Source: Salinimonas lutimaris (lineage in GTDB: Bacteria; Pseudomonadota; Gammaproteobacteria; Enterobacterales; Alteromonadaceae). From it: a DNA stretch of 64,000 nt. Positions within the stretch are counted from its first letter, which is position 1, and every line of letters begins with the position of its first letter. Position numbers and translations under genes: made by a program. The notes below the pieces were generated by a model, which saw only the letters and a list, made by a program, of their open reading frames with translations, was not told the DNA's origin and searched no databases. The stretch covers positions 3,000,001-3,064,000 of the forward strand of contig NZ_CP036536.1 in the NCBI RefSeq assembly GCF_005222225.1. Reading direction: 5' to 3'. Positions 1 to 64,000 of this stretch are shown piece by piece.

Positions 1-612
1 TTTCTCACCAGACGGTGAACACCGGTTTCGGTGCGTAGCCAGCCAAAGGCATACTCACCCTGAAAACGAACAGTGGCAGATTTTATACCGGCCACTTCGC
101 CTTCTGACAATTCGATGATCTCGGTTTTAAAGCCGTGGGCTTCGCCCCAGCGCAGGTACATACGCAGCAGCATATTCGCCCAGTCCTGGGCTTCGGTGCC
201 GCCCGAACCGGCCTGCAAATCGATATAACAATCCGCGGCATCGTTAGGACCTGAGAACATCCGGCGAAATTCCAGCGTTTCGAGCTGCTCGGTCAAACCA
301 TCGAGCTCAGCGCGGGCTTCGTTAAAGGTGTCTTCGTCTTCGGCTTCCACCGCAAGCTCAACCAGCCCTTCAACATCTTCAGTGCCCTGTTGCAGGTTAA
401 CAATGGTTTCCACCACCTGCTCCAGCGCCACTTTTTCTTTACCCAGCGCCTGGGCGCGATCTGGCTCATTCCATACATCCGGGTTTTCAAGTTCCCGGTT
501 AACTTCTTCTAATCGCTCTGACTTTGCATCAAAGTCAAAGATACCCCCTAAGGGCTTCGGTGCGTTCCCGGATATCTGCGATAGCGTTGTGGACAGGGTT
601 TACTTCAAACAT
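1..612 (-). CDS. prfB: Peptide chain release factor 2 (RF2), 3' end outside window
   Basis: RF2 reads UGA and UAA stop codons and triggers release of the finished peptide. The gene starts at ATG 612 and runs off the left edge, so only about 203 of the usual 365 residues are present; the GGQ loop lies outside. The reading frame is split: 25 codons (MFEVNPVHN...RGYL) are followed by an in-frame UGA at 537-535, and the RF2 sequence resumes one base later ([13 protein letters not shown]...). This is the autoregulatory +1 frameshift known for RF2: low RF2 makes the ribosome pause at UGA and slip. The visible end ([12 protein letters not shown]) is the conserved stretch just before the SPF motif. 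It is not a pseudogene; a naive ORF caller will miss the first 25 codons. Confidence 0.96.
534..551 (-). promoter_or_regulatory. Programmed +1 frameshift signal of prfB
   Basis: On the minus strand the bases read AGGGGGTATCTTTGAC. The AGGGGG is the internal Shine-Dalgarno-like element, CTT (540-538) is the slippery leucine codon and TGA (537-535) is codon 26. Spacing and sequence match the well-studied E. coli prfB site. Confidence 0.95.
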
Positions 613-761
613 AAATCCGCAATTCATTAACTGATAAAGACCGCGAATAGTAACGAAAACGACGAAATTTTGATAGCGGAATCGCCAAAGAAATTGCCTG
701 CTTTAACCGTTTCGTGGCCGGCAGACAGACGCCATTACCGGCCTGAGGTAAAAACCGCGAA

Positions 762-1334
762 TTAACGGGCTAGTCTGACGGCCAGATCGGCAGTTTGGCT
801 ACCCAGTCCGTGCAGTTGTTTGAGGGCTCTGGCATCGGTGATAATGCCCTTTTCATCCATCAGGGTATCTACCTTGCCTATGGCTTTTTGGTTGGGCGAC
901 ACAATCACTCCCAGGTTTTCCAGTAGCATCCGTAGCACCACCAGCACCCGCATACCGCCCAGCGCGCCCTGCGAGCACGCCATAATTCCCGCAACCTTGC
1001 CTTTATACGCAGCCAGCATGGGCTCATCAGGTGCAGGCCGGGACGCCCAGTCCAGCGCATTTTTCAGCAATGCCGGGTAACTGCTGTTGTACTCCGGAGA
1101 GGCAATTAAAAAGCCATCGTGACTCATCATCAGTGCCTTAAATGCCTGCGCCGCTGCTGGTATACCGTGGGCGGCTTCCTCATCCTGGTTATACAGTGGC
1201 ATCGGATAGTCAGCCAGGCTGATTCGGGTGACCTGCGCGCCGGCTTGCTCTGCGCCGTCAGCCGCGCAGTGTAGTACCGACTGATTAAACGACCCCTTTC
1301 GGGTGCTGCCTGCAAAGGCCAGTAGTTTTGCCAT
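762..1334 (-). CDS. NAD(P)H-dependent FMN reductase family protein
   Basis: A 190-residue flavodoxin-like protein of the NADPH-dependent FMN reductase family (PF03358), which includes ChrR/YieF-type quinone and chromate reductases. The N-terminal GSTRKGSFNQ loop is the FMN phosphate-binding loop (about residues 9-18). The stretch SPEYNSSYPALLKNALDW (about 100-117) is the family signature. The start at 1334 has an AGGAG ribosome-binding site 6-7 bases upstream. It probably reduces quinones or flavins in the cytoplasm; the physiological substrate cannot be told from sequence. It stands alone downstream of the argS terminator. Confidence 0.88.
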   Translation of the reverse strand: MAKLLAFAGSTRKGSFNQSVLHCAADGAEQAGAQVTRISLADYPMPLYNQDEEAAHGIPAAAQAFKALMMSHDGFLIASPEYNSSYPALLKNALDWASRPAPDEPMLAAYKGKVAGIMACSQGALGGMRVLVVLRMLLENLGVIVSPNQKAIGKVDTLMDEKGIITDARALKQLHGLGSQTADLAVRLAR

Positions 1335-1352
1335 GTTGTGCTCCTGAAAAAC

Positions 1353-1383
1353 AAAAAAGGCCGTGAATACTCACAGCCTTTTT
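1353..1383 (-). terminator. Rho-independent terminator of argS
   Basis: Inverted repeat of the form AAAAAGGC-tGTGA-atac-TCAC-gGCCTTTTTT just past the argS stop, with a T-run on the minus strand. The A-run on the other arm means it could also work in the opposite direction. Confidence 0.75.
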
Positions 1384-1403
1384 GATGAACTGATACGTTC
1401 AGT

Positions 1404-3137
1404 TTACATTTTTTCCAGCGTTTCGATACCCAGCAGGGATAAGCCCAGCTCCATCGTGCTGGAAACCAGCGCTGCCAGCGCCAGACGACTATGGCGTACC
1501 GCCACCGGTGTATCAGCTTTAAGGATCGGGCAGGCTTCGTAAAAACTCATAAACGCACTGGCCAGATCGTACAGGTACGTACACAGCACATGAGGGGTGG
1601 CGTCACGGGCCACTACACCAATGGTTTCTTCAAACTGCAGCAGCTGTACCGCCAGTGCATGTTCCTGTTTTTCTGTCAGGCTCACCGCCACTGGCAGATC
1701 TGCCACGCTGATACCGGATTTTCTGAAGATACTTTTTACCCGGGTAAAGGCATACTGTAAATACGGCGCGGTATTGCCCTCAAAGCTCAGCATGGTATCC
1801 CAGTTGAACACATAGTCGGTGGTCCGGTTTTTACTTAAATCAGCATATTTCACCGCACCAATGCCCACTTTACGGCTCACTTCATCCAGCTCTGCCTGGC
1901 TCAGGTCGTTATCACGCTCGGCAATCAGGTTGCGGGCACGCTCTACGGCTTCGTCCAGCAGCTCAACCAGTTTAACCGTACCGCCGGTACGGGTTTTAAA
2001 CGGCTTGCCGTCACTGCCCAGCATCATACCAAACGGGCAATGTTCGTAAGTCTGGCTGTCCTGCATAAAGCCGGCTTTACGACCTACGATCTCAGTTTGT
2101 TTGAAATGATAGGCCTGACGGGCATCAGTCAGAATCAGGGTACGATCTGCCTGTAAAGTACCACTGCGATAACGCATGGCGGCCAGATCCGTAGTGGCAT
2201 ACAGATATCCGCCACCCGATTTTTGTACGATGTATACCGACGGATTGCCTTCTTTGTCAGCCAGCTCAGGAATAAATACCACCTGCGCGCCCTGATCTTC
2301 CACAGCAATGCCCTGGGCTTTTAAGTCCGCCACCACATTGGCCAGATCGTCGTTATAGGCAGACTCACCCATAATGTCTTTACGGGTCAGGCTGACATTG
2401 AGCTTGTTGTAAACTTCTTCACTGTGCTGAATGGACACATCGATAAATTTATCCCACAGCGCCAGACACTCTTTATCGCCGCTTTGCAGCTTCACCACAA
2501 AGGCCCGGGCCCGGTCAGCAAAACCGTCTTCATCGTCAAACCGGACTTTTGCTTCACGATAGAAGTCTTCCAGATCAGACAGGGCTGTTTCAGCCAGCTG
2601 ATTAGCCTGTAGTTTGTCGTGCAGATGTGCCAGCAGCATTCCAAACTGCGTTCCCCAGTCACCCATGTGATTCTGGCGAATCACCTTGTGGCCCAGAAAT
2701 TCCAGCAGTTTTACAACGCTGTCGCCGATGATGGTGGTACGCAGGTGCCCTACGTGCATCTCTTTGGCCAGGTTAGGGGAAGAATAATCCACCACCACAT
2801 TTTTTTCAGCCTGCTTGGCCACGCCCAGACGCGGGTCGTGCAACGCCAGTTCACACTGATTAGCCAGCCAGCGATCGCTCAGATGAATATTAATAAAACC
2901 AGGACCTGCCACTTCCAGTTTGTCAGCCACATCGCTGAGCTTAACCAGCTCAACAATTTTGTCGGCAATATCGCGGGGCTTTTGTTTTAACTGTTTAGCC
3001 AGTGCCATGGCACCGTTAAACTGATACTCGCCAAACTCAGGGCGGGCACTGCGCGCCACAGGTACCGGGGCGTTGCTTACGCCAAGTTCGTCTAACGCTT
3101 CTTCAAACCGGCTTACCAGTAATGCATGTATATTCAT
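1404..3137 (-). CDS. argS: Arginyl-tRNA synthetase
   Basis: Class I aminoacyl-tRNA synthetase that charges tRNA-Arg. The 577 residues match the family length. An N-terminal tRNA D-loop recognition domain (about 1-90) is followed by the catalytic Rossmann core with the class I signature HVGH at 128-131, preceded by SSPNLAKEM as usual in ArgRS. The C-terminal DALR anticodon-binding domain ends the protein (about 450-577). The canonical KMSKS is absent, as in most ArgRS. The start lies 9 bases after the prfC stop, so the two are probably one operon in the order prfC-argS. The start has only a weak ribosome-binding site. Confidence 0.97.
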   Translation of the reverse strand: MNIHALLVSRFEEALDELGVSNAPVPVARSARPEFGEYQFNGAMALAKQLKQKPRDIADKIVELVKLSDVADKLEVAGPGFINIHLSDRWLANQCELALHDPRLGVAKQAEKNVVVDYSSPNLAKEMHVGHLRTTIIGDSVVKLLEFLGHKVIRQNHMGDWGTQFGMLLAHLHDKLQANQLAETALSDLEDFYREAKVRFDDEDGFADRARAFVVKLQSGDKECLALWDKFIDVSIQHSEEVYNKLNVSLTRKDIMGESAYNDDLANVVADLKAQGIAVEDQGAQVVFIPELADKEGNPSVYIVQKSGGGYLYATTDLAAMRYRSGTLQADRTLILTDARQAYHFKQTEIVGRKAGFMQDSQTYEHCPFGMMLGSDGKPFKTRTGGTVKLVELLDEAVERARNLIAERDNDLSQAELDEVSRKVGIGAVKYADLSKNRTTDYVFNWDTMLSFEGNTAPYLQYAFTRVKSIFRKSGISVADLPVAVSLTEKQEHALAVQLLQFEETIGVVARDATPHVLCTYLYDLASAFMSFYEACPILKADTPVAVRHSRLALAALVSSTMELGLSLLGIETLEKM

Positions 3138-3146
3138 AATTGTGTC

Positions 3147-4736
3147 TTAATGTTCGCGAGTATGGGTAAATTCAATGTCCGGGTAACGTTCCTGCGCCAG
3201 TTGCAGGTTGACCATGGTCGGCGCGATATACGTCAGGTTGTCTCCACCATCCAGGGCCAGATTCTGCTCGGCCTTACGGCGGAACTCATCCAGTTTACGC
3301 TCGTCGCTGGAATACACCCAGCGAGCAGTGTTCACGCTGATATGCTCATAAATCGCATCCACGTTGTATTCTGCTTTCAGGCGCGCCACCACTACGTCAA
3401 ACTGCAGTACACCCACCGCCCCAACGATCAGGTCGTTATTGGCCAGCGGACGGAATACCTGGACGGCCCCTTCTTCCGATAACTGAATCAGGCCTTTGAG
3501 CAGCTGCTTTTGTTTCATCGGATCTTTTAAGCGAATCCGCTTGAACAGCTCTGGCGCAAAGTTAGGTATACCGGTAAAGCGGAAGTCTTCTCCGGCGGTA
3601 AAGGTATCACCAATCCGGATAGTACCGTGGTTATGCAGGCCGATAATATCCCCAGCGTAGGCTTCTTCGAGCAACGAACGGTCACCGGCCAGAAAGGTCA
3701 GTGCATCCGCGATTCGAATATCCTTGCCAATGCGGGTATGTTTCATTTTCATACCCTTTTCGTACTTACCTGACACAATCCGGCAAAATGCCACGCGGTC
3801 GCGGTGACGTGGGTCCATGTTGGCCTGAATTTTAAATACAAAGCCACTGAATGACGGTGAAGTCGCCTCAACCTTGCCATCTTCGGTTTCACGACTTTTT
3901 GGTGCAGGCGCCCACTCAACCAGACCATCGAGCATGTGGTCAACACCAAAGTTACCAAGAGCCGTACCGAAGAAAACCGGTGTCAGTTCGCCAGCCAGAA
4001 ACAGTTCTTTGTCAAATTCGTTGGATGCGCCCATAACCAGCTCAAGCTCGTCACGCAGCGTCTGAGCCAGGTCACTACCTACTGCGGTGTCCAGCTCTGG
4101 GTTATCCAACCCTTTAACAATTCGTACATCCTGAATGGTGTGACCTTCGCCACTTTTGTACAGAATTGTTTCGTCACGGTGGATATGGTACACCCCTTTA
4201 AAGCTTTTACCGCAGCCAATCGGCCAGGTAATCGGTGCACACAGCATGTCCAGCTCGGTTTCCACTTCATCAAGCACTTCCATCGGGTCGCGGATGTCGC
4301 GGTCCAGTTTGTTCATAAACGTGATGATAGGCGTATCGCGTAAGCGGGTAACTTCCATCAGTTTACGGGTCCGGTCCTCAACCCCTTTGGCCGCATCTAT
4401 CACCATCAGGCATGAATCCACAGCTGTCAGTGTACGGTAGGTATCTTCAGAAAAATCTTCGTGCCCCGGCGTGTCCAGCAGGTTTACCAGGTTGTCACGA
4501 TAAGGAAACTGCATCACCGAGGTGGTTACCGAGATCCCCCGCTCTTTTTCCATTTCCATCCAGTCAGACTTTGCATGCTGACCCGATTTTTTACCTTTTA
4601 CCGTCCCTGCGGTTTGCAGCGCGCGTCCGAACAGGAGAACCTTTTCGGTGATCGTAGTTTTACCCGCATCGGGGTGCGAGATAATCGCAAACGTGCGACG
4701 CTTCTCTATTTCGTTCAGAAAATTCTGTTCTGCCAT
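3147..4736 (-). CDS. prfC: Peptide chain release factor 3 (RF3)
   Basis: Translational GTPase that removes RF1/RF2 from the ribosome after peptide release. The 529 residues match E. coli RF3. G1 is SHPDAGKTT (20-28), G3 is DTPGH (88-92) and G4 is NKLD (142-145). The segment [23 protein letters not shown] is the family-typical switch I region (written here as [11 protein letters not shown] and [11 protein letters not shown], about 49-71). RF3-specific C-terminal domains follow. It is the first gene of the pair with argS. Having prfB, prfC and argS close together is a translation-factor neighbourhood. Confidence 0.97.
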
Positions 4737-5050
4737 GTAATTCTTGCTTCTGTGAAAAGATGTGACTGTGCTGCAACTCCCTCAGGCGGCCAGATAATCT
4801 GGGTCTGCTCAGCGATGAAATGTCACCGATGCGAAAGGTTGTGGAGCAATATGGCGGCGTATTCTACAAATGTCGCCAGACAGCTTCAACAAAATAGGAG
4901 CGTGCAGGTTAATAATGGGCGCAATTGTACCATGCTTTTTGCCCTTTTCGGTGCCTGCTACCGGCAGAAATAAAAAACGCGCCGGGCAGGATGCTGCACT
5001 GACGCGTGGGTAGGGAACAGATTATTATTGTTGGTGGAGCGCTGTTTTAC
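4737..5050. other. Intergenic region upstream of prfC
   Basis: About 310 bases without a convincing gene. It should hold the prfC promoter. I saw no riboswitch, RNA gene or strong operator; short open frames here lack ribosome-binding sites and family resemblance. Confidence 0.5.
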
Positions 5051-5077
5051 AGCAGGTGGCGATAAATGCCTCCTGCT
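5051..5077 (-). terminator. Hairpin after mmsA, probable terminator
   Basis: AGCAGG-t-GGC-(7-base loop)-GCC-t-CCTGCT, a nine-pair stem with one T-T mismatch, starting 8 bases past the mmsA stop. It has no T-run, so termination may be inefficient. Confidence 0.5.
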
Positions 5078-5085
5078 AACAGGGG

Positions 5086-6615
5086 TTACTCGCCTAATGT
5101 AGGCATAGAAAACGAACTACTGTGCTGTTCAAGTCGGACACTGGCTGGCCAGGTACTGGTGACGGTTTTCATCCGGGTATAAAAACGAACGCCGTCATTA
5201 CCGTGAACATTGAGCGGCCCGAAAATTGAGTTTTTCCAGCCGCCAAAGCTGTGAAAAGCCATTGGCACAGGAATGGGAATATTTACCCCTACCATACCGG
5301 CTTGAACATTTTCACTGAACTGGCGGGCAGTTTCACCATCACGGGTAAAAATTGCCGTGCCGTTGCCATATTCGTGCTGATTGACCAGCTCCAGGGCAGT
5401 ATCAAAATCACTGACGCGCACCACAACTAACACCGGGCCGAAGATCTCTTCCTGATAAATGGTCATGTCGGGAGATACATTGTCAAACAGCGTTGGGCCC
5501 ACAAAAAAACCGGTTTCATGACCTGGAACAGTCCACTGACGTCCATCGGCCAGTAATGTGGCGCCCTGCTCCACACCAGACTGAATGTAACCTTCAATCT
5601 TTTTCTTGTGCTGTGAAGAGATCACCGGCCCCATATCATTCTCGCCTTCTTCAATGATGCCCGGTCCTATTTTCATTGCATCTATTTGCGGCCGCAGTTT
5701 GCTAATCAGTTTATCAGCGGTTTCATCACCCACGGTGACCACCACCGACAGCGCCATACAGCGTTCACCTGCAGCACCAAATGCTGCCCCCATAATCGCT
5801 CGGGACGCACTTTCCAGCTCTGCATCAGGCATGATTATCGCGTGGTTTTTTGCCCCGCCCAGTGCCTGACAACGTTTACCGTTGGCCGACGCTGTAGAGT
5901 AGATGTAATTAGCAATTGGTGTGGAGCCTACAAAGCTGACAGCCTGTACCCGCGGGTCATGCAGCAGTGCATCTACCGCTTCCTTATCACCATTGACTAC
6001 GTTAAATACTCCTTTGGGTAACCCGGCTTCATTGAGCAGCTTCGCCAGCTCAAGCGCTAATGACGGATCTTTTTCTGATGGCTTAAGCACAAACGTGTTG
6101 CCAGTAGCCAGTGCAATCGGAAACATCCACATTGGCACCATGGCCGGAAAGTTAAACGGCGTGATCCCCGCGCATACACCCAGCGGTTGCATGAGGGCAT
6201 GAGAATCCACCCCGGTACCGACATTGGCCGAATGCTCGCCTTTTTGCAGATGCGGAATACCACAGGCAAACTCAACCACTTCCAGACCTCGGGTCAGCTC
6301 ACCTACCGCATCAGAGTATACCTTACCATGCTCTTCAGAAATCAGCCGGGCCAGGCGGTCGCGGTTTTCTTCCAGTAATGCCTTAAAGCGAAACATGATT
6401 CGTGAGCGCTTCAGTGGTGATAGTTTTGACCAGCTTTTAAATGCACTATGCGCGGCCAGCACGGCGTTTTGTGTTTCTTTGGTTGAGCTTAACGCAACCT
6501 GACGAATTTGTTCACCAGTGGCTGGGTTATGTACGGGTGAAAATGATGATGATGACGAGGTCACCATCTCGCCGTTAACAAAATTATGTAATGTTTCCAA
6601 AATCGGTCTCCTCAT
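5086..6615 (-). CDS. mmsA: CoA-acylating methylmalonate-semialdehyde dehydrogenase (IolA/MmsA)
   Basis: Oxidises malonate semialdehyde (last step of inositol breakdown) and methylmalonate semialdehyde (valine breakdown) to acetyl-CoA or propionyl-CoA with NAD and CoA. The roughly 510-residue aldehyde dehydrogenase fold shows the NAD-binding FVGST (about 228-232), PFNFPAMVPMWMFP (about 153-166) typical of MmsA, and the catalytic cysteine in GERCMALS (about C286). The start is uncertain: ATG 6615 has a GAGG only 3 bases upstream, while TTG 6600 has an ideal AGGAG 7 bases upstream and would give METLHNFVNGE, a typical MmsA N-terminus. It is divergent from the dehydrogenase at 7018 with an RpiR-type operator between them, so it serves inositol catabolism (IolA). 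Confidence 0.94.
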   Translation of the reverse strand: MRRPILETLHNFVNGEMVTSSSSSFSPVHNPATGEQIRQVALSSTKETQNAVLAAHSAFKSWSKLSPLKRSRIMFRFKALLEENRDRLARLISEEHGKVYSDAVGELTRGLEVVEFACGIPHLQKGEHSANVGTGVDSHALMQPLGVCAGITPFNFPAMVPMWMFPIALATGNTFVLKPSEKDPSLALELAKLLNEAGLPKGVFNVVNGDKEAVDALLHDPRVQAVSFVGSTPIANYIYSTASANGKRCQALGGAKNHAIIMPDAELESASRAIMGAAFGAAGERCMALSVVVTVGDETADKLISKLRPQIDAMKIGPGIIEEGENDMGPVISSQHKKKIEGYIQSGVEQGATLLADGRQWTVPGHETGFFVGPTLFDNVSPDMTIYQEEIFGPVLVVVRVSDFDTALELVNQHEYGNGTAIFTRDGETARQFSENVQAGMVGVNIPIPVPMAFHSFGGWKNSIFGPLNVHGNDGVRFYTRMKTVTSTWPASVRLEQHSSSFSMPTLGE

Positions 6616-6727
6616 ATTCCTCACACTGGTTCCCCGATATCAATGCACTGCAACATGTTATTGCGGTGTTGAGTGGACAACCGAACTGTTAACACTATAA
6701 AGAACATAATTTTCATTTACAACATAA

Positions 6728-6743
6728 TGAAATAAAAATTTCA
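6728..6743. promoter_or_regulatory. Predicted inositol-regulon operator in front of mmsA
   Basis: TGAAATAAAAATTTCA, the core of a perfect inverted repeat with 8-bp arms (6726-6745). It has the GAAA-N6-TTTC pattern found upstream of the other iol units and lies about 115 bases upstream of mmsA. Confidence 0.7.
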
Positions 6744-6934
6744 TTATTTTTTCATTCTTTCACCCGCCCGAAATTTATCGCTCCTCAATAGGCTTATTAC
6801 ACCCAACACGTCTTTATGCTTGATAAAGACAACGTTTAAGGCTTATGGAATCATGCAGCGTTAGAGTTAAAAGTGTAAAAAGTCCTGTGTTGTCCAGTAA
6901 AAATCCTATCAAATCAGTTCATCTTTAAAAAATA

Positions 6935-6974
6935 AGAAATGAATATTTCATTAACATATCATTTACCCTATACT
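6935..6974 (+). promoter_or_regulatory. Operator and overlapping promoter of the 7018 dehydrogenase
   Basis: AGAAATGAATATTTCA (6935-6950) repeats the GAAA-N6-TTTC pattern. A -10 TATACT at 6969-6974 sits 17 bases after a weak -35 TTTCAT (6946-6951) inside the right half of the operator, an arrangement suited to repression. An AGGAG ribosome-binding site is at 7008-7012. Confidence 0.6.
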
Positions 6975-7017
6975 CGCAGTCAGTCATATTCAGGCACTTC
7001 TCTACTCAGGAGACTTT

Positions 7018-8184
7018 ATGTTTAATGAAGAATTGCAATTCAAACCTGCTATTCGCTGGGGGATGGTGGGCGGTGGCCGGGGCAGTCAGATAGGCTACTC
7101 GCATCGGTGCGCCGCTCAGCGCGATGGGTTATTTAAACTCATGGCCGGTGCATTTGATTTAAATGCAGAACGAGGCCGATCTTTCGGGACTAATCTGGGG
7201 TTGTCGACAGAACGCTGCTACCCTGACTACACCACCATGTTTACAGAAGAAGCCAAACGCCCTGACGGTATAGAAGCAGTCTCCATTGCCACGCCCAACG
7301 CTACTCACTACGAAATCTGCAAGGCGGCTCTGCATGCCGGGTTACATGTTGTATGTGAAAAGCCCATTACCTTTACCAGCAAAGAAGCCAGCGAGTTACA
7401 GTCACTGGCAGAACAACAACAGCGCAAACTGGCCGTGATGTACGGCTATTCGGGTTATCCGATGATACATCAGGCTCGGGAAATGGTACGTCGTGGTGAT
7501 TTGGGCGAAATAAGAGTAGTCAACATGCAGTTTGCCCACGGCAGTCACAATATTGAACATGAGAAAAACGATCCGGGGCTGAAATGGCGGGTGAGTCCGC
7601 AGGTGGCAGGCCCCACCTATGTGCTGGGCGATATCGGTACTCACATATTTTATCTGTGCGAAATGATTACCGGTCTGGAAGTATCCCGGCTATCGTGTAT
7701 GAAACAGGCATTTATTCGTTCCCGCGCCCCACTTGAAGATAACGCTCATGTCATGCTTGAGTACACCAGTGGTGCGGTCGGCACCTTATGGGCATCAGCG
7801 GTCAATGCCGGTGCTATGCATCAGCAAAAGTTTCGCATTGTGGGCGAGAAAGCGTCAATAGAATGGTGGGATGAACACCCTAATCAGCTGCGCTATGAAG
7901 TACAGGGTGAGCCGGCGCGTGTACTAGAGCGTGGTAGCGCCTATTTGTATAACGACGCTGCCGGTGTTGCGGCCAGTCATATTGGTGTCGGTCACCCCGA
8001 AGGCTACTTTGAATCCTGGGCCAATCTATATCACCGGTTTGCATTAGCTTTCACCGGTCAGACAAGCCATGACGAGTCGCCCTTATGGTACCCGGATGTG
8101 TATGCCGGCATCAATGGCGTCAGGTTGTGCGAAAAATGCGTGGAATCAGCCACCAGTCAGTCTCAGTGGGTGAGCTTTTACTAG
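7018..8184 (+). CDS. Gfo/Idh/MocA family oxidoreductase, scyllo-inositol dehydrogenase-like
   Basis: A 388-residue NAD(P)-dependent sugar or cyclitol dehydrogenase. The nucleotide-binding loop is GGGRGSQIG (18-26) and the catalytic-lysine motif is CEKP (113-116). GDIGTHIFYL around residue 205 provides the conserved D-x3-H of the active site. At 388 residues it is longer than the 328-residue IolG in this window and clearly a different subgroup. The inositol context and separate operator suggest it oxidises another inositol isomer (scyllo or chiro) or an inositol derivative, as the IolW/IolX paralogues do in other bacteria; this is inference. AGGAG ribosome-binding site, 5-base spacing. Confidence 0.85.
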   Translation: MFNEELQFKPAIRWGMVGGGRGSQIGYSHRCAAQRDGLFKLMAGAFDLNAERGRSFGTNLGLSTERCYPDYTTMFTEEAKRPDGIEAVSIATPNATHYEICKAALHAGLHVVCEKPITFTSKEASELQSLAEQQQRKLAVMYGYSGYPMIHQAREMVRRGDLGEIRVVNMQFAHGSHNIEHEKNDPGLKWRVSPQVAGPTYVLGDIGTHIFYLCEMITGLEVSRLSCMKQAFIRSRAPLEDNAHVMLEYTSGAVGTLWASAVNAGAMHQQKFRIVGEKASIEWWDEHPNQLRYEVQGEPARVLERGSAYLYNDAAGVAASHIGVGHPEGYFESWANLYHRFALAFTGQTSHDESPLWYPDVYAGINGVRLCEKCVESATSQSQWVSFY

Positions 8185-8193
8185 ATACTTAGC

Positions 8194-8220
8194 CCCGCCG
8201 CACTGCTTCTGTGCGGCGGG
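8194..8220. terminator. Convergent terminator between the dehydrogenase and rpiR
   Basis: CCCGCCGCAC-(7-base loop)-GTGCGGCGGG, a perfect 10-bp GC-rich stem between the convergent genes. T-runs are poor on both sides. Confidence 0.7.
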
Positions 8221-8225
8221 TACAT

Positions 8226-9086
8226 TTACAGCTGGTTGCTGAAGTTATTCTGTTCACCCTCTTTAGTGTCGCGAAATGCCAGTGATACCGCCAGCGTCTG
8301 CGCCAGACATAACGACGCAGCCTGCGAGCGAAAAGCATCCACCTTAGCCTCTTTGACCACAAAACAAATATCAGATGATGAGGCCAGCGGGCTGATTTGG
8401 CTATCTGTAATGATGATCTGTTTGACCCCGGAACGGGCTACCGACTCACTGATGGTTGTTGTATCTTTGGCATACGGTGAAAAGCTGATCACAATCAACA
8501 CATCGTCGTTTTCGATGGTACTTAATTGCTCTTTAAACATGCCCCCGAGCCCATCGATTAAAAATGCACGCTTGTTAAGATGGCGCAGCGCATACGCAAG
8601 ATAAGACGATACTGAAAACGAGCGCCCCAGCCCCACTACGTACACATTCTTTGCCTGAGCCAGTATTTCTACGGCCTCGTCCAGATGCTCGACCGGTGTT
8701 TGTGCGGCCAGCTGGTGCATGGCGTTGCTATTTGCCCGCGCAAATTCCTGCAAAATATCCACCGGTCGCTCGGGTGGTGTGGTATCGCTTTCCAACTCTT
8801 TAAGCAGGCGAACGCGATCGGTGTAGCTGGACGTTTCTTCTAGCAGATTACTGCGAAACAGCTGTTTCATTTCATTAAAACCACTGAAATCAAACGCATT
8901 GGCAAACCGAATCAATGTTGAGGGCGGTACATCAGCTTGCTCGGCTATATCTGAGACGGTTTCAAATGCTACACTGTTTTTATTGTCCAGAACGTAGGCG
9001 GCAACCTGACGTAACCTTTTGCTCAGACTGTCATAGCGGGTACGAATTTGTTCTTCCAGTTCACTTAAGCTGGATGCTGTTGACAT
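8226..9086 (-). CDS. RpiR-family transcriptional regulator, probable inositol regulator
   Basis: Predicted 286-residue repressor. An RpiR-type N-terminal helix-turn-helix (about 1-80, with VSDIAEQADVPPSTLIRFANA as the recognition region in two pieces, VSDIAEQADV and PPSTLIRFANA) is followed by a SIS sugar-isomerase domain (about 135-265, VGLGRSFSVSS) that usually senses a sugar phosphate. I chose ATG 9086 because AAGGAG lies 7 bases upstream; a longer frame to 9137 lacks such a site. By position inside the iol cluster it is the best candidate to bind the shared GAAA-N6-TTTC palindromes, possibly with an IolC product as inducer. The gene follows the TSUP permease by 87 bases, where only a half-site (TTTGAAAT) is seen. 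Confidence 0.88.
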   Translation of the reverse strand: MSTASSLSELEEQIRTRYDSLSKRLRQVAAYVLDNKNSVAFETVSDIAEQADVPPSTLIRFANAFDFSGFNEMKQLFRSNLLEETSSYTDRVRLLKELESDTTPPERPVDILQEFARANSNAMHQLAAQTPVEHLDEAVEILAQAKNVYVVGLGRSFSVSSYLAYALRHLNKRAFLIDGLGGMFKEQLSTIENDDVLIVISFSPYAKDTTTISESVARSGVKQIIITDSQISPLASSSDICFVVKEAKVDAFRSQAASLCLAQTLAVSLAFRDTKEGEQNNFSNQL

Positions 9087-9173
9087 ACTGCACTCCTTAA
9101 TTATTGTTTTCGTAATTTTATGCAATTTGAAATGCAAATAAAATTTTTTTTCTATTTTTAGAATAAATAGCAG

Positions 9174-9920
9174 CTAATTCATACTATCTACTATCAATTT
9201 CAGACCAGATAGCAGCAAGCTGAAATGACATATTTGATAGATCAGCCTATGACTGGCCCGATTTAAAAATTTTACCCCCAGCCAGACTCCCAAAAGTGCC
9301 AGCGGCATTAACAGGGTCGCGGTAGCCAGGTTGGCGCTGTTCAGTTGCTCCATCAACCAGTAGGGAATCAGCTTGACCAGATTTACCACACCAAAAAATA
9401 CGGCCATCGTCGCTATCAATGTTTCTTTGGGCAACTTCAGCGGTAACAGATAAATACTGGCCGGGCCGCCGCCGGCATGAATCAGGGTACTGGAAATACC
9501 ACTTATCATGCTCCAGAAAGTAGCCCGGGCCGTACTAGCCGCTTTGTCTGCCGCAGGCTGAAAATGACAATAAAACTGAATAGCAAATAACACGCACAGA
9601 ACACCCACCGCCCCGGCTAACAGGGCCGGAGAAACCACTTTCATAAAGATGGCTGCCAGTGCAATACCTGCCAGTGCGCCAGGCAGCATTTGGCGTAGTT
9701 GATGCCAGCACGCATGGCGATGGTGACAGGCTATAGCGATGACATCCATTACCAGCAGAATGGGCAATAAAATAGCAGCGGCACGGGCTGGCGCTGTGGT
9801 CATGGTCATCAGCGGGATAGCGATAGTGCCCAGCGCGCCCCCCAGACCGCCTTTACTGATCCCGTAGATAAGCACCGCCGGTATCGCGGTAAAATAAAAT
9901 GTTATATCGGTCTCAAACAC
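9174..9920 (-). CDS. TSUP-family membrane permease (TauE/SafE type)
   Basis: A 248-residue polytopic membrane protein with about seven to eight hydrophobic segments and the N-terminal GISKGGLGGALG typical of the TauE/SafE (TSUP, PF01925) anion transporters, with the second-half repeat GISSTLIHAGGGPASIYLL. Family members move sulfite, sulfoacetate or other organic anions. The start read here is GTG 9920. It lies downstream of iolC-iolE, separated by a hairpin with a weak T-run, and upstream of rpiR, so it may be read with the iolCE unit. Its role in inositol use is unknown; export of an acidic intermediate is possible but unproven. Confidence 0.85.
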   Translation of the reverse strand: MFETDITFYFTAIPAVLIYGISKGGLGGALGTIAIPLMTMTTAPARAAAILLPILLVMDVIAIACHHRHACWHQLRQMLPGALAGIALAAIFMKVVSPALLAGAVGVLCVLFAIQFYCHFQPAADKAASTARATFWSMISGISSTLIHAGGGPASIYLLPLKLPKETLIATMAVFFGVVNLVKLIPYWLMEQLNSANLATATLLMPLALLGVWLGVKFLNRASHRLIYQICHFSLLLSGLKLIVDSMN

Positions 9921-9941
9921 ACTTTGTCCCGCATAAACAAC

Positions 9942-9963
9942 AAAGGCGTCAATTTTGACGCCT
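9942..9963 (-). terminator. Hairpin after iolE
   Basis: AAGGCGTCAA-TT-TTGACGCCTT, a near-perfect stem directly after iolE. On the minus strand it is followed only by TTGTTGTTT, so read-through into the TSUP gene and rpiR is plausible. Confidence 0.6.
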
Positions 9964-9988
9964 TATGCTGCGTTTTTTGTGCCAGGCC

Positions 9989-10882
9989 CTAGGCCATCAG
10001 ACCGGCTTCGGTAGCAAAGCGTTGCAGATTCTGATACCCCAGCGTGGCAAATTTCAGCGGGTTGGCAACAGCCGGATCCTGTTCGGCTTCCACCACCAGC
10101 CAGCCCGCGTAGTCATGTTCTTTGAGAATGGCAAATACCGCCGGGTAGTCCACACAACCATCGCCCGGTACAGTAAATACCCCTTCCAGTACACTGTTTA
10201 AAAAGCTTAGCTTGCGGTTTTTGACATCATTCATCACATCTTCACGGATGTCTTTACAATGTACATGTTTAATACGACCGGCCCAGCGTTTGGCCACGGC
10301 AACCGGGTCTGCGCCGGCAAAGGTCAGGTGACCGGTATCCAGCAACAATCCCACCTCATCACCGGTATGCTCCATCAGCTTGTCTACATCATCGGCTGTT
10401 TCTATTACTGTGCCCATATGGTGATGGTAAGCGATTTCAACGCCCATGCTTTTGGTGTACTTAGCAAACTCGGTCAGCTTTCTGCCATACTCCTGCCACT
10501 GGTCTGCCGGGAAGGTGGGGCGCAGATGAACCGGCGTTTTCTGAGCACCATGAATACAGCCGGTTACCTCGCAGCACACCATGGCTGTCGCGCCCAGTTC
10601 ACGCAGTAATGTCAGATGCTCGCGCACTGCTTCAATTTCTTCTTCCACTGACCGGGTCAGCAGCTCCATCGAATACCAGCCCGACACCAGTTTTAAGTCA
10701 TGCTTTGCCAGAATTGGCCCCAGCACACTGGCTTCACGGGGAAACTTATTGCCCAGCTCAAAGCCGGCATAGCCTGCCTGCTTACCTTCTGACAAACAGG
10801 TTTCCAGCGGGGTTTCAGCCCCCAGTGAGGGTAAATCATCGTTGGTCCAGGTTAACGGATTAATACCTAGTTGTACTGTCAT
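9989..10882 (-). CDS. iolE: Myo-inosose-2 dehydratase
   Basis: Second step of inositol catabolism: removes water from scyllo-inosose to give 3D-(3,5/4)-trihydroxycyclohexane-1,2-dione. The 297-residue protein has the xylose-isomerase-like TIM barrel with IolE hallmarks: GINPLTWTNDD near the start, YHHHMGT, LLLDTGHLTFAG, VHCKDIR and the C-terminal VVEAEQDP, which carry metal-binding acids and histidines. I chose ATG 10882 because AGGAG lies 8 bases upstream; an alternative ATG at 10903 overlaps the iolC stop as TAATG. It is translated directly after iolC in one operon. Confidence 0.95.
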   Translation of the reverse strand: MTVQLGINPLTWTNDDLPSLGAETPLETCLSEGKQAGYAGFELGNKFPREASVLGPILAKHDLKLVSGWYSMELLTRSVEEEIEAVREHLTLLRELGATAMVCCEVTGCIHGAQKTPVHLRPTFPADQWQEYGRKLTEFAKYTKSMGVEIAYHHHMGTVIETADDVDKLMEHTGDEVGLLLDTGHLTFAGADPVAVAKRWAGRIKHVHCKDIREDVMNDVKNRKLSFLNSVLEGVFTVPGDGCVDYPAVFAILKEHDYAGWLVVEAEQDPAVANPLKFATLGYQNLQRFATEAGLMA

Positions 10883-10902
10883 AGTGTTTACTCCTGTGTC
10901 CA

Positions 10903-12804
10903 TTAACCGCGGTCACGCCATAAGGTAATCAGGTTATGGTAGTTTTGCTTAATCTGGCTAACCAGCGTTTCATCATCTATTTTGCCGGCCAGCCAGTCTC
11001 TGGACGGCGCGCCGAACAGCGTACGGCCTACTGCAAAGCCTTTAACCTTGTCGCAGTGCACCGAATTATTAAAGCCTTCGGCCAGCTCCTGAGCCGGAGC
11101 GTCCAGCCCCAGCATAACGATACCGGCGCAATACGGGTCACGCTCATCAATCAAGGCTGACACACTTTGCCAGTTGGCACTGGTCAGCGGCGGCAGCTTC
11201 CACCAGTCAGGCTTCACGCCCAGGTTGTAGAACCGCTGCATAGCCCGAAGATAGAGCGCTTCATCCTGCTCAATATCACGCGGCAAAATGACTTCCAGCA
11301 ACAACTGATGTCCGGATTTACAACACGCATGCCATACATCCAGAATCTGACGCTCCTGTTGCAGGCGCAGTGAGTACTCATCTTCAGGATTGAAAAACAC
11401 CAGACACTTTACAATATGCTCTAGTGGCCAGTCGGTCAGCTGCGTACCAATATTGCCATGTTCCAGCTCAAGCGGGCGTGATCCCGGCAGTTCAATAGGC
11501 CGGCCAATCCACCAGCCTTGTCCGGTTACCTCATTCAGGACATCCTGACCAAAGGTGCTGTCACACAACAAACCGGACTTGTTTTGCAACCCAGCTTCAC
11601 TGGCGACTTGTTGACTGGCCTGTAGAATCAGTTTTTTCAGCGGTTTAATCTGCGCCACGTCAGCCCCCGCTTCCCGAGCCATATCCACGAACTGAATGCG
11701 GTGATCAAAAGCCATGACACACAGCTCTTGCCATTTTTGTTTGCGGGTCGTTACCCGGTGCAAATGATTCAGTTCATCATCCAGATCCGGCCGGGGAACC
11801 TCAGTCACCCGGCTCAGGTAATTATCCAGCTCCACCTTGGTTGGCATGGCCGGAGCACAGCCATGGCGAGATACCACCAGCGCGCCACAGGCATTGGCAT
11901 AGGCACAGCTTTGTTCCCAGCCCTCATCATTCAGATAACCGCGCAACAAACCGGACATAAAGGCATCTCCGGCGCCCAGCACGTTGAGAACATCAACCCG
12001 CACGCCCTGCACGTTGATACCGTCATCAAGACTTTCAGGAATGGCCTCACTGAACACTGCGCAGCCCAGCTCGCCGCGCTTACAGACCAGCTCAGCATTA
12101 CTGACTTCGCGGACACCTTTGAGTGCCTGAACAGAGTCAGTTGACCCTCCGGCAATATGAAACTCTTCTTCAGTACCCACAATCAGATCAAACAGGCCTA
12201 GCACTTCTTTAAGCTGTGCAGTAACCTCGCCCGACTCAACAAACCGGGTTTCACCATCACCCAGTCCGGTCAATCCCCACAGCACCGGACGATAATCAAT
12301 GTCCAGCGCGGTCTTGACGCCGTTACGACGGGCGTATTTGAGAGCGGTCAACACGGCATCCCGGGTTTGCGGATGTGACAGATGTGTTCCTGTCACTGCC
12401 AGACAACGGGCCGATGCGATATATTCTTCGCTGACATCTTCCGCGGTAATGGCCATATCAGCGCAGTTGTCGCGATAAAAAATCAGTGGAAATGTGTCCT
12501 GATCCTTTATGCCCAGCAGTACCAGCGCCGTCAGCCTTTCCTTATCCGTAATCAGGTGACTGGTATCACAACCAGCACGCTCCAGCTCTTCTTTTAAAAA
12601 CCGTCCCATGTGCTCATCGCCCACTCTGGCCAGCATGGAGGATTTTAATCCCTGAACCGCAGTGCCGTAGGCAACATTGCCTGACGAACCGCCCAGGTAT
12701 TTATTGAACGAGCCCATATCCTCCAGCCGCGAGCCAATTTGCTGACCGTACAGATCAACCGCGATTCTTCCCATACAGATGACATCGAATTTTTTGTTAT
12801 TCAC
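10903..12804 (-). CDS. iolC: Fused 5-dehydro-2-deoxygluconokinase / aldolase (IolC-DUF2090)
   Basis: A 633-residue two-domain enzyme. The first about 330 residues are a PfkB-type kinase (GGSSGN at 38-43, ATP/anion-hole GAGD at 277-280) that phosphorylates 5-dehydro-2-deoxy-D-gluconate. The rest is a DUF2090 domain (from about 355; AFDHRIQF) which in annotated fusions is assigned the 5-dehydro-2-deoxyphosphogluconate aldolase step, giving malonate semialdehyde and DHAP. That would explain why no separate iolJ is seen here. The start is GTG 12804 with GAGGAG 6 bases upstream. It heads the operon iolC-iolE, with two operator-like palindromes upstream. Confidence 0.94.
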   Translation of the reverse strand: MNNKKFDVICMGRIAVDLYGQQIGSRLEDMGSFNKYLGGSSGNVAYGTAVQGLKSSMLARVGDEHMGRFLKEELERAGCDTSHLITDKERLTALVLLGIKDQDTFPLIFYRDNCADMAITAEDVSEEYIASARCLAVTGTHLSHPQTRDAVLTALKYARRNGVKTALDIDYRPVLWGLTGLGDGETRFVESGEVTAQLKEVLGLFDLIVGTEEEFHIAGGSTDSVQALKGVREVSNAELVCKRGELGCAVFSEAIPESLDDGINVQGVRVDVLNVLGAGDAFMSGLLRGYLNDEGWEQSCAYANACGALVVSRHGCAPAMPTKVELDNYLSRVTEVPRPDLDDELNHLHRVTTRKQKWQELCVMAFDHRIQFVDMAREAGADVAQIKPLKKLILQASQQVASEAGLQNKSGLLCDSTFGQDVLNEVTGQGWWIGRPIELPGSRPLELEHGNIGTQLTDWPLEHIVKCLVFFNPEDEYSLRLQQERQILDVWHACCKSGHQLLLEVILPRDIEQDEALYLRAMQRFYNLGVKPDWWKLPPLTSANWQSVSALIDERDPYCAGIVMLGLDAPAQELAEGFNNSVHCDKVKGFAVGRTLFGAPSRDWLAGKIDDETLVSQIKQNYHNLITLWRDRG

Positions 12805-12857
12805 AGTAGCTCCTCGTTATGTTCGCACCACACCGCAGGGTAAAAAGTGTCGCGCTA

Positions 12858-12930
12858 AGGAATAAATATTTCACTATACCTTTTTACTGAATATCTATTT
12901 CAATTTCAACATTTTTGAAACAAATATTTT
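12858..12930 (-). promoter_or_regulatory. iolC promoter with two operator-like palindromes
   Basis: AGGAATAAATATTTCA (12858-12873, GGAA-N6-TTTC) and TGAAACAAATATTTTA (12916-12931, GAAA-N6-TTTT) are one-mismatch versions of the regulon palindrome. A minus-strand promoter with -35 TTGAAA (12903-12898) and -10 TATAGT (12879-12874), 18 bases apart, lies between them. Confidence 0.55.
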
Positions 12931-12970
12931 AAAAATGATATTTTTGGAATGCCGGCGGCAGGATCAGAAT

Positions 12971-13010
12971 AAAAAGCAGCGCACCAACAGGTATCAGATC
13001 GGTGCGCTGT
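12971..13010 (-). terminator. Rho-independent terminator of iolD
   Basis: AGCGCACC-(15-base loop)-GGTGCGCT (12978-13008, extended by C-G and a wobble pair) followed on the minus strand by TTTTT. It separates iolD from the iolC promoter, so they are distinct transcripts. Confidence 0.8.
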
Positions 13011-13021
13011 AAAACGTTGGA

Positions 13022-14959
13022 TTAGTAGTGACGTGCCTTGTCGCGGGCGGTATTATCCATCTCCTGCGCCGCCTCAGTAATGGCCGGATTGTCAGCGACC
13101 TGGGCTGTACCTACCCGCCACCAGGCTTCGTAGCCGTGGGTCATGGTTTTAGGTAGAATTTTAGTATCAATAAGCGTAGGGCCGTCATGCAACCGGGCCT
13201 CAGCCAGCGCAGCTTTGAGCGATTCGGCAGTGTTAGCACGAAAGGTTTTGCATCCGTAGCTTTGTGCATTGGCAGCAAAATCAACTTTAACCAGCGGGCC
13301 GTCCATTTTGCCGGACTGCGGGTTACGATGTCGGTTTTCGGTGCCAAAACTGCCCATTCCCTGGCTCATTTGCAGGTTATTAATACAACCAAAGCTGGCG
13401 TTATCAAATAATACGATGGTCATTTTCACACCTTCCTGAACGGCTGTTTGTAGCTCAGAATGCAGCATCATATAGGACCCGTCTCCCACCATAGCGTAAA
13501 CAGGCTGGGCAGGACTGGCCAGTTTGGCACCAAGCGCGGCAGCCACCTCATATCCCATGCAGGAATAGCCATATTCCATATGATAAGTATCGGCGCTACG
13601 GGCATTCCACAGTCGCTGCAGATCACCGGGCAGGGAGCCGGCTGCGCCCACAATGATAGCGTCATCTTCCAACTCGCGGTCCAGCACCCCCAGCGCACTG
13701 GTCTGGGTCAGCTCGGTGTTTAAACTCTCACGGTATTCTTTAAACTGCTCTTCGCTCAGATGGCCATCGACCTCTGGTGTAAACGGCTCGCTGAAAGTCA
13801 GGTTGAGTACACGCTCCCGCTCGTTTTGCCAGGCCAGGCGCGCCGCACTGATCTCATCGGAGTAGGCGCTTGTCCAGCCAGCTTCCTGTAGCAGTGGCGC
13901 TAGCATCTGAAGTGTTTTACGGGCATCACCCACCAGCTTCACCGCATCCAGCTTACCGGCATCAAACTCAGCAACGTTAATATTTAAAAACTGTACATCA
14001 GGATTGGCAAACAACGATTTGGACGCGGTGGTGAAGTCAGTAAACCGGGTGCCGATACCAATTACCAAATCTGCCTCTTTAGCGATAGTGTTGGCAGCCA
14101 GGTTGCCAGTGGTACCTATACCGCCTAAATTCAGCGGATGAGATGCAACCACTGCACTTTTGCCAGCCTGGGTTTCTCCGAAGGGGATTCCGAACGTTTC
14201 AGCAAAAGCTGCAAACTCGGTGTGGGCCTCTGAATAGCGCACCCCCCCGCCGCAAATCAGCAGCGGTTTTTTACTGTTAGCAATAAGGGCAAGCGCATCA
14301 TTCAGCATAGCGTCGGTTGGGGGACGCCGTTCAATACGATGCACTCGCCGGGAAAAAAAATACTCAGGGAAATCATAGGCTTCGCCCTGTACATCCTGGG
14401 GCAGGCATATGGTAACCGCACCGGTGTCAGCGGGATCAGTCAGAACCCGCATGGCCTGAATCATTGCTGTCATAATCTGCTCAGGCCGGTTGACCCGGTC
14501 CCAGTAACGGGATACCGGACGAAAACAGTCATTGGTGCTGATAGTATTATCGTGGAACTGCTCGACCTGCTGTAATACCGGATCGGGCTGGCGCGATGCA
14601 TAAACATCGCCAGGCAACAGCAACACGGGAATACGGTTGGCAGTTGCAGTGGCCGCGGCGGTCACCATATTGGCAGCGCCCGGACCGACAGAAGAAGTGA
14701 CCGCATAGATTTTTTTGCGCTTATGCTGTTTGGCAAACCCCATCGCCGCATGCGCCATTCCCTGCTCGTTACACCCCTGATGCACCACCAGATGACCGGC
14801 ATCCTGCTCCAGAGCCTGACCCAGCCCGACCACATTGCCATGTCCGAAGATAGTGAACACGCCTTCAATAAACGGCTGCTCAATACCGTCCACTTCAACA
14901 AACTGTTGATTCAAAAATTTCACCAGCGCCTGTGCGGTTGTCATTCTGATGGTACTCAT
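13022..14959 (-). CDS. iolD: 3D-(3,5/4)-trihydroxycyclohexane-1,2-dione hydrolase
   Basis: Ring-opening step of inositol catabolism, giving 5-deoxy-glucuronate. It is a 645-residue thiamin-diphosphate enzyme of the acetohydroxyacid-synthase fold: N-terminal Pyr domain ([13 protein letters not shown] near 33-45), central domain, and C-terminal PP domain with the ThDP/Mg motif beginning GDGSYMM at about residue 490 and closing with FDNASFG. Length and motifs match IolD. ATG 14959 is preceded by GGAG/GGTG-type sites. It is divergent from iolB with one perfect operator between them, and its need for ThDP links it to the thiamin salvage genes at 25.8-29.7 kb only in a general way. Confidence 0.96.
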
Positions 14960-15044
14960 TGCGTCACCACTCCATGAAAAAAAGAATTATCGATGCCGTT
15001 GTAACATCGTCAACGGCCTGTAAACAGGATATTAACAATACCAT

Positions 15045-15062
15045 TTGAAAAATAAATTTCAA
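15045..15062. promoter_or_regulatory. Predicted inositol operator between iolD and iolB
   Basis: TTGAAAAATAAATTTCAA, a perfect inverted repeat with 6-bp arms. Its inner 16 bases are identical to the operator in front of iolG. It can serve both divergent genes. A possible iolB promoter is TTGCTT (15088-15093) and TACTAT (15112-15117). Confidence 0.75.
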
Positions 15063-15217
15063 TTTAAATCTAATTTGAAATAAATGATTGCTTTCACCTT
15101 ATATTTACATCTACTATGACAGTACATTTATTCGAGTCAGGTTGTCAGCCCGACCAGGTCTGAACCGCGTTGCCGGCTGTAATAGCGTGACTGAATCAGC
15201 AATGAAATGAGGGAATT

Positions 15218-16045
15218 ATGTCAAAGTTATTATCCAAATATCAGGCGCCCAATGCCGATGGCCGTGTGCAGCACATCACGCCTGAGTCTGCCGGTTGGAA
15301 ACATGTTGGCTTCTCGGTATATGAGCTGGAAGCTGACAAGACGCTGACGATGCCAGCCATTGGCGAGGAAACCTGTCTGGTTCTGATTGGCGGTAAAGCC
15401 AGTGTACATACCGAAGCCAGACAATTTGATAATATCGGCGACCGGATGGGCCCGTTTGAGCGCAAAAAACCCTATGCGGTATATATTGCCCCGGGCGAAG
15501 AATATACCCTGACCGCTCATACCGCCTGTGAAGTGGCGGTGTGTCAGGCGCCGGCCAGGGGCGACCTGCCAACCCGGTTAATTGCACCAGATGACATTGG
15601 CGCAGAAGCCCGTGGTCATGGCAACAATAAACGCTATGTTCACAACATATTACCTGACAGCGAAATTGCGGAAAGTCTGTTAGTAGTAGAAGTGTATACC
15701 GATGAAGGCTGCACCAGTTCATACCCCAGCCATAAACATGATCATGCCAATGAGCCGCACGAAACCTATCTGGAGGAAACGTATTATCACCGACTGAACC
15801 CAGAACAGGGTTTTTGTCTGCAGCGTGTTTATACTGATGAGCGGGATCTCGATGAGTGCATGGCTGCTTACAACAAAGATGTGGTGCAAGTGCCCCGGGG
15901 CTATCACCCGGTGGCTACCATAGCCGGATACGACAGTTATTATCTGAATGTGATGGCCGGGCCCTCACGAAAATGGCTGTTCACCTGGGAGCAGGACCAC
16001 GCGTGGGTAAACACCCAGGAGTATGCCAACAAGCATGCAAAGTAA
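15218..16045 (+). CDS. iolB: 5-deoxy-glucuronate isomerase
   Basis: Isomerises 5-deoxy-glucuronate to 5-dehydro-2-deoxy-D-gluconate, the substrate of IolC. The 275-residue bicupin protein shows the conserved IolB metal site SYPSHKHDH (about 168-176) with the downstream glutamate LEETYYHRL, and VPRGYHPVATIAGYDSYYLN in the C-terminal cupin (as VPRGYHPV and GYDSYYLNVMAGP). The length is typical. A GAGGG ribosome-binding site precedes ATG 15218. It is transcribed alone, divergent from iolD. Confidence 0.96.
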   Translation: MSKLLSKYQAPNADGRVQHITPESAGWKHVGFSVYELEADKTLTMPAIGEETCLVLIGGKASVHTEARQFDNIGDRMGPFERKKPYAVYIAPGEEYTLTAHTACEVAVCQAPARGDLPTRLIAPDDIGAEARGHGNNKRYVHNILPDSEIAESLLVVEVYTDEGCTSSYPSHKHDHANEPHETYLEETYYHRLNPEQGFCLQRVYTDERDLDECMAAYNKDVVQVPRGYHPVATIAGYDSYYLNVMAGPSRKWLFTWEQDHAWVNTQEYANKHAK

Positions 16046-16054
16046 GCGGCAGGT

Positions 16055-16774
16055 TTATACTGCTACCGACCGGCGCACTACCGGCCCGAGTAAAGGAGTG
16101 CGCCGGCCAAATATATCGGTCACCTGAGCCAGAAATAACTCACCGGTAGCCACAGCATCAGCAAACGCATTGTGGGCCAGATAAGGGGGTAATCCCCGAC
16201 GCTCCCTGATGCCCGCCAAACGAAAATCCGGCTCTATAACGCCATCGTTAAAGACCATGGTTTTTTCCAGGGTCAGGGTATCCAGAAACACCAGTGGCAC
16301 TTTTACATCGGCTGGGATCCCCAGTAACCGGTGCATAAACTCTTTTTCTATCCAGCCCCAGTGAGCAATCACAATTTTACCGGCCAGCGCTTTTACCAGC
16401 ACCTCACATAACTGCTGCGGAGGCATTCCCCCTTTAAGAGTTTCCGGTGTAATGTGATTAATCACCGCAGTATCCGGTACAATTTTTTCACCGGCTTTGA
16501 CGTAATAATGCTGAGCCGACGACAGTGACATAAAAGGATACTTAAGATTCAGCATACCGACTGACAAAATCGAGTCTTTTGTCGGATCCAGTCCGGTGGT
16601 TTCAAAATCCAGTACAACACACTCCAGCTTGCCAAGCGGCGTATCAGCCTGCGGTACAGGATGCTCAAACAGCGGCCGGGCAATATCAGGAATATCGGTA
16701 CGTTTTAACGCCTGTAACCGCTGCTTTTCCTGTTTGGCAAGCGGGTGAAAGCGGTCAAATAGTCCGCCGGTCAT
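16055..16774 (-). CDS. DnaQ-like 3'-5' exonuclease
   Basis: A 239-residue DEDDh exonuclease of the DNA polymerase III epsilon fold. ExoI is LDFETTGLDP (about 54-63), ExoII/III follow and the final HNAFADAVAT (about 205) supplies the catalytic histidine and aspartate. The start overlaps the stop of the DUF294 gene by four bases (ATGA), so the two are translationally coupled. This pair is recurrent in proteobacteria, often near a sodium/solute symporter, as here. A housekeeping role in replication is unlikely since true epsilon pairs with rnhA; its substrate is unknown. Confidence 0.88.
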   Translation of the reverse strand: MTGGLFDRFHPLAKQEKQRLQALKRTDIPDIARPLFEHPVPQADTPLGKLECVVLDFETTGLDPTKDSILSVGMLNLKYPFMSLSSAQHYYVKAGEKIVPDTAVINHITPETLKGGMPPQQLCEVLVKALAGKIVIAHWGWIEKEFMHRLLGIPADVKVPLVFLDTLTLEKTMVFNDGVIEPDFRLAGIRERRGLPPYLAHNAFADAVATGELFLAQVTDIFGRRTPLLGPVVRRSVAV

Positions 16775-18630
16775 ATCAGAATTCCGGCGGCATGAAAGCG
16801 CTGCTGCGCGGCTTCCTGATAACGGGCGATAATCCGAAAGGCATCTTTTAAGTGATTGCGCTCAAAGGCGGTGAGTTTGTCAGGAGCAATCAGGTTATCC
16901 TGCAGTCCTCCGGCTACGGCCGCCTCATTCTGGTGTTTAAAGCGCACCATATTGATAAACTGAAACGCTTCCTGGAGCTCCTTACGACTGGCCTGATTAA
17001 TCACTTTTTTATTCGCCGCATCCCGCAACCGATGAATGGTTTCAGTGGCTGAACTGCCGGCAGCCAGCGCGTACACCCGGGCCAGTTCCACAACCAGATT
17101 AACCGCCTGCTTTTTAATATTCAGCACCTGGCGGTTATCACCATCACGGGTAGTCACAAATTTACGAAATAGCCCCAGCGGCGGACTAACCCGCAGAGAG
17201 TTGGCCACCAGAATGGCAAAAAAGCGATGATTACGTTCTACCCGGGCCAGTAGCGACTGTTTCAGGGCTGCCACCAGATGCTCTGTGCCATATAAAAAGC
17301 GCAGGTCGAGAAATACACTGATATCCAGAATATTTTGCGGGTTGTTTTCAGCCACCCATTGCCGGACATAATCCTGCCACAGGGCCAGCGGCACTCGCCA
17401 GCGCTCATTACTGGCCATAATGTTTCCTTTGCATAAGGGATAACCGCAATGATCAAGCCCCTCGCAGACAAACTCGGTCAGCGTTTTAAAATATTCCGCC
17501 TCATGTTCCTCCGGCTCCCACTGCAATATCAGTCCGTTATCCTGATCAGAGCCCAGATGCATCTCAAAGCGGGCTTGCGAGCCCGCGCAGAACCAGGCGT
17601 AAGGAATCGGTGCGGGGCCAAACTTATCTTCGGCAAGCTGTAAAATCCGCTTGTTAAAGGCATCGGCAATCAGGGTGACCATTTGCTGAATAGCACGGCC
17701 ATCAACCCGGGCTTCCTGCAAGGCTTCAAACACTCCCTGGCGCTGTGGCACCAGAGCCACCAGATCTTGCAGGGTATTTTGCCGGTAAATCTGACTAATC
17801 AGATATACCGCCTGCACATGAGAGTTTTCGACCATACTGGTGGCAGTCAGCACGCCCACGGCTTCGCCATTTTCAATCACCGGCAATGAGCGCACATTGT
17901 GTTGCATCATGACCTCAATAGCCTGCATTAAAGGTGCATCCGGATGCACGGTGCGCGGGCGTGAGGTCATAATATCTGATACCGGCGAGGCAGGATCCAT
18001 GCCCACCGCCAGTACCCGGGTAGTCAGATCGCGGTCGGTGACTACACCTTTTAGAATCTTGTTATCAAACACCAGTGCATTAGAGCGATGCATTTCTGTC
18101 ATCACCTCTGCCACGCGTCGGATAGAGGTATCCATGCTGACCCGCGCAACCCGGCGGTTCATAACATCGCGAACATTGCGCAGATACAGCGCTTCCTCGC
18201 CGTCGATGTGGGCTGAAGAATGAGCAAGCCGAACCGACTCCTGAGATGAGAAATGATTACGCAGACCCGGGTTCTGGTCCATCAGCTCCAGAATAACCTG
18301 TTTGGGAATGCGGTATAGCAGGGTATTTTCTATCGCCTTGATAACATAGTCGCACTCCCCTTCACGATAAAGCTGACTAAAACCAAAAATGTCCTTGTCG
18401 CCCAGCCGGGTTCGCAGACTGCCATCCGGGTGGTTCTGATCAATAGCGCCGGTTCGCACCAGGTACAGTCCCTGCCCCACAATATGTTCGCCGGGCAGGT
18501 TCTCATTTTGCTTGAGATACAGAATATCAACCGATGCGGCCAGCGCGTGGCGCTCTTCTTCATGCAGTAAATCAAACGGATCCACTTCGGATAAAAAGCT
18601 GACAATATTAGGGAGTAATGAAGATTCCAT
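16771..18630 (-). CDS. cNMP-binding/CBS/DUF294 putative nucleotidyltransferase
   Basis: A 619-residue signalling protein. In order: a cyclic-nucleotide-binding-like domain (about 15-125), two CBS motifs (about 150-280; RVAEVMTEMHRSNALVFD and VLTATSMV), a DUF294 nucleotidyltransferase-like domain with the metal motif GSQARFEMHLGSDQDN (about 347-362, pattern GS-x9-D-x-D), and a DUF294 C-terminal domain. The architecture resembles GlnD-type regulators, and CBS domains usually sense adenine nucleotides. It is coupled to the exonuclease by a four-base overlap. It starts 66 bases past the symporter stop with a strong terminator between, so it is probably independent of the inositol operon despite its position. 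Confidence 0.88.
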   Translation of the reverse strand: MESSLLPNIVSFLSEVDPFDLLHEEERHALAASVDILYLKQNENLPGEHIVGQGLYLVRTGAIDQNHPDGSLRTRLGDKDIFGFSQLYREGECDYVIKAIENTLLYRIPKQVILELMDQNPGLRNHFSSQESVRLAHSSAHIDGEEALYLRNVRDVMNRRVARVSMDTSIRRVAEVMTEMHRSNALVFDNKILKGVVTDRDLTTRVLAVGMDPASPVSDIMTSRPRTVHPDAPLMQAIEVMMQHNVRSLPVIENGEAVGVLTATSMVENSHVQAVYLISQIYRQNTLQDLVALVPQRQGVFEALQEARVDGRAIQQMVTLIADAFNKRILQLAEDKFGPAPIPYAWFCAGSQARFEMHLGSDQDNGLILQWEPEEHEAEYFKTLTEFVCEGLDHCGYPLCKGNIMASNERWRVPLALWQDYVRQWVAENNPQNILDISVFLDLRFLYGTEHLVAALKQSLLARVERNHRFFAILVANSLRVSPPLGLFRKFVTTRDGDNRQVLNIKKQAVNLVVELARVYALAAGSSATETIHRLRDAANKKVINQASRKELQEAFQFINMVRFKHQNEAAVAGGLQDNLIAPDKLTAFERNHLKDAFRIIARYQEAAQQRFHAAGILI

Positions 18631-18644
18631 GCGATCACTTTAAA

Positions 18645-18677
18645 TAAAAAAGGCAGCAACACACGGTGCTGCTGCCT
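18645..18677 (-). terminator. Rho-independent terminator of the symporter gene
   Basis: AGGCAGCA-(11-base loop)-TGCTGCCT followed on the minus strand by TTTTTT. It ends the iolG-symporter transcript. Confidence 0.85.
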
Positions 18678-18696
18678 GCAATTAACTCAGCTATTG

Positions 18697-20403
18697 TTAC
18701 TGGCTAACGCTGTGAATACGCTCTTTTTGTACCCGTGCGTTGCGCCCCAGTTCTTTGGCAATGCACCAGAATACATAACCCAGCGACGCGGCTGCCAGCA
18801 CATAATATGCACTTAGTACCCAGTTTGGCTTATTTTGGGCCAGAAATACATACATAGACACAGAACTTAGCGCAATCAATATCGCTACCGGGCGGGTCAT
18901 TGACCATGGCGTGATATCAACCTGCTTGGTATAAACATCCTCATGTGGCGCCTGAGGATAAAGCTTACCAACCACCAGCATAAAGGCCACATTGGCAGCA
19001 AACAGCAACCCAACCAGATGGAAAAAGTGAATATCTACCTTAAATATAAAGTTAAACAGAATATAGGCAGAAACCCCGAACAGCAGGCCAAGCTTGGCCG
19101 CAATAGCAGGCACCCGTTTGGTAAGCAGGCCTACCAGCACAACACTGAGAATCGGTGCATTAAACAGTCCCTGTAACTGCTGAATAAGGTAGAACAGTCC
19201 ATCAGGTGCATTAGCCACCAGTGGGGCTACCGCCATTGATACCACAGCCAGACCCAGGCCAAGGGCTTTACCCACATTCACGGTCTGTGCTTCTGAGGCA
19301 TCGGGCTTCAGTGACTTTTTGTAAATATTGACAGTAAACAGGGTCACCGACGAGTTAAGTCCGCCACTAAATGTAGAGAACACAGCGCCCACCACAACGG
19401 CGGCAAAGAAGCCAACCAGCACGTTAGGCAGTACCAGCTGTACCAGATCCGGATAGGCATTATCCGGGTTATCCATCTGACCATTGAACACATGGAAAGC
19501 AACAATACCGGGCAGAATAATAATGCTGGGGATCATCAGTTTGAAAAAAGCACATAACAGTACGCCCTTCTGACCTTCCGCCAGATTTTTCGCACCAAGT
19601 GCTTTTTGCACAATAGACTGATTACAACACCAGAAGAACATATTCGAGACAATCAGACCGGTAAACAGCGTTGAAAACGGCACCATTGAATCTTCATCCC
19701 CGATGGAATTGAATTTTTCCGGGTGACTGGTGTAAACCTCGCTTAATCCGCTTAAGATATTGCCGTCACCAACATAAGCCAGCGCAAACAAGGTCACCAT
19801 CAGGCCACCAATAATCAGACCCACTCCGTTTATAGTATCAGCAACCGCAATGGCTTTAATGCCCCCAAATACAGCATATATAGCACCGATACCACCTACA
19901 CCCCAGACTACCAGCCAAAGTGCGGTTTGCTGGTCGACATTAAACACACTGGATACCTGAAACAAACTTTCCAGTGCAATTGCCCCGGTGTACAACACAA
20001 TAGGAAGCAGGGAAATGACATACATACCCAGAAACAAAATTGAGGTAATGGTCAGGGTTTGTTTATCAAAGCGCTTTTCCAGATATTCAGGAATGGTAGA
20101 GATACCGATTTTGAGATAACGGGGTAAAAAGAAAATTGCAAACAGCACAATAGTCATAGCGGCCATGACTTCCCAGGCCATGACGATAAACCCGGTGCGA
20201 AAGGATAATCCGTTAAGGCCAACCAAATGCTCGGTAGACAGGTTCATCAGCAACATAGAACCGCCAATGTAAGCGCCGGTCAGTGACCGCCCTCCCAGAA
20301 AATATCCCTCGGTAGAGTCGGTAAGGTGTGCATTGCGTGTTTTATAATAGGCAAATCCGGCTACCAGTAGGGTAAAGCCGATAAAAGAGATAAAAGCTAA
20401 CAT
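18697..20403 (-). CDS. Sodium/solute symporter (SSS family), probable inositol transporter
   Basis: A 568-residue inner-membrane transporter of the SSS family with about 14 hydrophobic helices. It resembles the Vibrio sodium/galactose symporter vSGLT in order and sequence: STEGYFLGGRSLTG near the N-terminus, NLSTEHLVGLNG, IGISTIPEYLEKRF, FWCCNQSIVQKALGAK and SGGLNSSVTLFTVNIYK (sodium-site region). It is downstream of iolG in the same direction (111-base gap with a hairpin) behind the iolG operator, so inositol uptake is the likely role. The DUF294/exonuclease pair next door is elsewhere also associated with SSS transporters. Confidence 0.9.
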   Translation of the reverse strand: MLAFISFIGFTLLVAGFAYYKTRNAHLTDSTEGYFLGGRSLTGAYIGGSMLLMNLSTEHLVGLNGLSFRTGFIVMAWEVMAAMTIVLFAIFFLPRYLKIGISTIPEYLEKRFDKQTLTITSILFLGMYVISLLPIVLYTGAIALESLFQVSSVFNVDQQTALWLVVWGVGGIGAIYAVFGGIKAIAVADTINGVGLIIGGLMVTLFALAYVGDGNILSGLSEVYTSHPEKFNSIGDEDSMVPFSTLFTGLIVSNMFFWCCNQSIVQKALGAKNLAEGQKGVLLCAFFKLMIPSIIILPGIVAFHVFNGQMDNPDNAYPDLVQLVLPNVLVGFFAAVVVGAVFSTFSGGLNSSVTLFTVNIYKKSLKPDASEAQTVNVGKALGLGLAVVSMAVAPLVANAPDGLFYLIQQLQGLFNAPILSVVLVGLLTKRVPAIAAKLGLLFGVSAYILFNFIFKVDIHFFHLVGLLFAANVAFMLVVGKLYPQAPHEDVYTKQVDITPWSMTRPVAILIALSSVSMYVFLAQNKPNWVLSAYYVLAAASLGYVFWCIAKELGRNARVQKERIHSVSQ

Positions 20404-20480
20404 GAGAACTCCATAATGCGATAAGACGCTCCTGCTTAAAATGACTCACCAGGAGCTTCTTCCCATTGATGTAGATAACT

Positions 20481-20505
20481 GGCGCAGCCGTTCTATGCCT
20501 GCGCC
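20481..20505 (-). other. Intercistronic hairpin between iolG and the symporter gene
   Basis: GGCGCAG-(11-base loop)-CTGCGCC without a T-run, just past the iolG stop. It may stabilise the upstream mRNA or lower expression of the transporter. Confidence 0.45.
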
Positions 20506-20514
20506 TGTCGCCGT

Positions 20515-21501
20515 TTACAGTTTGACTTCCTGCCCGGTTTGTAATGACTCCAGGGCCTTGTCGGCAATCAGCAATGCCTGTTCACCGTCATGCCCACTGC
20601 ACTCAGGCTCTGCTCGCCCGGCCAGCACATCAACAAAATGAGCCCACTCAGCACGGTAGGCTTGCTCATAGCGCTGCAAAAAGAAATGCTCAGGCTTGGC
20701 ACTTACGCAACCATTTTCACCCCAGACTTCTACGGTATCTTCGTTGATGTTTTTCGCCTGCAAAACACCTTTTTCACCATGCACTTCAATGCGCTGGTCA
20801 TAGCCATAGCCCGACCGACGACTGTTGCTGATGGTGGCCAGCGCACCAGAAGGAAATTTCATCACAATAAATGCTGTATCAATATCTCCGGCCTGGCCTA
20901 TTTCATCGTCCACCAGCGTACTTCCCTGCGCGTACACCGAAACCGGCTCCTCACCCATGATAAAACGAGCCATATCAAAATCATGAATGGTCATATCACG
21001 GAACAAACCGCCGGAAACCTTAATGTAGCTTACCGGTGGCGGAGACGGATCACGTGAAGTGATCAGCAGCGACTCTGCTTTACCTATGGTACCGGCACTG
21101 AGTTGTTCACGGACTTTACGAAATTGTGGATCGTAGCGGCGGTTAAAGCCGACAAACAATTTGCCACTATTGGCTTTAACCGTTGCCAGGCAATCGCGTA
21201 CCCGTTCAATATCCAGATGAACCGGCTTTTCGCAGAAAATAGTTTTACCGGCCTTAGCAGCCAGTTCAATGAGCTCGGCGTGGGTGTCGGTAGCAGAGGC
21301 GATCAGTACACCGTGAACATTCGGGTCAGTCAGGGCTTCCTCAGTGGTCTGAACTTTTGCGGCATATTTCTCAGCCAGTTTAGCTGCACCATCGCCATAC
21401 GGGTCGACAACACTGTATAGTGAGGTTTCTTTATGACCATCAATGTTGGCAGAATGTACTTGCCCGATACGACCTGCACCAAATAAAGCAATATTAAACA
21501 T
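20515..21501 (-). CDS. iolG: Myo-inositol 2-dehydrogenase
   Basis: First step of the pathway: NAD-dependent oxidation of myo-inositol to scyllo-inosose. The 328-residue Gfo/Idh/MocA protein has the Rossmann loop GAGRIG (8-13) and the catalytic-lysine motif CEKP (90-93). The inositol-dehydrogenase pattern NRRYDPQF follows (about 119-126), then FRDMTIHDFDMARF, which provides the active-site D-x3-H. It is closer in length and motifs to known IolG than the 388-residue paralogue at 7018. It leads the operon iolG-symporter, behind a perfect operator. Confidence 0.95.
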   Translation of the reverse strand: MFNIALFGAGRIGQVHSANIDGHKETSLYSVVDPYGDGAAKLAEKYAAKVQTTEEALTDPNVHGVLIASATDTHAELIELAAKAGKTIFCEKPVHLDIERVRDCLATVKANSGKLFVGFNRRYDPQFRKVREQLSAGTIGKAESLLITSRDPSPPPVSYIKVSGGLFRDMTIHDFDMARFIMGEEPVSVYAQGSTLVDDEIGQAGDIDTAFIVMKFPSGALATISNSRRSGYGYDQRIEVHGEKGVLQAKNINEDTVEVWGENGCVSAKPEHFFLQRYEQAYRAEWAHFVDVLAGRAEPECSGHDGEQALLIADKALESLQTGQEVKL

Positions 21502-21612
21502 AGGGTAGTCTCCTGGTTATTAGTCGGTTATCACCCTGCGCAGGCGTTCAAAAGCACAGTCTCTCAGAGCAATTTACCGCGTTTTATTTTTCAACACAGA
21601 CATACCATAACA

Positions 21613-21630
21613 GTGAAAAATAAATTTCAC
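21613..21630. promoter_or_regulatory. Predicted inositol operator in front of iolG
   Basis: GTGAAAAATAAATTTCAC, a perfect inverted repeat with 6-bp arms; its inner 16 bases are identical to the iolD-iolB operator 6.5 kb away. A further ATGAA-ATT-TTCAT lies at 21642-21654 with different spacing. Confidence 0.75.
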
Positions 21631-21870
21631 AAAATAATAATATGAAATTTTCATTCTTTTAGCGTTAAAACCACACTGGTTAGACCATTAACACTTGAAA
21701 CAACTTTGTAACGACACCCCGTCGGGCGTACAAAGGCCCAGCATAACGCATTGATTACAGTATTTTTTACTCTATAAACATCGTGAGTTACCGTGGCTGA
21801 AAGACGGTGAAAAAGACAAAGCAGCCAGGTGAAATGTTAACAGAAAAACTCGTCAGTTTTTCTTCGTCCA

Positions 21871-21897
21871 TAAAAAAACCGGCTAAAAGCCGGTTTT
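21871..21897 (-). terminator. Rho-independent terminator of the 21934 gene
   Basis: AAAACCGGCT-AAA-AGCCGGTTTT, a perfect 10-bp stem followed by a T-run on the minus strand. The rest of 21502-21933 holds the iolG operator and no gene that I can see. Confidence 0.85.
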
Positions 21898-21933
21898 CGA
21901 AAATTTTGTTTCATTTTTAATGTCGCTGTTTAT

Positions 21934-22236
21934 TTAGCCGGGAAGATGTAGTGCCAGAGATAAAAGCTTACGCTCGCCCTGATCTATTTTGCTGACACTA
22001 TGCGAGTATAAATCGGGCCGGAATAAAAACACCCGGTTGAACAGGTTGATGATGAGTTTGTCTGCGCTGAACACGCCTCCTTTACGGGCCTTTTTCAGCA
22101 CTACATTAAATTTAAAATACCGGCCACTGCCCATGGGGTCGTTGTGGCGCAGCACTTTGTGACCTTGTGGGTAGGTCACTAGATTTAACGATACCCGTTT
22201 GCTGCTGAACAAGACTTTATTACGTACTTTAGCCAT
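21934..22236 (-). CDS. Minimal 2OG-Fe(II) oxygenase-like protein
   Basis: A 100-residue protein that keeps only the core of a 2-oxoglutarate/Fe(II) dioxygenase. The iron triad pattern is visible as H31-N-D33 (RHNDP) and H79 (YSHSVSKI), with R89 (GERKLLSLAL) at the position that binds 2-oxoglutarate. GRYFKFNVVLKKARKGGVF between them matches the family strands (as GRYFKFNVVL and KKARKGGVF). Normal family members are twice as long, so this is either a very compact enzyme or a domain that works with a partner. It has its own terminator at 21871-21897 and lies downstream of the lipoprotein gene, whose own terminator separates them. Substrate unknown. Confidence 0.6.
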   Translation of the reverse strand: MAKVRNKVLFSSKRVSLNLVTYPQGHKVLRHNDPMGSGRYFKFNVVLKKARKGGVFSADKLIINLFNRVFLFRPDLYSHSVSKIDQGERKLLSLALHLPG

Positions 22237-22256
22237 ATTTACTCCGCCGGGCTCTT

Positions 22257-22293
22257 AAAAAAACACCACCCTGAACAGTTGTTCAAGGTGGTG
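22257..22293 (-). terminator. Rho-independent terminator of the lipoprotein gene
   Basis: CACCACC-c-TGAACA-gt-TGTTCA-a-GGTGGTG, a long stem with one mismatch, followed by seven T on the minus strand. Confidence 0.88.
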
Positions 22294-22351
22294 CAGTGTG
22301 CCATAGATCCTGGCATGTGCAAACCTGTCGGTCAGATCTCTGGTTATAGTT

Positions 22352-24394
22352 TTATTTGATCTGGCCTATCTGGCGCATCTGGTCGCGCCAGGCACGATAC
22401 ATATGTGCATCAGATTCTGGCTGCTGCTGCGTTTCTTTCAGACCAATACTCTTAACCCGGTCCGCCCGGACATAGGCAGGCTGCGCACAATAATCAGGCA
22501 GCGAGGCTGAGGCGATACCCTGCCCGGCAATAAATGCCCCGCCATTTTCTTCATTCCACACACTGAACACAGACTGGTACAACTCATACATCTGGGCGCT
22601 CTTAAGCACCTGAAAATTCAGGTAGGAAGAAGCATTGAACCCATGCCCGCCGGCATACGCGGTTATTGCGATACCATAGCTGTCGGCCAGCTCAGACGCC
22701 GCGCGTACCGCAAAGCGTAAACCAGGGGCATCTGACTCTGCGTAGAACCGGTCGGTACCATCCACGTAGTTGAGCGCATCAACCAGCAATGCATCTGCAC
22801 TGTCGATACTAAACTGCGTGGCCGAGGTATCTACCACCTGTGGGGCAACGGCCAGCGTATCGATCCAGTCGCCTGGTGCCCGTCCATCCATCAGGGACTG
22901 GCTGAGCGCGCCTTCAAGCAGCAGACTGTTGTAAGACCGGGCTGCTGTGGCATCAGACAATGAGCCAGCCAGTACGCTTACCAGCCGGTGAGCCTGTTCA
23001 CCCCATACCTGGTTAAAAATAGCCTTGATCTGATAAGTGCGCAGTGCCTGCCAGTTGCTGATTAACAGGTTTTCGCGCGCCAGGGCTGACCAGTCACTGT
23101 ACGCTTGTGCATCCACGGTATCAGGCCACAAAGCCTGAGCCTGGGCCAGCGCATAATCCCGGCCAAGTCGCTGCGGGTAAGTACGCTTGAACAGTTCATT
23201 ACCCAACTCAATATATAAAATCCGATTCGTGTTCAGCTGGGTAAGCATGGCCTCTGCCAGCGCTTCAATATAACTGTCGTTTGCGGCCAGAGGGATATTC
23301 AGCCATAAATCCGAGGCAGACTGGTTCGCCAGCTCGCTCATCAGGGCATAGGGCGCACCCAGTGCACTGCCAAAATGACTGTTCTGTATGCTTGCCCGCT
23401 GTGCCCAGGCATTGTCACCACTGAATACAGCATGGCTGGTTTCGGCTTCTTTGGTATATAATGCAGTGTCACTGAGCAGATTGGTGACCCGGATGGTTTT
23501 GGCCGGCTTCAGGTAATTCAGATAATCCTGACTAAACAGATCGCCATCTGCCGCGCCGGGGCGTAAAAGCCGGATATTGCGCAGGTAGTCGCCCTGCTGC
23601 ATCGGATCAGTGGCCAGTATCTGCACGGTGAGCGCGCCCTCACCGTTATAATAAACTTCGTACTCATTATCGCTAAGCGCGACCATGTCGGCGTTTTCAA
23701 TATTCAGCGTGCCCTGACCATCAAAGATGAGTCGGTAAATACCTGCTTCATAAGCGTTAGCCGTTGTGGCAGTCATAACAGAGGTAAACAATACATCAGC
23801 CTGGGTACCATCAGTCAGGGTCATTGTCTTTGGCCAGCCATGCTCATCCACCTGGATTTTATTTGCCTGAGCGGTAAACCAGATATCCCCTTTGGCAAAA
23901 AACCAGCCATGAGTTCGCCCGGTAATATCTTCATTATCCAGACCCGAGGTTTTCATCAGATCAGCCAGCATCCAGGCGGTCATATCACTGGAAATTCGGC
24001 TGATCTGGGCGCCGAGATAAAATTGCGATGGTGCAGCGCTAACCGCTTCACTGAGCAAATCCGCCGGAGGGGTTATCTGAATCGGTGTGCTGACCAGCAG
24101 ATTATCAGCCGGTTGTTGGGGAAGTGGCGATGAAACAGACTCTTCATCGTCTTGAACGGGTACACCGGGCAACGGATTGGTGGGCGTCAGCACCAGGCTG
24201 GTATGGGGGGCTTCGGCTTTGTCAGACCCGGTGGTGTCGGTTACAGTATTATCATCATTTTGCGCACCAGGATCGGGCAATGACACACTGCTGACAGACT
24301 CTGTCGAGCCTGCACTACTTCCACCTCCACCACATCCTGCGAGAATTACACAAAAACCGGCGATTACAACTGACATGCTAACTACACTTTTCAT
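22352..24394 (-). CDS. Outer-membrane lipoprotein with a glycosidase-like domain
   Basis: About 680 residues. The N-terminus is a lipoprotein signal with lipobox LAGC followed by GGGGSS, pointing to export and lipid anchoring, probably in the outer membrane. A low-complexity acidic/proline linker follows to about residue 115. The centre contains LWLNIP and, about 40 residues on, IELGNELF, resembling the strand ending in asparagine-glutamate that carries the acid/base of clan GH-A (TIM-barrel) glycosidases. I chose ATG 24394; the longer TTG frame adds seven unlikely residues. The substrate cannot be named and the family is not one I recognise with confidence. It is a single-gene unit with its own terminator. 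Confidence 0.6.
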   Translation of the reverse strand: MKSVVSMSVVIAGFCVILAGCGGGGSSAGSTESVSSVSLPDPGAQNDDNTVTDTTGSDKAEAPHTSLVLTPTNPLPGVPVQDDEESVSSPLPQQPADNLLVSTPIQITPPADLLSEAVSAAPSQFYLGAQISRISSDMTAWMLADLMKTSGLDNEDITGRTHGWFFAKGDIWFTAQANKIQVDEHGWPKTMTLTDGTQADVLFTSVMTATTANAYEAGIYRLIFDGQGTLNIENADMVALSDNEYEVYYNGEGALTVQILATDPMQQGDYLRNIRLLRPGAADGDLFSQDYLNYLKPAKTIRVTNLLSDTALYTKEAETSHAVFSGDNAWAQRASIQNSHFGSALGAPYALMSELANQSASDLWLNIPLAANDSYIEALAEAMLTQLNTNRILYIELGNELFKRTYPQRLGRDYALAQAQALWPDTVDAQAYSDWSALARENLLISNWQALRTYQIKAIFNQVWGEQAHRLVSVLAGSLSDATAARSYNSLLLEGALSQSLMDGRAPGDWIDTLAVAPQVVDTSATQFSIDSADALLVDALNYVDGTDRFYAESDAPGLRFAVRAASELADSYGIAITAYAGGHGFNASSYLNFQVLKSAQMYELYQSVFSVWNEENGGAFIAGQGIASASLPDYCAQPAYVRADRVKSIGLKETQQQPESDAHMYRAWRDQMRQIGQIK

Positions 24395-24649
24395 AACTGC
24401 AACACACTTCGTCAAAGTTAATGGTTGCCGGACATGCCGGCTGATGCAGTAAGAGTAGCTTTTGAACCCGGTTAACCCTACGGGATCGGAGTATGACGCC
24501 TAATACCTAAGTATTCCTGCTTGTTCAAAATTTCGCTAAAGCCGTTTTTTTAATACAGGCAATCAGGTACTTATGACAGCAGCGGGAAAATACGGGTTAG
24601 TGCTTTTTTTGAAAGGTATAAAAAGAAATGAATATTAGTCTGTGATAAT

Positions 24650-25093
24650 TTATAACGTTAACGACATAATTAGTGCATCTTCACGTCCGTCTGCCGCAGG
24701 ATAATACTGCTTTCTGACTTCCTGCACCACAAAACCATGCTGCTCATACAGATAAATAGCCGCCAGATTACTCTTTCTGACTTCCAGCCAGATGACTGCC
24801 ATGCCAGCGTCAGCAGAGTGAGAAATGACGTCTTTTAACAGTAATCTGCCTATTCCCTGCCCCTGCAGGCTGGGCTCGACCGCAATATCCATCAGCGTAG
24901 CCTCATCCACCACCATCAGGATTTGCGCATAGCCAGCTACCTTCTCGTTCGCCAGGGCAATGCGTGTGGAATACGGGGCCGTTGTGGCATCGGCAAAGGT
25001 GCTGTATTGCCAGGCCGAGTGAGTCACCTGCGTGTGGATTTCATAGGCCTGAGGCAAAGTTTGCGAACAAACCGCCACAATGTTGATGGTCAT
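24650..25093 (-). CDS. rimI: Ribosomal protein S18 alanine N-acetyltransferase
   Basis: A 147-residue GNAT acetyltransferase that acetylates the N-terminal alanine of ribosomal protein S18. It shows MDIAVEPSLQGQGIGRLLL (motif A, with the acetyl-CoA loop QGQGIG), followed by WLEVRKSNLAAIYLYEQHGF (in pieces: WLEVRKSN, AIYLYEQHGF), the RimI pattern. The ATG at 25093 overlaps the holD stop by four bases (ATGA), which sets the start. The holD-rimI order is the usual gammaproteobacterial one. Confidence 0.93.
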   Translation of the reverse strand: MTINIVAVCSQTLPQAYEIHTQVTHSAWQYSTFADATTAPYSTRIALANEKVAGYAQILMVVDEATLMDIAVEPSLQGQGIGRLLLKDVISHSADAGMAVIWLEVRKSNLAAIYLYEQHGFVVQEVRKQYYPAADGREDALIMSLTL

Positions 25094-25608
25094 TCCAGTG
25101 CTGCCAGTGCGTGCCATAATCGCTGTTTAAGCTGCGGCGTCAGGGCTTCGGGTCCGCCGGGTAAAACAACGGTGTCCCGACTCACCTTTAAGGTATCTCC
25201 GTGCATAACAGAAATGGTTTGCTCAGCCGAACTGTAATCTGATGCAGCCTGTTGTATATCTTCAATTAATCGGGCAAAACGCTGCTGTTGTTCAGCACTT
25301 AATGGCCGGCTATCCGGCGCCGGCGTTTCTGCCGGTTGCTGTACGTCTGAGGCTGATGATGCATTGCTTGTCTGCGCCGGAGCGTCAGTACCTAAACTGG
25401 AACGTAACTGGGCCAGCCTTTTTGCACCGGATGCACGGCGCTCTTCTGAGGTTGCCTTGACCACAGTCTGATTAACTGCTGTTGATGGTGTTGATGGTGT
25501 CGCTACTGGTGTTGATGTTGCAGTTGACGCAACCTTATCGGCATGCTGCCAGACACATATTCCCATCTGTTGAAGGGCTGCTGTTTGCGCTGGATTAAGT
25601 GCTGACAT
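25090..25608 (-). CDS. holD: DNA polymerase III psi subunit (HolD)
   Basis: A 172-residue protein placed directly before rimI, as holD is in enterics. The N-terminus (AALQQMGICVWQ) matches the SSB/chi-contact region of psi (about 10-21). A long Ser/Thr/Pro/Ala-rich low-complexity linker (about 28-105) follows, then a small alpha/beta domain ending in LKQRLWHALAALE. Psi links the clamp loader to chi and SSB. The linker makes it longer than E. coli psi (137 residues). Assignment rests mainly on the rimI overlap and the terminal motifs, as psi is poorly conserved. Confidence 0.85.
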   Translation of the reverse strand: MSALNPAQTAALQQMGICVWQHADKVASTATSTPVATPSTPSTAVNQTVVKATSEERRASGAKRLAQLRSSLGTDAPAQTSNASSASDVQQPAETPAPDSRPLSAEQQQRFARLIEDIQQAASDYSSAEQTISVMHGDTLKVSRDTVVLPGGPEALTPQLKQRLWHALAALE

Positions 25609-25664
25609 AATGATTATCTGACTGGTTCCTGGTAGATGGAACTATACGATAAAAGAAAGGAAAG

Positions 25665-25741
25665 TGGCAGGGGTGGAGGGACTCGAACCCCCAACCATCG
25701 GTTTTGGAGACCGCTGTTCTACCAATTCGAACTACACCCCT
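25665..25741 (-). tRNA. tRNA-Trp (CCA anticodon)
   Basis: A cloverleaf can be drawn by eye: acceptor arm AGGGGTG/CACCCCT, D arm GTTC/GAAC, anticodon loop CTCCAAA with anticodon CCA, T arm with GGTTCGAGTCC, discriminator G and an encoded CCA tail (25667-25665). The anticodon stem has a G-A mismatch at its outer pair. It is a single tRNA gene. Confidence 0.95.
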
Positions 25742-25843
25742 ACTGCGGAAATGCATTATACGTATGCGTTTTGAAAGGTAAAGACTTTTTATTGCCTAAC
25801 CGGTTCAACTGCTGACTCTTTAAACAAACCGGCTACCTTTCAG

Positions 25844-26638
25844 TCAATTATGGCAAATTTGGCTGGCATCCAGTGCCGCTTGCCATAACTGAGCAGTCAG
25901 GGTAACAACCTCATACTGTATGTCAAACTGCTGCTGGCATTGTGCTGTGTTACGTCCGCTGGCTTCGGCATAACAATGAATCAGTCGCTGTCGGGCGGAG
26001 CGGGAAAAATGGTTAATACCCGCACAGGCGGCCAGATCAAAAAAGCATGAGCCAACGGCAGCGTACTCCCAGTCTACCAGCATAACCGGTGAAACTGACA
26101 TCACATGGCCATACGACAGGTCGTTATGACACAGTGCCAGATGTTCCGGATCAATCGCCTGCTGGCGACAGTGAGGCAATAATGTGGTGCACTGGCTAAG
26201 CAGATGGCTGCCGGTTTCCAGCCCGGCTTTTGTAGCGTAATGCGTTAGACGCTGGGCTAAATTGAGTGGTGGATGGTCTACAGGCAGTGTATGAATCTTG
26301 GCTAGCGCGCGCGCCATCTGCTCTATTTGCTGATGCTCATCAGCTGGTGATATCAGATTATGCTCAACAAAGGCTTCTACCCACAATGTTTGCCCCGCAT
26401 CCATCCAGATGGGCGCCGGGGCAACTCCCAGCTCACTCAGGCGCTGTTGCAACGCAAACTGCTGCTGTCGGTCTACCCCGCTGAAGGTATCCTGACTGAG
26501 GCTTTTCACCACCCAGCGCTGCTGCCCGTCAACCAGCAAAAATACCTGATTAACCTGACCGGCCCGAAGCGCACTGACCTGGCACTGCGGGCTGAGCGAT
26601 AGTGGCTTTTGTAGCTGTTTGAGCAAGTCAGCTGTAAG
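25844..26638 (-). CDS. Phosphotransferase, probable thiamin kinase (ThiK-like)
   Basis: A 264-residue aminoglycoside-phosphotransferase/choline-kinase-fold protein. The catalytic loop reads CHNDLSYGHVM (catalytic D; the usual N is replaced by H) and the metal motif DWEYA follows (about 188-208). E. coli ThiK has the same fold. The ATG at 26638 lies inside the pnuT end (11-base overlap), which fixes the start and shows operon membership. In a TPP-controlled operon with a thiamin receptor and PnuT, phosphorylation of imported thiamin is the expected job. It is the last gene of the operon; I see only a weak CCGGTT/AACCGG hairpin after it. Confidence 0.78.
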   Translation of the reverse strand, partial: LTADLLKQLQKPLSLSPQCQVSALRAGQVNQVFLLVDGQQRWVVKSLSQDTFSGVDRQQQFALQQRLSELGVAPAPIWMDAGQTLWVEAFVEHNLISPADEHQQIEQMARALAKIHTLPVDHPPLNLAQRLTHYATKAGLETGSHLLSQCTTLLPHCRQQAIDPEHLALCHNDLSYGHVMSVSPVMLVDWEYAAVGSCFFDLAACAGINHFSRSARQRLIHCYAEASGRNTAQCQQQFDIQYEVVTLTAQLWQAALDASQICHN

Positions 26639-27236
26639 CATGTTCACTGCCCTGCTGACGCAGCTCGCTCTGCCACTGAATATAGCCGTATATCGAAAAC
26701 CCGATATAACCGGCAAACAGGCAAGCAGATAGCATCAGGCCTGACTGAGCATACAAGTACGCCGATGCCAGGTTGATGAAAAACCAGTACACCCAGTTTT
26801 GCAATACCTTGTGGGCCACCATAAATGTGGTCACCACACTGAGTACCTGAATACAGGCATCCAGCCACAAAAACTCGTTATTAAACTGCCCCGACGCGAG
26901 ATTAGCCAGTCCCCAGCCAATCATCAACAGTCCCGGAACCAGTAAAACATGCCAGGGCCAGGGCCATGAGCGCACCCGGCTTTCGCCTTCTGCGCGCCGA
27001 TGCCACTGATAATAACCGTAAATCGCCATGATCATATAAAACAGATTCAGGCCTGCCTGAAATGGCAGGGTAACCTGCCAGAACAGCCAGGTATAAATCG
27101 CAGTACTGGCAAAAGCACATGCCCAGCACCAGCTGTTCTGGCGGGCGGCCAGCCATACATAGCCCAGCGCTAGTACCACCGCGGCCCACTCAATGGCCGA
27201 TGTAGCCAGGATCTGACTGATAAATGTATCCAGCAT
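26628..27236 (-). CDS. pnuT: PnuC-family thiamin transporter (PnuT)
   Basis: A 202-residue inner-membrane protein of the PnuC family, with about seven helices and the tryptophan-rich PnuC signature (YTWLFWQVTLPFQAG, FYMIMAIYGYYQWH). PnuC proteins in TPP-regulated operons are known thiamin uptake facilitators (PnuT), in contrast with nicotinamide-riboside PnuC. I chose ATG 27236, 16 bases after the previous stop; an upstream in-frame start at 27278 would overlap that gene. Facilitated uptake would be driven by trapping through the kinase encoded next. Confidence 0.88.
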   Translation of the reverse strand: MLDTFISQILATSAIEWAAVVLALGYVWLAARQNSWCWACAFASTAIYTWLFWQVTLPFQAGLNLFYMIMAIYGYYQWHRRAEGESRVRSWPWPWHVLLVPGLLMIGWGLANLASGQFNNEFLWLDACIQVLSVVTTFMVAHKVLQNWVYWFFINLASAYLYAQSGLMLSACLFAGYIGFSIYGYIQWQSELRQQGSEHAYS

Positions 27237-27252
27237 AGTCGATGGCAGCCTG

Positions 27253-27510
27253 TTATGAATTTTGCTGCATGGCGTCAAAGTTTAAAAACTTGGCCACAAA
27301 AATTGCCTGCCCCACAGCTTCATGGGTGCGCTGCATCTCTACGCCCAGAATATTCATTACCGGCTGATAGTCACCGCTTATCTGGGTACTGGTTGAACAG
27401 GTTGTAACCGTCAGTTCTGGGTACTGGTTAATTCGCTCAATAAAGTCCTTAATCGGGGCGATGTACTGCTCGACTAACGGATACAGGGATATTTCGACCA
27501 TAACTTGCAT
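27253..27510 (-). CDS. Thiamin-binding YkoF/MTH1187-like protein
   Basis: An 85-residue single-domain protein of the thiamin-binding (MTH1187/YkoF) ferredoxin-like fold (PF01910): MVEISLYPL near the start, a central TTCSTSTQISGDY and FVAKFLNFDA at the end. YkoF of Bacillus binds thiamin or HMP. There is no signal peptide, so it acts in the cytoplasm. It sits 9 bases after the TonB-dependent receptor stop and just before pnuT. A thiamin carrier or sensor role in salvage is the likely function; direct evidence for this subfamily is thin. Confidence 0.8.
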   Translation of the reverse strand: MQVMVEISLYPLVEQYIAPIKDFIERINQYPELTVTTCSTSTQISGDYQPVMNILGVEMQRTHEAVGQAIFVAKFLNFDAMQQNS

Positions 27511-27519
27511 GCAGTTCTC

Positions 27520-29577
27520 CTAAAACTGATAAGTGACAGTTACCCCGAACTCACGTCCGTTGGCAATCTGATAATACGGCTGCGGATTCGCATAGCCATC
27601 CCGGGGATCATTACTGAAGCCACCAAAGCCACGGGTGTAGTAGGTTTTGTCAAACACATTATTGACCCAGGCAGACACCTGCAAATCATTGTTCTGCCAG
27701 ACCAGCTCGGTATTGTAGAGCACGGTGGCCGGTGAAGTTTCATCATGGCCGTCAGAAAAACGGTACTCATCCTTAAAGTCCATATCGGCGCGCCATAGCC
27801 AGCTGTCACTTAATACCAGTTCACTGAACAGGTTAATAGTCCAGCGCGGCGCCTGCGCCTGTTGTTGTTCATCAATGTACTCGCCTCTGGCATCTGTGTA
27901 ACCTTCAAATTTGGCATCCAGATAGCCAACGGCTCCCTGTACCTGCCAGCGGTCGGTTACCTGCCAGCTGGTTTCCACCTCAATTCCCCGGTTTGTACCC
28001 AAATCGGCATTATCGATGATATCAATAAACTCAGCAGAGCCGTCGGCTCTTGGCAGCACATCATAGTCATTAATTTGGGTATCATCCCGGCGCATATAGA
28101 ACACTGCAGCACGAATGGTGGCATCAGGCGTTAACAACGGGCCTTTTACACCGACTTCGTAATTCCAGTTGTACTCCGCATCAAAGAAGCGCTGTGCTTC
28201 TGAGACCTGCTGCGCCGGATTGATACCCGCGCCTTTAAAGCCCCGCGAAATACTGCCATACCACAAATGCGAAGTGGTGGCGTACTGCAGGGCAATCTTA
28301 CCGCCAACCATATCGGTATCAGTTGAGCGGCCCAGTCCTTCGTTATTGATGTAGTCAAACTCAAACTGCTCAGCGCGTAATCCGATTACCAGATCAAGCT
28401 GATCATTAAGCGCTGTGGTGGTCTCGCCGTAGACAGCAAAGGTAGACGGCGAATACTCACTGGCAAAGTTAGGATCGGTATAGGTGTAATCACGCAGCAG
28501 GGATTCATCAGTGGTTTTATAGTGAGCACCCACTACCCAGTCAGTACTATTACTAAAAAGCTTCATTGCCGGCGAGGAACTGAAACGTACCTCGGCGGTC
28601 TGGGTATCCACATCACGGTAGTAAGCATCGAAGGCGGTATACCCAAGTGGCGAAAATCCGGTGTAGGTCCAGTCTTCATCATAGCCATAACCTATGTTGT
28701 GACTGGCATGTGTGGCCAGCACGGTGAGCTGTCCGGCAGCATAGCGCTGGGTAAGTTTGGCACTGACCGCATGTGTTTGCTGACGATCAAAACCGGGCTC
28801 ATCAGATAAAGTCGTACGGGTGTTATCCAGTGAAAACGCATCATAGCCATTATCGATATCGTACCAGCGATAGCTGATATCTGCTGTGGTGCGACTATCA
28901 ATGTCCCACTGCAGGGCCAGTCGGGCAGCAGTTTCATCGATACCGGCGGTATCATCGCGGTTTAGAAATGCATTGTTGGTGAAACCATCGCTACGGTTAT
29001 GCATCAGCGCCACACGGTAACGCAGAGTGTCTGTGATGGCATTGCCGGTCGCACCTTCAAAACGGTAGGTGTCTTTATTCCCCGCCCGCACACTGATGTG
29101 ACTTTGCTGATCATCGGTGGGCTGATTACTGGCAATCTTTACCGCGCCGGCCAGCGCGCCAGTACCAAAAAGCGTGGACTGGGGACCGCGAAATACCTCT
29201 ACCTGACGGGTATCAAACAATACGCCGGCAGCGCCTAATCCGGAAAAATCAAAATCATCAACTAAAAAGCTGACCGACGGATTAATGGGTTCAGAAAACT
29301 GGGAACGCTCACCAATACCGCGGATCTGTACAAAGCGGCCCCGTGATGCGCCGCTGGCAAAATTCACGTTTGGAGCAATATTAAGAATATCTTCAACCGC
29401 CTCGGCCTGGCGGCTGTTCAAACGCTCCGCGCTCAGCACACTGGCGCTACTGCTTAACTGGTCCAGGGTAGCCTGACGAAAATCAGAAGTTACAGTAATA
29501 CGTTCAATATCGGCTGTTTCAGCATAACTTCCGGCGGCACTCGCGGCCATTGCTAAAACAAATAGATTTTTTTTCAT
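27520..29577 (-). CDS. TonB-dependent receptor, probable thiamin transporter
   Basis: A 685-residue outer-membrane receptor with a signal peptide (about 1-19, cut after SYA), a TonB-box-like ERITVTSD (about 25-32), a plug domain (SSASVLSAERLN; VQIRGIGERSQF; EVFRGPQSTLFGTGALAGAV) and a 22-strand-type barrel ending in VTVTYQF with terminal phenylalanine. A TPP riboswitch lies in its leader, so its ligand is most likely thiamin or a thiamin phosphate. It is the first gene of a four-gene operon: receptor, binding protein, PnuT, kinase. Confidence 0.9.
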   Translation of the reverse strand: MKKNLFVLAMAASAAGSYAETADIERITVTSDFRQATLDQLSSSASVLSAERLNSRQAEAVEDILNIAPNVNFASGASRGRFVQIRGIGERSQFSEPINPSVSFLVDDFDFSGLGAAGVLFDTRQVEVFRGPQSTLFGTGALAGAVKIASNQPTDDQQSHISVRAGNKDTYRFEGATGNAITDTLRYRVALMHNRSDGFTNNAFLNRDDTAGIDETAARLALQWDIDSRTTADISYRWYDIDNGYDAFSLDNTRTTLSDEPGFDRQQTHAVSAKLTQRYAAGQLTVLATHASHNIGYGYDEDWTYTGFSPLGYTAFDAYYRDVDTQTAEVRFSSSPAMKLFSNSTDWVVGAHYKTTDESLLRDYTYTDPNFASEYSPSTFAVYGETTTALNDQLDLVIGLRAEQFEFDYINNEGLGRSTDTDMVGGKIALQYATTSHLWYGSISRGFKGAGINPAQQVSEAQRFFDAEYNWNYEVGVKGPLLTPDATIRAAVFYMRRDDTQINDYDVLPRADGSAEFIDIIDNADLGTNRGIEVETSWQVTDRWQVQGAVGYLDAKFEGYTDARGEYIDEQQQAQAPRWTINLFSELVLSDSWLWRADMDFKDEYRFSDGHDETSPATVLYNTELVWQNNDLQVSAWVNNVFDKTYYTRGFGGFSNDPRDGYANPQPYYQIANGREFGVTVTYQF

Positions 29578-29647
29578 TAAGGATCTCTAGTCTCAAAACA
29601 GAACAAGGACCCGGGATGTGCGGCAGGTAAATTGGCTGATGTTGGTC

Positions 29648-29729
29648 ACCATCCCTACGCCGGTATTATCCGGATCAGGTACAGGGTTCCTGCAAGTGCA
29701 GATCTCAGCCGGTAAAGGCACCCCTTGGT
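29648..29729 (-). promoter_or_regulatory. TPP riboswitch (THI element)
   Basis: On the minus strand the conserved elements appear in order: GGGGTGCC, GGCTGAGA, then CCCTGTACCTGATC, CGGATAATACCGGCG and TAGGGA. Outer ACCA/TGGT arms (29729-29726 with 29651-29648) close P1. About 70 bases separate it from the receptor start. GGGATG next to P1 can pair with CATCCC downstream (about 29615), and no T-run hairpin is seen, so control of translation start is more likely than termination. Confidence 0.95.
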
Positions 29730-29806
29730 TTGCTGGTTATGAACCAGGCACGCGCAAGTGTACCAATTACATTGGAATGTTCAACATAAGTTAATGACAG
29801 AAAAGA

Positions 29807-29960
29807 AAAACGCCCGCATATTGTGACGTAGCGGGCGTTTTGGTGAGGTCGTCGAAGACCTGAAGTTAACAGCGCGTTGTCACTTGAGCCAATATCCATG
29901 GCAAAAAGAAGATGACAGCACATAACTTTTTTTACAAGCAAACTCATACGATTTGCTTAC
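29807..29960 (-). ncRNA. Candidate small RNA ending in a terminator
   Basis: Upstream of the TPP riboswitch there is a strong hairpin ACGCCCGC-(13-base loop)-GCGGGCGT (29810-29838) with TTTTT on the minus strand and TTTT on the plus strand. No gene needs a terminator there. A second small hairpin (GGTC-ttcgac-GACC, 29847-29861) lies just before it on the minus strand. A short minus-strand transcript from about 29960 is the simplest explanation. The promoter is not clear. Confidence 0.3.
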
Positions 29961-30178
29961 AGCAACTTAGTGCTAATTTGATTATATTATTATAACAAGC
30001 GCCTGAATGTGCCAGACACTCACTGTCACAATCACTCTCGGGCTGCATGAAAAGAGTATCCAAACCTGTTCAAACTATACAGGACAGTTTTGTCTGAATG
30101 TGGGACAATTTCATCAAAATACTTGTTTTTTATACTAAAGAATAAAAAAGAGTTTGAAGATAATGCGCAAGGAACGTT

Positions 30179-31939
30179 ATGCAGTATAAAGGGTTGTTCT
30201 GGTCTGCCATAGTCAGGTCATTATTAAGCTTACGTCGGGACTCAGGTCTGCACAACGCGGTTGATAGCCGGGCTCTGGAAATGCTACATCAGCTGGAATC
30301 AGGTCTTTTTCAGGATGGTGACCTGCACACTTTACTGGCTGAGCTTATTCCCGTGCACCAGCGCATCAGTATCGGCAAGTCGCTCATCGGCTATATCGAC
30401 TTTAATAAAATGGGTAATCTGGTCATGTTTGCCACTGCGGTTAAAAATATCGACAGTGCGCTGGCCACGCTACAGCCCCGCAGTAGTGAAATTTTCAGTC
30501 AGCAACTATCCCAGCACACCAGCGAAGCCCCCTTGTGTACGGTATTAAGCTGGCAGGGCAGCGCATCAGCGCTGGCTGACGATCTTCAGGTGTACTTTTT
30601 GTTTGCCCTGTTCCGCCATCTGGCTGGTCGACAGTTTGATTTTACCCGGGCAGAGTTACCGCTGGCTGAAGCCTCCCTGTTATCCAGTTTATCATCAGCC
30701 CCGATTCGGCATGCTGATAATATTCAACTGGCCTTTGAAAAAAAATGGGGTAACCAGCTGTCGTTTTATCATAGCCAGGCAATTGAAAAACTGCTGGCGC
30801 CAACGCTCAGCAAAACCACCGGCCCCGGCTTAAAAGAATCTATTCAGGCCATATTTGACCGCGCTGAGGCGCCGGCACGTATTCGCGCAGAATGGGTCGC
30901 GGAGCAAATGGGTCAGACAGAATCCGGGTTTCGCCGTACCCTGAAAAACCACGATATTGCTTTTAGTGCAGTACTGAAAGAATACATCCATGATAAAAGC
31001 TGCCAGAAGCTGATCAGCGGGAATAAAACTGACGATACAGCCAGTGAGCTGGGCTTTTCTGACCGCCGCTCTTTCGAGCGCAGCTTTAAAGAGTTTACCG
31101 GCATCAGTGCCGGGCAGCTGCGTCAGCTGGGCAATCGGCTGCGCTTTCAAAAAGGTAACGGTAGCCTGCTTGATATTGTTGATAATCTGCCACCACTGCC
31201 TGAAACCATTCAGGCGTTACTGAACATAGAGGATGATAAGCTGACGCTGGACACCGTGGTTGAACTGGTCACCCGGGATCCTATCTTTCAGGCGCATATT
31301 ATGAGCAAGGCCAGCAAAGCCGTATTCGGATCAACGCCGACTAACCTGGAGCAGGCCATCGGACGAAATCTGGGGCTGAGTAATATTAAGCATCTGGCTG
31401 TGCTATTTGCCGCGCAGCAACAGCTCAATGCCCAGTGCCGCCATGCTGATGTGGAAAAACTGACCGATGCCATGCTGCTGAGTCATGAGCTGTACAATCG
31501 TTTGTTTGGGTTTGAACAGGTTAATGCAGAGCAAAAAGAAATCATTCGCCAGTTGCTGCTGTTTGGCACTTTATCGTCATTTCTGTTTTTTCATGAAGAA
31601 TGTCTGTTTGTTGACGGTATCCTGACCTTCTGGGATGACGCATCCAGTCTGCTTGCCTTTACCCAAAGAATCAGTGATGAATTCGGGTTATGTTTGTATG
31701 GCTCAACGTCCTTGATGTTGTTGCGCTGGGGATTCAAAAACACGATAAACCAGCAGTTATGGAAGTTGTGCCAGGCACAGGAGTGTGTGGGTGTAGAAAC
31801 CATTGCCAGCCGGGTTATTCTTAGTCAGAACCTGGCTTATACCACGGTGGCCCTGCCACACGGTGACGTTGACAGAGAGCTGGCCGCTTTACCAGCAGAG
31901 CTGGCCACACAGGCCACCGCTTTGCTGGAAAAATGGTAG
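30179..31939 (+). CDS. AraC-family regulator fused to an HDOD domain
   Basis: A 586-residue protein with an unusual architecture. Residues 1-215 resemble the OruR/AraC_N-type ligand domain, for example the segments VHQRISIGKSLIGY and VYFLFALFRHLAGRQFDF. Residues 225-320 form an AraC helix-turn-helix pair (AEQMGQTESGFRRTL; DTASELGFSDRRSFERSFKEFTG, the second as ASELGFSDRRSFERSFKEF). From 332 on (NLPPLPETIQALLNIED...) there is an HDOD domain, related to HD-GYP phosphodiesterases but usually non-catalytic. AAGGA ribosome-binding site, 5-base spacing. It is monocistronic and convergent with yciA. The target and signal are unknown; coupling of a DNA-binding switch to a signalling output is inferred. 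Confidence 0.85.
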   Translation: MQYKGLFWSAIVRSLLSLRRDSGLHNAVDSRALEMLHQLESGLFQDGDLHTLLAELIPVHQRISIGKSLIGYIDFNKMGNLVMFATAVKNIDSALATLQPRSSEIFSQQLSQHTSEAPLCTVLSWQGSASALADDLQVYFLFALFRHLAGRQFDFTRAELPLAEASLLSSLSSAPIRHADNIQLAFEKKWGNQLSFYHSQAIEKLLAPTLSKTTGPGLKESIQAIFDRAEAPARIRAEWVAEQMGQTESGFRRTLKNHDIAFSAVLKEYIHDKSCQKLISGNKTDDTASELGFSDRRSFERSFKEFTGISAGQLRQLGNRLRFQKGNGSLLDIVDNLPPLPETIQALLNIEDDKLTLDTVVELVTRDPIFQAHIMSKASKAVFGSTPTNLEQAIGRNLGLSNIKHLAVLFAAQQQLNAQCRHADVEKLTDAMLLSHELYNRLFGFEQVNAEQKEIIRQLLLFGTLSSFLFFHEECLFVDGILTFWDDASSLLAFTQRISDEFGLCLYGSTSLMLLRWGFKNTINQQLWKLCQAQECVGVETIASRVILSQNLAYTTVALPHGDVDRELAALPAELATQATALLEKW

Positions 31940-31942
31940 GGC

Positions 31943-32362
31943 TTAATCTTGCAGGAGGTTCAGGCTGCGCAGCTCTGCTTCAGTCTGTTCTTCCAGGCTT
32001 TCCAGTGTTTTTCCGTGGGGTGCTGGCTGGCGGGTAACCGGGTCAACCTTAACAAAAACAATATCATCAGCCAGACAGATAGTTTTTTTAGTGGCTTTGT
32101 TTCTGACCAGACAGCTGACCGTAATTGACGTACGACCCACCGCTTTGGTCGCCAGACCAAACTCGACGATATCGCCCTGCATTGCCGGAGATTCGAAACT
32201 GATCTCTCCAATGTGCTTGGTGACCAGGCAGTTAGTGCCGAGCTGACAAATAGCGTAAATAGCGGCTTCTTCGTCAATCCACTCCAGCGCGCGGCCGCCA
32301 AACAGGGAATCAGCATAGTTAAGGTCGTTAGGCATCACTAAACGGCGTGATAAGAAACGCAT
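31943..32362 (-). CDS. yciA: Acyl-CoA thioesterase (YciA type)
   Basis: A 139-residue hot-dog-fold thioesterase that hydrolyses acyl-CoAs. It shows the N-terminal MPNDLNYADSLFGGRALEWIDE (in pieces: MPNDLNYADSLFGG, RALEWIDEEA; active-site aspartate in WIDE) and the strand VEFGLATKAVGRTSITV. E. coli YciA has 132 residues. The start at 32362 has TAAGGA upstream. It is divergent from tmcA with a 60-base gap that must hold both promoters. Confidence 0.9.
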   Translation of the reverse strand: MRFLSRRLVMPNDLNYADSLFGGRALEWIDEEAAIYAICQLGTNCLVTKHIGEISFESPAMQGDIVEFGLATKAVGRTSITVSCLVRNKATKKTICLADDIVFVKVDPVTRQPAPHGKTLESLEEQTEAELRSLNLLQD

Positions 32363-32422
32363 TCGAAATCCTTAGGGTTAAGAGTTAAACTTCGCTGCAT
32401 ATTATACGGTAAAAACGGCTTT

Positions 32423-34477
32423 ATGGCTTTCGCAAACCTCTTCGACTGGATAAAACAACGTGCTGCACTGGCCGACGCCCAGCGTCAGATACTGGTGCTC
32501 TCTACTGACACCGCCGTCGAACTGGCAGAAGACGTTATTCAGCATCACAGCACAACAATGACGTGCTGGCTGGGCGAAACGACCAGTCAGACAAGCGCTT
32601 TTGTGCAACGCCCGACCACCCTGTATAAACAGGTGCTGGGGCAGGAATTTGATTTGGTGGTGTACAACACCTGTGACGGGTTCAGGCCATCAGCATTATT
32701 GGCGCTGTCCGGAACAGTAAAACAGGGCGGTTTATGCATTGTCATTACCCCGCCGCTGCCGCTCTGGCATGAGCATAGTTCGGTTACCCGGCCGCATCAT
32801 CTTTCCCACGGATATACGATGTCACACAGCCGTTATATCCGGCAGTTAAGTCAGACCATGCTCAGCGATGAGAATATTGCCGTGATAGATGAGCAGTGTG
32901 TGCGCCTGCCCCCCCCAAAAAGTACTACTCGCAGTCCCGCCAACATGCCGGGTTCACTAACCAGTGAGCAGCAGCAGGTGTTTACTAACATTATCCGCGA
33001 TATTCAGCACAACTTGCCACTAACCGCGCTTACCGCACTTCGTGGCAGAGGTAAATCAACAGTGCTGGGCTTCATTGCAGGCTATCTGACTGAACAAGGC
33101 ATGTCTGTGGCGCTGACCAGCCCGATACATCAGACTCAGCAGGTATTTTTTGACGCCCTGGGAAAAGCGGTTAAACAAAACCGTGGTTTGATGGATAAAG
33201 TAAGCTGGCTGGCACCGGATCATTCACTGCTTTTGAGCGGGCAATACGATGTATTGTTAGTGGATGAAGCCGCCGCCCTCCCCCAACCGGTGTTATCCGG
33301 TTATCTGGCGGCCAATCGTCAGGTAGTGGTCAGTTCAACCACGGTGGGATTTGAAGGCTCAGGGCATGGGTTTATTTATAAATTTTTACAGCCTCGCCTG
33401 CAGCTGGGTCAGGCAAGTCATTATCAGTTGCATACCGCCATGCGCTGGCAACAGGAAGATACCATGGAGCGCTGGCTGCACCGTGCGTTGTTTATCGATG
33501 CAGTGGAACATGCTGCTGACAATACAATACATGAACAATCCTCACCTGTTGCCGTTGACCCTGCGCAGTTACAGATTAATTGCTGGCGACCCGAAGCCAT
33601 ATCGCCAGATAAGTTACGAACACTGTTTTCACTGTTAAGCCATGCTCATTACCAGACCACACCAGAAGACTTTATGCGCATGATGGATGCCCCGGATGGT
33701 CTGTTTTTTGTGGCTCATATTGATGATGAGATGGTTGGTGCTGCAGTAGTCACTATTGAAGGCGGTGAAAGACTGGCAGCGCTGGCCCATGACATTGCCT
33801 GCGGCAAACGTCGGATTAAAGGTCATTTAAGTGCGCAAAGTGCTGCCAGCCTGATTGTTGAGCCGACGCTTGCTACCCATCAATACTGGCGGGTTGGTCG
33901 TATTGCGACAGCTTCTGCGTTTCGTGGACAAGGCGTAGGGACCAGCCTGTTAAAAGTCATCCGCGATAATGCAATCCAATACGAGGTAGACTGGCTCGCG
34001 ACCTCCTTTGGGCATACTCATCAGCTGGAACAGTTCTGGCAGCATAGCGGGTTCTGGCCAGCCCGGCTTGGCCAGAAAGCGGATAAGGCTTCCGGTCTGG
34101 TCAGTTTATTGATGTTGCAGTCATTATCCGCCAGGTCTGCTGAGCAACGTCAGGCTTTATCTGAGGCTTATCAGCTTGATCAGGGCCATTACCAAACGGG
34201 CTCTCAATCAGCGCTGGTCAGCGCTATTGTTACCCGCCGACTGAACGCTTTTTGCCGTCAGACTCTGGCGCTGGAACAAACCGGCAACGCCCTGCCCTGT
34301 TACATCGCAGGGCAGTTACGGGCTGGCAAAGATATACCATCAATATTAAAGGCACTTTATCTCGACATGCTTACAGATCAGGTGTTACTCAGCACATTCT
34401 CGCTATCAGGTAAAAAAGCACTGAATGAGGCTATCCGCGCGGCCACCCTAGAACTATTGCAAACATCACAACAATGA
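32423..34477 (+). CDS. tmcA: tRNA(Met) cytidine acetyltransferase
   Basis: Makes N4-acetylcytidine at position 34 of elongator tRNA-Met, using ATP and acetyl-CoA. The 684 residues match TmcA (671 in E. coli). An N-terminal DUF1726 domain is followed by a RecD-like helicase domain with Walker A ALRGRGKST (about 206-214) and Walker B LLVDEAAALP (about 277), and then a GNAT domain (about 400-540) with acetyl-CoA loop RGQGVGTSLL. The tRNA-binding C-terminal domain ends the protein. Its stop lies just before the long repeat array. Confidence 0.95.
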   Translation: MAFANLFDWIKQRAALADAQRQILVLSTDTAVELAEDVIQHHSTTMTCWLGETTSQTSAFVQRPTTLYKQVLGQEFDLVVYNTCDGFRPSALLALSGTVKQGGLCIVITPPLPLWHEHSSVTRPHHLSHGYTMSHSRYIRQLSQTMLSDENIAVIDEQCVRLPPPKSTTRSPANMPGSLTSEQQQVFTNIIRDIQHNLPLTALTALRGRGKSTVLGFIAGYLTEQGMSVALTSPIHQTQQVFFDALGKAVKQNRGLMDKVSWLAPDHSLLLSGQYDVLLVDEAAALPQPVLSGYLAANRQVVVSSTTVGFEGSGHGFIYKFLQPRLQLGQASHYQLHTAMRWQQEDTMERWLHRALFIDAVEHAADNTIHEQSSPVAVDPAQLQINCWRPEAISPDKLRTLFSLLSHAHYQTTPEDFMRMMDAPDGLFFVAHIDDEMVGAAVVTIEGGERLAALAHDIACGKRRIKGHLSAQSAASLIVEPTLATHQYWRVGRIATASAFRGQGVGTSLLKVIRDNAIQYEVDWLATSFGHTHQLEQFWQHSGFWPARLGQKADKASGLVSLLMLQSLSARSAEQRQALSEAYQLDQGHYQTGSQSALVSAIVTRRLNAFCRQTLALEQTGNALPCYIAGQLRAGKDIPSILKALYLDMLTDQVLLSTFSLSGKKALNEAIRAATLELLQTSQQ

Positions 34478-34489
34478 CTTTGTCGTCAT

Positions 34490-37380
34490 TCCTGGAATAT
34501 ACCTAAGCTTGTTCAAAGGTTGTTTTGAATCAGCCATACTGTTCAGGAGATTCCTGCTTTCGCAGGAATGACGAATGTAGGGACGTGACTGACCCAATTC
34601 AATGACATTCCTTCCCCGCCGTCGTCCCGGAATCGCGCAGCGATATCCGGGATCTCCGTTGGAACATGACGACACTTGCTTCCTTTCTCCTCTCCGTCGT
34701 CCCGGAATCGTGCAGCAATATCCGGGATCTCCGTTGGAACATGACGACACTTGCTTCCTTTCTCCGTCGTCCCGGAATCGTGCAGCAATATCCGGGATCT
34801 CCGTGAGAACATGACGCACTTAACCACAGGGCGTTGCGAATCAGCCAGACTGTTCAGGAGATTCCTGCTTTCGCAGGAATGACGAATGTAGGGACGTGAC
34901 TGACCCAATTCAATGACGTTCTGCCCCGCCGTCGTCCCGGAATCGCGCAGCGATATCCTGGCTCTCCGTGACGCATGACGCACTTAAACACAGGGCGTAG
35001 TGAATCAGCCAGACTGTTCAGGAGATTCCTGCTTTCGCAAGAATGACGAATGTAGGGACGTGACTGAACCAATTCAATGACATTCCTTCCCGGCCGTCGT
35101 CCCGGAATCGCGCAGCGATATCCGGGATCTCCGTGAGAACATGACGCACTTAAACACAGGGCGTTGCGAATCAGCCAGACTGTTCAGGAGATTCCTGCTT
35201 TCGCAGGAATGACGAATGTAAGGACGTGACTGACCCAATTCAATGACGTTCTCCCCCGCCGTCGTCCCGGAATCGTGCAGCGATATCCGGGATCTCCGTG
35301 ACGCATGACGCACTTAAACACAGGGCGTTGCGAATCAGCTAGGTTGTTTAGGAGATCCCTGCTTTCGCAGGAATGACGAATGTAGGGATGTGGGTGACCC
35401 AATTCAATGACATTCCTTCCCGGCCGTCGTCCCGGAATCGCGCAGCGATATCCGGGATCTCCGTGAGAACATGACGCACTTAAACACAGGGCGTTGCGAA
35501 TCAGCCAGACTGTTCAGGAGATTCCTGCTTTCGCAGGAATGACGAATGTAGGGACGTGACTGACCTAATTCAATGACATTCCTTCCCGGCCGTCGTCCCG
35601 GAATCGCGCAGCGATATCCGGGATCTCCGTGAGAACATGACGCACTTAAACACAGGGCGTTGCGAATCAGCCAGACTGTTCAGGAGATTCCTGCTTTCGC
35701 AGGAATGACGAATGTAGGGACGTGAGTGACCCAATTAAATGACGTTCTCCCCCGCCGTCGTCCCGGAATCGCGCAGCGATATCCGGGATCTCCGTGAGAA
35801 CATGACGCACTTAACCACATGGCGTTGCGAATCAGCCTGGCTGTTCAGGAGATTCCTGCTTCCGCAGGAATGACGAATGTAGGGACGTGACTGACCCAAT
35901 TCAATGACATTCCTTCCCGGCCGTCGTCCCGGAATCGCGCAGCGATATCCGGGATCTCCGTGAGAACATGACGCACTTAATCACAGGGCGTTGCAAATCA
36001 GCCAGACTGTTCAGGAGATTCCTGCTTTCGCAGGAATGACGAATGTAGGGTCGTGACTGACCCAATTCAATGACGTTCTCCCCCGCCGTCGTCCCGGAAT
36101 CGTGCAGCGATATCCGGGATCTCCGTGAGAACATGACGCACTTAAACACAGGGCGTTGCGAATCAGCCATACTGTTCAGGAGATTCCTGCTTCCGCAGGA
36201 ATGACGAATGTAGGGACGTGACTGACCCAATTCAATGACATTCCTTCCCGGCCGTCGTCCCGGAATCGCGCAGCGATATCCGGGATCTCCGTGAGAACAT
36301 GACGCACTTAATCACAGGGCGTTGCAAATCAGCCAGACTGTTCAGGAGATTCCTGCTTTCGCAGGAATGACGAATGTAGGGTCGTGACTGACCCAATTCA
36401 ATGACGTTCTCCCCCGCCGTCGTCCCGGAATCGCGCAGCGATATCCGGGATCTCCGTGAGAACATGACGCACTTAAACACAGGCCGTTGCGAATCAGCTA
36501 GGTTGTTTAGGAGATCCCTGCTTTCGCAGGAATGACGAATGTAGGGATGTGGGTGACCCAATTCAATGACGTTCTCCCCCGCCGTCGTCCCGGAATCGCG
36601 CAGCGATATCCGGGATCTCCGTGAGAACATGACGCACTTAAACACAGGGCGTTGTGAATCAGCCAGGCTGTTCAGGAGATTCCTGCTTTCGCAGGAATGA
36701 CGAATGTAGGGACGTGACTGACCCAATTCAATGACGTTCTCCACCGCCGTCGTCCCGGAATCGTGCAGCGATATCCGGGATCTCCGTGAGAACATGACGC
36801 ACTTAAACACAGGGCATTGCGAATCAGCCAGACTGTTCAGGAGATTCCTGCTTTCGCAGGAATGACGAATGTAGGGACGTGACTGACCCAATTCAATGAC
36901 GTTCTCCCCCGTCATCGTCCCGGAGTCGAGCAGCGATATCCTGGATCTCCATCGGAACATGGCTATGCTTGTTCAAAGTTTTTTTGCATCAATCAGGCTG
37001 TCCAGGAGATCCCCGTTGTCACGGGGATGACGGTAAAGGTGGAGATTCTCGTTTGCATGGGAATGACTGGTAGCCGTGCGTGTCCCTATAGTGAAGAGGG
37101 CCTTACCCCGTCGTCCCGGAATCGCGCAGCGATATCCGGGATCTCCGTGAGAACATGACGAACTTAAACACAGGGCGTTGCGAATCTGCCAGACTGTTCA
37201 GGAGATTCCTGCTTTCGCAGGAATGACGAATGTAGGGACGTGACTGATCCAATTCAATGACGTTCTCCCCCGCCGTCGTCCCGGAGTCGAGCAGCGATAT
37301 CCTGGATCTCCATCGGAACATGGCTATGCTTGTTCAAAGATCGTTTTGCATTAGCCAGGCTGTTCAGGAGTTCTCTGATG
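34490..37380. repeat. Tandem array of 165-bp palindromic repeats (about 15 full units)
   Basis: The element GTCGTCCCGGAATCG recurs, with minor variants, at about 34621, 34696, 34766, 34931, 35096, 35261, 35426, 35592, 35757, 35923, 36088, 36253, 36419, 36583, 36749, 36911, 37110 and 37274. After two short 70-75 bp units the spacing is 162-166 bp, apart from one 199-bp step near the end. Each unit holds two hairpins: A, CCTGC-TTTC-GCAGG, and B, CCCGGAATCGC-GCA-GCGATATCCGGG. Two subtypes occur (CATTCCTTCCCGGCC or CGTTCTCCCCCGCC before B). Because 165 is divisible by 3, long open frames run through the array; they are artefacts. The last units near 36900-37300 are more diverged. Confidence 0.95.
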
Positions 37381-37415
37381 CTTAGGGGATAAGAGAGATA
37401 AAATAGCGCAGATAC

Positions 37416-37443
37416 AAAAAAGCCCCGGTGAAGGGGCTTTTTG
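37416..37443 (-). terminator. Terminator of the TonB2 operon
   Basis: AAAAAGCCCC-(6-base loop)-GGGGCTTTTT immediately after the last gene of the operon, with a T-run on the minus strand. It separates the operon from the repeat array. Confidence 0.88.
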
Positions 37444-37445
37444 TA

Positions 37446-38711
37446 TTAGATATTGATGCCACGGTTTTTGGCTTTTTCCTTGATATAAGGTTCCCAGGCT
37501 AACGCGTTGCGACGCATAGATTTCTCTTTCTTCGCAAGCTGAACATAGTCCCAGGCTTTCTTAAAGTTACCAAGGTAGAAGTTTGCTTCCATCAACGAGA
37601 AGTGGATTTTACCCTCTTCTTCTGCACCACGGTCCAGAGCATTATTCAGAGCAGTAATTGCCCCTTTATAATCTTCTGCAACCAACAGCAGCGTACCCTG
37701 TTTCTGGAAATCTTCCGGATCAGAACTCATCTGCCCTGCTTTACCATAATAGTTAGCAGCAACATCATAGTTCTTGGCCTGATGATAAGAGTTAGCAATA
37801 TTACGCATCATTTGTGCGTCTTTCTTGATATCACCCTTTTCAACGTGAGTTTCCAGAATCTTAGCCGCTTTGTACGGAATACCGTTTGTGGAATATAGTT
37901 GAGCCAAGTTTTTAAACTGTGACTCTTTTTCCAGATAACCCGCATCATAAGCGATTTCCATTGTAGCTAACGCATCTGAGTAGTTTTCTACAAGCATGTA
38001 GAATACACCCAACTGAGTCCACCACGCCGGCGTTTCAGGGAACGTATTAACCAGAGTTTCAGCAACCTTGACTGTTTCTGGGTACATCTTACGTTGGTAG
38101 TAAGACTGCAACTTCAGAACATAAGGGTTTTTGTTCGGCTTTTCATACAGCGCAATCGCTCTGTCTGAAGGCTCAATAACTTTGTCTAATTGCTTAGTTT
38201 CAAAGTAAGACTGTGCCATGCGAACATAAACATCTGCATCTTCTTTACACGTAAAGTCCATCCACGCGCTATACCATTTAATGGCATCTTTGTAGTTTTC
38301 TTCACGCAGGTTAAGGTCACCCAGCAGCTTAAGTGTTTGAGAATGCTCTGTGTCATTCAATACTTTGGGCTCGACCGCAGAAGTCAGATATTCTAACGCC
38401 TTGTCACCAGCATCATCTTTAGCCGCTAAAAGGTTACCGATAAACCGACCGACATACGCCTTATCAAAGTCGTCTGAAGGGTCTGCTTCATAAAGAATCT
38501 GCAGCGCTTCTTCAACGCGATCTTCGTTGTATGCTTCGAAAGCTTTCTGAACTTTCTTACCAGCACGTTCACCAACCAGTTGTGTTTTACCCTTTTCATA
38601 ACCCGGGCATTCCACTGGGGCTGATGACTGCGCCATCGCTGGCGCAGACAGAACAGCTGAGACTCCCATGACTAAAGCAAGGGCTGACATTTTGAATGTA
38701 GTTTTCATCAT
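37446..38711 (-). CDS. Periplasmic TPR protein of the TonB2 operon
   Basis: About 421 residues with a signal peptide cut after PAMAQ. The mature protein is built of helical TPR-like repeats over most of its length (for example LLGDLNLREENYKDAIKWY, VYVRMAQSYFETKQLDKVI, NIANSYHQAKNYDVAANYY). It is the last gene of the conserved order DUF3450-ttpC-exbB-exbD-tonB-TPR and starts within 3 bases of the tonB stop. A GGAG lies 8 bases before ATG 38711. In related marine bacteria this TPR protein accompanies TonB2 systems; it probably scaffolds the complex or links it to receptors in the periplasm. Exact role unknown. Confidence 0.82.
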   Translation of the reverse strand: MMKTTFKMSALALVMGVSAVLSAPAMAQSSAPVECPGYEKGKTQLVGERAGKKVQKAFEAYNEDRVEEALQILYEADPSDDFDKAYVGRFIGNLLAAKDDAGDKALEYLTSAVEPKVLNDTEHSQTLKLLGDLNLREENYKDAIKWYSAWMDFTCKEDADVYVRMAQSYFETKQLDKVIEPSDRAIALYEKPNKNPYVLKLQSYYQRKMYPETVKVAETLVNTFPETPAWWTQLGVFYMLVENYSDALATMEIAYDAGYLEKESQFKNLAQLYSTNGIPYKAAKILETHVEKGDIKKDAQMMRNIANSYHQAKNYDVAANYYGKAGQMSSDPEDFQKQGTLLLVAEDYKGAITALNNALDRGAEEEGKIHFSLMEANFYLGNFKKAWDYVQLAKKEKSMRRNALAWEPYIKEKAKNRGINI

Positions 38712-38713
38712 GA

Positions 38714-39325
38714 TCACTGCTCCAGTTTAAAGTCTAGCTGAACGAACATGTTGGGTTGTTTAACACGTTTACCTTCAACGATTTTAGGCTTGTATTTCCA
38801 TTTGCTCAGAGCACGACGCGCTTCGCGGTCGAAAATACGTTTTGGGTCAGCATCAATAACTTCGATGTCTTCAACTCCACCTTGTTCATTAATAGTGAAC
38901 TGAAGTTTAACCCAACCCTCACGGCCGTCACGGGCAGCTTGAGGCGGATATTTAGGGTCGATACGTACGATTGGTGTCGCTTCACCATCTTGTTGCATCG
39001 CGCCCACCGCGCCAATGTTTACACCTACACCGCCTGTATCTACAGCTGGAACTGCTAAGCTGAAGCCATCACTGTTAACTTCAGTAGAGTCCGGCTCTAC
39101 AGGTTGCATCTTCGGTGGCTGCTGAGGTGGTGGTGGAGGCGGAGGCGGTGTACGCTGACGAGTCTGCGTATCTGCTTCCGGTTCCTGCATTACCACATCA
39201 ATAACGGGTGCTTCGGGAATTTCATCTGCCGGGCGACCAGAACTCTCGATTAGTTTCGCCATTAAGACGAACAGACCAAAGGCAACCGCGGCACCTAGTA
39301 GTATAGAAACGATAAATCGAACCAT
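38714..39325 (-). CDS. tonB: TonB2 energy transducer
   Basis: A 203-residue TonB-family protein: one N-terminal membrane helix (about 4-24), a short periplasmic linker with an eight-proline run (about 60-67), and a C-terminal TonB domain (about 115-203) with the typical PIVRIDPKYPPQAARDGREGWV (in pieces: PIVRIDPKYPP, AARDGREGWVKLQF) and RRALSKWKYKPKI. The linker is short compared with E. coli TonB (239 residues), as in TonB2 of Vibrio. It carries proton-motive energy from ExbB2/ExbD2/TtpC to outer-membrane receptors. One base separates it from exbD. Confidence 0.93.
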   Translation of the reverse strand: MVRFIVSILLGAAVAFGLFVLMAKLIESSGRPADEIPEAPVIDVVMQEPEADTQTRQRTPPPPPPPPQQPPKMQPVEPDSTEVNSDGFSLAVPAVDTGGVGVNIGAVGAMQQDGEATPIVRIDPKYPPQAARDGREGWVKLQFTINEQGGVEDIEVIDADPKRIFDREARRALSKWKYKPKIVEGKRVKQPNMFVQLDFKLEQ

Positions 39326-39326
39326 C

Positions 39327-39725
39327 TTATCCCCTTGCTGCTACTGAAATGCGATCAACACCTGCAGCTTTGATCTGGTCCATCACTTTTACGACTACAC
39401 CATGCTTGGCTTTAACGTCAGCCTGGATAATAACGTAATCCGTAGGCTGCTCTGTTAACAGTCGTTCAATGTTGGCTCTGACACTCTCTACCGCCACTTC
39501 ACGTTTGTCCAGCCACACACTTCCATCGTCAGTGATGGCGACGAAGATATTGGCATTCTTGTGAAGCGTGGCCTGATTTGCATCCGGCTTGTTTACTTCA
39601 ATACCTGCTTCTTTTACGAAAACAGTAGTAACGATGAAGAAAATCAGCATGATGAATACAACGTCCAGCATGGGCGTCATATCAATTTGCGCATCTTCCT
39701 CTTCGGTTCTGACTTTTCGCGCCAT
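39327..39725 (-). CDS. exbD: ExbD2 biopolymer transport protein
   Basis: A 132-residue protein with one N-terminal membrane helix preceded by the conserved IDMTPMLDVVFIMLIFFIVTT (in pieces: IDMTPMLDVVFIML, IFFIVTT), including the essential membrane aspartate D of PMLD. A small periplasmic domain follows (VIIQADVKAKHGVVVKVMD). Part of the proton channel with ExbB2. Spacing to exbB is 11 bases and to tonB one base. Confidence 0.94.
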   Translation of the reverse strand: MARKVRTEEEDAQIDMTPMLDVVFIMLIFFIVTTVFVKEAGIEVNKPDANQATLHKNANIFVAITDDGSVWLDKREVAVESVRANIERLLTEQPTDYVIIQADVKAKHGVVVKVMDQIKAAGVDRISVAARG

Positions 39726-39736
39726 AATCTCTCTCT

Positions 39737-40261
39737 CTAATGATGTGGCAGGCTGTCAACCAAGCCTTCTTTAGCCAACTTAGCTTTGGCTTCAAGACGA
39801 GAACTGATGAACAGTCCAGACAGCGCAGCTACCATCCCGGCCATAGTCGGGATTGTTGCCATAGAGATACCTGATGCCATCAAACGGGCGTTGCTGGTAC
39901 CTTGCGTTGCCATAGTCTCAAATACGCTAATCATCCCGGTTACTGTTCCCAGCAGACCAATCAGTGGACACATTGCCACCAGAGTACGAATGATTAACAT
40001 CCTAGCGTCCAGGTCATCAGACGCTTGAGAAATCCAAGCTTCACGGATTCTATGCGCATACCAGGAGGTAGTATCTGCGCGGGCATCCCATCGAGTGATA
40101 ATATCTTTTTTCACTTTTGGAAAGACCGCTGAGATATACCAGTAGCGCTCAATCATTAATACCCACATAAGAAAGAGCGCGATGGCGACAAAGTACAGCA
40201 CGTCGCCACCAGTAGCGATAAATTCCCTGACTGATTCCCATAATCCAATCAGGCTATTCAT
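39737..40261 (-). CDS. exbB: ExbB2 biopolymer transport protein (MotA/TolQ/ExbB)
   Basis: A 174-residue inner-membrane protein with three helices. The two last ones hold the family signature CPLIGLLGTVTGMISVF and SGISMATIPTMAGMVAALSG. I chose ATG 40261, which overlaps the ttpC stop as TAATATG; a longer frame to 40294 is unlikely. With ExbD2 it forms the proton channel that powers TonB2. Confidence 0.93.
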   Translation of the reverse strand: MNSLIGLWESVREFIATGGDVLYFVAIALFLMWVLMIERYWYISAVFPKVKKDIITRWDARADTTSWYAHRIREAWISQASDDLDARMLIIRTLVAMCPLIGLLGTVTGMISVFETMATQGTSNARLMASGISMATIPTMAGMVAALSGLFISSRLEAKAKLAKEGLVDSLPHH

Positions 40262-40262
40262 A

Positions 40263-41621
40263 TTACGCTTTCCCCGACTCAGTGTGTGCAGCAATGATAC
40301 CAGCAGTCTGCTCGTCCAGAATATGAACGATTGACTTGCTGCGAGAAGCTACGATGCTGTGCATCAGAATCAGAGGCAGCGCTGCGATAATACCCTGAGC
40401 AGTGGTAACCAGTGCCATAGAGATACTACCTGCCATCAGACGCGGGTCACCTGTACCGAACAGAGTGATGGTCTGGAACGTTGCGATCATACCAAGTACT
40501 GTACCTAACAGACCCAGCAGCGGTGCAATAGCAGCGAAGATCTTGATAACGTTGATACCGCTTTCGATAGTCGGCAGTTCTTTCAGAATTGCTTCGTCCA
40601 GTTTCAGCTCAAGGTTTTCTGCATCAGTACCTTTGTTCGCCTGGTACACTTTCAGGATACGACCCAGAGGGTTGCTTTCTGAAGGGTTACCTGGATTTTT
40701 AAGCTGTGACTTGATTTTGCTGCCAGTCGCGCCAAGCGTGATGATTTTGTACAGACCAATCAGCAGACCGATGATTAGCATACCAGTGATCACGTAACCA
40801 ACCGCACCACCTGCATGATAGCGCTCGCTCCATGTTGCCTTTTCTTTCAGCAGACCAAGAATTGCGCCTTGTGAAGGGTCAGCGTAGAAAGGAATCAGTC
40901 CAGAGGTTGCTGAAGACAGATCTTCTGCAGAACCAACCAGGTGACTTTCAGGCTGACGGCCCAGAGGCTGAACAACTTTGTTTTCTGCATCGTAAGTCAG
41001 GTAACCATCTTCACCTACCAGGTTAAATGTACCAACACGTACGATTTCCTGGTCTGAGCTACCGCCTTCCAGGTTTACAACGCTTGTATTAAAGCGAACA
41101 ACCTGACCAGATTCAGTCATTTCTGTTTGCAGTGCGAACCACAAATCTTCCAGTTCCTGAATATTAGGAAGACCTTTAGATTCTTCTGACATTTCAGCAA
41201 GGAACTCGTCGCGGCCCGGGTATTGAGCAGAAACGATTGACGTAGAAATACGGCCATATGCTTCAGACGCTGCCTGACGTACAACACCGAACATTTCGCC
41301 CAAGGTACCGGTAGCCTGTTCCAGTTCAGAAGACTTTTCGTTTAACGTGGTTTCGTTATCAGAAAATTGCTGTTGCAGACGGTCACCGCGATCTTGCTCA
41401 GCTTTCAGATCAGACTGAGCTTTACGCAGTAGCGCTTGCTTGTCTGAACGGTCAGACTGGAATTCAGCTTCACGTTGCTTGTTGATACGTGCTTCAGACA
41501 CGCGGTTGTCTTTTACCTGCTGTAGCAGATCTTGCAAACTTGCAGCTTCCTGTGCCTGCGCACCGGTCGCGAACACCGCCATCGTTGCAGCGGCTACAAG
41601 AGATTTAAATACTTGTTTCAT
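40263..41621 (-). CDS. ttpC: TtpC-like MotA/TolQ/ExbB protein with long periplasmic domain
   Basis: A 452-residue protein. A signal peptide (cut near AQAQ, about 22-24) is followed by a coiled-coil periplasmic part (about 30-100, rich in Q, E, K), a periplasmic domain to about 265, and a C-terminal ExbB-like domain with GYVITGMLIIGLLIGL, APLLGLLGTVLGMIATFQ and GSISMALVTTAQGIIAALPL. In Vibrio, TtpC is the essential fourth member of TonB2 complexes and is thought to reach across the periplasm. Six bases after the DUF3450 gene. Confidence 0.9.
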   Translation of the reverse strand: MKQVFKSLVAAATMAVFATGAQAQEAASLQDLLQQVKDNRVSEARINKQREAEFQSDRSDKQALLRKAQSDLKAEQDRGDRLQQQFSDNETTLNEKSSELEQATGTLGEMFGVVRQAASEAYGRISTSIVSAQYPGRDEFLAEMSEESKGLPNIQELEDLWFALQTEMTESGQVVRFNTSVVNLEGGSSDQEIVRVGTFNLVGEDGYLTYDAENKVVQPLGRQPESHLVGSAEDLSSATSGLIPFYADPSQGAILGLLKEKATWSERYHAGGAVGYVITGMLIIGLLIGLYKIITLGATGSKIKSQLKNPGNPSESNPLGRILKVYQANKGTDAENLELKLDEAILKELPTIESGINVIKIFAAIAPLLGLLGTVLGMIATFQTITLFGTGDPRLMAGSISMALVTTAQGIIAALPLILMHSIVASRSKSIVHILDEQTAGIIAAHTESGKA

Positions 41622-41627
41622 TAAAAC

Positions 41628-42401
41628 TTACTCCGCTGCTTTGATTGGTAACTTGATAAGATCCGGGGTGATTGTGCCGTTTGCCATCTTCACAGCATCA
41701 ACCACAGACGCCAGGTACTCATCGCCCAATTCCTGCCATTGACGTGCATCATTATCCCACACCCAGGCGTGATTTTGATCCAATGACAGAGCCAGCAGAG
41801 CGGTACGACCCAGGTTGTAGAAGTCAACAGTAACTTCAGTACCTGCATTGTCGATAGTGCCCTGATAAGAAGACATCTTCGTGCCGTACTCTACTTCTAC
41901 CAGATATGCTTCGATAACCTGACGGAACTGCTCTGAAACGGTAACGTTAGAGTTTTCCATGATGTCGCGAAGACGCTGGATACGCGAACGACGCTCTTCA
42001 AGGTGGATAGGAACATCCAGCTCAACAAACTTTTCCAGGCTGTCGATCATACGGAACATCAGAGGAACGATACCTTGCTTGGTTTGTTCGATGCTGTCGA
42101 TCTGACGTTGTAGAGAATCGATGCTACGTTGTTGGTCAGCAACCAGACTCGCAATGTAGTCGTTATAAACTTTCAGGTTCTCTGTTTGGTCAACAGTTTG
42201 ACGGTACTCAACCAACAACTCTTGAGATTGTTCGAATAGTGTGTTGATTTTTTCTTGAGATTTCGCTGCAGCCGCGTGAATCTTACCTTCTTCTTTTTGA
42301 AGATCGTTAAGAGTAACTGCAGAGACGGCTGCACTGCCTGTCAGTGCAAATGCACCCATGACAGTAGAAGCAATAAGAGTTCTCTTGCTCATCTTGGACA
42401 T
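41628..42401 (-). CDS. DUF3450 periplasmic coiled-coil protein
   Basis: About 257 residues: signal peptide (about 1-27, ending SAAVSA), then a long coiled coil (about 32-110) and a helical/beta C-terminal part with DFYNLGRTALLALSLDQNHAWVWD (in pieces: DFYNLGRTALLALS, DQNHAWVWD), the DUF3450 hallmark. First gene of the TonB2 operon. ATG 42401 is preferred over an upstream TTG. Its coiled coil may pair with that of TtpC; this is inference from the fixed gene order. Confidence 0.87.
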   Translation of the reverse strand: MSKMSKRTLIASTVMGAFALTGSAAVSAVTLNDLQKEEGKIHAAAAKSQEKINTLFEQSQELLVEYRQTVDQTENLKVYNDYIASLVADQQRSIDSLQRQIDSIEQTKQGIVPLMFRMIDSLEKFVELDVPIHLEERRSRIQRLRDIMENSNVTVSEQFRQVIEAYLVEVEYGTKMSSYQGTIDNAGTEVTVDFYNLGRTALLALSLDQNHAWVWDNDARQWQELGDEYLASVVDAVKMANGTITPDLIKLPIKAAE

Positions 42402-43028
42402 AGTTCCCAACCAAATTTCTTATTTGAATCCTTGCTGCTTTTGCAAGCAAGGGGCGTATAAACTTTTACAATTTTATTTTCGGAAGGTAGCAATTGGCGA
42501 GATTCTGCCAACACTACGAATCTCCAATACTCACACGGAATGTGTCAAATAGTCAAGTAACACCGTCTTAACACCCCACCGAAGAACTGATATGACTAAT
42601 CGTTAATCAATAGTTGGCACTTTTTTAGCTTCCCAAAGCAGGATAGCTATTAAAGTTAGCGCTAAATAGCAAGTGCTGCTGAACTTAATATCTCAACCAC
42701 TGATCGGATGCAAGCAGTAAAACCCTGCTTTTTCTTATTTGTGTAATAAAAAGTCAATTTTTTGGCGACACATAAACTTTAGTGCATGCAATCACTTAAG
42801 TTAATTGGATGTTATAGAGAATTAACTGCTTTTTAATCATACTTTCAGATTAAAAATGACGTAAAAGTACGCTTCTCAATGTCAACAGCAACACCCTCTC
42901 TTTTTTTGTTGTTTTTTTACATCATTATTATTTAACCTACTGAAGTTCGCGAGGGATTTTCAGCCCAATGCTTGTTAATTCGCCTTTAGCCAGTAAACTG
43001 GATATAAAGTCGCCATAATAACTACTCT
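42402..43028. other. AT-rich divergent intergenic region
   Basis: About 630 bases between the TonB2 operon and the 2OG-Fe(II) oxygenase gene. It must hold both promoters. I looked for a Fur box and found only partial matches (for example near CATTATTATTTAA, 42922); no RNA gene or strong palindrome is evident. Confidence 0.5.
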
Positions 43029-43739
43029 ATGTCTTTACCTAACACACTTTCTATTCCTGTTACTGAAGAACTGATTACACAGTATAAGCAGTCAGGGCAC
43101 ATTAACCTCCCTCGCTTCTTTAAGCCTGATTTTGCAGAAGAATTGACCGGCTCGCTGGAGCAGCACGATGGTTATAAGCTAGCAACTTACATAAACAACC
43201 AGGTTCTGAATGTGCCATTTTCCCACTGGCAAAACTTATCTGCACAGGAAAAACAGTCAACGCACCAGCAAATTATGCACAATGCATCGCAGGGTGTCGG
43301 CTACTTATACGGACGCTCGAGCTTAGAGACGGCAGGCGCTCAAACCAGCACCTACAGAGCGTTATCCGCCTGGCTTAACAGTGCGGAGGTGCTGGCATGG
43401 GTCAGGCAAATTACCGGTGCGGGAGATATCTGCGCAGCGTCTTTACAGGCCAGTCGCTTTAGTCCCGGGCACTTTCTAACCCGGCATAAAGATCATCATG
43501 CTACTGAGCAGCGCAGAGTCGCTTTTGTACTGAACTTTAACCGTGAATGGCACCCCGACTGGGGTGGTCTGTTGCAGTTTTATTCTCAGAATGGGAGTCC
43601 TCAAAAAGCCTGGAGCCCGGTACATAACAGTATGAATTTATTCGATGTCGACCGTGTTCACAGCGTTACCTATGTGACTCCATTTGCCCGCCAACCAAGA
43701 TTTGCTTTTTCAGGATGGTTCAGAGCCACACCTTTATAG
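43029..43739 (+). CDS. 2OG-Fe(II) oxygenase (prolyl-4-hydroxylase type)
   Basis: A 236-residue dioxygenase. The iron ligands are H153 and D155 (TRHKDHH) and H211 (DRVHSVTYV); R224 (RFAFSGWF) would bind 2-oxoglutarate. The length and the closing RFAFSGWFR match the P4Hc-type group found in marine gammaproteobacteria. There is no signal peptide, so it acts in the cytoplasm. It is convergent with a second, TPR-linked 2OG oxygenase 17 bases away. Substrate unknown; proteins or small molecules are both possible. No clear ribosome-binding site precedes the ATG. Confidence 0.85.
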   Translation: MSLPNTLSIPVTEELITQYKQSGHINLPRFFKPDFAEELTGSLEQHDGYKLATYINNQVLNVPFSHWQNLSAQEKQSTHQQIMHNASQGVGYLYGRSSLETAGAQTSTYRALSAWLNSAEVLAWVRQITGAGDICAASLQASRFSPGHFLTRHKDHHATEQRRVAFVLNFNREWHPDWGGLLQFYSQNGSPQKAWSPVHNSMNLFDVDRVHSVTYVTPFARQPRFAFSGWFRATPL

Positions 43740-43756
43740 GTGCGGCATATTTTCCG

Positions 43757-45574
43757 TTAAAAGGCAGGCATATCCTTTTTGAAATCACAGGCGACCGTCA
43801 GCCGTTTTTCTGCATCACTAAATGGCTGTGTACCGTGCCAGAAAAACGATGGAAACATAACTAATTTACCTGCTTCAGGTTTGACCCGCATAAACGGGTC
43901 ATTATCGCTGACGGTAAAATTGGGAATACCAAAGTTCAGATAGCCGTCATAGTCCTCATCACTGAATGACGGCAATGCAATGTAGCATACCGAACTTAAC
44001 CAGCCCATCGGGTGAATATGGTTACTGTGATAGCCCCCGCTTTTAAGATCGACCGACCAGGCTGATTCGGCACTGATTACACCGGGTTGATTAAATCCGT
44101 CATACCACAAAGGCAATGACTGATAGTGTTTAAGTGCCTTTTGAGCAGCGCACTCAAATTGCGACTTCAGATGCTTAATAAGAGGGTTGCTGTCAAAAAA
44201 CAGATTCCCCCGGGTTTGCGTACCGTTAATCAGTGTTTGCTCAAGCGGCGCAGTCTCGGCGTTATGGCAGTGACGTAAATACTGACGAAGCTCGGTAAGA
44301 TACACTGTGAGGTTTTCACTGGTTGAAGGCGGCTCAATGGTGTACTGGTAAATATAGTTCTGTTTGCATGCCCAGGCCTGCCAGAAGGCATCCTGTGATT
44401 TTGTTGCATGTACAGCATAAGGTATTAGTGCCAGTGCCCACTGATTGTCGGGATCCCGGTCCAGAACCGAACGCACCAGCGCAGCAGCCTGCGGCTGTTC
44501 GTTTTCAGTTATGCACTGCTGGGCCAGTTGACATGCCTGATCACAGGTGAGCTCGTTAATATCATGCAGCTCACTGATCAATTCCGCAATATGTGTTGGT
44601 TTGTCTGTCAGCCTGCGACATTCCGCGCTGTTATATATAAAATCAGCCTGTGAAAGCAATGAACGATAACGGTTTAGTAAAACTTCTGTGTTTGCTACCT
44701 GCCGGGTGCGCAGTAACTGTGCAAGGTAGTCTTTGAGCATACCTGGCGTTACTTTCCCCTGCTCAAAAACCTTTTGATAATTATCTAAAAAGTCATCTTT
44801 GCCCCCCAGTTCAAAACGTAATTCAGACAGGTTTTTATGGGCTGGCGCATAATCAGGGGCCAGTTCAATGGCTTTTTTGTATGCATTAATAGCAGCGCGA
44901 TAATCCTGACAATCTGCCAGGCAATTAGCATAACTGTGATAAATGGCATAATGGCCTGGCACGGTTTTGAGCAGCGCTTCAAACCTTGCTCTGGCTGTAT
45001 CAAACTCCCCGACTGCCCGATTCACCTGCGCTTCAAGTAACATAAGATCGTTGGTTTGTTTACCCGGTTTGTACGACATAAACTCGCCGAACGCTTGGGC
45101 CGCTAAATCTTTATCAAGTAAATAGCGAACCGCAGCGGCAAATACTTTTGGCTGTTGCTGGTAAGAGCGTCTGGCGGTGCCAAGTAACTCTGGCATCAAC
45201 ATACCTGGCGATAGATCTAACTGATGTTTAAACGTAAATAGCAAGGCGGGCAGCGGGTTTGCATTTGGCTGCTTTAAAAGCTGAACAGTATAAGTCACAG
45301 CAGCAGAATTTTTGCCTAATGCCAGACACGTTCTGGCAAGGTTCATGATGATATCAGCATTATCCGGAGCCCGGCGATGGCAATATATCAGGGTCTCGAA
45401 TGCGGCATGATAATGCCGCTGTTCATACTGACTGGCAGCGCGGAACTGTTGAAATATCAGCTGGTTGGGATACTGGGTAATAACACCGGTGAGTAGCTTA
45501 TCCAGGTTTACAAAGTCCTTTTTTTGTAAAAGCCCCTGTAATGCCTGAATGAGTTGTACAAATTGCTCCTGCAT
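43757..45574 (-). CDS. TPR protein with C-terminal 2OG-Fe(II) oxygenase domain
   Basis: A 605-residue protein. The first about 370 residues are helical TPR repeats (for example YHAAFETLIYCHRRAPDNADI, given as AAFETLIYCHRRAPDNADI, and DYRAAINAYKKAIELAPDYAP). The last about 100 residues form a 2OG-FeII_Oxy_5-type domain (PF13759): GGYHSNHIHPMGWLSSVCYI with the first iron ligand region, GYLNFGIPNF, then VMFPSFFWHGTQPF with the distal histidine and KRLTVACDF with the 2OG-binding arginine. TPR-oxygenase fusions of this kind often lie near TonB-dependent receptors, as here. It may modify a protein held by the TPRs. Confidence 0.85.
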   Translation of the reverse strand: MQEQFVQLIQALQGLLQKKDFVNLDKLLTGVITQYPNQLIFQQFRAASQYEQRHYHAAFETLIYCHRRAPDNADIIMNLARTCLALGKNSAAVTYTVQLLKQPNANPLPALLFTFKHQLDLSPGMLMPELLGTARRSYQQQPKVFAAAVRYLLDKDLAAQAFGEFMSYKPGKQTNDLMLLEAQVNRAVGEFDTARARFEALLKTVPGHYAIYHSYANCLADCQDYRAAINAYKKAIELAPDYAPAHKNLSELRFELGGKDDFLDNYQKVFEQGKVTPGMLKDYLAQLLRTRQVANTEVLLNRYRSLLSQADFIYNSAECRRLTDKPTHIAELISELHDINELTCDQACQLAQQCITENEQPQAAALVRSVLDRDPDNQWALALIPYAVHATKSQDAFWQAWACKQNYIYQYTIEPPSTSENLTVYLTELRQYLRHCHNAETAPLEQTLINGTQTRGNLFFDSNPLIKHLKSQFECAAQKALKHYQSLPLWYDGFNQPGVISAESAWSVDLKSGGYHSNHIHPMGWLSSVCYIALPSFSDEDYDGYLNFGIPNFTVSDNDPFMRVKPEAGKLVMFPSFFWHGTQPFSDAEKRLTVACDFKKDMPAF

Positions 45575-45639
45575 GATGACCCCTTTTTTCTCATCAGATT
45601 AGCAATATCGATTCTTACTTCAATTGAACAATAGTTACA

Positions 45640-45663
45640 AAAAAGGCTCCCGAGGGAGCCTTT
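45640..45663 (-). terminator. Terminator of the 45684 receptor gene
   Basis: AAAGGCTCCC-GA-GGGAGCCTTT with a T-run on the minus strand directly after the receptor stop. Confidence 0.85.
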
Positions 45664-45683
45664 GGTCAAGCTTTATACACTGC

Positions 45684-48572
45684 TTAGAATGTTGCAGTCA
45701 GACGTACATAGTAAGTACGGCCAAACACATCATAAGTTGCAGGATAAGTGTTTGCTTGCTGAGCATTGTCACCCATGATTGGTGGTTGCTTATCAAACAG
45801 GTTATCTACACCCGCAGTAACTTTGTAGTTATCAGATACGTAGTAAGTACCCATCAAATCAAAGTAGCTGTGCGCACTGATAGTTTCTACTGCGTAGTCA
45901 GTACCAGCATCATCATCTTCTACTTCACCCACATAGCGCCATAGCATCTGTACTGTAAAGTCGTCCATACCGTATTTAACGGTCAGGCGGTGCTTGTATT
46001 CTGGCAGAGGCTCACCACAATCCAGACCGAAGTTACCTGCACACTCAATGGCATCTGCACCTGGGAAGGCAAAGAAGTCTGATTCGGCGGTATATGTACC
46101 AAGGTAATCCAAGCTCAGGGCGCCCGGACCAGCATCAATCGAGTAGCTGGCGATCAAATCATAACCTTTCAGAGTACGGGTTGCCGCATTCTGGAAGCTG
46201 TCAGTAACAAAGTCGATGGTACCATCTGCACGACGAGTCACATTGTTACAGAATGTAGAACCCACACCGCCTGCAGCAGAGTTATAACACAGATCCAGCG
46301 TGTTGTTAGTACCAACTGTAGAAATAACATCTTCGATTTCGATGTCAAAGTAATCAAGGCTAACACTGAAGTCGTCTGTAGGCGTTAATACCACACCAAC
46401 AGTCAGCGTATCTGCTTCTTCTACACCCAGTTCCGGGTTTCCGCCAACTAAATTACGAACCTGGCCAGAAGCTGGGTTCAACGAGGCGCCAAAGACAGCA
46501 TCAGCTGGTACGCCAGTTGCCTGACAAAGCGCACTTAGCTCTGCTGAAGGATTAGCTGGTGCACCGCTTGCAGAACATGGATCTGCTGCGCCCGGGAAGC
46601 CTTCGCCAGCCGGAGAAAACAGCTCAGAGATATTTGGTGCACGTACCGCCGTGTTGAAACCTGCGCGGAAGCGAACTTCATCTACCGGAGCCCATGAAGC
46701 ACTGATTTTGTAACTTTCTGCCGTACCGGCTGTGCTGTAATCAGCAGAACGGTATGCCAGTTCTACATCCAGGCTTTCAGCCCACTCTTCACCAAACAGA
46801 ATTGGCAAGTATGCTTCTGCATACCACTCAGAAGACGTATAACCACCTTCTACAGGAGGCGCACCGTTAAAGCCGGCAATGGTACCCGCAGCTAAGTCTT
46901 GTGAAGGAAGGAATTCAAAATCTTCTTTACGGTGCTCATAACCAAAGGCAATACCCAGAGGGCCCCCTGGCAGCTCGAACCACTCGCCTGAGTCACCGGC
47001 AATGTTAGCGCCAAACAATTTTTGGTCGAATACAGCCTGTGATGCTACTGCTGTACGCAGGTAGGCAGCTGCATCTTCAGAGATGTTACCTTCACCAAAA
47101 ATGTTCATTGGTGCACAAGCCACGGTTGAACCGTTTGCTGATGTATCGGCGCAAGACGGATTTCCGTCAGCATCAACGATCACATTGCCATCTTCTGAAG
47201 CAAGCAGAAGCGCCTGATCAAAGCGGTCGCGGTTTACGTTACCCAGCTGAGCTGATGAATTAGTCGCTTTACCTGTTTGGTAATATGCATCGTAAGTCCA
47301 TGCAGAGTCACCAAAACTACCACGAACTCCTACTTGCATCTGGTAAGATTGGAAGGTTTCTTCTGAACGACGAGGACCAACTTCTAACAGACGACGACGA
47401 ACCAGTGCAGTTGCCGTATCAGCAATACCATCGCCATCTGTGTCTACGTCATCACCAATGGTACCAGACAGAAGCTGTTGTGCTTCTGTTGTAAGGAACG
47501 GGTTGTTGTCCAGAGAGAATGTTGTAGTCTGGAAAATAGGTGTTGCAGCAAGCTGCTGAGGCACGCGGCTGTCAGTAAACATCGCACGGCCGTAAACTTC
47601 TGCATTATCACTCAGTTCATATGAACCCAGCGCTGAAATCTGATGACGTTCCTGAGGCAGCTGAATGTAGTTTACCGGCGCGAAATTGTAGAAATCGTTG
47701 TTATCACCAGCACCTACAAAAGGTCTTACACTACCATCCTGGTTAAAAATGATAGCCTGTGAATCTGGTGCAAAGTCTGCAAACCCGGCAGAGAAAATTG
47801 CGTTAGAAGGTACACCGGATGAACCACCATTAAACAGGCCACCAACACCATCGTCAAACTGAGCAAACGTAGAGAAATCACGATCGCCCTGGAACAGCTC
47901 TTTACGATCTGTAAAAGAAACATTGAATACAACGTTACCTTTACCGTCTGCAAAGTTACCACCGATTGTAAAATCGGCATTGTAGATTTCAGCGTCACCC
48001 TGCTCTGTTACTTCATAACCAGATTGCAGCTGAACACCTTCAAAATCATCTTTCAGGATAAAGTTTACAACACCAGCTACCGCGTCAGAACCATATACAG
48101 CTGATGCACCACCAGTCAGGACTTCAACGTCCTTGATCAGTGCAGTTGGGATAGAGTTGATATCCACTGTACCAGAGGCTGTAGTCGGAACTGCACGGGT
48201 ACCGTTAATCAGTACCAGTGTACGGTTTGTACCCAGACCACGCAGGTCAACTGTAGCAGTACCGTTACCAGGGTTATTTGAGGTTCTGTCCAGACCAGGT
48301 ACAACCTGTGGCAGAGTGTTCAGAAGTGATTCAGTGTTAACGGTTGCTGTCAGGCTGAACTGTTCTTCACCAACAGTAGCAACCGGGGCATTTGAAACAA
48401 AATCCACTTTACGGATACGTGAACCCGTTACTGAGATTTTTTCAACATCTTGTTCTGCAGCAGCTGCATCTTCTTGTGCAACAGCCATATTTGCAGTTAG
48501 CAGCGCAGCAGAAGCCGCACCAAAAGCGCACGCCAGCTTCACTGACTTTGCCAGTTTGGAATTTGTAAACAT
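45684..48572 (-). CDS. TonB-dependent receptor (large, substrate unknown)
   Basis: A 962-residue outer-membrane receptor. A signal peptide (cut after MAVAQ, about 33) and a TonB box EKISVTGSRI (about 44-53) precede the plug (VATVGEEQFSLTATVNTESLL in part; VDLRGLGTNRTLVLINGTR; VEVLTGGASAVYGSDAVAG). The barrel ends in YVRLTATF. This class, with ISVTGSRI and an extended barrel, is common in Alteromonadales and sphingomonads for peptides or glycans. Paired cysteines (CSASGAPAN...ALC; CYNSAAGG...FCNN) may form loop disulfides. GGGAG ribosome-binding site before ATG 48572. The TPR-oxygenase gene is downstream, after a terminator. Confidence 0.9.
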   Translation of the reverse strand: MFTNSKLAKSVKLACAFGAASAALLTANMAVAQEDAAAAEQDVEKISVTGSRIRKVDFVSNAPVATVGEEQFSLTATVNTESLLNTLPQVVPGLDRTSNNPGNGTATVDLRGLGTNRTLVLINGTRAVPTTASGTVDINSIPTALIKDVEVLTGGASAVYGSDAVAGVVNFILKDDFEGVQLQSGYEVTEQGDAEIYNADFTIGGNFADGKGNVVFNVSFTDRKELFQGDRDFSTFAQFDDGVGGLFNGGSSGVPSNAIFSAGFADFAPDSQAIIFNQDGSVRPFVGAGDNNDFYNFAPVNYIQLPQERHQISALGSYELSDNAEVYGRAMFTDSRVPQQLAATPIFQTTTFSLDNNPFLTTEAQQLLSGTIGDDVDTDGDGIADTATALVRRRLLEVGPRRSEETFQSYQMQVGVRGSFGDSAWTYDAYYQTGKATNSSAQLGNVNRDRFDQALLLASEDGNVIVDADGNPSCADTSANGSTVACAPMNIFGEGNISEDAAAYLRTAVASQAVFDQKLFGANIAGDSGEWFELPGGPLGIAFGYEHRKEDFEFLPSQDLAAGTIAGFNGAPPVEGGYTSSEWYAEAYLPILFGEEWAESLDVELAYRSADYSTAGTAESYKISASWAPVDEVRFRAGFNTAVRAPNISELFSPAGEGFPGAADPCSASGAPANPSAELSALCQATGVPADAVFGASLNPASGQVRNLVGGNPELGVEEADTLTVGVVLTPTDDFSVSLDYFDIEIEDVISTVGTNNTLDLCYNSAAGGVGSTFCNNVTRRADGTIDFVTDSFQNAATRTLKGYDLIASYSIDAGPGALSLDYLGTYTAESDFFAFPGADAIECAGNFGLDCGEPLPEYKHRLTVKYGMDDFTVQMLWRYVGEVEDDDAGTDYAVETISAHSYFDLMGTYYVSDNYKVTAGVDNLFDKQPPIMGDNAQQANTYPATYDVFGRTYYVRLTATF

Positions 48573-48893
48573 GTATTGTCTCCCTGGAACACTAAAGTGG
48601 TTTTAGTGTTTGTTATATAAATCGTTGAAACGACTTTTTATTCGGTTAAGGCTTGAGCCTTCATTTGAATATAACCACAGTGACTTAACGCGGTCAACTG
48701 CCAAATATGAGAGACGAGACAAAAGTTCAATATTTTTTGCGCTCATTTTGTAAATATTGTAACAAGATAATTACACAACGAGGAGAAAGTGCTTATTTTT
48801 CATACACAAAGGTTTTATCTGTTAATTTCTGTAAATGTCATTTTTAATGAACATTAAGGGAGGGACTTAGAGCCCCTCCTCAGTCAGATTGCG
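48573..48893. other. Intergenic region between the two receptor genes
   Basis: 320 bases. It holds the leader hairpin at 48588-48610 and, at 48859-48879, a GGAGGG/CCCTCC stem that may end the upstream receptor transcript (weak T-run). Otherwise AT-rich promoter-like sequence without a gene. Confidence 0.5.
48588..48610 (-). promoter_or_regulatory. 5' leader hairpin of the 45684 receptor
   Basis: AACACTAAA-(5-base loop)-TTTAGTGTT, a perfect 9-bp stem 15 bases upstream of the start codon and next to the GGGAG ribosome-binding site. A very similar element precedes the next receptor gene (51858-51874). Confidence 0.6.
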
Positions 48894-51842
48894 TTAAAAT
48901 GCAAATCGTGCACTTAAACGAACATATCGTGGTGTTTGCCAGTTAGACGGCAGACCATAGTTCGGGTTAACGGTTGGATTTAACGGATCAATAGAGCTTT
49001 CGTCGTCATAAATCTCAACAACTTCAGTCGTCTCATCGTTGTCAAATACGTTGAAAACATCCGCTCTGAGTGTCAGTTCGTAATCTTCGAAAACATCCAG
49101 TGTATAAGAAGCTGAAACATCCAGATTCCAGTAATCGTTGGTCCGTCCGCGTGAACCACGTGGCGCTAGTTCACCGCCAGCATAAAAGGACTCAGAATCA
49201 TACGCCTGCGCAAAAGTATCGGTTGGGTGATAACCAAAAGCATTGATCGGACGGCCAGACCAGTACTGCAGGTTCGCACCTAAAATGATGTCATCAGTCA
49301 GGGCATAATAACCAAACACCTTAACCTGATGGCGGCGGTCATTCGGCAGGTCGCCATACGCACCGTCAAGTAGTCCCGGCTGGTCAAAGTTAGTCGTCAA
49401 ACCAGCATCATCCTGACCGTTATCAGAGCGAACATACCCTTCGTTATTACCCCAGTTATGTGACCAGGTGTAAGACGCGGTCATTGTCCAGAGCCCATCC
49501 CATGCACGGTTAAAGGTAAAATCTACAGCTGCATATTTGCGTACCGATTCAGGGTATCCTAAATCCTCTGCGCTCAGATCCATAAAGACCTGCTCACCTT
49601 CTGCGCCAGGCAGTTCAGTGGTAGCAATACGCATATCCTTACCCGGATTGGTCAGTACATAAGAATGGAAACCCGTCCAGATGTCAGACACATCGCCGTA
49701 TCCATTATCTGCCGCCCAGTCAATAACGGCTGCATCAATGGCAACATCTTCGATAGTCGTAGACAATTCACGATATGTTCCCTGAATACCCAGACTCCAG
49801 TCATCTGTTAGCTGGAACTGATAACCAGCGATGAATTCATCTGAGTACATGGGATCCAGGTTCTGATCAACAATTTCTGCAGGCTGTGCTGCAGAGCCAT
49901 TGGCAAAAATATCATCTGGTTGTGTTTTGGCCCCTGACAGATTAGGAATACCTAACGCTTCATCAACAAAGCCATTAAATTCATAGTATTCCTGAATATA
50001 GGTTTCAGCACCGGCCAGACGAATATTGGTATTTGCAGCAACTGGCAGATAATAACGGCCATAAGATGCCCAGGCTTTTGACTCACCGTCGCCCATCACA
50101 TCCCACACAGCACCTAAACGCAGAGCCCAGTTGTTGTCCAGCTTAACAAATGAGTCACCGTTAGCATTGAAGTTTTCAAAAGAGTCGTTACGAATACCCA
50201 TGTTAATGACCAGGTTATCAGTGGCCTGCCACTGATCCTGAACATAGAACGCAAAGTTTTCTGACTCAAAATCTCCGCCTACCTGATAGGTACGTTGACG
50301 AACCTGATAAATTTCTTCAGCTGCCGGATTTGAATCATCAACATAATACAGGTAGTACGCACCACCAGAGTTTGTTGTCAGTGAAGTTGCAGTTAGTTTT
50401 TCGTAATCTATACCAAATCGTAAAGAGTGATCACCGATATACCAGTCAGCATCAAGTCGAATAACTTCCCGCTCATCTTCACCTGTTTCAATTGAGAATG
50501 AGGCGAAGGTATCAGCAGGAACAAAACTACCGGTACTGTCGTAGCGATAGTAAACCGCCGGGTTGGCATCCAGGTTACTGTTAGTTGTGCGGTCTATCTG
50601 GTTTAAGCCGTACATTGCGGAAAACGAAAAGTCTTCGTTGATAATACTTGTCCATTTCGCAATGTAGTTGACACCACCCGAATTTTCATAGGTCAGTGCT
50701 GGCGACGTACTGACTATCTCACCATTTAATACTGAATAACGTTCTTCAACATTGCTGCTTTCATCAGAAAAAGCACTTAAGTTAAGGATATTGTTTTCTG
50801 TAATATACCAGTCAACGTTGGCAACCCAGAATGTATCGTCATCGGTTTCCCGATAATCCTGCTCTATCACACCGTCCCCGGTTGGGGTTTGTGCGCCTCT
50901 GTAGTCATTAGTCACATCACGCGGGTTAGCCAGTACATAGAAAAATAACTTATCTTCAATCAGTGCGCCGCTGGCCCAAACGTTAACATCAAGATTGGTG
51001 ACTTCATCTGCATCATTATTAATGCGATAGGTACCGTCTTCACGTCTTTCAGAAGGTTTGTAGCTTCTTAACGCTTCTGGCTCCCAGTAAGCATTAATAC
51101 CCGCTTTAAATTCGTTGGTACCACTCTTGATTTTGGTATTGATGATACCACCGGTTACCCGGCCATATTCTGCAGAATAACCACCGGTTTTAATTTCAAA
51201 CGAATCATACATATCAAACGGTGGTTCACTTGAGCCCACACCCGTTCTGAAGTTGGTAATGTTAAGACCATTGATATAAAACGCGTTTTCAGCAACAGAA
51301 GAGCCACCAATAGATGTCAGGCCGCCGTCACCAAAATCAGAATCACCCTCCGTAGTTCCCGGTGCCAGCAATGCAACAGAAGACAAGTTACGAGGTACGG
51401 GTAGTTTATCTAGGGTCACCGCATCAACAGAAATCCCCGTAGTAGAGCTGGTTACGTCCACCAATGCTATTGACGAGCCGGTCACTTCAATACGCTCTAC
51501 ATTGTCTTCGACCAGCTGGATGTTAATACTAGAACTTCCGCCCAGCCTTACATTGACATTGTCCTGCAATGTTTGCTGAAAACCATTTTTGTTAGCAGAG
51601 ATGACATAAGTGCCTGGTGGCAAGAGAGGAAAACGAAATGAGCCTGACTCGTCAGACTGAACAGTACGAGTTAAGCCTGTTTCTTTATTTTTAACAGTAA
51701 TAGTGGCGTTAGATACCAGATCGCCGTCTGTTTCTACTGCATTACCAAGAATTGTTCCTGTTGTTGCGGCATGAGCAGGCAATGCCAGCCCGAGACTCAG
51801 CGCAACAGCAGCAGCTGCAGCTGTTTTTTTATAATTAAACAT
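48894..51842 (-). CDS. Oar-like TonB-dependent receptor with carboxypeptidase-regulatory domain
   Basis: A 982-residue receptor. After the signal peptide (cut after PAHA, about 25) comes a CarboxypepD_reg-like Ig-fold domain (about 26-110; GTILGNAVETDGD, FRFPLLPPGTYVISANKNGF), then the TonB box VERIEVTGSSI and a plug with the long AFYINGLNITNFRTG and FEIKTGGYSAEYGRVTGGIIN (in pieces), and a barrel ending VRLSARFAF. This is the Oar (OmpA-related) layout, associated with export or uptake of proteins and peptides. I chose ATG 51842, with GGGAG 6 bases upstream and a good signal peptide; a longer frame to 51947 has neither. Confidence 0.9.
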   Translation of the reverse strand: MFNYKKTAAAAAVALSLGLALPAHAATTGTILGNAVETDGDLVSNATITVKNKETGLTRTVQSDESGSFRFPLLPPGTYVISANKNGFQQTLQDNVNVRLGGSSSINIQLVEDNVERIEVTGSSIALVDVTSSTTGISVDAVTLDKLPVPRNLSSVALLAPGTTEGDSDFGDGGLTSIGGSSVAENAFYINGLNITNFRTGVGSSEPPFDMYDSFEIKTGGYSAEYGRVTGGIINTKIKSGTNEFKAGINAYWEPEALRSYKPSERREDGTYRINNDADEVTNLDVNVWASGALIEDKLFFYVLANPRDVTNDYRGAQTPTGDGVIEQDYRETDDDTFWVANVDWYITENNILNLSAFSDESSNVEERYSVLNGEIVSTSPALTYENSGGVNYIAKWTSIINEDFSFSAMYGLNQIDRTTNSNLDANPAVYYRYDSTGSFVPADTFASFSIETGEDEREVIRLDADWYIGDHSLRFGIDYEKLTATSLTTNSGGAYYLYYVDDSNPAAEEIYQVRQRTYQVGGDFESENFAFYVQDQWQATDNLVINMGIRNDSFENFNANGDSFVKLDNNWALRLGAVWDVMGDGESKAWASYGRYYLPVAANTNIRLAGAETYIQEYYEFNGFVDEALGIPNLSGAKTQPDDIFANGSAAQPAEIVDQNLDPMYSDEFIAGYQFQLTDDWSLGIQGTYRELSTTIEDVAIDAAVIDWAADNGYGDVSDIWTGFHSYVLTNPGKDMRIATTELPGAEGEQVFMDLSAEDLGYPESVRKYAAVDFTFNRAWDGLWTMTASYTWSHNWGNNEGYVRSDNGQDDAGLTTNFDQPGLLDGAYGDLPNDRRHQVKVFGYYALTDDIILGANLQYWSGRPINAFGYHPTDTFAQAYDSESFYAGGELAPRGSRGRTNDYWNLDVSASYTLDVFEDYELTLRADVFNVFDNDETTEVVEIYDDESSIDPLNPTVNPNYGLPSNWQTPRYVRLSARFAF

Positions 51843-51857
51843 GTATTGCTCCCTGAA

Positions 51858-51874
51858 CGCTAAATTGCTTAGCG
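51858..51874 (-). promoter_or_regulatory. 5' leader hairpin of the 48894 receptor
   Basis: CGCTAA-attgc-TTAGCG, a perfect 6-bp stem 15 bases before the start codon, matching in place and flanks (AACAAA... and GTTC-AGGGAG-CAATACATG) the hairpin of the neighbouring receptor. Confidence 0.55.
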
Positions 51875-52467
51875 ATTTGTTATTATTTCCCTGCAAAAGT
51901 AGATATTTATGCAAGAAGAGATTGCAATCTCCCCTCTTTAGTATCACTTACCAACACCGCCTACAAGCATTAAATTCAACTAAAGTCTACTACACTTTGT
52001 AACTATAATGTTACATGAAACTATTCCCTCCTCTAAAATCGCAGCCTTCGAGATGCTCATTGCTCATCTCATGTATCTCTTATTTTATAAATTGTATTTT
52101 TCTTATATTTATAAAGACGCAACCTTATGAATAACTAGCGCATAAGTTTTTGTATGCAGATGAAAATGACCGAACGACTTCGTTGAAGTAGTGGTTCTGT
52201 TAGTTCATCAATAAAAAGCAATGAATGTAGTAAACAGGGCCCACTTATCCCTTTTCTGCGTTACATCAAAAACAGGCAATAGCCTGCACAATACTGACGG
52301 CCGATACTGTCACACAGCACCATGTGAGGTGTCATTCAGGCCAAGGCTTTATTAAAGACATTATCAGCTTCAGGGCTACGTCTAACGCTTCAGCAAACGA
52401 TTGTGTAATCTTCATAATTTAAGAAATCGGCAAAGAGAAATATCTAACCATTTAAAATGAAATACCG
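51875..52467. other. Intergenic region between the Oar-like receptor and kynA
   Basis: About 590 bases, AT-rich on the receptor side. It must include the receptor promoter and the 3' end of the kynA transcript. I see no gene, RNA or strong hairpin. Confidence 0.45.
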
Positions 52468-53562
52468 TCACTCAGGACTGCCCCCAAACCGCATCTTTCG
52501 GACAACCTCGGCCGGTAGTGGCGGCAGCATATCTTTGGGCAGTAAAAAGGTTGCGGCGTTGAAAAAGTCGAGAAATATACGATTGGATTCAGTCGTCTTT
52601 TTCAGGTAGGTGTGGCCCGAAGAACCACCAGTACCTATTTTTGTGCCCAGCATACGCTGAACCATCATGGCATGGCGGTAACGCCAGATTGTCAGCTTTT
52701 CATCGATGTCGGTCAGCGCAGTAATCAGTTGAAAAGGCAGATTAAAAATAGGCTCCTCTGCGTACTGTTTGATAAACAGTGTGGCCAGCATAGCATCGTG
52801 GCTTAAACGAAATAGCCCCTGTTCCTGCAACTGCTGATAAGCCTGACGGTTAAACAGGGCCTGAAAGGACTGATGTGTCTGTTCCCAGTCTTTTAGCTCT
52901 TGTCGCCGCTCTTTGTCGCTAAGCGTGTTATTACTGCTGATAATTTCTTGGTCATCGGCGAGCATTTTAGCGGTGGCCTGCTGATAATGTTCCCAAAACG
53001 CAAAGTTATTGTGTTTGAGTAAGGGCAGCCGGGCCAGCCAGGTATCAATCAGTTCAAACAGACTAGGTTTAGCCTCAAGTCCTTCTAGCAATTGCCGGTC
53101 CTGCTCAGTCAGCCGGGCATAAAAACTCTGTTTATCAAAGTCGATTCGATATTCGCGCTTCAGACCTAGCGCAATTTCCAGTCGCTTAAACTGGATAGAC
53201 TGAAATCCCGAAGCGGGAACCAGATAATCACGAAACGATAAGAACTGCTGCGGTGTCAGCGTTTCCATCACACTGATCTGATCATTCATCAGCTGCTGAA
53301 TCTGCACAATACGCTGCAGCCTGTGCACCACTGTAATGAGCGCCTGATCCGGCACTTCTGACTGGTTGAATGTATCAATGACTGCATTGAGCTCGTGCAA
53401 TATTTGCTTGAACCACAGTTCATATACCTGATGCACAATGATAAACAACATTTCGTCATGGGCAGGTTCGGCATACCGGCTACTTTGAAAAGCCTGTGCG
53501 CCAAGAATTTTATCCAGTTGCAGATAATCGCCGTAATACACGGGTGTGGTATTTTTTTTCAT
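52468..53562 (-). CDS. kynA: Tryptophan 2,3-dioxygenase
   Basis: Haem enzyme that opens the indole ring of tryptophan to N-formylkynurenine, the first kynurenine-pathway step. The 364 residues include HDEMLFIIVHQVYELWFKQI (about 35-54; the histidine of VHQ is the active-site distal histidine) and GTGGSSGHTYL (about 311-321), the two best TDO signatures. It is longer than the classic bacterial form of about 280 residues and belongs to the longer TDO subgroup. No kynB/kynU is next to it. It is divergent from comFB. Confidence 0.93.
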   Translation of the reverse strand: MKKNTTPVYYGDYLQLDKILGAQAFQSSRYAEPAHDEMLFIIVHQVYELWFKQILHELNAVIDTFNQSEVPDQALITVVHRLQRIVQIQQLMNDQISVMETLTPQQFLSFRDYLVPASGFQSIQFKRLEIALGLKREYRIDFDKQSFYARLTEQDRQLLEGLEAKPSLFELIDTWLARLPLLKHNNFAFWEHYQQATAKMLADDQEIISSNNTLSDKERRQELKDWEQTHQSFQALFNRQAYQQLQEQGLFRLSHDAMLATLFIKQYAEEPIFNLPFQLITALTDIDEKLTIWRYRHAMMVQRMLGTKIGTGGSSGHTYLKKTTESNRIFLDFFNAATFLLPKDMLPPLPAEVVRKMRFGGSPE

Positions 53563-53682
53563 GCCTGTGTCCTTTTTGCAGTCGCGACAATTTAGTCTAC
53601 CATTGAACTGACCGGTGCTGATTTATTGAGCTGATTTGCCGGTATAGCAACTGGAAAGACTGACTTACAAAGGACCTGTGCA

Positions 53683-53961
53683 ATGAAACTACACGATGAT
53701 ATTCACAACTTTTATGAGCATTTGATCACAGAGCGCGTGACCGCGTTGGGGCTGGATAAAACTTATAATGCTGATTATCTGGCAGACATATGCTGTCTGG
53801 CGCTGAATCAGGTACCGCCGCGATATATTCGGTTTGATGTTGATATGGCGTTTTATTTGTCGCAGACGGAGCGTCAGCAGATGGAAATGAATGTAGAACA
53901 AGCCGTAGAAAAGGCGGTTAATTTTCTGGAAAAGAAAAAACTTCAGGAATTAATTTCGTAG
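53683..53961 (+). CDS. ComFB-like late competence protein
   Basis: A 92-residue cytoplasmic protein of the ComFB family (PF10719), with the signature CCLALNQVPPRYIRFDVDM (about 48-66) that normally follows a helical start (HNFYEHLITERV). ComFB was named from the Bacillus comF operon; in other bacteria its members bind cyclic dinucleotides. No competence genes are nearby. It stands alone, divergent from kynA; the 4.5S RNA gene lies on the other strand directly after it. Confidence 0.8.
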   Translation: MKLHDDIHNFYEHLITERVTALGLDKTYNADYLADICCLALNQVPPRYIRFDVDMAFYLSQTERQQMEMNVEQAVEKAVNFLEKKKLQELIS

Positions 53962-53966
53962 GAGTT

Positions 53967-54079
53967 GGGTGGCGGACCCCCAGCCACATCTCGGCACATG
54001 AGTCGTTTGCTGCGGCTGCTCCCTTCCGGGCCTGACCGAGTTCACAAAGTATCATTGCGAGGGGACCAGGAGTCCACCA
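53967..54079 (-). ncRNA. ffs: Signal recognition particle 4.5S RNA
   Basis: The minus strand contains GGTCAGGCCCGGAAGGGAGC followed by AGCC, the domain IV core of bacterial SRP RNA with its GGAA tetraloop. The flanks fold back: GGTGGAC at the 5' end with GTCCGCCACC at the 3' end, and CTCGGTC with GATGTGCCGAG-like pairing in between. Length about 113 nt, as in E. coli (114). The RNA pairs with Ffh for membrane targeting. Precise ends are approximate. Confidence 0.93.
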
Positions 54080-54154
54080 TTGAAAACCGCTGGCAACATA
54101 AGGAATCTCCTTCGTTGTCAGCGGCGCGCACTATAACGAGTCTGCTTTTAAGTT

Positions 54155-55213
54155 TCAAGCTTTGTTTGAAAATCTCTCTTCAGCAATCACATTTGCGACC
54201 CGATTGGTGGCTTTTTGCTCAGCATCCGCGCGGGTATAGATTTCTTTCAGGGTATCACCAATCTCTTCAATGTGAGCACGTAGCGCCTCGTTTGATGAGC
54301 TTTCCATACGCTGATGATAAATATCAATAATGCCACCGGCGTTTAGTACATAGTCCGGTGCATACAAAATGCCCTGCTTATGTAGAATGTCGCCAATCTC
54401 TTCTCTGGCCAGCTGATTGTTTGCCGCGCCGCCAATCACTCTGGCTTTGATGGTAGGCAGGGTTGTGTCGTTAATTGATGCACCTAACGCACAAGGGGCG
54501 ATCACGTCCACATCCAGCGCATAAATTTCTTCCGGTGCTACCGGTGTTGCGCCCAGTTCCTCTACTGCCCGTTCAATGCCTTCGGGATAAATGTCAGTAA
54601 CAAATAACTCAGCGCCAGCAGCTTTAAGATGCTGAGCAAGACGAAAACCAACGTGCCCCATGCCCTGTATCGCTACTTTCACACCCTGTAAGTCAGATTT
54701 CAGCGCATACTCAACTGACGCTTTTAACCCAACAAACACACCGTAAGCGGTAGAAGGCGCAGGATTACCATCTGGTTTCTCTCCGGCAAAGTGATACTGC
54801 GCCTGAACCCCGGCAATATACTCAGACTGCTCGGCCATGGTCTGCAGGTCGGTCACAGCAATGCCCGAATCTTCAGCAGTAAAATACTTACCGCCCAGTG
54901 AGTCTACAAATTTACCCATGGCCGTCATCATTTCTTTGGTTTTTGCTTTACGCGGATCACCAATAATGACCGACTTACCACCACCAAGTTTCAGGTTGGC
55001 CATGGCCGCTTTGTATGTCATTCCCTTCGACAGACGAAGCACATCAGTCAGTGCCTCAGAACTGTTGATGTAAGGCCACATTCTGCAACCACCCAATGCT
55101 GGCCCAAGGTTTGTGTTATGCACTGCAATAATTGCACTTAAACCCGCTTCTTTGTCATGATAAAACGCAACGTGTTCGTGGTTATCAAACTCTGGATGAT
55201 CGAAAACTGACAT
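54155..55213 (-). CDS. Leucine/phenylalanine/valine dehydrogenase
   Basis: A 352-residue NAD-dependent amino acid dehydrogenase of the Glu/Leu/Phe/Val family. It shows ALGGCRMWPY (about 39-48), the catalytic-lysine motif MANLKLGGGKSVI (about 70-82) and the Rossmann loop GMGHVGFRLAQHL (about 183-195). It reversibly deaminates branched-chain amino acids or phenylalanine. It is divergent from an Lrp-type regulator with a clear palindrome between, the usual set-up for BkdR/Lrp-controlled amino acid catabolism. The substrate preference cannot be fixed from sequence; nearby aromatic catabolism makes phenylalanine possible. Confidence 0.9.
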   Translation of the reverse strand: MSVFDHPEFDNHEHVAFYHDKEAGLSAIIAVHNTNLGPALGGCRMWPYINSSEALTDVLRLSKGMTYKAAMANLKLGGGKSVIIGDPRKAKTKEMMTAMGKFVDSLGGKYFTAEDSGIAVTDLQTMAEQSEYIAGVQAQYHFAGEKPDGNPAPSTAYGVFVGLKASVEYALKSDLQGVKVAIQGMGHVGFRLAQHLKAAGAELFVTDIYPEGIERAVEELGATPVAPEEIYALDVDVIAPCALGASINDTTLPTIKARVIGGAANNQLAREEIGDILHKQGILYAPDYVLNAGGIIDIYHQRMESSSNEALRAHIEEIGDTLKEIYTRADAEQKATNRVANVIAEERFSNKA

Positions 55214-55335
55214 AGCCCCTCATATTTGTAGAAATTTGTTTACGCGATCATAGCTATAAATGCAGAGGATATGCCTTGCGATGTTTGTTAATGAATTTAA
55301 CATCGTGAGATAATATTTCTTATTCTGAATTTCTG

Positions 55336-55373
55336 CTAGGATGTTTATCCTAGAAAAAATATTATTATATAAT
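55336..55373 (+). promoter_or_regulatory. Lrp-type operator and overlapping promoter
   Basis: CTAGGAT-GTTT-ATCCTAG (55336-55353), a perfect 7-bp inverted repeat in the divergent region. A promoter for the regulator with -35 TTATCC (55345-55350) and -10 TATAAT (55368-55373), 17 bases apart, overlaps it, which suggests autoregulation. Confidence 0.6.
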
Positions 55374-55402
55374 GCATATCATAATTGCATGAGATCGCAG
55401 TA

Positions 55403-55870
55403 ATGAAACTAGATAAATTTGATCGCGAAATTTTACGCGTTTTACAACAGGACGCGACCGTATCCATGGCTGATTTAAGCCAGAAAGTCGGCCTGTCACA
55501 TACTCCTTGCTGGCGCCGTGTTAAACGCATGGAGTCTGAGGGAATTATACTGGGAAAAGTCACCCTGCTAAACAGCAAAAAGCTGAATCTCGGCGTGTCA
55601 GTGTTTATCTTTGTCACATTGAAGAATCACGATGGAGATTCTTTAACCGATTTTGAGCAGGCAGTGCAATTTGTTGATGAAATTGTGGAGTGCCATACCA
55701 CCAGCGGTGAAAAAGACTACTTACTGAAAGTGGTGGTGGAAAGTATTGAGGAATATGAATTCCTGTTAAAAAATAAACTGACTCACCTGCCCCTGGTTGA
55801 CCATTTAAGTTCAACGTTTGCCCTGAAGCAGGTTAAAAATACCACGGCCCTGCCGATTAAAAGCCAGTAA
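55403..55870 (+). CDS. Lrp/AsnC-family transcriptional regulator
   Basis: A 155-residue regulator: N-terminal winged helix (LDKFDREILRVLQQD; VSMADLSQKVGLSHTPCWRRVKRM in parts) and C-terminal RAM/ACT-like ligand domain (EIVECHTTSGEKDYLLKVVV, in pieces ECHTTSGEKDYLLKV). Members sense amino acids and form octamers. ATG 55403 begins the usual MKLDKFDREIL; an in-frame TTG at 55385 is less likely. It probably controls the divergent dehydrogenase gene and itself through the palindrome at 55336. Confidence 0.9.
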   Translation: MKLDKFDREILRVLQQDATVSMADLSQKVGLSHTPCWRRVKRMESEGIILGKVTLLNSKKLNLGVSVFIFVTLKNHDGDSLTDFEQAVQFVDEIVECHTTSGEKDYLLKVVVESIEEYEFLLKNKLTHLPLVDHLSSTFALKQVKNTTALPIKSQ

Positions 55871-55920
55871 TTAAACAGCGCCGGCAAGACAATGCCGGGC
55901 CAGTTTTCACCAGTCCTGAA

Positions 55921-56577
55921 TCAGGCAGGTGCGTCGCTCTGCCGCTCGGGACGCGCCTGGGCAAAGGCATCCAGTTGTTCGCAATTGTGGTAAATTTTGC
56001 TGACCAGCGGGTAGGCATCCAGCGATACGCCAAAGCGCAGCGCAGCATAAATCTGCGGTACCAGACACACATCAGCCAGTGTCACGTCAAAATCAAAACA
56101 GTACTTGCCGGCCTGAGTCTGCAGGCGCTGCTCAATAGCAGACAGCCCCTGCTCGTTCCAGTGTCTTACCCAGGCGGCTTTAGCTTGTTCGTCTGCGGCA
56201 AATCGCTGTTCAAGTTGCTGTAACACCCGCAAATTGCCCAGCGGCTGCATATCGCACGCTAAATCCTGTGCCAGTGCCCTCACCCTGGCCCGCTCCAGCG
56301 GATGGTCCGGAATCAGTGAACACCCGCTGGTATACCTTTCGTCCAGAAACTCTATGATACTCAGTGACTGATTCAGGATCAGATCTTCATCATCGTCCAC
56401 CAGCACCGGGACCAGTTGTGCCGGATTTAACCGCTGATAAGCCTGGTGATGCTGTTCGCCCCCCTCGTTAATCAGATGTACCGGCACATATTCATAATCG
56501 AGTTGTTTGAGGTTTAGCGCAATGCGCACCCGATAAGACGCAGACGAGCGCCAGTAACCATAGAGTTTCAGTGCCAT
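55921..56577 (-). CDS. maiA: Maleylacetoacetate isomerase (zeta GST)
   Basis: Isomerises maleylacetoacetate to fumarylacetoacetate with glutathione. The 218-residue zeta-class GST has the catalytic motif SSASYRVRIALNLK (about 11-24, close to the canonical SSCxxRVRIAL; the cysteine is replaced by alanine) and YVPVHLI. The GST C-terminal domain follows. It is the last gene of the hppD-hmgA-fahA-maiA operon, 11 bases after fahA. Confidence 0.93.
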   Translation of the reverse strand: MALKLYGYWRSSASYRVRIALNLKQLDYEYVPVHLINEGGEQHHQAYQRLNPAQLVPVLVDDDEDLILNQSLSIIEFLDERYTSGCSLIPDHPLERARVRALAQDLACDMQPLGNLRVLQQLEQRFAADEQAKAAWVRHWNEQGLSAIEQRLQTQAGKYCFDFDVTLADVCLVPQIYAALRFGVSLDAYPLVSKIYHNCEQLDAFAQARPERQSDAPA

Positions 56578-56588
56578 AACCGCCTCGC

Positions 56589-57602
56589 TTAGCCTTTCAG
56601 TGGTTTAAGTTGCTGATCAATAGCGCCAAAAATACTGTTGCCGGCAGCATCGAGCATGTCGATATGAATACGATCGCCAAACTGCATAAACGGCGTGGCA
56701 GGCTTGCCGTCGCGAATGGTCTCAATCATTCTGACTTCGGCGATACAAGAGTAGCCTACGCCACCTTCATCAATGGCCGTACCGTGCGCCGTACCCTGCT
56801 TGTTCGAGACCGTGCCAGAACCAATGATGGTACCCGCCCCGAGATTACGGGATTTTGCGGCATGCGCCACCAGCCGGGCAAAATCAAACGTCATATCCTC
56901 GCCGGCCTGGGGTTGACCAAACAGCTGGCCGTTATAGGTTGAACGTAGCGGAAGATGGACTTTATTGTCCTGCCAGGCATCGCCCAGTTCATCCGGGGTG
57001 ACCGCCACCGGCGAGAAGCTACTGGCCGGCTTAGACTGGAAAAAGCCAAAGCCTTTAGCCAGTTCACCGGGAATCAGGCCGCGCAATGAAACATCGTTAA
57101 CCAGCATTAGCAGGCGGATCCGGCTGGCTGCTGTACTGGTGTTACAAAACATGGGCACATCGTCAGTGATCACCGCCACTTCTGCTTCAAAATCTACTCC
57201 CCACTCATCACTGGGCAGCACCACATCATCGCGCGGCCCGATAAAATCATCAGAGCCGCCCTGGTACATCAGCGGGTCGGTCCAGAAACTGTCCGGCATT
57301 TCTGCATTTCTGGCCCGGCGCACCAGCTCAACATGATTGACATAAGCGCTGGCATCAGCCCACTGGTAGGCCCGTGGCAGCGGCGATTCACAGCGGGCCG
57401 GATTAAACGGCTGACTGTCGGTGACCCGGTCGTTAAGCTGCTCGTAACGGGTTTGCAGTTTACCCGCCACTTCAGCCCAGTTATCCAGCGCAAACTGTAA
57501 TGTTGGCGCAATATCCGCCACCTCACAGGTATGTTGTAGATCCCGGGATACCAGCATGAGTACGCCGTCCCGGGTACCATTTTTATAAGTTGCAAGTTTC
57601 AT
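56589..57602 (-). CDS. fahA: Fumarylacetoacetate hydrolase family protein
   Basis: Last step of tyrosine breakdown: splits fumarylacetoacetate to fumarate and acetoacetate. The 337-residue FAH-fold protein has the metal-binding acids in WGVDFEAEVAVITDDVP (about 133-149) and the conserved LGAGTIIGSGTVSNK (about 245-259). It starts 10 bases after the hmgA stop. Its position between hmgA and maiA leaves little doubt about the substrate. Confidence 0.94.
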   Translation of the reverse strand: MKLATYKNGTRDGVLMLVSRDLQHTCEVADIAPTLQFALDNWAEVAGKLQTRYEQLNDRVTDSQPFNPARCESPLPRAYQWADASAYVNHVELVRRARNAEMPDSFWTDPLMYQGGSDDFIGPRDDVVLPSDEWGVDFEAEVAVITDDVPMFCNTSTAASRIRLLMLVNDVSLRGLIPGELAKGFGFFQSKPASSFSPVAVTPDELGDAWQDNKVHLPLRSTYNGQLFGQPQAGEDMTFDFARLVAHAAKSRNLGAGTIIGSGTVSNKQGTAHGTAIDEGGVGYSCIAEVRMIETIRDGKPATPFMQFGDRIHIDMLDAAGNSIFGAIDQQLKPLKG

Positions 57603-57612
57603 TATTCATTCC

Positions 57613-58758
57613 TTATTCAGTGGCCTGCCAGCTCTTCACGTAGGCAGGATTTTCTACGGCTTTCGCCGCATCGCCGGTATACAGTGCATCCCGGGTGTCG
57701 AGCATCACTGCCACTTCGTCGGTGAATTTTTTTGCATGCTGCTGTCCAGCGGCAAAGGCCTTGGGATGAGGACCGTGCGTAAATCCGGCCGGGTGAAAGG
57801 TCACCATGCCTTTTTCGATATTGTCACGACTGAAAAAGTCACCCTCGTGATAAAACAGAACTTCGTCGTAATCGTCGTTGTTGTGGTAAAAAGGTACTTT
57901 GAGCGCCCCGGGATCTGACTCAATCGGCCGGGGTACAAAGGTACAAATCACAAACCGGTTAGCCACAAAGGTAGTATGGGCTGACGGCGGCAAATGATAC
58001 CGGTGGCTCATCAGCGGACGAATATCCCGCCAGTTCAGCCGCACCACCGATAAATCACCATGCCAGCCAATCGCATCCAGCGGATTATACGGATAAGTGA
58101 TACAGGACAATTGCTGGTGACGCTTCACTTCCACCTGCCAGGTATTCTCATCTTGCTGGTCAAGAAACGTCTGATCTATTTGCGGGGTATCAAGCACTGC
58201 CGGATCAAAAATAGCGTGCCCGCCAACCATGCCTTTTTCCGGTAACTGATAGGCATCATTGGTGGCCTCAATCAGCAACATCTGCATGGGGCTTTGCGGG
58301 CTCAGGCGCCACATGGTGGAACGTGGTAAAACCACATAGTCGCCCTTTTCTACCGGCAAATGTCCGTAATCACAAAACAGCGACCCATGGCCCTCGTGAA
58401 TAAACAGTAAATCGTCGCCATCGGCGTTACGGGCCAGCTTTTGCATCGGCTGGTCGCATTTCCAGAAACGATACTGGCAATGGGCGTTATGCAGAATTAC
58501 CGGCGCCGCGAACGGACTGGTTGTGGCCACTTCATAGTCCTGCTGTTCTAGCAGGTTAAGATCAAATGCCCGCGGTCTCAGCTCGCCCTGCCAGTCGCTC
58601 CAGCCGGTTGGAGCATGTTTATGGTGCATGTGCGTGGCCGGACCAAAAAAGCCGTTACGGCCAATTTCCCGCTCGTAGATGCCTTGCTCCGGGAAATCGG
58701 CATGTGCCTGTCTGGAATGGGTTCCCTGAGCAGTCGGGAACCGGATCCAGTTACGCAT
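57613..58758 (-). CDS. hmgA: Homogentisate 1,2-dioxygenase
   Basis: Opens the ring of homogentisate to maleylacetoacetate. The 381-residue cupin-type iron enzyme shows the ligand region FYHNNDDYDEVLFYHEGDFF (His and Glu, about 284-303) and GFTHGPHP with the third ligand histidine. It is the short form common in Shewanella and Alteromonas; the animal and pseudomonad type is about 430-445 residues. ATG 58758 overlaps the hppD stop by eight bases and begins MRNWIRFPTAQGTHS. A longer frame upstream to 58926 runs into hppD and is not real. Loss of this enzyme would give a brown pyomelanin phenotype. Confidence 0.94.
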   Translation of the reverse strand: MRNWIRFPTAQGTHSRQAHADFPEQGIYEREIGRNGFFGPATHMHHKHAPTGWSDWQGELRPRAFDLNLLEQQDYEVATTSPFAAPVILHNAHCQYRFWKCDQPMQKLARNADGDDLLFIHEGHGSLFCDYGHLPVEKGDYVVLPRSTMWRLSPQSPMQMLLIEATNDAYQLPEKGMVGGHAIFDPAVLDTPQIDQTFLDQQDENTWQVEVKRHQQLSCITYPYNPLDAIGWHGDLSVVRLNWRDIRPLMSHRYHLPPSAHTTFVANRFVICTFVPRPIESDPGALKVPFYHNNDDYDEVLFYHEGDFFSRDNIEKGMVTFHPAGFTHGPHPKAFAAGQQHAKKFTDEVAVMLDTRDALYTGDAAKAVENPAYVKSWQATE

Positions 58759-59845
58759 TGTGTTGCTCTTCGGTAATGACACCACGGCGAATCTGGTCCT
58801 GCTCAATAGATTCAAACAGGGCTTTAAAGTTGCCCTCGCCGAATCCTTCGTTGCCTTTACGCTGAATAATCTCAAAAAATACCGGGCCGATGACCGTGTC
58901 AGTAAAGATTTGCAGCAGAATACCATCTTTCATCGGGGCACCGTCTATCAGCACACGCAGCTCACGTAACTTATCAAGATCCTCGCCGTGCCCTTCTACC
59001 CGAGCATTGACCGCTTCATAATAAGTATCCGGGGTATCCATAAACTTCATGCCCCGGGCTTTCAGTTCAGTGACCGTGCGGTAAATATCGTCTGTTGATA
59101 GTGCAATATGCTGAATACCTTCGCCGTTGTACTCTTTAATAAACTCTTCAATCTGTGATTTATCGTCAGACGACTCGTTAATGGGAATACGGATTTTGCC
59201 ACATGGCGAGGTCATGGCTTTACTCACCAGACCGGTCAGTTTGCCTTCAATGTCGAAGTAGCGGATTTCACGGAAATTACCCAGACGCTCATAAAAGTCA
59301 GCCCACACCGACATATTGCCGCGTTTGACGTTGTGCGTGAGATGATCAACAAACATCAGACCGGAGCCGGCTTCACTCATACGCTCCTGCCAGTCATCGT
59401 AAAACCGGAAGTCGACATCGTAGATGGTGTCTTTGGTGTAACGGTCGACAAAATACAAGGTGCTTTCGCCAATGCCATAAACCGCCGGAATATTAAGCTC
59501 CATCGGGCCAAGATTACCCACAAACTGCTTGGCACCATTTTGTAGCGCATGCTCCATTGCAGCGGCCGCATCCTTGACCCGAAACGCCATGCCACAGACA
59601 CTGGGACCGCGTAAACGGGCAAACTCTTCAGCTTGTGAAGCCGGCTCTGCGTTAATGATAAAATTGATATCATTTTGCTTGTACAGCCACACCTGCTTTG
59701 ATTTATGTACCGCCACCTCAGCAAAGCCGAGCGAGCTGAATAAGCCTTTCAGTGCATTGATACCCTTCTCATCAGCGGCAGTGTATTCAACAAATTCAAA
59801 ACCGTCTGTGCCCAGCGGGTTGTAGGTGGTGTCGCGATTAGTCAT
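58751..59845 (-). CDS. hppD: 4-hydroxyphenylpyruvate dioxygenase
   Basis: Converts 4-hydroxyphenylpyruvate to homogentisate. The 364-residue vicinal-oxygen-chelate enzyme has the iron ligands in FVDHLTHNV (His), IQHIALSTDDI (His) and FFEIIQRKG (Glu), in order. It is the first gene of the hppD-hmgA-fahA-maiA operon. A weak TyrR-box half-site lies upstream at 59867-59884 (TGTAAA-N6-GTTAAC on the minus strand). The 211-base gap to tyrR also contains the tyrR terminator. Confidence 0.95.
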   Translation of the reverse strand: MTNRDTTYNPLGTDGFEFVEYTAADEKGINALKGLFSSLGFAEVAVHKSKQVWLYKQNDINFIINAEPASQAEEFARLRGPSVCGMAFRVKDAAAAMEHALQNGAKQFVGNLGPMELNIPAVYGIGESTLYFVDRYTKDTIYDVDFRFYDDWQERMSEAGSGLMFVDHLTHNVKRGNMSVWADFYERLGNFREIRYFDIEGKLTGLVSKAMTSPCGKIRIPINESSDDKSQIEEFIKEYNGEGIQHIALSTDDIYRTVTELKARGMKFMDTPDTYYEAVNARVEGHGEDLDKLRELRVLIDGAPMKDGILLQIFTDTVIGPVFFEIIQRKGNEGFGEGNFKALFESIEQDQIRRGVITEEQHNA

Positions 59846-60008
59846 ATAGCTACCCTGTCGTTATTCGTTAACAATGTTTTTACACATCAGACAACAAAAT
59901 AGCGCGATGGGATAGAGGCAGGCCCTAAAGAGCGAAACAGGATGTGGAAAGTAAAAGTGTATTGTTTGCTGGACAGCAGGCGAAAAGTTATTTATTTCCC
60001 ATAAAACA

Positions 60009-60032
60009 ACGCCCACAACAGGATGTGGGCGT
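60009..60032 (-). terminator. Terminator of tyrR
   Basis: ACGCCCACA-(6-base loop)-TGTGGGCGT followed by TTGTTTT on the minus strand, about 25 bases past the tyrR stop. Confidence 0.75.
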
Positions 60033-60056
60033 AAACCAAAGCATACTTTTGCGTAA

Positions 60057-61613
60057 TTATAATTTTACAGTCGCTTTATTGATGCCATATTCGCGCAGTT
60101 TATTGGCAATAGCGGTATGACTGAGCCCCAATTTTTTGGCCAGCTGCCGGGTGCTGGGATAGGACGGATACAGCCTGCGAAGTAAGTCACGCTCGAACTT
60201 CTTCACTTCTTCGTCCAGCGTTCCCTCAAAGTTTTCGTCAATATAAGTCATGCTGGGAGCACAGCTGGGAAGCTGAATATCTTCTTTGGTGATTTCATTA
60301 CCATCAAGTAAAGATAAGGCACGGTATAACGCGTTTTGTAACTGACGAACATTGCCCGGCCAGGGATATTGCTGAAGATAATCAACACAGCTTTTACTGA
60401 GCTTGGCCGGTCGCCGGCCCAGTTTCGCGCTGTGTTGCACTATGAATGATTCTGCCAGTGCCACAATATCCGGCTTGCGCTCTTTAAGCGACGGCATCAC
60501 CAGACCCAGTACATTCAGACGATAGTACAGCTCTTTTCTGAACAAACCTTCTTCCACCAGCTGGCCCAGGTCACGGCAGGTAGTGCAGATAAACCGGACA
60601 TTACTTTTTACCGGCTTATCATCGCCTACCCGGCGAAACTCGCCATTTTCCATAACCCGGAGCAGCTTCGCCTGTAACTGGGGCGACATATCAGCAATTT
60701 CATCCAGCAACAGTGTTCCGCCGGCGGCCAGTTCCAGTAATCCGGCTTTACCTTCTGGCTGGTTAAACGCGCCGGCGGCATACCCAAATAACTCGGTTTC
60801 TGCCACGCTATCAGGTAAAGAAGCACAATTGAGAGCCAGAAATTCTCCGTCAGCCCGTCGGCTGGCCTGATGACAGGCTCGCGCAATCATTTCCTTACCG
60901 GTGCCGGTTTCACCAAAAATCAGCACCGGGGCATCCAGGTCGGCCACTTTACGGGCTTCTTTAACCGCTTTGTGCATGGCTGTGGAATGAGTAATGAAAT
61001 GGTCAAAGCTGTCGGTGTCGGTCTGGTGAAATGCAGAAAACTGCTGGCCCAGTCGCATTTCAGATTTAAGCAGTACGACCGCACCGGCGATAATCGTACC
61101 GTCTTCACCATCGGCAACCTGTATAGGCAGCATATCGGCCAGATAATCTTGCTGAATAAACTGAACCTTGGCCGATTGCGGACGAATATCATCGGCTTCC
61201 AGCCAACGGTGAAAGTTAAAGCCTTTCACCCACTCAGAAACATCTGAATGCTTGATGTCATTGAGTGTCATTTCCAGACCACTCATCACCGCTTCGTTGC
61301 ACATTAAAATATGCCCACGGGTATCAATAGAAAATACCGGATCTGGCAGCGTCTGTAGAATGGCAGCCATTTGATTGCGCTCGCGCTCGGCGGGCATAAA
61401 AGGCGTGGTTTTTACATCATCGATACCATCAATCCGACGGATTTTAGGCATCAGATGCTGAAAGTCTGCAAATTCAATATTCGGAAAATTGAGGAAAATC
61501 TTACCGCCAACGTCAATTTCAATGCCTCTGAGGTCGATCTCATGCGTCACTAAAATATCCAGAACGTCCTGCGTTATCCCTAATCTGTCCTGACAGCTTA
61601 TTTCTAACCGCAT
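60057..61613 (-). CDS. tyrR: TyrR transcriptional regulator of aromatic amino acid genes
   Basis: A 518-residue regulator with N-terminal ACT domain (MRLEISCQDRLGITQDVL, 1-18), PAS domain (about 80-185), AAA+ domain with Walker A GETGTGKE (234-241) and LLLDEIADM, and a C-terminal helix-turn-helix (STRQLAKKLGLSHTAIANKL, about 488-507). The sigma-54-contact loop GAFTGA is degenerate (AAGAFNQPEGK), as in TyrR proteins that work with sigma-70. A perfect TyrR box lies in its own promoter. It sits between phhA and the hppD operon and should activate or repress both in response to phenylalanine or tyrosine. Confidence 0.95.
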   Translation of the reverse strand: MRLEISCQDRLGITQDVLDILVTHEIDLRGIEIDVGGKIFLNFPNIEFADFQHLMPKIRRIDGIDDVKTTPFMPAERERNQMAAILQTLPDPVFSIDTRGHILMCNEAVMSGLEMTLNDIKHSDVSEWVKGFNFHRWLEADDIRPQSAKVQFIQQDYLADMLPIQVADGEDGTIIAGAVVLLKSEMRLGQQFSAFHQTDTDSFDHFITHSTAMHKAVKEARKVADLDAPVLIFGETGTGKEMIARACHQASRRADGEFLALNCASLPDSVAETELFGYAAGAFNQPEGKAGLLELAAGGTLLLDEIADMSPQLQAKLLRVMENGEFRRVGDDKPVKSNVRFICTTCRDLGQLVEEGLFRKELYYRLNVLGLVMPSLKERKPDIVALAESFIVQHSAKLGRRPAKLSKSCVDYLQQYPWPGNVRQLQNALYRALSLLDGNEITKEDIQLPSCAPSMTYIDENFEGTLDEEVKKFERDLLRRLYPSYPSTRQLAKKLGLSHTAIANKLREYGINKATVKL

Positions 61614-61626
61614 AGCTCACTTCACC

Positions 61627-61644
61627 TGTAAAGTTATTTTTACA
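61627..61644. promoter_or_regulatory. TyrR box in front of tyrR
   Basis: TGTAAAGTTATTTTTACA, a perfect match to the E. coli TyrR consensus TGTAAA-N6-TTTACA, 14 bases upstream of the start codon. It suggests repression of tyrR by its own product. Confidence 0.85.
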
Positions 61645-61697
61645 GCATATCACAACTTTGTAACAAGTGAAGTATTTTTTACGCTTCTTCGCTACGG

Positions 61698-62507
61698 TTA
61701 GTTTTGCCCGCTGGCACTTTTCTCTTTAGGCGCAAAGCGGGGGGCAAATAAACCATGTTCGCGCGCCTGTTTAACCATACTCATAATGTCCGCTTCTGCC
61801 AGCGTGTACAAATCATCGAACTGATTCAGGATATAATAAAGCGGTTGCATAATATCAATCCGGTAAGGTGTACGCAGCGCGTCAACCGGGTCAAGTGGCT
61901 GACGCACCGGCGTGTCATTTTCCAGTGCATACACTGTTTCGCCTGGAGAAGATAAAATCCCGCCGCCATATATCCGCAATCCGTCGGCGGTGTTAACCAG
62001 ACCAAATTCTACGGTAAACCAGTACAAACGGGCCAGAAATACCCGATCTTCTTTGCTGGCTGCCAGTCCCAGCTTGCCATAGGTATGAGTAAAATGGGCG
62101 AACGCCGGATTGGTCAGTAGCGGGCAATGGCCAAATACTTCATGAAAAATATCCGGCTCCTGCAGATAATCAAATTCCTCACGACTACGAATAAAGGTGG
62201 CTACCGGAAACTGCTTGTTTGCCAGTAAACGAAAAAATTCAGAGAAGTTTATTAGCGCCGGCACTTCAGCGGTTTGCCACCCTGTCGCCTCTTTTAGCCG
62301 GGTATTGAGCTCGGGTAACTGAGGAATCTGCTGGTCATTCAACTCCAGCAAGGCCAGTCCATCATGATATTGCTGGCAGGCGCGGTCCTGAATCAGTGTA
62401 ATCTGGCGTTGATACAACTCAGACCAAATCTGATGCTCGTCCTGCGACCACGCAATGTAGCCGTTTTTATCCGAGCTTCTGGACTGATACTGTGTTTGTT
62501 TTGCCAT
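61698..62507 (-). CDS. phhA: Phenylalanine 4-hydroxylase
   Basis: Hydroxylates phenylalanine to tyrosine with tetrahydropterin and O2. The 269-residue protein matches bacterial PhhA. Iron ligands are H122 and H127 in FHEVFGHCPLL, with a downstream glutamate in the YWFTVEFGLV stretch. ATG 62507 has GAGG 5 bases upstream; a longer frame to 62579 has none. The pterin dehydratase gene phhB, often next to phhA, is not in the window. A TyrR box lies upstream. Confidence 0.95.
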   Translation of the reverse strand: MAKQTQYQSRSSDKNGYIAWSQDEHQIWSELYQRQITLIQDRACQQYHDGLALLELNDQQIPQLPELNTRLKEATGWQTAEVPALINFSEFFRLLANKQFPVATFIRSREEFDYLQEPDIFHEVFGHCPLLTNPAFAHFTHTYGKLGLAASKEDRVFLARLYWFTVEFGLVNTADGLRIYGGGILSSPGETVYALENDTPVRQPLDPVDALRTPYRIDIMQPLYYILNQFDDLYTLAEADIMSMVKQAREHGLFAPRFAPKEKSASGQN

Positions 62508-62604
62508 AATGCCTCGCTTTACCTTTACGTAAACTATACCTGTGTAGTCTATCGAAAAAGCAGGCAGGCAAAAGAGCACAGCCCGAAGTCATCTGTCAAT
62601 TTGA

Positions 62605-62622
62605 TGTAACATAAATTTTACA
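62605..62622. promoter_or_regulatory. TyrR box in front of phhA
   Basis: TGTAACATAAATTTTACA, one mismatch from TGTAAA-N6-TTTACA, about 100 bases upstream of the phhA start. The distance fits activation by TyrR/PhhR. A candidate -10 TATAGT lies at about 62537-62532. Confidence 0.75.
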
Positions 62623-62649
62623 TTAGATGTATCTGCGGCTCCCTTAGGC

Positions 62650-63180
62650 TGGCAGGGATTGCCTGAACAGGCTGGCCGACCAAATACGGCAACTAAATGA
62701 GATCCCGGATATCGCTTCGCGATTCCGGGACGACGGTTAGGGTGAAGTTACCACTATATCCAGTGTTGTACTTGCACAAGCGGGGATCGCCTGAACAGGC
62801 AGGCCGACCAAATACGGCAACTAAACAGGATGAGCGACATTTTCAGGAGATCCCGGATATCGCTTCGCGATTCCGGGACGACTGTTAGGGTGAAGTTACC
62901 ACTATATCCAGTGTTGTACTTGCACAAGCGGGGATCGCCTGAACAGGCAGGCCGACCAAATACGGCAACTAAACAAGATGAGCGACATTTTAGGAGATCC
63001 CGGATATCGCTCTGCGATTCCTGGACGACGGATAGGGTGAAGTTACCGCTATATCCACTGTCGTCCCTGCTCAAGCAGGGATCGCCTGAACAGGCTGGCC
63101 GACCAAATACGGCAGCTAAATAAGGTGAGTGACATTTGCAGGAGATCCCGGATATCGCTTCGCGATTCCGGGATGACAGG
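62650..63180. repeat. Tandem array of about 148-bp repeats, inverted relative of the 34.5-37.4 kb array
   Basis: GAGATCCCGGATATCGC...GCGATTCCGGGACGAC recurs near 62699, 62848, 62995 and 63143, with spacing of about 147-150 bp. The units also contain GCCTGAACAGGC and GGCCGACCAAATACGGC. The hairpin core CCCGGATATCGC-ttc-GCGATTCCGGG is the same element as hairpin B of the large array, on the opposite strand. Frames through the array are artefacts. Confidence 0.9.
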
Positions 63181-63187
63181 ACGGATT

Positions 63188-63649
63188 CTACAGCTTATCA
63201 ATCTCGCGGCTTAGCTGGTATTCGCGTGATGTCACATACTTTTCCATCTTGCGTAGCCGCTGCTCACTGTCGTTAAACCGGCGGGCAATGTTACTTAACA
63301 CTACTGCGGGCGGCTCACCTGCCTGCCAAACTTTGGTTTTAACTGCCACTTTCTCGTCATCGGCGGATGAAGCGTGGCGTCCTGCCGGATTACGCCAGCC
63401 TTTGCCGGCAGCCTGATGCAGGTCCACTGCAATGGTCGGATCCTGGTAGTTGGCTGGCTTTTTTTCCAGAATGAACCAGCAAGCCAGATAAGCAACAAAC
63501 ATAAACGGGCCGGCTAACAGAAAAAATGCAGTCACAGCCAGAATTCGTACCAGCCAGCGCTCAAGACCGAAGTAATTGGCAATGCCCGCACATACACCGG
63601 CAATACGGCCATTGTCAGAGTCGCGGAATAATTGCTTATTTATTTTCAT
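63188..63649 (-). CDS. pspC: Phage shock protein C (PspC)
   Basis: A 153-residue inner-membrane protein with the PspC domain (LFRDSDNGRIAGVCAGIANYF in parts, about 6-26, then a hydrophobic helix AVTAFFLLAGPFMFVAYLACWF given here as FFLLAGPFMFVAYLACWF). A C-terminal coiled coil follows. PspB-PspC sense envelope stress and free PspF from PspA. ATG 63649 overlaps the pspB stop by four bases (ATGA), which fixes the start. E. coli PspC has 119 residues; the extra length is in the linker. Confidence 0.92.
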   Translation of the reverse strand: MKINKQLFRDSDNGRIAGVCAGIANYFGLERWLVRILAVTAFFLLAGPFMFVAYLACWFILEKKPANYQDPTIAVDLHQAAGKGWRNPAGRHASSADDEKVAVKTKVWQAGEPPAVVLSNIARRFNDSEQRLRKMEKYVTSREYQLSREIDKL

Positions 63650-63885
63650 GCCCGGTCTCTCCATTGCGGTGCTTCACTATCTAAAATCGCTTCCAGCGTT
63701 TTAATTCGTTCGGCCATCACATCCGCTTTTTCAGCCAGTTCCTGTAACGATGCGTTTTCTTCTTTACTCAGCCCCTGGCCAATGTGTTTTTTGCTTCGGT
63801 AATGCAAAATCAGCCAGATAGGGGCAACCAGAATCATAAATAAAATGATTGGCGTAATAAGTAACCCCAGTATTGCTTCGTCCAT
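63646..63885 (-). CDS. pspB: Phage shock protein B (PspB)
   Basis: A 79-residue membrane protein: an N-terminal helix (ITPIILFMILVAPIWLILHY, about 10-29), then a basic segment and a coiled coil (LQELAEKADVMAERIKTLEA). Length and layout match E. coli PspB (74). ATG 63885 has GGAG upstream. It works with PspC as membrane sensor of the Psp response. Confidence 0.92.
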   Translation of the reverse strand: MDEAILGLLITPIILFMILVAPIWLILHYRSKKHIGQGLSKEENASLQELAEKADVMAERIKTLEAILDSEAPQWRDRA

Positions 63886-63934
63886 AATTATTTGCTCCGT
63901 ATCTGTTGATGTGTGCTCACATCTCAAGGCCAGC

Positions 63935-63961
63935 CCTGCTGCGTGTGAGCGTAGCAGCAGG
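63935..63961. other. Hairpin upstream of pspB
   Basis: CCTGCTGC-(11-base loop)-GCAGCAGG, a perfect 8-bp stem between the upstream gene end and pspB, without T-run. It may be an attenuator or processing site between pspA and pspB. Confidence 0.45.
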
Positions 63962-63975
63962 TTCCGGCGCACCGC

Positions 63976-64000
63976 TTACTGTGCAGGCTTATCCTTGTTT
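63976..64000 (-). CDS. Possible last codons of pspA (partial)
   Basis: On the minus strand the window ends in an open frame reading NKDKPAQ and a TAA stop (63978-63976). pspA precedes pspB in the psp operon, so this may be its 3' end. Seven codons are too few to prove it. Confidence 0.3.

Follow-up and report, generated by a model that had tools for sequence, protein, structure and literature searches.

The inositol (iol) catabolic genes of Salinimonas lutimaris lie together in part of the window, the 64,000-nucleotide stretch of DNA analysed here, and they raise the question of what the short palindromes between them are and which protein would read them. A preliminary description had placed six 16-bp palindromes, one ahead of every main inositol unit. 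All six were in place when the sequence was read at those coordinates (Table 1), and mmsA, the dehydrogenase gene, iolC, iolD with iolB, and iolG were all covered. Four of the six are exact matches to GAAA-N6-TTTC and each of the other two has a single mismatch (GGAA as the left half at 12858, TTTT as the right half at 12916). Among the units headed by sites are iolC(-iolE-TSUP-rpiR) and iolG(-symporter-CBS-exonuclease), and iolD and iolB have one site in common; operon extents were deduced from gene order and strand. To judge from its context, the symporter probably serves inositol uptake. Ahead of rpiR the description had seen nothing beyond a half-site; a strong site is indeed absent, but a weak full site lies at 9139 (the rpiR start, ATG 9086, was inferred, and the frame is open to TTG 9137). 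Two other matches were recorded: one of comparable score at 19958 (16.3), not listed previously, falls within the symporter gene, and one at 21898 (15.3) adjoins a hairpin.

Table 1. Predicted operator sites and genes of the inositol cluster, in window coordinates (RM, scored with the relatives' matrix)
Feature	Position	Strand	Context	Score or family
Operator TGAAATAAAAATTTCA	6728..6743		upstream of mmsA (- strand gene)	20.2 bits, RM
Operator AGAAATGAATATTTCA	6935..6950		upstream of Gfo/Idh/MocA dehydrogenase (+ strand)	16.5 bits, RM
Operator AGGAATAAATATTTCA	12858..12873		upstream of iolC	16.0 bits, RM
Operator TGAAACAAATATTTTA	12916..12931		upstream of iolC	17.7 bits, RM
Operator TGAAAAATAAATTTCA	15046..15061		between divergent iolD and iolB	18.8 bits, RM
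Operator TGAAAAATAAATTTCA	21614..21629		upstream of iolG	18.8 bits, RM
Possible weak site TAAAATTTTTTTTCTA	9139..9154		upstream of rpiR	11.2 bits, RM; borderline
Weak partner site AAGAACATAATTTTCA	6700..6715		28 bp from 6728 (mmsA)	8.8 bits
Weak middle site CTGAATATCTATTTCA	12887..12902		29 bp from 12858 and from 12916	7.6 bits; 10.3 with position-3-neutral matrix
Half-site TGAAA	15076..15080	+	30 bp from 15046; in relatives, half-sites are commonest at this offset	
Secondary site TGAAATTTTCATTCTT	21643..21658		29 bp from 21614	10.5 bits
mmsA/iolA, methylmalonate-semialdehyde dehydrogenase	5086..6624	-		TIGR01722
Gfo/Idh/MocA family dehydrogenase	7018..8184	+		Pfam
rpiR, RpiR-family regulator (HTH_6 + SIS)	8226..9086	-	predicted owner of the sites	Pfam PF01418, PF01380
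TauE/TSUP-family membrane protein	9174..9920	-	strand of iolC-iolE-rpiR	PF01925
iolE	9989..10903	-		TIGR04379
iolC, kinase-aldolase fusion	10903..12804	-		NF047869
iolD	13022..14959	-		TIGR04377
iolB	15218..16045	+		TIGR04378
SSS-family sodium/solute symporter	18697..20403	-		NF007790, PF00474
iolG	20515..21501	-		TIGR04380

The palindromes might be by-products of AT-rich promoter DNA, such as UP elements or H-NS-like sites, with no dedicated reader. Their cores are nearly AT-only, and the bare pattern GAAA-N6-TTTC is not enriched in the genome (109 places versus 133 for the reversed control pattern), so the form alone predicts little. We nevertheless consider this explanation extremely unlikely. 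With a matrix trained on the loci of 80 relatives, the window being excluded from training, the six sites scored 15.97-20.18 bits, whereas, when these four intergenic regions were shuffled 2000 times with dinucleotides kept, 11 shuffles had one such match and none had more (mean 0.0055). The other intergenic DNA of the window (7629 bp) held no match above 12 in the matrix scan, and the register and spacing described below are also seen where the upstream DNA has 57-59% GC. On the matrix scores and the shuffles we rejected AT-rich chance. Within the window GAAA-N6-TTTC occurs six times (1.18 +/- 1.14 in shuffles), four of these being the sites under study. Exact TGAAA-N6-TTTCA is found at 10 places in the whole 4.12 Mb genome, three of them inside the 15-kb iol cluster; the other seven comprise five within genes and two intergenic ones with dissimilar cores. 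The consensus of four of the sites, WGAAAYAAATATTTCA, is matched with at most one mismatch at five genome places, namely those four and one ahead of a porin gene.

RpiR-type inositol regulators elsewhere use GGAA-N6-TTCC, and the window motif had been proposed to be related but shifted. The shift did not survive alignment: the 16-bp register and the spacer are the same, and each half differs by a single base. Of the 12 window half-sites, 11 have A at position 3 and one has G, as in literal GGAA...TTCC; the sites of relatives have A/G mixtures there. We therefore class the window motif, on the letters, as a putative variant of the RpiR-type IolR regulon with mostly A at position 3 where the alphaproteobacterial motif has G. 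In an unbiased list of 5-mer palindromes with gaps of 0-16 from 80 RpiR-containing loci, TGAAA-N6-TTTCA ranked first (73 against 10). GGAA-N6-TTCC, in the same register, was among the top rows in loci of other gammaproteobacteria and of genomes outside the class, and a single matrix fits groups inside and outside the class. The 5-mer list covered intergenic stretches of up to 700 bp, the matrix scans those of up to 900 bp.

Among 59 RpiR proteins, preference for A goes with Pro at residue 54 and preference for G with Gln, His or Thr. This residue stands just ahead of the recognition helix; in a monomer structure model of the window protein, Pro54 directly precedes helix 55-64. The association is a correlation, and we discarded it as independent evidence since a single change on the tree would be enough to produce it (support 75/67; 1-2 changes over bootstraps). 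Loci of iolC in the genus are alike in GC (0.45-0.50) yet A-rich (L220-L223) or G-rich (L224-L227) at position 3, which makes GC content an unlikely cause of the difference there, though it may play a part elsewhere.

The preliminary list of six sites stood, but it had missed both their phasing and the porin gene. Every one of the six groups of loci tested has sites that repeat at 28-31 bp, as pairs or as triples, and in the window this spacing is seen ahead of iolC (12858/12887/12916), iolG (21614/21643) and between iolD and iolB (15046/15076). The strong plus secondary arrangement ahead of iolG recurs in several Enterobacterales loci, and of the nine iolC promoters that 59 genus genomes yielded, counting the window's, each has two sites 28-29 bp apart. 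A 28-31 bp partner was present in 19/90, 11/32, 4/12, 10/20, 8/20 and 15/42 flanks of the six groups (shuffled means, in order, 2.1, 0.7, 0.3, 0.6, 0.3 and 0.25) and in 115/610 flanks across the 80 loci (shuffled mean 14.9); a pair of two strong sites is counted from both ends, and the groups hold near-copies, so that the counts are not independent. Removal of similar contexts reduced one set of 301 sites to 109. For the spacing and register tests, 47 of the 57 stretches L134-L190 were grouped, the remaining 10 having little or nothing of the iol set next to rpiR; the group F_alpha consists of 13 genomes from another class of this phylum, taken as alphaproteobacteria, plus L158, which belongs to the class of the window's genome. 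The background class "other" includes iol genes and transporters that carry no label (a site above 12 in 90 of its 536 regions, 33 of 140 flanks paired), and the enrichments of the 5-mer list and the matrix scan are therefore lower bounds.

The phasing suggests binding by dimers of dimers. It is possible, although we think it unlikely, that each RpiR operator is bound by an independent dimer and that the spacing reflects promoter geometry, with sites flanking the -35 and -10 elements. Most flanks and some strong sites have no partner (none was located for 6935), and promoter-like hexamers overlap the sites or fall between them, though the promoter scan was uninformative (25 versus 18.8 +/- 4.0 in shuffles). 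Against this, promoters of different genes share the spacing, and it extends to triples (window and L153, 29+29; L156, 30+29; porin gene, 30/29), and bridging of two adjacent sites over 47 bp has been proposed for the RpiR relative MurR in the text of PMC12713135.

Which protein would read these pairs? The natural candidate, as already proposed, is the RpiR protein encoded inside the cluster; comparison of loci favours it, with ownership itself a prediction. Among relatives, 64 of the 70 regions upstream of rpiR, many of them common with a divergent gene, carried a site above 12 bits; because the relatives had been retrieved by their RpiR, part of the association between motif and regulator stems from ascertainment. 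A small reverse test started from iolC, with 18 stretches in 16 genomes where RpiR had no close match. All nine stretches that hold a more distant RpiR-like gene had strong sites, as did four of the nine with none nearby; five of the former nine had no site above 9 within 350 bp ahead of iolC, and there the sites flank rpiR. The four stretches with a strong site but no RpiR-like gene nearby, and the weakness of the site ahead of rpiR itself, would fit ownership by another regulator encoded elsewhere, with rpiR a bystander or mere modulator. We judge this improbable, given that the palindrome accompanies rpiR across variously arranged clusters and that, according to the text of PMC2597717, loss of IolR derepresses in Caulobacter crescentus, where mutating one same-register site raises iolC promoter activity (the second site was without effect in that medium). 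The window RpiR is 90% identical to a Vibrio cincinnatiensis regulator, which suggests horizontal transfer. In a tree of 59 RpiR proteins, none of them a characterised IolR by name, it joins Vibrio, Enterobacterales and two same-genus iol-cluster proteins with starred support. The class-wide RpiR search contributed little: 7 of 369 genomes, with two new loci (L192-L193).

Taken together, the sites are very probably operators of the cluster's RpiR-family repressor (IolR), with a partner 28-31 bp away taking a second dimer and the iol units being repressed. Through its N-terminal helix-turn-helix, one repressor dimer would occupy each palindrome TGRAA-N6-TTYCA, and another would occupy a further, frequently weaker site about 2.8 helical turns away; the dimer of dimers would cover about 45 bp and block transcription of mmsA, the dehydrogenase gene, iolC-iolE-TSUP-rpiR, iolD, iolB and iolG-symporter. 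The SIS domain may bind an inositol catabolic phosphate and so release the repressor; 2-deoxy-5-keto-gluconate 6-phosphate is the inducer proposed for other IolRs (texts of PMC5349611 and PMC8877191).

The same site array, spaced 30/29 bp, precedes an OprB-family porin gene far from the cluster (872490), a predicted regulon member. Among 22 OprB relatives in other genus genomes, no site above 12 was found in 1.5 kb upstream (best 11.9); six of these genomes have iolC, so the porin is not a general regulon member. Import of the porin gene from Vibrio was unsupported: no relative at E <= 1e-20 was found in nine Vibrio, Photobacterium and Psychromonas genomes or one same-order genome. More broadly, we find it fairly likely that the operator of RpiR-family inositol repressors is periodic across proteobacterial classes, with two or three TGRAA-N6-TTYCA units 28-31 bp apart on which the bound dimers contact one another, that this spacing is kept while the position-3 base changes along with the amino acid ahead of the recognition helix, and that the rule finds the recruited porin. 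Matrix and 28-31 bp ruler together offer a means to predict inositol regulons, the spacing rule would account for two sites per promoter, and a single residue, at position 54, may explain the base preference.

RegPrecise reportedly lists IolR regulons for several gammaproteobacterial orders. An RpiR-type inositol repressor is already known, with a published alphaproteobacterial motif and published binding in Salmonella. Term searches found no IolR named in the Shewanella sugar encyclopedia (PMC2996990) and no IolR operator sequence in PMC5723671 or PMC10783015. The Caulobacter regulon, whose motif GGAA-N6-TTCC (site TGGACCATATGTTCCA) is common to other alphaproteobacteria, has the same elements as the window: an RpiR-family repressor in the iol cluster and a 16-bp palindrome with the same register and N6 spacer (PMC2597717). 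Its two published sites ahead of iolC lie 59 bp apart, compared with 58 bp in the window, where a weak one lies midway; position 3 is G rather than A, and the text seen describes no site period and no middle site. Bacillus subtilis and Corynebacterium IolR have the name and pathway in common but are not homologous to the RpiR type, according to the same text. In Ensifer aridi, an iolR mutant is described as failing to induce iolC (text of PMC8877191), and plain repression is therefore not universal. The Salmonella Typhimurium IolR, a repressor of the iol genes that oligomerises, is akin to the window case by description: most iol promoters carry two or more of its sites, and sites of high and of low affinity occur together in a single promoter; the PMC5349611 text gives no operator sequence. 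In MurR and NanR, too, adjacent sites are proposed to be tetramer-bridged (47 bp in total for E. coli MurR) and the SIS domain binds an effector; the MurR-like feature of two adjacent sites at fixed spacing is seen in the window at iolC, iolG, mmsA and, with a half-site, iolD-iolB, but not at 6935. The ligands of MurR and NanR differ from that of IolR, and Streptococcus pneumoniae NanR, an activator with a shorter spacer, has a site that includes the half-site TGAAA, as in the window (text of PMC12713135). Relative to the texts compared, what is new here is the predicted operator sequence for the Vibrio/Enterobacterales side and the proposed spacing rule.

Six 16-bp palindromes of the form GAAA-N6-TTTC, assigned in a preliminary description to the main inositol units, are all present in the window sequence (see the table). 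GAAA-N6-TTTC itself is present six times in the window, compared with 1.18 ± 1.14 by chance. Genome-wide, the short form is found at 109 places versus 133 for the reversed control and is therefore by itself nothing special. The exact sequence TGAAA-N6-TTTCA occurs at 10 places in the 4.12 Mb genome, three of them within the 15-kb iol cluster. With at most one mismatch, WGAAAYAAATATTTCA is found at five genome places, four of them in the window cluster; since those four sites supplied the consensus, the fifth place alone is new information. A matrix was trained on sites from 80 loci of relatives with the window excluded (seed TGAAA-N6-TTTCA, at most one mismatch; four rounds, the final one with 192 distinct sites). 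Seven window matches exceed 15.9 bits, namely the six sites and one within the symporter gene, and across 2000 shuffles of the four iol intergenic regions such matches averaged 0.0055, with at most one each. The match within the symporter gene scores like the weaker promoter sites and is probably due to chance. A site-like sequence, some 270 bp further upstream than the main operator of iolG, is either a chance match or a remote operator; a hairpin, CCGGCTAAAAGCCGG, seen by eye and absent from the list of a separate scan, directly adjoins it. Elsewhere in the window lie two tandem arrays, the consensus units of which both include CCGGGATCTC/GAGATCCCGG-type words.

Operator-like sites and other features of the window, with scores from the relatives' matrix
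Feature	Position	Score (bits)	Detail
mmsA pair	6728/6700	20.2 (6728)	
Dehydrogenase site	6935	16.5	no phased partner in the window
iolC array	12858/12887/12916	16.0 (12858), 17.7 (12916)	
iolD-iolB	15046 + half-site at 15076	18.8 (15046)	
CBS-exonuclease pair	16055-18630 (-)		
Match in symporter gene	19958-19973	16.3	TGAAACAAACTTTCCA
iolG pair	21614/21643	18.8 (21614)	
Site-like sequence	21898-21913	15.3	CGAAAATTTTGTTTCA
Tandem array	34764-36961		165-bp unit, 13.3 copies, 92% matches
Second tandem array	62699-63177		148-bp unit, 3.2 copies

NCBIfam cut-offs were passed by mmsA, iolE, iolC (a kinase-aldolase fusion), iolD, iolB and iolG. The regulator has an RpiR HTH and a SIS domain, and the rest of the cluster encodes a TauE-like protein, an SSS symporter, a CBS/DUF294 protein and an exonuclease. 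Gene order and strand suggest the units mmsA; dehydrogenase; iolC-iolE-TSUP-rpiR; iolD; iolB; and iolG-symporter-CBS-exonuclease. The CBS/cNMP/DUF294 protein and RNase_T exonuclease behind the inositol symporter also stand beside the symporter in Vibrio loci L011-L015, in L068 and in L146; such a pair is known next to acetate symporters.

Across the 80 loci, the DNA upstream of iol genes (68.5 kb) contains 112 copies of GAAA-N6-TTTC, compared with 27 in 126.7 kb of other upstream DNA and 99 in 1,331 kb of coding DNA. An unbiased count of palindromes with 4- and 5-base arms and gaps of 0-16 returned TGAAA-N6-TTTCA as the top 5-mer (73 versus 10 in other intergenic DNA); among 4-mers, TGAA-N8-TTCA (the same sites) was first, AAAT-N9-ATTT second and GAAA-N6-TTTC third. 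Sites above 12 bits precede iolG (57/66), rpiR (64/70), iolC (16/19), iolB (11/15), mmsA (19/28), iolD (7/18), the symporter (6/28) and the dehydrogenase (1/3), as well as 90 of 536 unlabelled genes; none was found upstream of iolE (0/10), TSUP (0/4) or CBS (0/5). This distribution fits sites at operon heads.

We also compared 47 further loci, grouped by kinship. GGAA-N6-TTCC or TGGAA-N6-TTCCA ranked first in both groups of other gammaproteobacteria, and the group from another class was headed by TGGA-N8-TCCA, followed by GGAA-N6-TTCC. For five loci of the genus and family the second-ranked palindrome was GAAT-N4-ATTC; two same-genus loci placed GAAAT-N4-ATTTC third and GAAA-N6-TTTC fourth; and the order-level group had AAAT-N9-ATTT first, TGAA-N8-TTCA fourth and ATGAA-N8-TTCAT fifth. 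All groups share a single register, on which the published Caulobacter sites TGGACCATATGTTCCA and TGGAATATGCGTTACA (PMC2597717) fall as well. The motif had been thought shifted relative to known sites, which is not borne out. Judged by this shared register, it is the IolR operator already known, A replacing G at half-site position 3 (R in TGRAA-N6-TTYCA).

This base varies with RpiR residue 54 (window numbering). Half-sites counted in 59 loci were 59 G and 215 A with Pro54 (29 loci), 19 G and 9 A with Thr54 (4 loci), 27 G and 4 A with His54 (10 loci), and 55 G and 13 A with Gln54 (16 loci). One change on the tree is enough for Pro, so the link counts as a single event rather than as repeated evidence. 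The two basal Pro loci yielded no sites (L147) and three G plus three A (L148). When iolC promoters of similar GC are compared inside the genus, they differ with the type of RpiR, being A-rich in L220-L223 and G-rich in L224-L227. In the structure model (mean pLDDT 88.3) Pro54 directly precedes helix 55-64, which, from its invariant Arg60, is taken as the putative recognition helix; the likening is to the description of NanR (residues 50-61, Arg56, in the accessible text of PMC12713135), whose sequence lies outside the alignment. Two additional, distinct types of iol cluster occur in other species of the genus (L220-L227, L170, L171, L186-L189); each type has an RpiR of its own (about 46% and 40% identity), and their operators are of A versus G type.

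Ownership of the sites by RpiR was examined in 398 genomes, 67 with iolC (E <= 1e-120) and 57 with an RpiR match (E <= 1e-45). The control set comprised 18 iolC stretches from 16 genomes lacking such a match. In nine of these a more distant RpiR-like gene is present, and strong sites (>12.5) occur in every one: four have them as 30-bp pairs before iolC, and five around rpiR only, the 350 bp preceding iolC containing none >9. Among the nine stretches without an RpiR-like gene, a strong site is absent from five (one just 5.4 kb long) and present in L264, L268 (but not before iolC), L269 (18.7 bits between iolC and iolG) and L273 (eight matches, mainly AT-only cores). In this comparison palindrome and RpiR are genuinely, though imperfectly, associated.

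The fifth near-perfect genome match lies at 872441, and 33 bp separate its end from the predicted start of an OprB-family porin gene (PF04966); further sites stand upstream at 872239/872269/872298 (spacings 30 and 29 bp). This gene is the third of three in tandem (G000:C1:868803-873845, outside the window), and only it is preceded by phased operator-like sites. The other two have no site >12 bits in 1.5 kb upstream; one has an 11.3-bit match inside its coding start. Likewise, the 1.5 kb upstream of 22 OprB relatives from other genus genomes contains no site >12, and no relative was found at E <= 1e-20 in nine Vibrio, Photobacterium and Psychromonas genomes or in one same-order genome. We read the porin as a local paralogue that would have been put under the repressor.

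The RpiR shares 87-90% identity with its counterparts in Vibrio cincinnatiensis, V. fujianensis and V. metschnikovii. The Vibrio loci have most of the gene set in common, including the CBS-exonuclease pair, in a different order; of the five fetched stretches (L011-L015), that of V. rumoiensis (L015) alone shows the dehydrogenase, and TSUP is seen in just L011 and L015. iolC is present in only 9 of the 59 genus genomes, and the versions in the remaining eight are 58-67% identical. Horizontal transfer, putatively from a Vibrio-like donor, is the simplest reading.

Spacing was analyzed in 109 non-redundant sites (218 flanks), the six window sites included. The next site peaks at offsets of 29 bp (12 flanks) and 30 bp (6 flanks); over the range 8 to 110 bp, 40 bp had 6, 105 bp 4, 24 bp 3 and the rest 0-2 each. 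TGRAA begins 13-14 bp past the palindrome in 32 of 218 flanks, where the average offset has 1.4. When scored with a hand-set, position-3-neutral matrix, partners at 28-31 bp exceeded shuffled flanks in 6/6 groups. Triples are present in L153 and L156, and the majority of single flanks have no partner.

IolR has been studied in Caulobacter, where a motif is published (PMC2597717), and in Salmonella (PMC5349611), Aeromonas and Ensifer (PMC8877191); in Ensifer, iolC is not induced in an iolR mutant (PMC8877191). The parts of these texts available to us give no site period and no operator sequence for a gammaproteobacterial RpiR-type IolR, a motif that RegPrecise may list. Two units here cover about 45 bp, near the 47 bp that the MurR tetramer is said to span in the accessible part of PMC12713135, and this arrangement fits the paired sites and oligomerisation described for Salmonella IolR in the available text of PMC5349611.
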